Source: Acidaminobacter sp.
GTDB lineage: Bacteria > Bacillota_A > Clostridia > Peptostreptococcales > Acidaminobacteraceae
Reading direction: 5' to 3'
Length of the DNA stretch: 22,536 bases
Assembly: GCA_009881125.1 (NCBI GenBank)
Contig: WXFH01000022.1
Coordinates: forward strand, 1-22,536
The notes below the pieces were generated by a model, which was not told the DNA's origin, did not search any database, and saw only the letters and a list, made by a program, of their open reading frames with translations. A program made the translations under genes and the position numbers. This document shows, piece after piece, positions 1 to 22,536 of the stretch; positions within the stretch are counted from its first letter, which is position 1, and each line of letters opens with the position of its first letter.

Positions 1-60
1 GAGATACTTTTCGATAAGAGAAACCTTCTCCTCTGGTGTCGCTTTCGGTATATGAGGCAT
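1..60 (-). CDS. Transposase N-terminus (partial, runs off the window)
   Basis: Twenty codons from the ATG at 60 are visible, beginning MPHIPKATPEEKVSLIEKYL. The charged, helix-forming start resembles the helix-turn-helix N-terminus of IS3-type OrfA proteins, but 20 residues cannot prove this. The ribosome binding site AAGGGAG lies about 8 nt upstream, inside one arm of the hairpin at 65-123. Transcripts entering from outside the IS would therefore fold the site away, while transcripts started inside would not. Confidence 0.5.
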   Translation of the reverse strand, partial: MPHIPKATPEEKVSLIEKYL

Positions 61-64
61 AAAA

Positions 65-123
65 ATGCTCCCTTCATGATTAACAGTGATTTGTTATTTC
101 ACTGTCTCTCATAAAGGGAGCAT
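65..123 (-). repeat. Inverted repeat at IS end, covers transposase ribosome binding site
   Basis: The arms ATGCTCCCTT(C)ATGA...AACAGTGA and TCACTGT...TCATAAAGGGAGCAT pair with few mismatches around a short AT loop. The AAGGGAG ribosome binding site of the transposase is in the arm next to the ATG. IS10 and IS50 use this arrangement to block translation from read-through transcripts. Confidence 0.6.
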
Positions 124-127
124 ATCA

Positions 128-153
128 GAAATCAATCTCGAACTTCTTTTCAT
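128..153 (-). pseudogene. Start of a surface-protein gene cut by the IS
   Basis: GAGAGGTGAG followed by ATG at 153 reads MKRSSRLIS before running into the IS end, where the frame soon stops. The ribosome binding site matches the AGAGGTGAG in front of the two intact LPxTG genes (starts 2900 and 6705). The basic N-terminus fits the start of a signal peptide. It lies downstream of riboswitch 1 with the same spacing logic as the intact loci. The rest of the gene, if still present, would be beyond the IS outside the window. Confidence 0.6.
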
Positions 154-267
154 TTCTCTCACCTCTCTAAATAATTTGAAATGCCTTAAATCTCTCTCTG
201 GATGTAACCTCTCTATATTTCCGATTGGGTCGAAGTGGAATGGTCAGCCTTTTTGAATTTCTGTAAA

Positions 268-311
268 CAAAAAGACTGCCATGACAACAACAGTTTCGTT
301 GTGCATAGCAG
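268..311 (-). terminator. Intrinsic terminator of riboswitch 1
   Basis: On the minus strand CTGCTATG pairs with CATGGCAG and ACAAC with GTTGT, followed by TCTTTTTG. The left arm contains TATGC, the 3' strand of the aptamer P1 helix, so aptamer and terminator exclude each other. Confidence 0.75.
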
Positions 312-386
312 CCGGACGATCGTAGTCTATCCCTTAGACTCCTGGCTTTGCGTCCCCGTCTTTCGGCGGGTTTGCCCTTGGTATGC
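303..386 (-). promoter_or_regulatory. c-di-GMP-I (GEMM-I) riboswitch 1
   Basis: Read on the minus strand the element has GGGCAAACC, a hairpin with a CGAAAG loop, GGGGACGCAAAGCC, a P3 stem and the conserved CCGGCUGC end. These are the hallmarks of the c-di-GMP-I aptamer. P1 is GCATA with TATGC. The G before CAAACC (G20 of the Vc2 structure) is kept, which favours c-di-GMP over cGAMP. Ligand-stabilised P1 would use up the terminator's left arm, so an ON switch is inferred. Its target gene is interrupted by the IS. Confidence 0.85.
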
Positions 387-795
387 GGTTCGGAGTGATG
401 AATTCTGTGTTTTCAGCAGAAATTATTGTCCAATCCCCTCCTTATTTTTTCTTATAAGTTCAGCCATTTAAGGTTTGGTATAATGTTATGTTAACCAACA
501 TCAGCATTTCCAATGCTTCCACTGATTAAATACCCTTTTAACAAAATCTCATGCATCATAATGTACAAAATTTTTAATTCAAACTTGTAATAATAACAAA
601 ATATTGGGGAGAGTTACAAATTGAAAAGACGGTGTTATTCATTACTTTCGTCTCTATAAATGAATATTTCGGGGTTGATCAGAATATTTTGAAATCTTTT
701 TGAAACTATTTTGGGAGGATGTTACAGGACCATCGGCGGGGAGGGGTTGAAGGGGGGGTTGAATCAGGTTGGAGAGGCTGATTTATTGGCAGACA
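387..795. other. Intergenic region between riboswitch 1 and locus 2
   Basis: No convincing gene. It holds a promoter-like block (ATGTTATGTTAACC, 483-496) related to the block upstream of riboswitches 2 and 3, AT-rich sequence to about 700, and one copy of the iterated word GACCATCGGC at 728-737. Confidence 0.5.
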
Positions 796-827
796 AAAAC
801 CGGACCATCCAAGGACGATCCGGTTTT
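796..827 (-). terminator. Terminator of the locus 2 surface-protein gene
   Basis: AAAACCGG pairs with CCGGTTTT around a short loop, just past the stop codon at 840. T-runs on both sides suggest it could act in both directions. Confidence 0.7.
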
Positions 828-839
828 GGGGTTTTCTTT

Positions 840-2900
840 TCAATACTGGTATTTCAGGAATGCTCCTGCGAGGAGGAGCAGGGTGCCGAGGAGATTGAGC
901 ATGCTGGCCTGAGCCTCACCGGTTGGTGGGAGCTCGTTTGGGGGCTCCCAAGGTGGGGCGCCTAAAGGTGGCGGCTCTTCCTCGACGATTTCAGTTTCTG
1001 GTGGTTCGTCAGGCGGGCCTTTTGGAGGGAGCTCCGGCGGAACGTCTTCCGCTGTGGTGTCCCTGTAGTTGCCCACGTTGAAGGTTAGGGCCTGAGTGGA
1101 GTTGATGGTGATTGGTGGTGAGAAACCATCGGCGGAAAAGGATGGGGAAGTGATGGTGTAGTCGCTGACTTCCCGCAGATAGTAGGTGCCATACCGCAGG
1201 TTGGTGAAGGTGAGGTCGCCCGCGGCGCTGGATTTCTTGGTGTGCAGCAGGGTGGTCTTGTCCGCGGCGTAGAGTTCGAAGGTGATGTTTTGCATGTCGA
1301 ACTCAGAAGGGTCCTGGAGGTTGTTTTGATTGGTATCCAGGAACTTGTGGACGCGGATTTCGCCTCGTTTATCCTGTGGTTTTGGCGGTGGATCTAGGTC
1401 TCCTGGTGGATCGGGATCCGGTTCGCGCTCGTTGATCACCGTGATTGTGGCGCTGCTGTGTTCCTTCGTCAGTTGGAAGGAGAGGGCGCCGGCAGTGACG
1501 GTGGTGTCGCCCCAGGTGATGGATTTGAGGATGTGACCATCGGCAGAGGCTTCACTTAGAGTATAGGCAGTGAGCGGCAGATCCTTTAGGGTGATGCTGG
1601 CGTTGTGGCCGGCCAGCTTAAGGATATTTTCGTAGTTGTCATGATCCCGGAGGGTGAAGGTGAATTCGGTGTGGTCGTCGGTGACGGGCTGGCCCTGGGT
1701 GTCTACGATTTGCTTGATCAGGGTAAGGGTGCCGGTTGGCGGGGTGGGGTTGGCATCCTGTTGATTGGTGACGGTGACCTCGGCTGTCGTTTCCGGATTA
1801 CTTCCGCTAAGTGTAATCGTCAGCGCGCCGTCGGTGATCGTGTCACCGGTCTGGATGCTCTTCAGGGTGTAGCCTTCCGGGGTATCTTCGGTGATCGTGT
1901 AGGTGCCTGGGTCCAGGCCGTTCAGGGTGACGGGGGTGCCGTCGCCTTTCAGGGTGTGCGTGTGGGATGTGCCGTCCGGGTATTTGATTTCAATGTTAAA
2001 GGTGTCGTTGGTGCTTATTGGTTTATGGTCGGCGTCGACGACTTTTTTAGTGAGCTTCAGAGCGGCTGTGCAAGTTGGAGGATCCTTTTTCTGGTTGGTG
2101 ACGGTCACGTGGTGATCGAGATCATCTTCGCTAATAGTGATCTGCAGATCGTTGGTGGCGGTCTGTGTGCCGGAAGTGATGCCTTCAAGAGTGTAGCCGT
2201 CTGGAGCGGCCTCGGAAATCGTGTAGGTGCCGAGGGGCAAGTTGGTGAATGGTGGGGCGGTGCCATTGCCGGTGATCGTGGCCGTGGTTGTGGTGCTGTC
2301 TGGATATGTGATGGTGATGTTAAATGGGGTCTCGTCATCCTCAAGGATTTGATTTTCTTGGCTGATGACTTTTTTGTGCAGGGTGATGCATCCAGTCGGG
2401 TTGGTTTCGGGTTCACAGATAGTGACTGTGATGAAACCGTACCATGGGCCTTTATCTGGATCAAGGATGTCACCCGTATAGGCGGTTTCAGTGCCGGAGA
2501 CTAGGTGGAGGATCAAATACCTCGTCAGGCATTGGCCAGGGGTGAGCTCCGGAAGGGCCAGGTCGACTGGACCTATGGTGAAGTCAGTGGCTTTGTCCAG
2601 GTCTCCATTTTTAATAGGTGCGTGACCGGGATTAAGCCTGTCGGTGGGTTCCTCTTCCAGGATGTAGAGGCTGTATTCATCGGCCGGCCAGTCGGGATCC
2701 ATGGTGATATGGATGGTCAGCATGCCGCTGTCGATTGTGACATTGGCACTGCCAATATGTTCGTTCTGGCCGGCAATGACCTGGAAGGATCCTTGGAAGT
2801 CATGGATCTCATCTGCCATGGATGGGAAACTCGTGATGATCATGGCAAAGATCATCATGAGGCTGACAAGGGATTTCAGTTTGTTTTTGATGCCTGACAT
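840..2900 (-). CDS. LPxTG-anchored SpaA/Cna-B repeat surface protein (locus 2)
   Basis: 686 residues from the ATG at 2900, chosen because AGAGGTGAG lies 5 nt upstream; an upstream extension lacks a ribosome site. A signal peptide (about 1-31, ending SMA) is followed by a ~130-residue N-terminal domain shared with locus 4 (motifs GQN, ETAYTG, ICEP). Next come three Cna-B-type prealbumin folds with the K...E...N isopeptide pattern (LHKKV / YTISEA / VTVTNQ), then one SdrD-B-like repeat (VHKFLDTNQNN), a Pro/Glu-rich wall span and the sorting signal LPPTGEA with hydrophobic tail. The final tail (KYQY) has only one basic residue. Predicted role: sortase-anchored adhesin or matrix protein, transcription controlled by riboswitch 2. 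The ligand is unknown and no sortase gene is in the window. Confidence 0.88.
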   Translation of the reverse strand: MSGIKNKLKSLVSLMMIFAMIITSFPSMADEIHDFQGSFQVIAGQNEHIGSANVTIDSGMLTIHITMDPDWPADEYSLYILEEEPTDRLNPGHAPIKNGDLDKATDFTIGPVDLALPELTPGQCLTRYLILHLVSGTETAYTGDILDPDKGPWYGFITVTICEPETNPTGCITLHKKVISQENQILEDDETPFNITITYPDSTTTTATITGNGTAPPFTNLPLGTYTISEAAPDGYTLEGITSGTQTATNDLQITISEDDLDHHVTVTNQKKDPPTCTAALKLTKKVVDADHKPISTNDTFNIEIKYPDGTSHTHTLKGDGTPVTLNGLDPGTYTITEDTPEGYTLKSIQTGDTITDGALTITLSGSNPETTAEVTVTNQQDANPTPPTGTLTLIKQIVDTQGQPVTDDHTEFTFTLRDHDNYENILKLAGHNASITLKDLPLTAYTLSEASADGHILKSITWGDTTVTAGALSFQLTKEHSSATITVINEREPDPDPPGDLDPPPKPQDKRGEIRVHKFLDTNQNNLQDPSEFDMQNITFELYAADKTTLLHTKKSSAAGDLTFTNLRYGTYYLREVSDYTITSPSFSADGFSPPITINSTQALTFNVGNYRDTTAEDVPPELPPKGPPDEPPETEIVEEEPPPLGAPPWEPPNELPPTGEAQASMLNLLGTLLLLAGAFLKYQY

Positions 2901-2961
2901 TTTACTCACCTCTCTTGTGGTCGGCACCGGGAGCTATTAAATTAGATTGTTTACAATTGAA

Positions 2962-3003
2962 TAAAAAATGACTGCCATGACAACGAAACGTTGCACATAG
3001 CAG
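2962..3003 (-). terminator. Intrinsic terminator of riboswitch 2
   Basis: CTGCTATG pairs with CATGGCAG, with an inner GCAACG/CGTTGT stem, followed by TCATTTTTT on the minus strand. The left arm overlaps the 3' strand of P1 of the aptamer. Confidence 0.78.
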
Positions 3004-3084
3004 CCGGTCGACCGTGGGCAGGGATCCTGCCGGTAGGCCTTGGCTTTGCGACCCAGCCTTTCGGTCTGGTTTGCCTTTATATGT
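2995..3084 (-). promoter_or_regulatory. c-di-GMP-I (GEMM-I) riboswitch 2
   Basis: On the minus strand: P1 ACATA/TATGU, AGGCAAACC, a CGAAAG tetraloop-type hairpin, GGGUCGCAAAGCC, a long P3 and CCGGCUGC. P3 here carries a longer GC-rich stem (GGCAGGAUCCCUGCC) and lacks the CCUAAA...UAUGG receptor seen in riboswitch 4. It lies about 95 nt upstream of the locus 2 start. ON logic is inferred from the overlap of P1 with the terminator. Confidence 0.85.
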
Positions 3085-3137
3085 TTGTCGTTATGGGGAT
3101 GGATGTTTAGGTTTTCTTGTGTATTGATAGTCTGCTG

Positions 3138-3151
3138 ATATTATGTTACCC
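3138..3151 (-). promoter_or_regulatory. Shared promoter-like block upstream of riboswitch 2
   Basis: GGGTAACATAATAT on the minus strand is identical to the block upstream of riboswitch 3 (4008-4021). CATAAT or TAATAT could be a -10 box. No good -35 at 17 bp is apparent, so the sigma factor is unclear. Confidence 0.45.
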
Positions 3152-3330
3152 GAAAATGAGGGGGTTGAAACAGGGCCGGGAGCGGGATATGGGGTGGAGG
3201 TGAGGAGGATTTTTGGAGGTGGGAGACGGGAGGCGGTAATGGTTCTTAAATATTTGAATCCGTATTGAAGTCAGATGTCTCAGAGGGTTCCACTCGGGTG
3301 GCGGGTTGTGTTATGACGCGCAAGGTATAA

Positions 3331-3616
3331 CCCTCGCTCCGCTTTTAGCCTCGCAGGGCTCGGTTAAAAGCTGCGCTTCGGTTAGGGCTGCGCCCTATAT
3401 AAACAAAGATAACGCAGTGGGTCAGAGAACAAGATCTCTGACCCGTGGTGGCTGAACATGCACCTCGCGATACCAGACGTGCCCCTCGCTCCGCTTTTAG
3501 CCTCGCAGGGCTCGGTTAAAAGCTGCGCTTCGGTTAGGGCTGCGCCCTATATAAACAAAGATAACGCAGTGAGTCAGAGAACAAGCTCTCTGACCCACTG
3601 CGTTATCTTTGTTTAT
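3331..3616. repeat. Two-copy MITE-like repeat with a 30-bp palindromic end
   Basis: A unit of about 110 bp occurs at 3331-3441 and again at 3483-3593 (offset 152) with very few differences. Inside are smaller inverted pairs (GCTTTTAGCC/GGTTAAAAGC). The second copy ends in a near-perfect 30-bp inverted repeat: arms 3551-3580 and 3587-3616, one mismatch, beginning ATAAACAAAGATAACGCAGT. The first copy keeps only the inner GGGTCAGAG/CTCTGACCC stem. No ORF of mobile type is inside. A non-autonomous element is the likeliest reading. Confidence 0.6.
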
Positions 3617-3634
3617 GCACGTCTTTGCTTAAGA

Positions 3635-3664
3635 AGACCAGGCCACCGGTGAGATGACCTGGCT
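3635..3664 (-). terminator. Probable terminator after the locus 3 remnant
   Basis: CCAGG and CCTGG pair around a loop, followed on the minus strand by TCTTCTT. The same relative position at locus 4 carries a stronger, similar hairpin. Confidence 0.45.
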
Positions 3665-3679
3665 AAAGAGAGGCGAGTA

Positions 3680-3796
3680 TTACACGAAACGATTAAGGAA
3701 CATCCCGGCGAGCATCAAAAGCGCGCCGAGAATATAGAATGAAGTTGGCGGTAGTTCACTTGTTTTTGGAAGAGCTGGCAAAACTGGTTCTTCGAC
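3680..3796 (-). pseudogene. Remnant C-terminus of an LPxTG surface protein (locus 3)
   Basis: From about 3796 the minus strand reads VEEPVLPALPKTSELPPTS, then a hydrophobic segment (FYILGALLMLAGMF) and LNRFV before TAA at 3680. This is a sorting-signal tail like that of locus 4 (YYILGSLIMIAGMFLKRLR), and the flanking DNA around the stop is also alike. Upstream there is no gene body: the riboswitch 3 terminator follows within about 70 nt. A nearby frame reads LTYTIFAGKK, perhaps more residual coding sequence after a frameshift. Signal peptide and repeats are deleted, so no product is expected. Confidence 0.7.
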
Positions 3797-3864
3797 ACTT
3801 TTTTGCCTGCAAAGATGGTGTAAGTCAACTGAAAGTCATGTGAGGAAAAGATATAAGTAAAATT

Positions 3865-3902
3865 AAAAAACTGCCACGACAACAACAAGTTGTACATAGC
3901 AG
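3865..3902 (-). terminator. Intrinsic terminator of riboswitch 3
   Basis: CTGCTATG pairs with CGTGGCAG (eight pairs) with an inner ACAAC/GTTGT stem, followed by TTTTTTAATTTT on the minus strand. Confidence 0.8.
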
Positions 3903-3975
3903 CCGGACGACCATGGTTTTGCTTTAGGCCCAGGGCTTTGCGCCCCTGCCTTTCGGCAGGTTTGCCCTTGTATGT
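3894..3975 (-). promoter_or_regulatory. c-di-GMP-I (GEMM-I) riboswitch 3
   Basis: P1 ACATA/TATGU, GGGCAAACC, CGAAAG hairpin, GGGGCGCAAAGCC, GGGCCUAAAGC...CCAUGGUCG and CCGGCUGC. All conserved parts are intact although the gene it controlled has been deleted, so it now seems to control nothing but the tail remnant. Confidence 0.87.
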
Positions 3976-4007
3976 GATTTGGTTCAGTATGTAGTGATGA
4001 TCTGTCA

Positions 4008-4021
4008 ATATTATGTTACCC
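4008..4021 (-). promoter_or_regulatory. Shared promoter-like block upstream of riboswitch 3
   Basis: GGGTAACATAATAT, identical over 14 bp to the block upstream of riboswitch 2 and about 33 nt before the aptamer. A -10 box (CATAAT) is plausible. Confidence 0.45.
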
Positions 4022-4257
4022 AAAATTGATGCAAATTAATCAACAGTTTTTCAATAACCTAGTACTTTCAATGTGTTGAAAGCGATACAGGTTTGAAACA
4101 ACTATTAAAAAACTGATCATTTGACGGCGCGGTCCATTTTTGAATTTCGCACCGGTTACTAAGAATATTACAGTCCGCGCGGACAACTTTCATTTTGAGG
4201 CCAGAGCTTTTGAAAGACATTATCAATGCATGTAAGTTACAATACACCTCCAAACAA

Positions 4258-4289
4258 AGGCCCGAGGTGTCACCGGACACCGCGGGCCT
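4258..4289 (-). terminator. Second hairpin terminator after locus 4
   Basis: AGGCCCG and GGTGT pair with ACACC and CGGGCCT around a 6-nt loop, followed by TTTGTTTGG on the minus strand. Confidence 0.65.
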
Positions 4290-4299
4290 GCCACTGCTA

Positions 4300-4335
4300 C
4301 AAAAAGAGGCCAGGCCGCCCGTAGGCAGCCTGGCC
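4300..4335 (-). terminator. Terminator of the locus 4 surface-protein gene
   Basis: GGCCAGGC pairs with GCCTGGCC and is followed by TCTTTTTG on the minus strand, about 20 nt past the stop codon. Together with the next hairpin it isolates locus 4 from riboswitch 3. Confidence 0.8.
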
Positions 4336-4356
4336 ACAAAAGAGAGGCGAGAGGGG

Positions 4357-6705
4357 TTATCTCAAACGTTTAAGGAACATCCCGGCAATCATGATCAGGC
4401 TGCCGAGAATATAATAGGATTCAACTCCGGTTTCGCCGGTATCTGGGAGTGCCAGTGGAATAGGTTCTTCCACTATTTCTATTTCTGCTGGGAGTTCTAC
4501 AACTACGGCTGCTGGCACTTCGTCTCTGATGTTACCGACGGTGATGATGAGGACATCATCGGAATCTATTTCGATTGGTTCGCTGCTGAAACCATCGGCA
4601 TCAAAGCCTTCGGTAGTGATTCTGAAGTCGCTGACTTCTTTCAGGTAGTATTCGCCAAATTCGAGGTTCGGGAAGGTGATGACGCCTTCGGCGTCGGTCA
4701 TCTTGGTGCTGATGAGGTCGTCTCCTTCAGCATCGTAGAGTTCAAAGGTAATGCCAACCATTTCGAATTCGTCGGCGTCGAAGATGCCGTCCTCATCGGA
4801 ATCCAGGAACTTTTGGATGCGGAGGGTGCCGAGCTCGACTGGGTCCTCGTCATCGTCGTTATCACGTGGCGGCGGTGGGGACTGCCTGTAGTTGCCAACG
4901 TAGACGTGGAGAGTTTCTTCTTCATCCAGATCCATGACTTCTATGAAGCCCTGGCTGTTAACTGAAGTGGTGATAATTCTGGAACCGAGCTCATCGAGGA
5001 AATAATCGCCAGGCTCGAGGCCGCTGAAGGTGATTATGCCGCTGCCATTGGTTGTGCCGGTGCGGATTGGCTCGTCGTCGTTCATGGACTCGAAGAGTTC
5101 GAAGTCAACGTCGGAGAGCCAGGATTCGTTGTCGTCTTTCGCGCCATCGCGGTCAGTGTCGTTGAATTTGTGGACTATGATGGTGCCATCCTCTGGCTCA
5201 GGCTCACCAGGGATGAAGTTGCCAACGTAGACCACGTGTGTGGTGTGCTCTTCGTGGAGGTGAATGTCCATCTCGCCGTCTTTGAGATCCTCAGGCGCGG
5301 TGATTTCAAAGGTGCTGTGTTCTTCGAGGACATAGTTGCCAAATTCGAGGTTGTTGAAGACAAGCTTGCCGTCCTCATCTGTTTCGCCGCTTGCGACTTC
5401 CATCATTGAAATGGCTGATTCGCTGGTGGATGGCATGTCGTTTTCCATGAAGAGTTTGAATTCGATATCTTCAAGGGCAGGTTCGCCGTTGTCCCAGACG
5501 CCATCTTTGTCTTCATCTTCAAATTTCCAGATGGTGATGGAACCGGTTTCGCCCTCGCTGTAATAGTTGCCTATTTTGATTTCAAGCGGATTTTCGAAAT
5601 CTTCGCCGCCGACTTCAATTTCAAAGAAGCCTTCGTCATCGAAAACCGGCGTTGTGATGATGGCGCTGCTGTTCTCCTGCAAGTAGTAGGTGCCGGCTTC
5701 GAGACCGGTGAAGAGAAGCTCGCCATCCTCGTCCGTGTAGCCGTGCTGGAGTGGAGTGTCATCTTCAGGATCTGCGAAGAGCATAAAGTGGATGTCTTCG
5801 AGGAAGTCGTCATTGCCGTTCATTTTGCCGTCTCTATTTAGGTCTTCGAATTTCACGATTCTCACGTCGAAGGTGTCATCCGGGATAATGTTGCCAATTT
5901 CAACGCGGGTGATTTGGTCTTTTTCGATGGAGATGGTGAGGAGACCATCGGCAAAGACCTGTCCTGTGATTTCGTTGCCGGACAACTCTTTAATGGTGTA
6001 ATCGCCGACCGGGAGGCCGGTGAGCTCGATCAGGCCGTCCTCGTCCGTGGTGAATGGGGAGCCGTCAAGCTCCTCGTCGTCTTCATTATAGATTTCGAAC
6101 TCGATGCCGGAGAGGGCTTGCTCGTCGTCATCATCAAATTCGCCGTTCCCGTCGAGATCGTGGAATTTGAAGATAGTCAGGCTGCCGAATTCAGGATCGG
6201 GATCGTCAGGCTCACAGATTTGGATGTGGATGAAGCCGAACCATGCGCCGCTGCTCTCTTCAGAGTCAATAACCGTGCCAGCATAAGCGGTTTCTCCGCC
6301 GACAGCCAGGTGAAGGATGATATAGAGATCCTGACACTGGCCTGGGTCGAGATCATCGAGGTCAAGGGTTATTGGACCGATGTCAAAATCTTCTTTTGCT
6401 GGATTGAAGCTTCCTTTGTGTTCAGCCTGGCCAGGTGTTGGACGTGAGTCTGGCAGGCTATCGAAAATGTCCAGATGGAACTCGCTGGCTTTTTGGCCTT
6501 CATCCAGGTTCACGTCGATGGTTAACTGGTCACCATCGATTATCACAGTAGCTTCACCGATAATCATATTCTGACCTGCTGTAATATCAAAAGTACCTTC
6601 AAAGTCGTAAACTGTCGCCGCCATGGACGGCACGCTCATCAACAACATCGCCAAAATCATGCTCAAACTTAGAAATCTTTTGATTCTGTCTTTCATACCT
6701 AACAT
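4357..6705 (-). CDS. LPxTG-anchored acidic SdrD-B repeat surface protein (locus 4)
   Basis: 782 residues from the ATG at 6705, set by AGAGGTGAG 5 nt upstream. A signal peptide (about 1-30, ending SMA) is followed by an N-terminal domain shared with locus 2 (GQN, ETAYAG, ICEP). Five SdrD-B-like repeats then follow, each opening K-F with an Asp-rich loop: DLDGNGEFD, DLNRDGKMN, DEDKDGVWD, DTDRDGAKD, DSDEDGIFD. These DxDxDG loops resemble EF-hand-like calcium sites known in SdrD-B domains. The wall span ends LPDTGET with a hydrophobic segment and a basic KRLR tail. The protein is strongly acidic. The fifth repeat is the closest relative of the last repeat of locus 2, which points to module exchange. 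Likely a sortase-anchored adhesin under riboswitch 4. Confidence 0.88.
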   Translation of the reverse strand: MLGMKDRIKRFLSLSMILAMLLMSVPSMAATVYDFEGTFDITAGQNMIIGEATVIIDGDQLTIDVNLDEGQKASEFHLDIFDSLPDSRPTPGQAEHKGSFNPAKEDFDIGPITLDLDDLDPGQCQDLYIILHLAVGGETAYAGTVIDSEESSGAWFGFIHIQICEPDDPDPEFGSLTIFKFHDLDGNGEFDDDDEQALSGIEFEIYNEDDEELDGSPFTTDEDGLIELTGLPVGDYTIKELSGNEITGQVFADGLLTISIEKDQITRVEIGNIIPDDTFDVRIVKFEDLNRDGKMNGNDDFLEDIHFMLFADPEDDTPLQHGYTDEDGELLFTGLEAGTYYLQENSSAIITTPVFDDEGFFEIEVGGEDFENPLEIKIGNYYSEGETGSITIWKFEDEDKDGVWDNGEPALEDIEFKLFMENDMPSTSESAISMMEVASGETDEDGKLVFNNLEFGNYVLEEHSTFEITAPEDLKDGEMDIHLHEEHTTHVVYVGNFIPGEPEPEDGTIIVHKFNDTDRDGAKDDNESWLSDVDFELFESMNDDEPIRTGTTNGSGIITFSGLEPGDYFLDELGSRIITTSVNSQGFIEVMDLDEEETLHVYVGNYRQSPPPPRDNDDDEDPVELGTLRIQKFLDSDEDGIFDADEFEMVGITFELYDAEGDDLISTKMTDAEGVITFPNLEFGEYYLKEVSDFRITTEGFDADGFSSEPIEIDSDDVLIITVGNIRDEVPAAVVVELPAEIEIVEEPIPLALPDTGETGVESYYILGSLIMIAGMFLKRLR

Positions 6706-6773
6706 TGTTCTCACCTCTCGCTTTCTTATTATTCGTAATCGCCTCAAATGCGTCAATTGCTTTCAAGGGCAAA

Positions 6774-6815
6774 TAAAAAGCTGCCATGACAACACAAAAC
6801 GGTTGTACATAGCAG
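6774..6815 (-). terminator. Intrinsic terminator of riboswitch 4
   Basis: CTGCTATG pairs with CATGGCAG, with an inner ACAAC/GTTGT stem, followed by CTTTTTATTT on the minus strand. The arm carrying TATGU is shared with aptamer P1. Confidence 0.75.
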
Positions 6816-6888
6816 CCGGTCGACCATAGCTCGCGCTTTAGGCCCTGGCATTGCGCCCCCGACTTTCGGCGGGTTTGCCCTTGTATGT
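6807..6888 (-). promoter_or_regulatory. c-di-GMP-I (GEMM-I) riboswitch 4
   Basis: P1 ACATA/TATGU, GGGCAAACC, CGAAAG hairpin, GGGGGCGCAAUGCC, GGGCCUAAAGC-GCGA-GCUAUGG (a clear 11-nt tetraloop receptor) and CCGGCUGC. It departs from the other three at the usual GCAAAGCC, which here is GCAAUGCC. By the published Vc2 numbering as I recall it, the ligand-stacking adenine (A47) is kept. Drives locus 4. Confidence 0.83.
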
Positions 6889-7169
6889 AATGAGGTTTTG
6901 TGTGGCCAGGCAGTTACAGGGGTCAGAGGGAGGTTTGCTGTGGATCTAAAACTATGTGGTGTGGTGGGGCGTTTTGACTTAAATAGCTGCTTCTTGATAG
7001 TGCATAGTTACCCTGGAAGAAGGGGTTTAAGCGGTTTTCGATAATGAATTTCATTTACAATATGATCAAAAGAGGGTTGGTGATTGGTGACGCGGACAAC
7101 TTTCAACTTGGTACCAGAGATTGTGAGAATGGTTTTCGATCGATAGAATCAGATCAGAGTGATTTGAAT
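6889..7169. other. Intergenic region upstream of riboswitch 4
   Basis: No convincing gene. A block GGGTAACTATGCA on the minus strand (7001-7013) is a weaker match to the block in front of riboswitches 2 and 3. Confidence 0.4.
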
Positions 7170-7205
7170 GACCATCGGCAAAGAACAGGGATTTTGCCGA
7201 TGGTC
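7170..7205. repeat. 13-bp perfect inverted pair of the iterated word
   Basis: GACCATCGGCAAA and TTTGCCGATGGTC face each other across a 10-nt spacer. No T-run follows on either strand, so it is not a standard terminator. The same 13-bp pair recurs at 21339-21406. Confidence 0.85.
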
Positions 7206-7220
7206 TCCCAAAACCACAAG

Positions 7221-7248
7221 AAGCGCCCCCGGAAACCCGGGAGCGCTT
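7221..7248. terminator. Terminator after the large repeat protein gene
   Basis: AAGCGC(C/T)CCCGG pairs with CCGGGAGCGCTT around AAA. On the minus strand it is followed by CTTGTGGTTTT, on the plus strand by TTAG. Confidence 0.65.
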
Positions 7249-7271
7249 TTAGAAGAAATTACTTGATTCTG

Positions 7272-10200
7272 TTAGTTACCAGGCATTCTCACAACTGCGT
7301 GAGCTGCGACATAGACTGGACCTGTAACAGCGATACTTGCGCCATCCTCATAAGGGAATTGGCCAGGCGAATCTGTCATCTTGCCATTTTTCATCTTAGG
7401 AAGATTGGTTGCGCCAATCCAAACGTGAGTGTCCATCAATTCAAAGCCGTCAAGCATGTGGTAGGTTACGGTGACGTAACCGCCGGAGTAAACAATTTCA
7501 ACATGTCCAACTAAAGTGCCATTTTCTACAATGTTGCCGCCAGCACCAGCGATTAAGTCGTGGGTTTCGCTATATCCATCGGTGATAGGACCAATATTCC
7601 AGCCCCAGTTTTTGGATTTTACGGAATCCCAGTTCTCATTATTTCCAAATGCCCAAGCGGTTTCATCGTGGTATGCCATAGTATTCGTGATTGTGACTAT
7701 GGCAGGTGACGCAGCGCCTGCAACGACCATCACGGATTGTGGACTGATGCTGGAAGTGAAGTTTTCACTGCCAGGGAAAGCCAGCTCGCTGAAGCTGTAT
7801 TCACCAGGGATCAAGTCGTCCAAAGTTACAGATCCGGACCCGGTTACTTGATCGATCTCAATAACAACTTCAAACCCTAACAGATAGGAAGGACCGGTCA
7901 CGACAACGACGATTTCTTCAGGCCATAAGGTCTCATCGCCGCCGACGAAGTTCTTCGTGATCATCAGCGAACCCGTCATGAAGACATTCGTGAATTCAAC
8001 GGATGCTGTTTCGCCGTTTTCCACGTCGACTTCGATTGGGAGTGTTGGTGCCATCCAATCATCCGGCACGTTGACCTCTGTGATTTCATAGGTGCCTGGA
8101 AGCAGATTTTCAAGTTTTACATAGTAGCCTTCAGCTTTTTCGAGTGTCACATCCAGACCATCCGGATCATAGGAAGGTCCTTCAATGTGAATGTCGATTG
8201 TCTCTGGAAGCATGGAGTCTTCAAATCCCACAACGCCTTCGTAATCGAAGAGTTTGGTGATTTCAAGGTCGCCAGGGACGTAAACGTTGGTGAAGCTGAT
8301 GGAGACGAGACCATCGGCTAAAACTTCCTCGGTAATTGGAAGTTCTGGCGCCTCCCATTCGTCCCCGACTAGGATTTCGTCAATGCTGTAGTCGCCAGGG
8401 ATCAGGTTTTCGAGCTTCACGTAGTAGTTGTCAGCTTTATAAAGTGTGACATCTAGCCCATCCGGATCATAGGAAGGTCCGGTAACGTGGATGTCAATGG
8501 ATTCTGGAAGCATCTCTACCACAAATCCCACAACGCCTTCATAATCGAAGAATTTGGTGATCTCAAGGTCGCCAGGGATAAAGGTATTTGTGATGGAGAC
8601 TGTGACTGTCGTTTCTGCGCCTGCTACTACAGCGGCAGGTGACCCGGTGATCAAAGATTCCCACATTTCAGAGCCTGTAAATTCCAACTCGTCGACGGTA
8701 TAGTCACCAGGGATCAGGTTGTCGATGGTCACTTCGCCAACACCCAAATCGCTAATTGGGATGTCGACTTCCGTACCCAATGGATACGAATTGCCTGTGA
8801 CCATGACGGTGATTTCAGCCGGCAGCATTGTTTCTGGATCGAAGCCTACAATATCTTCGAAATCGAATTCTTTGGTGATTTTTAACTCACCAGGTTCAAA
8901 GGTATTTGTGATGTCAACCTGAACAGCCGTCAACGCACCACCGACTACTGTTGCAGGTGAACCAACAATTGCTGAATCCCAAGCCCCAGAGCCTTCAAAG
9001 GTAAGCTCTTCTACGGTGTAGTCATCAGGAATCAGATTATCAAGGAGTGTCTCGCCTTCGCCAAATTCATCAATGTCAATGTCTACAACAGTTCCCAGTG
9101 GATAGGAAGCGCCGGTGACTTTGACTGAAATGGAAGCTGGCAGCATGGTGTCAGCATTAAAACCTTCAATGCCTTCAAAGTCAAATACTTTGGTGATGCG
9201 AAGCTCACCAGGGATGAAGGTGTTGGTGATCATGACTTCAACCACTGGGTTGGCGCCGGCGATGACTTCGACCATTTCTGGATCAATGTCTGAGTCCCAA
9301 GCGTCTGAGCCCGTAAAGGCAAGCTCTTCAATAGTGTAGTCACCTGGAATGAGATTTTGGAGAAGCGTAGTGCCGTCACCAAGATCGTCAATATTGATTG
9401 TGACTTCTGTTCCGGCTGGATAAGAAGGTCCGGTGACCTCGACTGTGATGGAATCTGGCAGCATTGTGGCGCCGTCAAATCCGAAGATGCCTGCAAAGTC
9501 AAAATCCTTAGTGATGCGAAGCTCACCTGGCATAAAGGTGTTGGTGATGGAAACGACGACAGCCTCCAAAGCGCCGCCGACGACTTCGACAGACTCAGGG
9601 TCAATGTCAGAATCCCACATCTCTGAACCGGTAAACGCCAGTTCATCCACCGTATAATTGCCCGGGATCAAATTGTTGAGAGTAACTTCGCCAATGCCTT
9701 CGTCGCTAATAGTAATATCGACTTCGGTCCCCGTAGGATAGGAAGGACCAGTGACTTCGACCGTAATTTCATTCGGAAGCATAGTCTCAGCATCAAAGCC
9801 TTCAATGCCCTCGAAATCAAATTCTTTAGTGATTTTGAGAGAACCGGTCAGGAAGACGTTAGTGAAATCGATTTCAACGACGTCGCCTGCGATAACCGAA
9901 ACGTCAATTGGTACATCTGGCGCATCCCAGCCTTCAGGAACATTGATTTCCGTAATGCTGTAATCGCCAGGGAGCAGATCTTGGAGAAGGAGATAGTAAT
10001 CGTCATCCTTCAAGAGATCAAAATCAGCGCCATCCGGATCAAAGGAAGGACCAGTGACATGGATGCCGATGGATTCAGGAAGCATCTCATCTGTAAATCC
10101 CTCAACGTCTTCATAATCGAAGAGTTTGGTGATTTCCAGATCTCCGGTCATCCTGTTGCCAAAGTTCTTGTTTGTGAAAGCAAAATTATTTCTGTCGATG

Positions 10201-11435
10201 ACAATCATATAACCTTGATCCGCCAATTCGACGCCTGAGCCTTCATCAATATCATTCAGATAATCATTGTAGTTGTCAAAGCCGCCAAACGGATCGGTTA
10301 CATCAAACTCACCAGTTGGGAAAGTTTGAGTCCAGCCTGTTTCAGAACCGCGGGTGACACCTTCTGTGATATACCTTGTGCCATAGGTCAGGGTAGGGAA
10401 GTTATAGACGCCGTTGGCGTCTGTCAAAGTACTGAGAACAAAGGACATGCCTTCAATGTCAGCGGTGATATAAATTGGCCAGTTGGCGAGGAATGGTTCA
10501 TTGGCATCTTTGATGCCGTCGCCGTTCATGTCATGCCATTTATATCCGGTGACACTGCCGAGGTTTTGGGAAGGAATAGGAATTGGTACTGTTCTTAATG
10601 CGCCGAGCAATTTGGCATGACCAGAGGATCCTGGATAGTAGAATGAACCAAAGTTACTGACGCCGTCGAATGCTGTGCCCTCTTTATAGATGTGCCCGCC
10701 CCATTCTTCTGCAGGTACGCCCACATCACCATAGTGCTGGAATAGCCCACTTTGCCACAGTGAAGTTCTGGCCAAGTGAAGCTGGAAGTAAATAACCAGT
10801 GTTTTTACGTTTTCAGGTACGCCAGCATCTTTTAATTGCTGGTCTGTGATTCGGAAATGTGCGACTGGGCTAGTCGGTGTGAGTGGAATAAAGTTTGTCC
10901 CGTCATGCCCCAGGTTAATTTGCTCTTTTGGAACGTCAACCAGTTCAAAGTCATCCCATTTTCCGATGACAGGATCAGCCTGTGCGGCTTCCATCTGATC
11001 GACAGTTGTGATTGGTGAAGTTTGTGAAGATGGGTAGCCCATCTGGAGATCTGTCAACGCGATATTAGCGTTGTCGGTCAATGACCATCGGACTTGGAAG
11101 CCCCTGACTAAGTCAACGAGTACGGCATCCTTTTGGCTGCCGTAAAAGTCATACGCGACTGCGACTTCAGGCAGATCGGTCAAATTATCGATGCCTGTCA
11201 GCACCAGCTGATAAGGGACCCAGTCGCCTTCGGCCCAGCCATTGCCCAGGTTGGAGTTCATCCAGCGCGTGTCAGCCAGCTGAGTCTGTGTGTTATTGTA
11301 GGAAACCCTGTAGCCGTACAGTGTTTCATCGGCAGCGAAGCTGCCTATCGGCATCATGGCTAAAATCATGATGACCAGCAGGAGCAGCGGCATCAGCCGC
11401 CTCAAGCCGGATTTAACAATGTGATACTCTGACAT
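7272..11435 (-). CDS. Large secreted Cna-B-like multi-repeat protein, no LPxTG
   Basis: 1387 residues from the ATG at 11435, preceded by GGAG at good spacing; a GTG 9 nt further out is too close to it. After a signal peptide (to about FAADE) comes a ~270-residue unique region, then an SdrD-B-like domain (YKWHDMNGDGIKDANE) and eight prealbumin-like repeats of two kinds: type A (EITK.FDYE..VGF, GPS(F/Y)DPDG) and type B ((R/K)ITK.FDFE, GPSYP.GTEV, ITNTF.PG). The order is A-B-B-B-B-A-A-B. The last ~110 residues are a different domain (AWAFGNN, NWGWNIG, YHMLDGFELMDTHVWIG, GQFPYED) of a kind found at the end of other secreted bacterial proteins. There is no sorting signal, SLH or C-terminal membrane helix, so release or non-covalent attachment is inferred. 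Confidence 0.85.
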   Translation of the reverse strand: MSEYHIVKSGLRRLMPLLLLVIMILAMMPIGSFAADETLYGYRVSYNNTQTQLADTRWMNSNLGNGWAEGDWVPYQLVLTGIDNLTDLPEVAVAYDFYGSQKDAVLVDLVRGFQVRWSLTDNANIALTDLQMGYPSSQTSPITTVDQMEAAQADPVIGKWDDFELVDVPKEQINLGHDGTNFIPLTPTSPVAHFRITDQQLKDAGVPENVKTLVIYFQLHLARTSLWQSGLFQHYGDVGVPAEEWGGHIYKEGTAFDGVSNFGSFYYPGSSGHAKLLGALRTVPIPIPSQNLGSVTGYKWHDMNGDGIKDANEPFLANWPIYITADIEGMSFVLSTLTDANGVYNFPTLTYGTRYITEGVTRGSETGWTQTFPTGEFDVTDPFGGFDNYNDYLNDIDEGSGVELADQGYMIVIDRNNFAFTNKNFGNRMTGDLEITKLFDYEDVEGFTDEMLPESIGIHVTGPSFDPDGADFDLLKDDDYYLLLQDLLPGDYSITEINVPEGWDAPDVPIDVSVIAGDVVEIDFTNVFLTGSLKITKEFDFEGIEGFDAETMLPNEITVEVTGPSYPTGTEVDITISDEGIGEVTLNNLIPGNYTVDELAFTGSEMWDSDIDPESVEVVGGALEAVVVSITNTFMPGELRITKDFDFAGIFGFDGATMLPDSITVEVTGPSYPAGTEVTINIDDLGDGTTLLQNLIPGDYTIEELAFTGSDAWDSDIDPEMVEVIAGANPVVEVMITNTFIPGELRITKVFDFEGIEGFNADTMLPASISVKVTGASYPLGTVVDIDIDEFGEGETLLDNLIPDDYTVEELTFEGSGAWDSAIVGSPATVVGGALTAVQVDITNTFEPGELKITKEFDFEDIVGFDPETMLPAEITVMVTGNSYPLGTEVDIPISDLGVGEVTIDNLIPGDYTVDELEFTGSEMWESLITGSPAAVVAGAETTVTVSITNTFIPGDLEITKFFDYEGVVGFVVEMLPESIDIHVTGPSYDPDGLDVTLYKADNYYVKLENLIPGDYSIDEILVGDEWEAPELPITEEVLADGLVSISFTNVYVPGDLEITKLFDYEGVVGFEDSMLPETIDIHIEGPSYDPDGLDVTLEKAEGYYVKLENLLPGTYEITEVNVPDDWMAPTLPIEVDVENGETASVEFTNVFMTGSLMITKNFVGGDETLWPEEIVVVVTGPSYLLGFEVVIEIDQVTGSGSVTLDDLIPGEYSFSELAFPGSENFTSSISPQSVMVVAGAASPAIVTITNTMAYHDETAWAFGNNENWDSVKSKNWGWNIGPITDGYSETHDLIAGAGGNIVENGTLVGHVEIVYSGGYVTVTYHMLDGFELMDTHVWIGATNLPKMKNGKMTDSPGQFPYEDGASIAVTGPVYVAAHAVVRMPGN

Positions 11436-11557
11436 AACTCTCACTCCGTTTCAAATAGGATTTGAATGAAGTTCACATGCAAAACAATGATTGAAAACCT
11501 GAAAAAAGAAAGCGTCCCTTCAGGGTTCATTGGCTGCGGACTTCCTGGAGTGACATT
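11436..11557. other. Leader of the large repeat protein gene
   Basis: Non-coding. On the minus strand ACCCTGAAGGGACGC is followed by TTTCTTTTTTC (around 11504-11530), a weak hairpin plus T-tract that could be a terminator or attenuator. No c-di-GMP-I aptamer motif (GCAAACC/GCAAAGCC) is present here. Confidence 0.35.
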
Positions 11558-11761
11558 TTAAGTTGCTTTTTTCGTGTAGCCCAGATAGCTCTGTTTACTG
11601 CGAATGACCACGTTAAAATGTCGCTCAGAATAACAATTCGAACCAACCGATAAAACGCTCTCATACAGCGTCAAAAATAGACTATCGTTCTGTCTCGACT
11701 GCAATTCAACACGACCTTTCTTGAATTGTCCTTTTAATTTATGCAGTTTCACTTTGCCCAT
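11558..11761 (-). CDS. Small hypothetical protein, uncertain
   Basis: 67 residues from the ATG at 11761, starting MGKVKLHKLKGQFKKGRVEL. The composition is basic and protein-like, with a Lys/Arg-rich first third. I do not recognise it. There is no good ribosome binding site, so it may be the remnant of a longer gene rather than an expressed one. Confidence 0.3.
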   Translation of the reverse strand: MGKVKLHKLKGQFKKGRVELQSRQNDSLFLTLYESVLSVGSNCYSERHFNVVIRSKQSYLGYTKKAT

Positions 11762-11851
11762 AGATAAAGGCAATTTTCAGATGCTCCGGATGTTTCCTTG
11801 AAAAGTCGCTCAATCAATGTACTTTCCCATACGCATTCCGCCTTTCAAAAA

Positions 11852-11876
11852 ATGAAAAAGACCCCATAATGGGGTC
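11852..11876 (-). terminator. Strong intrinsic terminator
   Basis: GACCCC pairs with GGGGTC around ATTAT and is followed by TTTTTCATTTTTT on the minus strand. It ends the putative structured RNA described next. Confidence 0.8.
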
Positions 11877-12012
11877 GGTTACGCCATTGGCTCTTCCCGG
11901 ATCACAGGCGTCCAGAGTTCAATCCGGGGATCATTGCCTCCACCAAAGCATAGCGTGTCAAGGCGCAGTCCGCGGTTAAGCGGGTGCCGCATTGGGCTAT
12001 GTAAGGCTCGAC
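11860..12012 (-). ncRNA. Possible structured RNA or leader ending in a terminator
   Basis: Read on the minus strand, GTCG...TTA near 12012-12002 can pair with TAA...CGAC near 11881-11874. Within this, CATAGC pairs with GCTATG (11996-12001 / 11949-11954). TTGG pairs with CCAA, and CCCGGAT with ATCCGGG (11896-11902 / 11922-11928). The closing strand CGAC overlaps the 5' arm of the terminator GACCCC, as in riboswitch-type attenuators. A promoter TTGTAA-18 bp-CATAAT is at 12047-12018. It matches no class I know. The same strand also has an ORF (stop at 11879) reading GGGNDPRIELWTPV, so a small coding gene is the alternative. Confidence 0.3.
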
Positions 12013-12102
12013 AGTGAATTATGTCCACCATATACCCAAGGTTACAAAAGGTTAACATAATGCTCATATTGTTCGAGTTATGGTCATATTGTCGATTGGG
12101 AA

Positions 12103-12585
12103 TTACTTCGCCAACAATTCCTCGTACGGCCACTTGCTCTGACCATTCTCAAGGATGAAGAGGCGCTCTGGAGCAACGCCTTGGGCCATGAGATAATCAA
12201 TGGATCTCGTCGCGCCGCCGGCACCACCCGGGCAGATAACAATAATGGGTTGTTCTCCCGCAAGATCCGGCAGAATTGCCGCGAGCTTCGCTTCATCTTC
12301 CGGCGTTTTTACCGGATAAGCGTAGGTTGGCACCGCGCCCTCGATGTGGTGGGCGTTCCACTCGTCCTCGACCTGAATATCGAGGAGGATGATCTCCGCG
12401 TTGTTCTCAATGGCAGCCTTGGTCTGCTCCGCCGTGTAATACTGGTAGGTTTTCTCCTCGGCTGCCGCAGGCGCCGGAGTTTCTGCCGCTGCCGAAGCCG
12501 GCGCCTCTGCATTGCCGGACGAGCAGGCAGTCGCCGCTGCGGCAAGGGTGAGGACTAAAAGTGACATCATTAGTTTACGAAACAT
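12103..12585 (-). CDS. Rhodanese-like domain lipoprotein
   Basis: 160 residues, start at 12585 with AGGAGG 8-9 nt upstream. The lipoprotein signal peptide ends ATA-C21, followed by an Ala/Pro-rich linker to about 45 and a single rhodanese-like domain (about 48-158). Typical features are LLDIQVEDEWNAHHIEGA and the active-site loop VICPGGAGGATRS with Cys118. Rhodanese folds carry persulfide sulfur on this cysteine or serve as sulfur or redox modules. Here it would work outside the membrane, lipid-anchored. The active loop is longer and more Gly-rich than the classic six-residue CxxGxR loop, so the substrate is open. It has its own upstream region and appears monocistronic. Confidence 0.85.
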   Translation of the reverse strand: MFRKLMMSLLVLTLAAAATACSSGNAEAPASAAAETPAPAAAEEKTYQYYTAEQTKAAIENNAEIILLDIQVEDEWNAHHIEGAVPTYAYPVKTPEDEAKLAAILPDLAGEQPIIVICPGGAGGATRSIDYLMAQGVAPERLFILENGQSKWPYEELLAK

Positions 12586-12699
12586 AAAAAATTTCCTCCT
12601 GATCTATGGTATGTGATTGCAACGGTTACAGGATACCACGTTTTATCACCAGGAGGGCATTGAAAGATTTGATCACAATCTAAGTGCAATCGAAACATT

Positions 12700-12755
12700 T
12701 TATAAAATTAAGAGAGGGTGCTGCCGATGGTCACCCATCCACAACACCCTCTCTT
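12700..12755 (-). terminator. Terminator of the SLH/GH18-type gene
   Basis: AAGAGAGGGTG pairs with CACCCTCTCTT and is followed by AATTTTATAAAA on the minus strand. The loop contains one copy of the iterated word GACCATCGGCA (12723-12732). Confidence 0.75.
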
Positions 12756-12764
12756 AAAGAGAAG

Positions 12765-14495
12765 CTATCTCAAAACCTTCATCACATCAAACTCCAGCCC
12801 CGCATCCCCGTACGCCGGCACTTGGCCCAGCCGCCACAGAGACACGCCGCGGATGCCGAACAGCTTCGCCAGCGCCAGCTTGTCCGCCACGCTGCGGGCA
12901 TCCTCATACCAGAGAAAAATCTCCTCGCCGGTCTCGGTGGTATAGGTCAGATAAGGGTTCCGGTAGACCTCAGAGTAACCCATGACCGCACTTGGCGACG
13001 TCATCCGCGCGTAAACCGTGGATGTCTCTGGCTTTATCGGCGTTGGGCTGGACAGCAGTCCGCCGGATGTCGTCCAGGCCACATTCGTGAAGCTGATAGC
13101 CAGCGCCAGCTTGCCCCGGTCCTGAGCCGTTACGCCCGTCACCGGATCCGTGACCGCCCGCAGGGAATAATACACCTGCTCCAGCGGCGTCAGCGCCGCA
13201 TTTCTATGAAACGACGTCCCCTCAAAGCCCCGGAGGTTGGTCGGCTGATAATCGTGGGCCATTAGAATCACTCGGTCCGCCAATGCCCCAATAGTCCGGA
13301 AGTCATAGCCATCAAAGTAGGCAGAATTCCAAACCGCCGGCTGCACCATCACATATAGGCTTTTTCCCGTGGCGCTGAGTCCCCCATCCAGCTCCTCCAA
13401 AAAGGCATTGAGCCCCGCCTTCATCTCAGCGCCCCGGAAGCCTTCGAAATCAATGGTCACGCCACTATACGGATTCTTTCCCAGGACGTCATAAGTGCGG
13501 ATCAGTTCGTTCAGAATGGCCTGGACCGCCTGAGTTCTCTGAGCGGGATCCAGCAGGATGGCTCTGGCAGTATTAGTGGACGTACCATCCGCCTGGGTGA
13601 AGGTGACGGAGGTATCCAGATAGACGCTGAGGTTCAACGGCTTTCGGTTGGTATCCAGGAAGCCGGTGACCAGCTCATAACCATTTGGCACCTGCCATTC
13701 GTTGCTGTTTTGGCCGGTAGTGTTCAGGTAAGCGCCGGTCGTCGTGTTAAAGCTCATGCGGCTCCAGCCTGCGGAGACGGCGTCCATCTGGGTGGTGAGG
13801 CCCAGTTGGCTGTAGGATTTAAGGGCATAGAAGGCATGAACCCAGTTGATCTCACTGATATATTTCTCATAGACCTGCACCAGCATGGTGGCAGCTTCTT
13901 CGCGTGTTGCCGTGGCTTTTGGCGCGAAGGTGGTGGCACTGGTACCCTTGATCATGCCAATGTCGTAAGCAATGGTGATATAACCGGCTTTCTCCGTCAC
14001 ATCCTTGAAGGGATGGCCGTACTGGGCAGCTTTCCCCGCGAGGGTATTATAGCCAAGGGCTCTGACGAGCATAGCCGCCATATCCTCTCTGAGGATGGGC
14101 TGTTCCGGACTGAAGGTCGCGGTCCTGTCCACGACGTTGTTGGCAAGAGCGGTTTCGACATAGGTGTAATACCACTGGGAACCAGCGACGTCTGTGAAGG
14201 TTGGAGCAGTGGGGTTCAACAGCTCCCAGCCGAACATCTGGCAGAGGATGGTGGCAAATTCAGCTTTAGTAACGCTGCGATTAAAACCAAAGAGGCCGTC
14301 GCCTATGCCTTTCATCAGGCCATAGTCCTGGGCCTTGTTGACGAAGGTTTCAGACCAGTGTCCGCTCGGAACATCCGTGAAGCCGGTGGCAGAGTAGGAC
14401 GGGGCTTGGAACGGCAGGGCGGTGAAGAGGAGGGCAAAGATTAAGGCAAGGGACAAAGTTCGGAACCGGGATGACTCTCGGAATGCTTTTCTCAT
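12765..14495 (-). CDS. SLH-domain protein with C-terminal GH18-like (YaaH-type) domain
   Basis: 576 residues, ATG at 14495 with GGAGG upstream. A signal peptide (about 1-36) is followed by three SLH repeats (about 38-80, 98-145, 163-205; FTDVPSGHWSE, FTDVAGSQWYY, PFKDVTEKAGY) that bind secondary wall polymer. A GH18-type barrel runs from about 220 to 576. The strand-4 motif reads GVTIDFEGF, keeping the acid Glu351 and Asp349 but not the earlier Asp residues of DxxDxDxE. This is as in YaaH/YdhD-type cortex and peptidoglycan enzymes rather than chitinases. MAHDYQP and SLWRLGQ near the end fit the family. Likely a wall-bound glucosaminidase-like protein. Confidence 0.85.
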   Translation of the reverse strand: MRKAFRESSRFRTLSLALIFALLFTALPFQAPSYSATGFTDVPSGHWSETFVNKAQDYGLMKGIGDGLFGFNRSVTKAEFATILCQMFGWELLNPTAPTFTDVAGSQWYYTYVETALANNVVDRTATFSPEQPILREDMAAMLVRALGYNTLAGKAAQYGHPFKDVTEKAGYITIAYDIGMIKGTSATTFAPKATATREEAATMLVQVYEKYISEINWVHAFYALKSYSQLGLTTQMDAVSAGWSRMSFNTTTGAYLNTTGQNSNEWQVPNGYELVTGFLDTNRKPLNLSVYLDTSVTFTQADGTSTNTARAILLDPAQRTQAVQAILNELIRTYDVLGKNPYSGVTIDFEGFRGAEMKAGLNAFLEELDGGLSATGKSLYVMVQPAVWNSAYFDGYDFRTIGALADRVILMAHDYQPTNLRGFEGTSFHRNAALTPLEQVYYSLRAVTDPVTGVTAQDRGKLALAISFTNVAWTTSGGLLSSPTPIKPETSTVYARMTSPSAVMGYSEVYRNPYLTYTTETGEEIFLWYEDARSVADKLALAKLFGIRGVSLWRLGQVPAYGDAGLEFDVMKVLR

Positions 14496-14587
14496 GTATG
14501 GAAACCTCCAATGGATTTAAATTGGTTGGGTGAGGGTGCGGCTGTTTAGTTAGATTATACCATGGGAGAAAAACTTTGGGAATGAAG

Positions 14588-14618
14588 AAGCGCCCCTGGA
14601 GTGTGTCCGGAGGCGCTT
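14588..14618 (-). terminator. Terminator after the orphan antitoxin gene
   Basis: AAGCGCC(T/C)CCGG pairs with CCAGGGGCGCTT, followed by CTTCATTCCC on the minus strand. Only a weak T-tract. Confidence 0.5.
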
Positions 14619-14627
14619 GTTGATGTT

Positions 14628-14870
14628 TTAAAATTTTTCGAAAGTTTCTCCGCGCTCTATTTGGCGACGGCTTTCCAACAACCGTTCGTAATTTTTCTGA
14701 TTACTCATTATGAACAGATTTTCCATCATATTGTTGTAAGCCTCAAGGCTAAAGATGACAACATTTTTCTCGTCTTTTCTCGTGATAATGACTGTCTCAT
14801 TGTCATCACAGACTTTATCGCAATAGTCTTTGAGATGATTTCTCAAAGTAGAATAACTGACTGCCAGCAT
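14628..14870 (-). CDS. Phd/YefM-family antitoxin, apparently orphan
   Basis: 80 residues from ATG 14870, chosen because GAGGAGG lies 7 nt upstream and the family start (MLAVSYSTLRNHLKDYCDKV) begins here; the longer frame would overlap the upstream terminator. YefM proteins dimerise through the N-terminal half, bind their promoter and neutralise a YoeB-type RNase toxin with the C-terminal tail. The core VIITRKDEKNVVIFSLEAYNNM is well kept. No toxin gene follows: the stop is 10 nt before a terminator hairpin. Either the toxin was lost or the protein acts alone. Confidence 0.8.
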   Translation of the reverse strand: MLAVSYSTLRNHLKDYCDKVCDDNETVIITRKDEKNVVIFSLEAYNNMMENLFIMSNQKNYERLLESRRQIERGETFEKF

Positions 14871-14910
14871 TGGGGATGCCTCCTCTAATTTCGTTATAAA
14901 GATATCGCCC

Positions 14911-14959
14911 AAAAACCTCGTACAATCCAATGTGATAAATTGGATTACACGAGGTTTTT
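14911..14959. terminator. Bidirectional terminator after the lipoprotein cluster
   Basis: AAAAACCTCGT(A)CAATCCAAT pairs with ATTGGATT(A)CACGAGGTTTTT across a 7-nt loop, with T-runs on both strands. It separates the sigma/lipoprotein cluster from the yefM-like gene. Confidence 0.85.
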
Positions 14960-15040
14960 GAGTCTGCAAACAAATGAACGCGGCACTTTAATAGAATACC
15001 CCCCCAAGTTATGGGTTGTACCAAAGCCCCGATCCCAAGA

Positions 15041-15781
15041 TTAACTCGCCGGCCGCTCCCCAAACTCATCCTTTACAAGCCCTTCAAGTTCAACATTCGG
15101 CACCCTGATCTGAACGAACGTCTCAGCGCTGTCATCAAGAGGCATGTAGAAGAACACGACTTCGTCAGGTCTGAAGAAGAGTCTCAGCCCTTCATACTCA
15201 GCGCCATCCGAATACCCTGCCTCCACAAATTTGTCATCCAGAATCTTCGCGAAGGCATCCCTGGACGCAGGATCGTCCTTGATGAAATTCTCAAAGGTAA
15301 TCTCGTTTGAAGTTTTCAGATCCAAATTGACGCTGTCCAGATAATTGAATTTACGTCCGCCTTCCAACTGCACGGTTCCAATCTGAATAACACTGAGCAT
15401 CTCCTGGGTTTTCAGAGTGACCCTGTAATCCAATTCTAGATCGGTATAAGAGGTACCAACCGTCAATGTTTCGACAGGTTCTCTCAGACTCTGGTTCATA
15501 TAATCCTGGAGCAGCTCGCCTTCAAAACCCGAAATTTGGGGATAGGCAATTTTAATGCGCCTGTCTTTCTCCTCATAAACTTGCGTCACGAGCACATAGC
15601 CATCTTCATTCACTGGATCCTCAAGCTTCTCGTCAGGAGTTTGATCCAGAGCTTCTGACCCGCTTTCCGGCGGTGTCGCTACCTCTGCTGACAATGGCGC
15701 ACAACCCGCCAGCGACAGACTCGCGGCAACAATAAAGGTCGGAATTAAAAAAGACATAGGGAAAGCCTTGCGTAGTCTCAT
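15041..15781 (-). CDS. RsiV/DUF3298-like lipoprotein, copy 1
   Basis: 246 residues from ATG 15781, chosen because AGAGGCG lies 8 nt upstream and a proper lipoprotein signal follows (lipobox LAG-C27). An acidic linker is followed by a DUF4163/DUF3298-type domain (YPQISGFEGELLQDYMNQSL, LDYRVTL, LDLKTSNEITFENFI, GLRLFFRPDEVVFFY). This is the fold of the extracellular part of RsiV and of PdaC, which in RsiV binds lysozyme. The C-terminus is seven residues longer than in copy 2 (EFGERPAS after VKD, with a one-residue offset). Role inferred: envelope-exposed ligand binding linked to the upstream sigma/anti-sigma pair. Confidence 0.8.
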   Translation of the reverse strand: MRLRKAFPMSFLIPTFIVAASLSLAGCAPLSAEVATPPESGSEALDQTPDEKLEDPVNEDGYVLVTQVYEEKDRRIKIAYPQISGFEGELLQDYMNQSLREPVETLTVGTSYTDLELDYRVTLKTQEMLSVIQIGTVQLEGGRKFNYLDSVNLDLKTSNEITFENFIKDDPASRDAFAKILDDKFVEAGYSDGAEYEGLRLFFRPDEVVFFYMPLDDSAETFVQIRVPNVELEGLVKDEFGERPAS

Positions 15782-15937
15782 ATAGCTCGCCTCTTTCTTC
15801 ATAACTTTTTTCGCTTTTTCTGTACCTGGTACCATAATTGAAGTTCGTGAAGTTGTTTTTGATGAAAACATGCAACAGCAGTCTTTTCAAATTAATTAAA
15901 CGTCAGCGTTCCGAAAATCGTGCCAGGTACGGGCCTA
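15068..15937. repeat. 870-bp tandem direct repeat, unit 1
   Basis: Unit 1 carries copy 1 of the lipoprotein except its last seven codons, plus its upstream region. Offset to unit 2 is exactly 870. By eye, differences are confined to about 15665-15835. Confidence 0.9.
15822..15930. repeat. REP-like inverted pair GTACCTGGTAC / GTGCCAGGTAC, unit 1
   Basis: Two 11-bp inverted words (15822-15832 and 15920-15930, one mismatch) bracket about 90 bp upstream of the lipoprotein start. The same pair is repeated in the other unit at 16692-16702 and 16790-16800. Words of this kind are common in REP or small palindromic elements. No transposase is nearby. Confidence 0.4.
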
Positions 15938-16651
15938 ATCCTTTACAAGCCCTTCAAGTTCAACATTCGGCACCCTGATCTGAACGAACGTCTCAGCGCT
16001 GTCATCAAGAGGCATGTAGAAGAACACGACTTCGTCAGGTCTGAAGAAGAGTCTCAGCCCTTCATACTCAGCGCCATCCGAATACCCTGCCTCCACAAAT
16101 TTGTCATCCAGAATCTTCGCGAAGGCATCCCTGGACGCAGGATCGTCCTTGATGAAATTCTCAAAGGTAATCTCGTTTGAAGTTTTCAGATCCAAATTGA
16201 CGCTGTCCAGATAATTGAATTTACGTCCGCCTTCCAACTGCACGGTTCCAATCTGAATAACACTGAGCATCTCCTGGGTTTTCAGAGTGACCCTGTAATC
16301 CAATTCTAGATCGGTATAAGAGGTACCAACCGTCAATGTTTCGACAGGTTCTCTCAGACTCTGGTTCATATAATCCTGGAGCAGCTCGCCTTCAAAACCC
16401 GAAATTTGGGGATAGGCAATTTTAATGCGCCTGTCTTTCTCCTCATAAACTTGCGTCACGAGCACATAGCCATCTTCATTCACTGGATCCTCAAGCTTCT
16501 CGTCAGGAGTTTGATCCAGAGCTTCTGACCCGCTTTCCGATGGCGTCGCTGCCTCTGCTGACAATGGCGCACAACCCGCCAGCGACAGACTCGCTGCAAC
16601 AATAAAGGTCAGAATCAAATAGGGTAAAGGTAAAGTTTTGCGTAGTCTCAT
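15935..16651 (-). CDS. RsiV/DUF3298-like lipoprotein, copy 2
   Basis: 238 residues from ATG 16651 (AGAGGCG upstream as in copy 1). The mature domain is identical to copy 1 in the aligned part; the changes are in the signal peptide and linker (KTLPLPYLIL versus KAFPMSFLIP, and the residues just after the lipid Cys27). Its stop TAG comes from the duplication junction (GATTAGGCCC), the same TAGGCCCGTACC that ends the anti-sigma gene, so the protein lost the last residues of copy 1. It lies about 150 nt downstream of the anti-sigma gene on the same strand and is probably co-transcribed. Confidence 0.8.
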   Translation of the reverse strand: MRLRKTLPLPYLILTFIVAASLSLAGCAPLSAEAATPSESGSEALDQTPDEKLEDPVNEDGYVLVTQVYEEKDRRIKIAYPQISGFEGELLQDYMNQSLREPVETLTVGTSYTDLELDYRVTLKTQEMLSVIQIGTVQLEGGRKFNYLDSVNLDLKTSNEITFENFIKDDPASRDAFAKILDDKFVEAGYSDGAEYEGLRLFFRPDEVVFFYMPLDDSAETFVQIRVPNVELEGLVKD

Positions 16652-16807
16652 ATAGCTCGCCTCTTTCTTCATAACTTTTTTCGCTTTTTCTGTACCTGGT
16701 ACCACAATTGAAGTTCGTGAAGTTGTTTTTGATGAAAACATGCAACAGCAGTCTTTTCAAATTAATTAAACGTCAGCGTTCCGAAAATCGTGCCAGGTAC
16801 GGGCCTA
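15938..16807. repeat. 870-bp tandem direct repeat, unit 2
   Basis: Unit 2 carries copy 2 of the lipoprotein and its leader, ending at the last codons of the anti-sigma gene. The junction with unit 1 is at 15937/15938. Confidence 0.9.
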
Positions 16808-17722
16808 CTTCAAATACACCCGGCTCACCAGCACATCCTTCAGAACTTCAGTCGGTATGGTGAACGTCAAAACCCCCATATAGCCCGGCGCGACTTCATA
16901 CTTATCAAAAGAGATGACCAGTTCGCCCTCCGCGCTGATATAAAAGCTCTGATCCCTGGCAATGCGCCCAAACAGCGGCATGTCCACCGACTGCTCAATC
17001 CCTTCCACCCAGAAGAACCGGTTCGGATCAGCCTGGTGCTGGGCCACCATCTGGCCCTTGATCTCCTCGCTGATGAGGTCAATGTAGCGGTCGTCCTTAA
17101 ACAAGCTAGGCAAGGTAATGAGGATCTCATTCACTTTATCAATGGTGTCATACCGGAAGACCGTCGATGACGAGCCCACCGTATTCACCACATATCGTCC
17201 AATAGACAGGATCTCCGCCGTGTCAGTCAGAACCAAATACCCGCTATCCACGCCCAGATGTCCGCCGCCCGCCTCTTTCAGAGCGGCCATATCCGCCATG
17301 AAGGTTTCATAGAGGGCTTTATTCTCCGACAGGTACTTGGCATTCAAGAAGTCCTCGAGGTCTTGGTTTTCCAGCCCTTCGATGCCCGGCGACTGAAGGC
17401 TCGCGTCATAAGAGTCTTCCTGATGGGTGTATTCTCTAAGTAGGAAGACCTTGACTAGTTGACCGACCATCGGCAGACGTCCTGCTTTTTCAGCGAAAGT
17501 GGGGCTCAAATTGATGCCTGCCACGAAGAGGACGAAGGCAGCTGCCAGTGAAGCCGCGGCCACCAGAAAGCCCTTGGCGGCGCGATGCTTGCGAGGCCCT
17601 ATCCCATGCCTACCAGAAGCGCCCATGGCCTGGCTCAGGGTCTGGTTCACCAGCGCCTCCAGCTCGTCGGGAATGGGAATGCTGTCATACGCGTTCCGAA
17701 GTTTTTCGATTTTAGGATCCAT
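16805..17722 (-). CDS. RsiV-like transmembrane anti-sigma factor
   Basis: 305 residues from ATG 17722 (MDPKIEKLRNAY), preceded by AAAGGCGG. The start overlaps the last 11 nt of the sigma gene (TATGGATCCTAA), so translational coupling is likely. A cytoplasmic part (1-50) is followed by one membrane helix (about 50-70, FLVAAASLAAAFVLFVAGI) and the NLSPTFAEKAGRLPMVGQLVKVF segment typical of RsiV-like proteins. The C-terminal DUF3298 domain (about 215-305) has FYISAEGELVISFDKYEVAPGYMG. In RsiV this domain binds lysozyme and triggers cleavage that frees SigV. One copy of the iterated word (17465-17474) lies inside the gene, encoding PMVG. Confidence 0.87.
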   Translation of the reverse strand: MDPKIEKLRNAYDSIPIPDELEALVNQTLSQAMGASGRHGIGPRKHRAAKGFLVAAASLAAAFVLFVAGINLSPTFAEKAGRLPMVGQLVKVFLLREYTHQEDSYDASLQSPGIEGLENQDLEDFLNAKYLSENKALYETFMADMAALKEAGGGHLGVDSGYLVLTDTAEILSIGRYVVNTVGSSSTVFRYDTIDKVNEILITLPSLFKDDRYIDLISEEIKGQMVAQHQADPNRFFWVEGIEQSVDMPLFGRIARDQSFYISAEGELVISFDKYEVAPGYMGVLTFTIPTEVLKDVLVSRVYLK

Positions 17723-18227
17723 AGGTGTTTCCGCCTTTCTTGTCCGAGTCCAACTCCGATTCCAGCTCGAGACGCAGCATTTTAAGGGATTTGTAGAGGC
17801 GCGTTTTGACCGTGCTGAGGGGGAGGCCGGTGACCTCGGCAATGTCATTCAGGGGCAGGTCCTCAAAATACCTCAGCACCACAACGGTCCGGTAATGCCC
17901 CGGCAGCCGCTCCAGCGCCTGATGCAGGTCGTAATCCTCCATCGGGTCGTCCACAACTGCGTGGAGTGTCTCGAAGGCCTCATCATCTGCCAAAACCAGC
18001 TTTTTTTGCTTCCGCAGGAGGTCCAGGGCCGTGTTGATCACGATCCGGTAGAACCAGGTCTTGATGAACTCAGGCGACTTCAGCGTGTGGGCGCCGTGAA
18101 TCGCCTTGCAGACCGACTCTTGGATTACATCCAAGGCGTCGTCCGGGTTCTTGACATAGCTATAGGCAAGCCGGTAGTGGCTTTCTCTGTTTTCGGTGAC
18201 ATAATCCGCGATCCGTCGGCTGTTCAA
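17712..18227 (-). CDS. ECF RNA polymerase sigma factor (SigV-like)
   Basis: 171 residues. The start is TTG at 18227 with GTGAGG upstream. Sigma-2 region about 12-78 (YRLAYSYVKNPDDALDVIQE, TWFYRIVINTALDLLR) and sigma-4 region about 105-160 (LPGHYRTVVVLRYFEDLPLNDIAEVTGLPLSTVKTRLYKS) are intact. It is the partner of the overlapping anti-sigma gene, and the pairing with an RsiV-type anchor makes a SigV-like role (lysozyme or wall damage) the best guess. A candidate autoregulatory promoter lies 44 nt upstream. Confidence 0.9.
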   Translation of the reverse strand: MNSRRIADYVTENRESHYRLAYSYVKNPDDALDVIQESVCKAIHGAHTLKSPEFIKTWFYRIVINTALDLLRKQKKLVLADDEAFETLHAVVDDPMEDYDLHQALERLPGHYRTVVVLRYFEDLPLNDIAEVTGLPLSTVKTRLYKSLKMLRLELESELDSDKKGGNTYGS

Positions 18228-18270
18228 TGTCGAGTCCTCACTTTGCTTCTTAATAGTAGCGCTACATTCC

Positions 18271-18300
18271 TTAGACGCCCGAGGTGCCGGGAAAGTTTGC
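18271..18300 (-). promoter_or_regulatory. Candidate ECF-type autoregulatory promoter
   Basis: On the minus strand GCAAAC (18300-18295) and CGTCTAA (18277-18271) are 17 bp apart. This fits the ECF pattern of AAC at -35 and CGTC at -10 used by SigV/SigM/SigX-type factors. Confidence 0.55.
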
Positions 18301-18347
18301 GCACTTTGAAAAATTTCAGTCGTAAATTTCCCGCAGTGCCTCGGGCG
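18276..18347. repeat. Long inverted repeat overlapping the sigma promoter
   Basis: CGCCCGAGG (18276-18284) pairs with CCTCGGGCG (18339-18347), with an inner GGGAAA/TTTCCC pair. The promoter's -10 and -35 lie in the left half. Confidence 0.7.
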
Positions 18348-18535
18348 CAGATTTCGCCGGCACAGACCTGCTCACCCTGTGGATCTCATAATTGAGAAGT
18401 CGTGAGTAGGTGCTCCGGATTTACCCGTTTTCAGAGACACAAAAACAAAGCTTCTGCCGATGGTCATTCAACCGCCAACCTGCACATGGCCAAAGTCCAA
18501 TAAAGGCCGAACATCAAAGGGTCAGCCGCTTTTCA
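18348..18535. other. Short intergenic stretch
   Basis: No gene seen. It contains one copy of the iterated word as TGCCGATGGTC at 18455-18465. Confidence 0.5.
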
Positions 18536-18947
18536 TCAAACGAAAACGATCCCCTTCGAAATGAATCTCTCAACCTCATGGATCAGCCGCGCCTGATCCT
18601 CCGGCAGCGTCCCCTTGATCTTGATAATATTCGTGGGATGTGTCGTATCAAAGATTATTCGCTCTGTAGTCTCCAACGTTTCAAGAAGCGTCCGGACTTC
18701 CTCCAGCCGCTCTTTGCTGCTGGGAGGAACAAACTCTCCCCGCTCAACCATTTTGCTCAGAGGCGTTCCATAAAAAACCGTCAGATTCATGGTAATGACC
18801 CTGTTCGTCTTAAACTGGTTTATCATTTTCGCTATCCTTATACATTGAGCAGTACACGCATTGGTTATACCAGCAGCCAGTTGTCACCGGCAGTAAAACT
18901 GACGCCAATTCGTCCGGCGGAAAGAAGATTGCGTGGTTGTCATACAT
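18536..18947 (-). pseudogene. Radical SAM protein gene with internal deletion
   Basis: The first part from ATG 18947 reads YDNHAIFFPPDELASVLLPV then TTGCWYNQCVYCSMYKD, a radical SAM Fe-S site (CxxxxCxxC). It hits a stop at 18810. The other frame (stop at 18536) carries the family's C-terminal end: TMNLTVFYGTPLSKMVERGEFVPPS and GTLPEDQARLI. Intact members carry roughly 150 more residues between these parts (the barrel), which are missing, and the join is out of frame. Two fragments of one gene with no active product are therefore inferred. Confidence 0.75.
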
Positions 18948-19383
18948 GGTCAGATCATTCCTTTCGCAAATGTTAATCAAAATTGGTCTCAATCTCGTTT
19001 TAATTTTTCACGAAACGAATTCGCTATTCAACTTATTCCCTAAATTCATCCTGAATATCCATTCGAGACTACGCTTGAAGAAGCAAAGCGGCCGCTGCGG
19101 TGACATTAATAAGACTATCGGCAAATGCTTTCTGATTATTTTCTGACGGCAATTCTGGGTTTTACTTCATCTGTAACTGGTATCTAGCGACTCGTTTATT
19201 GAAAATTAATTGCTGTTAGGATTGTAACGAATTTCATTATCGGCGATTCACTGGTACAGGGGGGATTAACCAAAGAATTAACGAAATCTTAAGCGTAAGA
19301 ACCGAAATATTAGATATATAAGCAATATAGGAATATTGCCTCATTCCTTTGATCATTAGGCATTTAAACAAGGAGGTCTTACA
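18948..19383. other. Divergent intergenic region upstream of the bactofilin-like gene
   Basis: No gene seen. It contains a near-match of the iterated word (GACTATCGGCAAA, 19113) and a small perfect hairpin GCAATAT-AGGA-ATATTGC at about 19322-19339. It should hold the promoter of the gene at 19384, but I cannot name boxes with confidence. Confidence 0.4.
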
Positions 19384-20565
19384 ATGCTGAACATAAGACC
19401 AAAACACGTTAGCTGGTCAACAGCGCTGATAGTGCTTGTGCTGGGACTTATGATGACAAATCTGTCGCTGGGCGAATCCATCCGGGGGAATCAGACACCT
19501 TTATCCATGCTTGAGGCAGGCACCACGGTGGACGGGCCAGGTTTTTTTGGCGGCAGTACGGTTAGAGTAGATGGAAACGTTGACGGCACCACCTTTGCCT
19601 TTGGGCAGAACATTACCGTCAATGGCGACATCAACGGCGACCTGATTGTTGCAGGCCAAACCCTCACCATCAACGGCAAGATCAACGGGAATATTTACGG
19701 CGCAGGGCAGACGGTCACAATCCGGGGGCAGGGCATGCGCGACGCCTTCCTGGGCGCTCAGGACATCAATCTCTCCAAGGATTCACTAATTGGACGCGAC
19801 CTTTTCTTTGGCGGTCAAACCTTCATATTTGAGGGTGTTGTGACGCGGGATCTCCAAGGTGGCGCCATGGATGTTGACCTCAATGGCCAGATCGGCCGAA
19901 ACGCTCAGCTCGAAGCAGAAAACATCAGACTGATGGACAATGCCGCAATCAATGGTGATCTTTTCTACACAAGCTCAAGAGAAGCCTTACAATCACCAGC
20001 GGCGAAAGTTGCTGGCCGCACAGACTGGGAATACAGGGAACCCGCGGCTCCGGCTCAGATGAGGCCTCATAGGCTGACCAGGGCCAGCACTTACTGGGGC
20101 ATGCTGATCAACATGGCAGGTGCTTTGATCATATGGTTAGCCGTAAAACTGTGGCAACCGGAATATTGGTCTAAGGCTTCAAGCCATATATCAGAGACAC
20201 CGCTTAAAACACTGGGTGTGGGCGCCCTTGCCCTCATTGTCGTGCCAATTTTCGTCGTTCTCGTCATGATCACTGTAATTGGGATTCCTCTGGGCGTCAT
20301 CACGGGACTGATCTACGGTGTCTCACTCTATTTGTCCAAGATTGTAGTTGCCGTCTTTATAGGCTCATGGCTATCGAAGCGGCTGGGATGGCCGGAAATT
20401 CACAAAGGGATATGGCTGTTCCTGCTGGGTCTTCTGATCCTCACGGCATTCATGCAAATCCCTTATCTTAGTTTGCTGATTCGTCTGCTCGTTGTTTTTG
20501 CAGGGATTGGCGCGCTGGTGCTCTCGTGGCTGCCAAAACCTTCTGTGAAACAACTGAGTTTCTAA
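19384..20565 (+). CDS. Bactofilin-like polymer-forming membrane protein
   Basis: 393 residues, ATG 19384 with AAGGAGG 7 nt upstream. An N-terminal signal or anchor segment (about 12-32) is followed by a right-handed beta-helix-like region (about 50-200) with short repeats such as VDGNVDGTTFAFGQNITV, NGDINGDLIVAGQTLTI and NGKINGNIYGAGQTVTI, as in bactofilin/polymer-forming domains. The last ~160 residues hold four to five membrane helices (from about 235 to 385). Family members are annotated only as polymer-forming or cell-shape-related, so a scaffold role at the membrane is inference. Single gene on the plus strand, followed by the racemase gene after about 39 nt. Confidence 0.78.
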   Translation: MLNIRPKHVSWSTALIVLVLGLMMTNLSLGESIRGNQTPLSMLEAGTTVDGPGFFGGSTVRVDGNVDGTTFAFGQNITVNGDINGDLIVAGQTLTINGKINGNIYGAGQTVTIRGQGMRDAFLGAQDINLSKDSLIGRDLFFGGQTFIFEGVVTRDLQGGAMDVDLNGQIGRNAQLEAENIRLMDNAAINGDLFYTSSREALQSPAAKVAGRTDWEYREPAAPAQMRPHRLTRASTYWGMLINMAGALIIWLAVKLWQPEYWSKASSHISETPLKTLGVGALALIVVPIFVVLVMITVIGIPLGVITGLIYGVSLYLSKIVVAVFIGSWLSKRLGWPEIHKGIWLFLLGLLILTAFMQIPYLSLLIRLLVVFAGIGALVLSWLPKPSVKQLSF

Positions 20566-20604
20566 AAGAGTTTTTCTACCATTAAACGACAAAGGAGTAT
20601 CCCC

Positions 20605-21309
20605 ATGAAAAAGTTCGGACTCGTCGGCGGCCTCGGCCCAATCTCCACCCTTGAGTATTACAAGAGCATCCACGACTTATACCGTGAAAAAGTAGAGACG
20701 ACCGGTGTTTGCGCCAGCAATCCACCCATGGTCATTGACAGCCTGGACTTGGCCGTCGCTTACGATCTGGTGTCACGCAAGGACTGGAACACCTTGTCAA
20801 AGTGGCTGATCGCTTCTATTGAAAGGCTGCATGGGGCGGGCGCTGAGTTTGCCGCCATAGCTGCCAACACCGCCCATATTGTATTTGATGAAATCCAGGC
20901 GGGGTCCCCCATTCCCGTCATTGGTATTGTGGATGAAACTTGTAAATACGCCCACGCCAAGGGTTTGAAAAAGCTGATCGTGTTCGGCACAGGATTCACC
21001 ATGGAGAGCGGCATGTATGAAAAGGCCTGCGCCAAGGTTGGCATTGAGGCCATTGTGCCGAATAAAGAGGATCAGGTGATCATCCACAACATCATCTTCC
21101 CGAACCTGGAGGCCGGAATTGTCCTGGCGGAAGAAAAGGCGGCCATGCTGGGCATCGCGAACAAAATGCTCGCGGCGCATCAGGCGGACGCCCTTGTCCT
21201 GGGCTGCACGGAGCTGCCCCTCATTATCAAAGAGGGCGATCTCGACACGGTGTTGATCGACACGACGCAGGTGCATATAGAGGCCATTTTGCGGAAAATC
21301 CTGAGTTGA
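20605..21309 (+). CDS. Aspartate/glutamate racemase family protein
   Basis: 234 residues, ATG 20605 with AAAGGAG upstream. The family normally uses two cysteines, one per half, to move the alpha proton of Asp or Glu. The start KKFGLVGGLGPISTLEYY and the second site VLGCTELPL (Cys201) match well. At the first site the motif reads IAANTAH: Ala87 stands where most members have Cys and E. coli YgeA has Thr. This may mean altered substrate, one-base chemistry or loss of racemase activity. Likely cytosolic, spaced for co-transcription with the upstream gene. A 13-bp inverted pair of the iterated word follows the stop. Confidence 0.82.
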   Translation: MKKFGLVGGLGPISTLEYYKSIHDLYREKVETTGVCASNPPMVIDSLDLAVAYDLVSRKDWNTLSKWLIASIERLHGAGAEFAAIAANTAHIVFDEIQAGSPIPVIGIVDETCKYAHAKGLKKLIVFGTGFTMESGMYEKACAKVGIEAIVPNKEDQVIIHNIIFPNLEAGIVLAEEKAAMLGIANKMLAAHQADALVLGCTELPLIIKEGDLDTVLIDTTQVHIEAILRKILS

Positions 21310-21338
21310 GGATTGAGGGCGCGGGGTGAAGTTAAGAC

Positions 21339-21406
21339 GACCATCGGCAAAGTTTCCTTGAAAAGTCTTTAAAGGCTTTCAAGAGGAGATTTTTTTGCCG
21401 ATGGTC
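21339..21406. repeat. 13-bp perfect inverted pair of the iterated word, with nested stem
   Basis: GACCATCGGCAAA (21339-21351) and TTTGCCGATGGTC (21394-21406) flank a nested imperfect CTTGAAAAG / CTTTCAAG pair. There is a T7 run inside the right arm but no T-run after it. Lies about 30 nt past the racemase stop. Confidence 0.85.
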
Positions 21407-21443
21407 ACTCATCACCAACCAACCCCAACTACAAAGAAATTTG

Positions 21444-21472
21444 TTGAGCAAATGATAAAATTTAGATAAAAT
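21444..21472 (+). promoter_or_regulatory. Candidate promoter of the toxin-antitoxin pair
   Basis: TTGAGC, 17-bp spacer, TAAAAT, placed about 40 nt before the antitoxin start. Confidence 0.5.
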
Positions 21473-21511
21473 TATGATAGGCAAACAACGCTGAATATGA
21501 GGAGGACTCCT

Positions 21512-21772
21512 ATGATTCAGATAAGACCAATTTCAGATTTAAGAAATAAATTCACTGAATTAGAGAAAATTGTAAAAGAAGGAGAGCCGGTCTATTTGAC
21601 AAAAAACGGCTATGGCAGCATGGTCGTGATGAGTCTGGAAACCTTTGCAGATTTAACAAATGATATTGAAATGAAGCTGGATGAGGCAGATAAACAAGCT
21701 GCTCTAGATGATACGCGATATTCACATGATGACGTCTTCGAACAACTTCGGAGGCACGTTAATGGTAAATAA
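21512..21772 (+). CDS. Phd/YefM-family antitoxin
   Basis: 86 residues from ATG 21512, because the ribosome site AGGAGG lies between an upstream in-frame ATG and this one. The start MIQIRPISDLRNKFTELEKI and the core GEPVYLTKNGYGSMVVMSLETFADL are typical. The C-terminal part (DTRYSHDDVFEQLRRHV) resembles toxin-wrapping tails of Phd-type antitoxins, which also repress their own promoter. Overlaps the toxin gene start by 11 nt, the usual coupled arrangement. Confidence 0.9.
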   Translation: MIQIRPISDLRNKFTELEKIVKEGEPVYLTKNGYGSMVVMSLETFADLTNDIEMKLDEADKQAALDDTRYSHDDVFEQLRRHVNGK

Positions 21773-22049
21773 ATATACTGTTCGATATTTACCATTATTT
21801 TACCAAGACTTTGTTGAGATTCTGGATTATATTAAGTATTCACTGAAGAATCCTGAGGCCGCTCTCAAACTAATATCCAATGTTGAAAATGCAATAAACG
21901 AAAGAATGCAAAACCCGGAAAGTTTTGAAAGGTTTGAATCAATCAGGGAAAGAAAGTATCCTTACTATAGACTTTATAAGTGTGGCGAGAACACCCGTGA
22001 CTTCAGTCATGGGATGAATCGCTCGTCAGTTTTCAGTTTAAAGTCATGA
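21762..22049 (+). pseudogene. RelE/ParE-type toxin with TnpB-derived tail (probably broken)
   Basis: 95 codons from ATG 21762, overlapping the antitoxin stop. Residues 1 to about 70 match RelE/ParE toxins (VRYLPLFYQDFVEILDYI, ERKYPYYRLY). Normal members continue with strands carrying the last catalytic or core residues. Here the frame runs instead into CGENTRDFSHGMNRS, which resembles the C-terminal tail of IS605-type TnpB proteins. A toxin lacking its final strands is probably inactive or altered, leaving the antitoxin without a full target. Confidence 0.7.
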
Positions 22050-22056
22050 TTCACAC
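21985..22056 (+). mobile_element. Right-end remnant of an IS200/IS605-type element
   Basis: CCCGTGACT-TC-AGTCATGGG (21994-22013, nine pairs with one G-T) followed by ATGAATCG is the sort of hairpin found at the 3' end of tnpB, where the omega-RNA scaffold lies. It ends near GTCATGATTCAC. The tnpB body is absent upstream, so only the end remains. Confidence 0.55.
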
Positions 22057-22165
22057 AATAAAAGTATTGTCTGCATCCTTAATCAATAACCCATTTTCTA
22101 TGAAAGCCAACTAGGGTAGTAATGAAAATACAATAAAATGACTAAAAGGTTTTCTCGATTCTTCC

Positions 22166-22193
22166 TTGAAAAAGAACAAACGTTTGGTATAAT
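22166..22193 (+). promoter_or_regulatory. Promoter with embedded LexA (SOS) box
   Basis: TTGAAA (22166-22171), 16-bp spacer, TATAAT (22188-22193). Between them AGAACAAACGTTTG (22173-22186) fits the Firmicutes LexA box CGAACRNRYGTTYG except for its first base, so LexA would cover the promoter. No SOS gene follows. Confidence 0.65.
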
Positions 22194-22199
22194 AAAAAC

Positions 22200-22320
22200 A
22201 GGAGATTAAATTGAATTAGCGAAAGGTCCTTCAATCACTTAAAATCAACGACTGTCGGTAGGGTAATGTAATAAGATGCCTGCCGCTTTTGATAGGTTTT
22301 AGTGATTTTTTTGTTTTTTG
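22200..22320 (+). ncRNA. Possible SOS-controlled structured RNA
   Basis: Downstream of the LexA-box promoter, ATCACT (22234-22239) pairs with AGTGAT (22301-22306). Further AAAA/TTTT and TCAA/TTGA pairs continue the helix, and an inner CGGTAGG/CCTGCCG stem closes a 16-nt loop. The hairpin is followed by TTTTTTGTTTTTTG, a terminator tract. Together this looks like a ~120-nt transcript unit. It could also be the left-end structure or leader of the adjacent IS605-type element. Confidence 0.4.
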
Positions 22321-22368
22321 TTTTGCGACAACAAGAATAGCCTTTTGCAAACGAGGAGGTGAAAAATT

Positions 22369-22536
22369 ATGTTGGTTCACAAAGCGTATAAATTTCGCAT
22401 TTATCCAAATGAAGAACAGAAAGTACTGATTGTTAATGACGGGCTTGTCTGTCCAGCAATAGACGGTGTTAATTGTCCAGATTCTGCTGACGAGACTGTC
22501 CATAATAAAGTATTGAGAAAGGGAGAATTAAGGCAA
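22369..22536 (+). pseudogene. tnpB: IS605-type TnpB start, apparently internally deleted (partial)
   Basis: ATG 22369 with GAGGAGGTG upstream. The first 21 residues, MLVHKAYKFRIYPNEEQKVL, are a typical TnpB N-terminus. Then the sequence jumps to VNDGLVCPAIDGVNCPD, which does not resemble the normal continuation (GCxRFVYN) but could be the stretch just after the RuvC-III motif. About 300 residues would be missing. The frame stays open to the window edge, so the true end is not seen. TnpB is the RNA-guided nuclease of IS605 elements; this copy should be inactive. Confidence 0.6.

Follow-up and report, generated by a model that had tools for sequence, protein, structure and literature searches.

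To our knowledge, uptake sequences, by which some Gram-negative bacteria recognise DNA of their own kind on taking it up, have been described only in the Neisseriaceae and the Pasteurellaceae. The Chi site of E. coli, another short genomic word, is G-rich and polar to replication. The relevant passages of TerminatorNet (2026), which covers the terminators of thousands of genomes, report uptake sequences in these two families (PMC13020248). The portions of earlier papers on which we draw describe the uptake sequences of Neisseriaceae (DUS) as over-represented in core DNA and missing from genes of recent acquisition (PMC2397512), tabulate almost no direct pairs of uptake sequences within 10 nt (PMC1852404), and place 65% of those of H. 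influenzae in ORFs (PMC2346458). For a known 10-bp uptake word, one-mismatch forms number 947 vs 86, by another expectation than the one applied here (PMC1939737). Among the papers listed by a literature search whose reach ended before preprints and most subscription papers, none dealt with the word considered below and none described a Bacillota uptake sequence; of 62 papers that contain its letters, the 20 listed bear unrelated titles.

Distribution of the word in the window and in the genus

The window (the whole analysed stretch, 22.5 kb, of DNA from the Gram-positive anaerobe Acidaminobacter) has GACCATCGGC as its most frequent 10-mer. The initial annotation had listed 11 exact copies, and each of them was found where it had been placed; nine copies of GACCATCGGCA are present. 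When one mismatch is allowed, the window contains 16 matches to GACCATCGGC, compared with a mean of 1.51 in shuffled sequences (16 or more in 0 of 100 shuffles). The near-matches previously reported at 1124, 11083 and 19113 were recovered, while the one assigned to 4589 starts at 4590 and a further one, at 8721 on the minus strand, had been overlooked. Those at 1124 and 4590 (AACCATCGGC) contain the 9-bp core ACCATCGGC and are true members, which brings the number of core copies in the window to 13. The earlier division of the exact copies into seven intergenic and four intragenic ones agrees with the ORFs. The copies are as follows (flank scores come from a model that includes the near-identical counterpart of the window in genome G001):

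728..737, + strand: exact 10-mer, intergenic, flank score about 0
1124..1133, + strand: core copy preceded by A (AACCATCGGC), within the SpaA-domain gene 840-2927
1535..1544, + strand: exact copy within gene 840-2927, encoding ADG
4590..4599, + strand: core copy (AACCATCGGC) within the SpaA-domain gene 4357-6756
5943..5952, + strand: exact copy within gene 4357-6756, encoding ADG
7170..7179, + strand: exact copy, intergenic, left arm of an inverted pair (partner 7196..7205)
7196..7205, - strand: exact copy, right arm of that pair; fold of 7160-7215, -26.6 kcal/mol, z -5.7
8309..8318, + strand: exact copy within the SpaA-domain gene 7272-11444, encoding ADG
8721..8730, - strand: one-mismatch copy (GACCATCGAC)
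11083..11092, + strand: one-mismatch copy (GACCATCGGA)
12723..12732, - strand: exact copy in an intergenic hairpin (upper part) whose stem is followed by a short T-run; -40.3 kcal/mol, z -8.9
17465..17474, + strand: exact copy within the DUF3298 gene 16805-17848, encoding PMVG
18456..18465, - strand: exact copy, intergenic, flank score 17.2 (the window maximum)
19113..19122, + strand: one-mismatch copy (core ACTATCGGC); of all one-letter variants, this one is most in excess in both genomes
21339..21348, + strand: exact copy downstream of the racemase-family gene 20605-21309, left arm of an inverted pair
21397..21406, - strand: exact copy, right arm of that pair; fold of 21320-21425, -44 kcal/mol, z -6.5

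The genome-wide signal that had been anticipated from the window was found. G001, the nearest genome compared, carries 647 copies of the word (2 of the reversed-word control), and its genus-mate Acidaminobacter hydrogenoformans DSM 2784 (G002) carries 543 (5 of the control), which contradicts the refuting outcome of few copies beyond the window. Against a fourth-order Markov model the core occurs 246 times where 3.6 are expected in 1.036 Mb of G001, and 181 times where 1.8 are expected in 0.75 Mb of G002, an excess of some 70- to 100-fold; the flank, pair and codon statistics given below refer to the same 1.036 Mb and 0.75 Mb. With about one copy per 4.2 kb, the density is below that of the H. 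influenzae uptake sequence. Copies are found all through the 1.79 Mb that were examined, at uneven density. Even spacing, which had been offered as support for a genome-wide signal, was seen only in sub-segments chosen after inspection, longer stretches being uneven, and we dropped it as evidence.

Strong enrichment was restricted to G001 and G002 among 247 genomes sampled from the order; mild counts elsewhere, of up to 36 (G066, control 3), indicate that slight enrichment exists outside the genus. No dialect of the word was detected in the 14 sister-genus stretches of at least 10 kb (from 20) that were analysed, where power was low, since the word itself ranked first or second among 10-mers in only two of six 20-kb chunks of G001. 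Samples of 40-80 kb from eight genomes revealed no comparable word, while all three 80-kb reference stretches from G001 and G002 showed one. A scan across genomes with the inverted pair of the word returned at least 114 loci, each with 2 to 4 core copies; among the matches listed these appeared chance-like, with the exception of L136 (A. hydrogenoformans), and more distant bearers may exist. Phage records compared with an idealised 38-base motif gave no match.

Other repeats were encountered in these comparisons: a REP-like repeat, GGAATCGCAC, with eight copies sharing long flanks in the stretches of the sister genome G034, a repeat run around CTCACAAAGGCGG in G028 (6-7 copies), and GGATTCGAACC in G040 (seven copies), which we took for tRNA arms.

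The core, its flanks and constraint in coding DNA

What recurs is a strict 9-bp core, ACCATCGGC, embedded in a degenerate motif some 40 bp long that coding and intergenic copies have in common; the flank log-odds of the two classes correlate at 0.81 near the core and 0.35 far from it. The flanks are long and asymmetric, with a G/T-rich 5′ side and, downstream, an A-run and a T-rich stretch. Among copies lying more than 40 bp from the ends of stretches (the set used for all flank models), a model trained on G001 scored the copies of G002 at 5.6 (random positions, -5.6, sd 4.2), and the reciprocal model scored those of G001 at 4.3 (random positions, -6.6, sd 4.4). One-mismatch cores are mildly above expectation in the two genomes (255 vs 197 and 176 vs 141), a smaller excess than that tabulated, by another expectation, for the known 10-bp uptake word (PMC1939737).

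The core alone is fixed, the flanks being alike in composition only, and the word is read in several frames. This contradicts the possibility, raised as a refuting outcome, of a single element that spread recently with its flanks conserved. The suggestion of a spreading palindromic element is contradicted likewise. The core is non-palindromic (its reverse complement is GCCGATGGT), unlike HIP1-type palindromes.

In coding DNA, the tripeptide TIG is spelled with the word in 70 of 126 cases (7.1 expected) in one genome and 43 of 113 (6.5 expected) in the other, and ADG in 46 of 130 (4.2 expected) and 33 of 95 (2.6 expected); the remaining four frame classes are likewise in excess. The word is constrained at the DNA level, the excess holding given the peptides and codon usage. 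A fixed, non-palindromic word that is present through the genus could suit the recognition word of a modification or restriction system, or a mutational artefact. However, neither such a system nor a mutational artefact accounts readily for an excess of this size that persists in coding sequence, or for structured flanks and orientation pairing, and a continuous 9-bp site is unusual for restriction systems; we regard both explanations as extremely improbable.

Orientation, placement and conservation of the copies

The two strands of G001 carry the word about equally (307 and 340 copies), and 230 of 427 copies lie on the G-rich strand (P 0.12, with GC skew as a proxy for replication polarity). 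Copies thus lack the strand polarity of Chi and of KOPS/SRS sites, and the polar segregation signal proposed among the first alternatives is contradicted. According to a simple purpose-made ORF caller, 147 of the 427 copies are intergenic, compared with 12.6% of the DNA being noncoding, and 280 are coding. Of 35 pairs within 200 bp, 34 are inverted and one is direct; the inverted pairs are about equally of the +- and -+ type (16 and 18). Neighbouring copies in the same orientation are avoided over distances of up to about 1 kb, a pattern for which we know of no precedent.

All three word hairpins of the window fold well, and in some inverted pairs a T-run (judged by eye) follows the stem, as would suit a hairpin, terminator or REP-like element with the word in its arms. 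For nine of 98 solitary intergenic copies, an inverted partner with one mismatch also lies within 60 bp (none for the reversed-word control). On the other hand, 356 of the scored copies, 258 of them coding, have no second copy within 200 bp, and only 11 of these 356 have such a one-mismatch partner (control 4), which contradicts this reading for most copies. A terminator scan of window positions 6700-22000 lists no word hairpin (14 sites, compared with 16.1 in shuffles), and flanking sequence is not conserved, the REP-like repeat of G034 being quite different. It is very unlikely that the word is primarily such an element.

The word is scarce in DNA of low GC content. Its density is 0.40 per 10 kb in the 10 bins below 42% GC and 3.58 in the 50 bins above 51% GC, low GC being a proxy for acquired DNA; some word-free low-GC bins hold flagellar and other, not necessarily foreign, genes. 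Two prophage-bearing stretches and a Tad-pilus block together contain three copies in 80.7 kb, compared with 18.8 expected for 78.7 kb.

This scarcity would fit a Chi-like site as well, at which an AddAB/RecBCD-type nuclease stops degrading and loads recombinase. The density, which is close to that of Chi in E. coli, the G/T-rich 5′ flank, and the avoidance of same-orientation neighbours, which fits reading in one direction, are consistent with it. Yet the core is not G-rich, polarity is absent, intergenic enrichment and tight inverted pairs are not known as features of Chi, and the known Chi sites of Bacillota are shorter, so that we consider this function quite unlikely.

Between the two species, identity at 57 sites (each more than 40 bp from the ends of stretches, with conserved places counted from both species) is 0.825 in the core and 0.752 in the flanks. 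Within alignable blocks, the word is retained at 15 of 29 G002 places and 15 of 36 G001 places, against a background of 9.5%; at 14 and 21 places, respectively, it is not exactly retained. Conservation between species, together with the strict core and long asymmetric flanks, could reflect a site for a chromosome-organising or other abundant DNA-binding protein, selected at each position. Against this stand the lack of polarity, the presence of copies throughout the examined DNA, albeit uneven, the failure of so many sites to be exactly retained within one genus, and the extra assumption needed to explain the scarcity in low-GC and prophage DNA. We judge a site of this kind unlikely.

Competence genes, the uptake reading and known systems

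The competence genes named as a check on the uptake reading were found in part. ComEC is above the cut-off in both G001 and G002, and each has a ComEA-like frame of 172 aa below the cut-off; that of G001, the sole one scanned, contains a helix-hairpin-helix domain. A PilB/PilT/PilC pilus with N-methyl pilins was found in G002 alone, and a type IV pilus common to both genomes was not supported. In G001 there was no N-methyl pilin match and PilB matches were weak (31.7 bits at most); one of them, labelled here as a Tad-type ATPase, sits in a low-GC block. Of the 41 family genomes, 40 have a ComEC match, and 38 of these show no strong enrichment; possession of the machinery is therefore no predictor of the word.

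A surface protein combining SLH, ComEC-type MBL and LTD domains was matched over almost its full length only in G001 and G002 among the matches listed from the 41 family genomes (78% identity); coming from a single genus, this co-occurrence with the word is weak evidence.

Copy number, strand symmetry, intergenic enrichment, inverted pairs, the extended motif, DNA-level constraint and scarcity in low-GC and prophage DNA strongly support an uptake-type signature. The first part of the earlier proposal, a genome-wide signature of this type, thus stands, and uptake itself is what we infer from it. The balance of probability tilts modestly towards ACCATCGGC and its degenerate flanks being a DNA-uptake-type self-recognition signal of the genus Acidaminobacter (Bacillota, Clostridia), and our best reading is that such a signal arose independently in the Bacillota. 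Weighing against it are the pilus seen in G002 alone, ComEC in family genomes that lack strong enrichment, the mild excess of one-mismatch cores, a density lower than in H. influenzae, the avoidance of same-orientation neighbours, the word hairpins not listed by the terminator scan, the lack of a dialect in the sister-genus samples, and the word-free low-GC bins whose genes are not necessarily foreign. A putative surface or pilus-associated DNA-binding protein would prefer fragments that carry the roughly 40-bp motif, handing them to ComEA/ComEC; homologous recombination would then copy motif-bearing alleles into recipients, and motifs would accumulate wherever coding allows, presumably through molecular drive, selection for self DNA, or both. 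Intergenic inverted pairs may be partly reused as RNA hairpins.

We give even chances to the broader proposal that sequence-specific uptake of self-DNA has here arisen independently for a third time, and for the first time in Gram-positives, with one-directional recognition over about 40 bp and an avoidance of neighbours over about 1 kb, as if the motif were read directionally. If true, a self-DNA uptake signal would exist where no outer membrane needs crossing. Its origin in a type strain of Clostridia that is in culture would suggest that DNA receptors of a new, sequence-specific class exist. The question of self-DNA preference (molecular drive vs selection for safe recombination) could then be addressed under a different cell envelope.

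Among known systems, REP/MITE palindromic repeats resemble the Acidaminobacter word in their inverted arms and repetition round the genome, but the G034 copies of such a repeat have long flanks in common, whereas the Acidaminobacter copies share only the fixed core. E. coli Chi (GCTGGTGG) is similar in density and is likewise genome-specific; the Acidaminobacter word, in contrast, is neither polar nor G-rich. The DUS of Neisseriaceae (GCCGTCTGAA) are also short non-palindromic words on both strands, genic and intergenic, with hairpin-forming inverted pairs; scarcity of the Acidaminobacter word in low-GC and prophage DNA is a further likeness. The two differ in sequence and phylum, and the Acidaminobacter word has fewer copies, a long G/T-rich 5′ flank and no preference for the +- pairs that Neisseria favours (16 +- and 18 -+), with G001 having no N-methyl pilin match. 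Compared with the USS of Pasteurellaceae (AAGTGCGGT), the cores are unrelated, the excess of one-mismatch forms is milder, and the two downstream A/T tracts of the USS are replaced by a G/T-rich upstream flank with an A-run and a T-rich stretch downstream. Both nevertheless consist of a 9-bp core in a longer one-directional motif with no general orientation bias, as the USS is described in the cited sections (PMC1852404, PMC2346458), and the coding share of the Acidaminobacter word (280/427) is close to the 65% given there for H. influenzae (PMC2346458).

The repeated word in the window and in related genomes

The 11 exact copies of the 10-mer GACCATCGGC (the word) reported for the window in the initial annotation were all found in their places. 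The word is the most frequent 10-mer of this sequence (22,536 bases, 49.0% GC). With up to one mismatch it matches 16 places; 100 shuffled sequences gave 1.51 on average, and none reached 16. Near-matches at 1124 and 4590 retain the nine letters ACCATCGGC (the core), present in 13 copies in total. The nearest of the genomes compared, G001, has 91% of the window's sampled 31-mers in common with it; stretches of its contig C35 aligned over 22.2 kb in three blocks (97.4–99.9% identity), with 13 of the 13 cores retained. Larger alignment blocks with the genus-mate Acidaminobacter hydrogenoformans DSM 2784 (G002) showed approx. 70–83% identity; 8,000 bases of contig C19 of G002 match NZ_FMWL01000001.1 of this strain without a difference. 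Both genomes belong to the Bacillota (Clostridia; Peptostreptococcales; Acidaminobacteraceae).

Other features of the window
303–385, 2996–3085, 3895–3976, 6808–6889, 11864–11950; minus strand; five c-di-GMP riboswitches
about 3370–3630, 15804–15934, 16677–16805, 21973–22441; interspersed repeats of roughly 100–450 bases, with many partial matches in G001 and G002
15041–15871, 15935–16741; two adjacent lipoprotein-like genes (276 and 268 aa, nearly identical proteins)

The riboswitches (one c-di-GMP-I-GGC, three c-di-GMP-I and one c-di-GMP-II-GAG) share their strand with the surface-protein genes. The repeats are classed as interspersed because of their many partial matches elsewhere (mostly about 70–90% identity); no Rfam family reached the gathering score at these stretches. 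The lipoprotein-like pair apparently arose by recent tandem duplication.

Genome-wide counting, proposed as a check on the word, yielded 307 + 340 copies in G001 and 264 + 279 in G002, against 2 and 5, respectively, for the word read backwards (control). The proposed Markov expectation (fourth-order) likewise bore out the excess: 246 cores were observed versus 3.6 expected in 1.036 Mb of G001, and 181 versus 1.8 in 0.75 Mb of G002. In the family, represented by 41 genomes from 21 genera, the third-ranking genome had 26 copies (control 15), and a survey of the order with ACCATCGGCA (247 genomes, 122 genera) gave 675 matches in G001, 652 in G002 and 36 in the next highest genome (its control 3). 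The word is common to the top-ranked repeat lists of G001 and G002, whose other top repeats differ.

Ranking beside it in G001 is the palindromic repeat GGTGTCTGACAC(C), whose 12-mer occurs 57 times in 1.04 Mb; it is absent from the listed top words of G002, where GGTTGGGGAC-type repeats are found instead. Among sampled relatives, G034 (L259, L303) has a REP-like repeat centred on GGAATCGCAC, which occurs 60 times in that genome, the 8 copies seen having long common flanks and a second GGAATC arm, and stretches of G028 (L254, L296–L298) contain a repeat round CTCACAAAGGCGG (6–7 copies in 80 kb).

A strict core within a directional motif

The core is strict: in the first 400 kb, most of its single-letter variants occur about as often as chance predicts. 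Over the whole sample they numbered 255 versus 197 expected in G001 and 176 versus 141 in G002. Those in greatest excess alter the outer letters (positions 1, 3 and 9), with ACTATCGGC top in both species. Strong flanks accompany only 8 of 171 variants altered at inner positions 4, 5 and 7, in contrast to, for example, 9 of 25 with C-to-T at position 3.

Upstream, the flank is G/T-rich and poor in C and A from about −15 to −8, with a purine at −3 and −1; downstream, an A-rich stretch (+10 to +13) is followed by a T-rich one (about +16 to +20). The same preferences were observed in 147 intergenic and 280 coding copies (correlation 0.81 near the core, 0.35 far from it). The flank model of either species recognises copies of the other: trained on G001 it gave G002 copies a mean of 5.58 (random −5.63, sd 4.15), and the reciprocal test gave 4.31 (random −6.60, sd 4.37). 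Core and flanks together make up a directional signal roughly 40 bp long. A spread element as the origin of the word was rejected, since the flanks form a degenerate motif common to coding and intergenic copies and to both species.

The constraint on the word acts on DNA. In G001 the word encodes 70 of 126 TIG and 46 of 130 ADG tripeptides (7.1 and 4.2 expected), in G002 43 of 113 and 33 of 95 (6.5 and 2.6 expected), and its remaining reading frames are likewise in excess in both. Conservation at orthologous positions, another suggested check, was borne out on average over 57 sites (core identity 0.825 versus 0.752 for flanks; sign-flip 0.0026), places conserved in both species being counted from each side. 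The word was retained at 15/29 and 15/36 alignable places, versus 9.5% for comparable 9-mers; this partial retention indicates that its sites are conserved yet turn over.

Orientation, distribution and competence genes

The strand skew for which a test had been proposed was not observed: 230 of the 427 cores in the fetched stretches of G001 and G002 lie on the G-rich strand (P 0.12), and the word thus lacks polarity, unlike Chi or KOPS. A chromosome-organising signal is an unlikely reading, and a Chi-like site, which would have such polarity, is slightly less likely. The most likely reading, which we favour with moderate confidence, is that in Acidaminobacter the word acts as a self signal of the DNA-uptake type. 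An uptake-like watermark throughout the genome of a Bacillota type strain that is in culture is unexpected, and directly testable.

By a simple ORF caller, 147 of the 427 copies are intergenic, versus a noncoding share of 12.6% of the DNA. Neighbouring pairs closer than 200 bp are inverted in 34 of 35 cases (18 −+, 16 +−), and at 200–1000 bp inverted pairs outnumber direct ones 53 to 26 (P 0.003); out to approx. 1 kb, same-orientation pairs are depleted (27 versus ~51 expected) and inverted pairs in excess (87 versus ~51). The sole explanation that we offer for the excess at 200–1000 bp is that the signal is read directionally. Three structures in the window, its two inverted pairs and a hairpin at 12.7 kb, were each compared with 200 shuffles and folded better than every one of them; none of the three was listed when window positions 6700–22000 were scanned for terminators by a simple method.

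Density rises from 0.40 per 10 kb in bins below 42% GC (10 bins) to 3.58 above 51% (50 bins). The longest gene of each low-GC bin was scanned, revealing a beta-helix surface protein, two polysaccharide flippases, a sugar transferase, IS605 OrfB, a nucleoside-gate protein, a sigma-54 activator, adenine deaminase and members of the flagellar FlhA and FliF families; given families such as the latter, not all such DNA need be foreign. Two phage-portal-bearing stretches and a low-GC Tad-pilus block, which may be mobile, together span 80.7 kb and contain 3 copies, the expectation for 78.7 kb being 18.8 (P 9e-6). All three copies are in the phage-bearing stretches, two of them, one per phage (G002:C17:42522 and G001:C42:8762), in a gene taken, from its start, length and place, for a tail tape-measure gene.

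The competence genes suggested for inspection were recovered in part. ComEC exceeded the cut-off in both G001 and G002 (40 of 41 family genomes have matches, 14 over it), and both contain a ComEA-like frame of 172 aa below the family cut-off, with a helix-hairpin-helix domain in that of G001. PilB, PilT, PilC and N-methyl pilins, named from the Pfam families T2SSE, T2SSF and N_methyl, occupy a single locus in G002. A search of G001 gave no N-methyl pilin match and weak PilB matches only, one of which we read from its neighbours as a Tad-type ATPase; absence of the pilus from this assembly is not certain, since it is split into 70 contigs. A protein combining SLH, ComEC-type metallo-beta-lactamase and LTD domains, matched near full length in G001 and G002 only (41 family genomes, among the matches listed), is a weak candidate for a receptor or nuclease.

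Comparison with known uptake sequences

Approx. 65% of the USS of Haemophilus influenzae lie in ORFs of a genome that is 86% coding, and a general orientation bias is not known (PMC2346458). The Acidaminobacter word is similar, with 280 of 427 copies (66%) coding in DNA that is 87% coding. Pairs of uptake sequences within 10 nt are almost never direct in Neisseria and Pasteurellaceae (PMC1852404), and recently acquired genes lack DUS (PMC2397512). The one-mismatch excess of the Acidaminobacter word is smaller than that of a known uptake word (PMC1939737). As far as can be seen, its core derives from neither of the two known words. We do not claim membership of the class; the role in uptake is putative and is suggested by the comparison with USS and DUS, by which the arrangement of the word would work like that of an uptake sequence.
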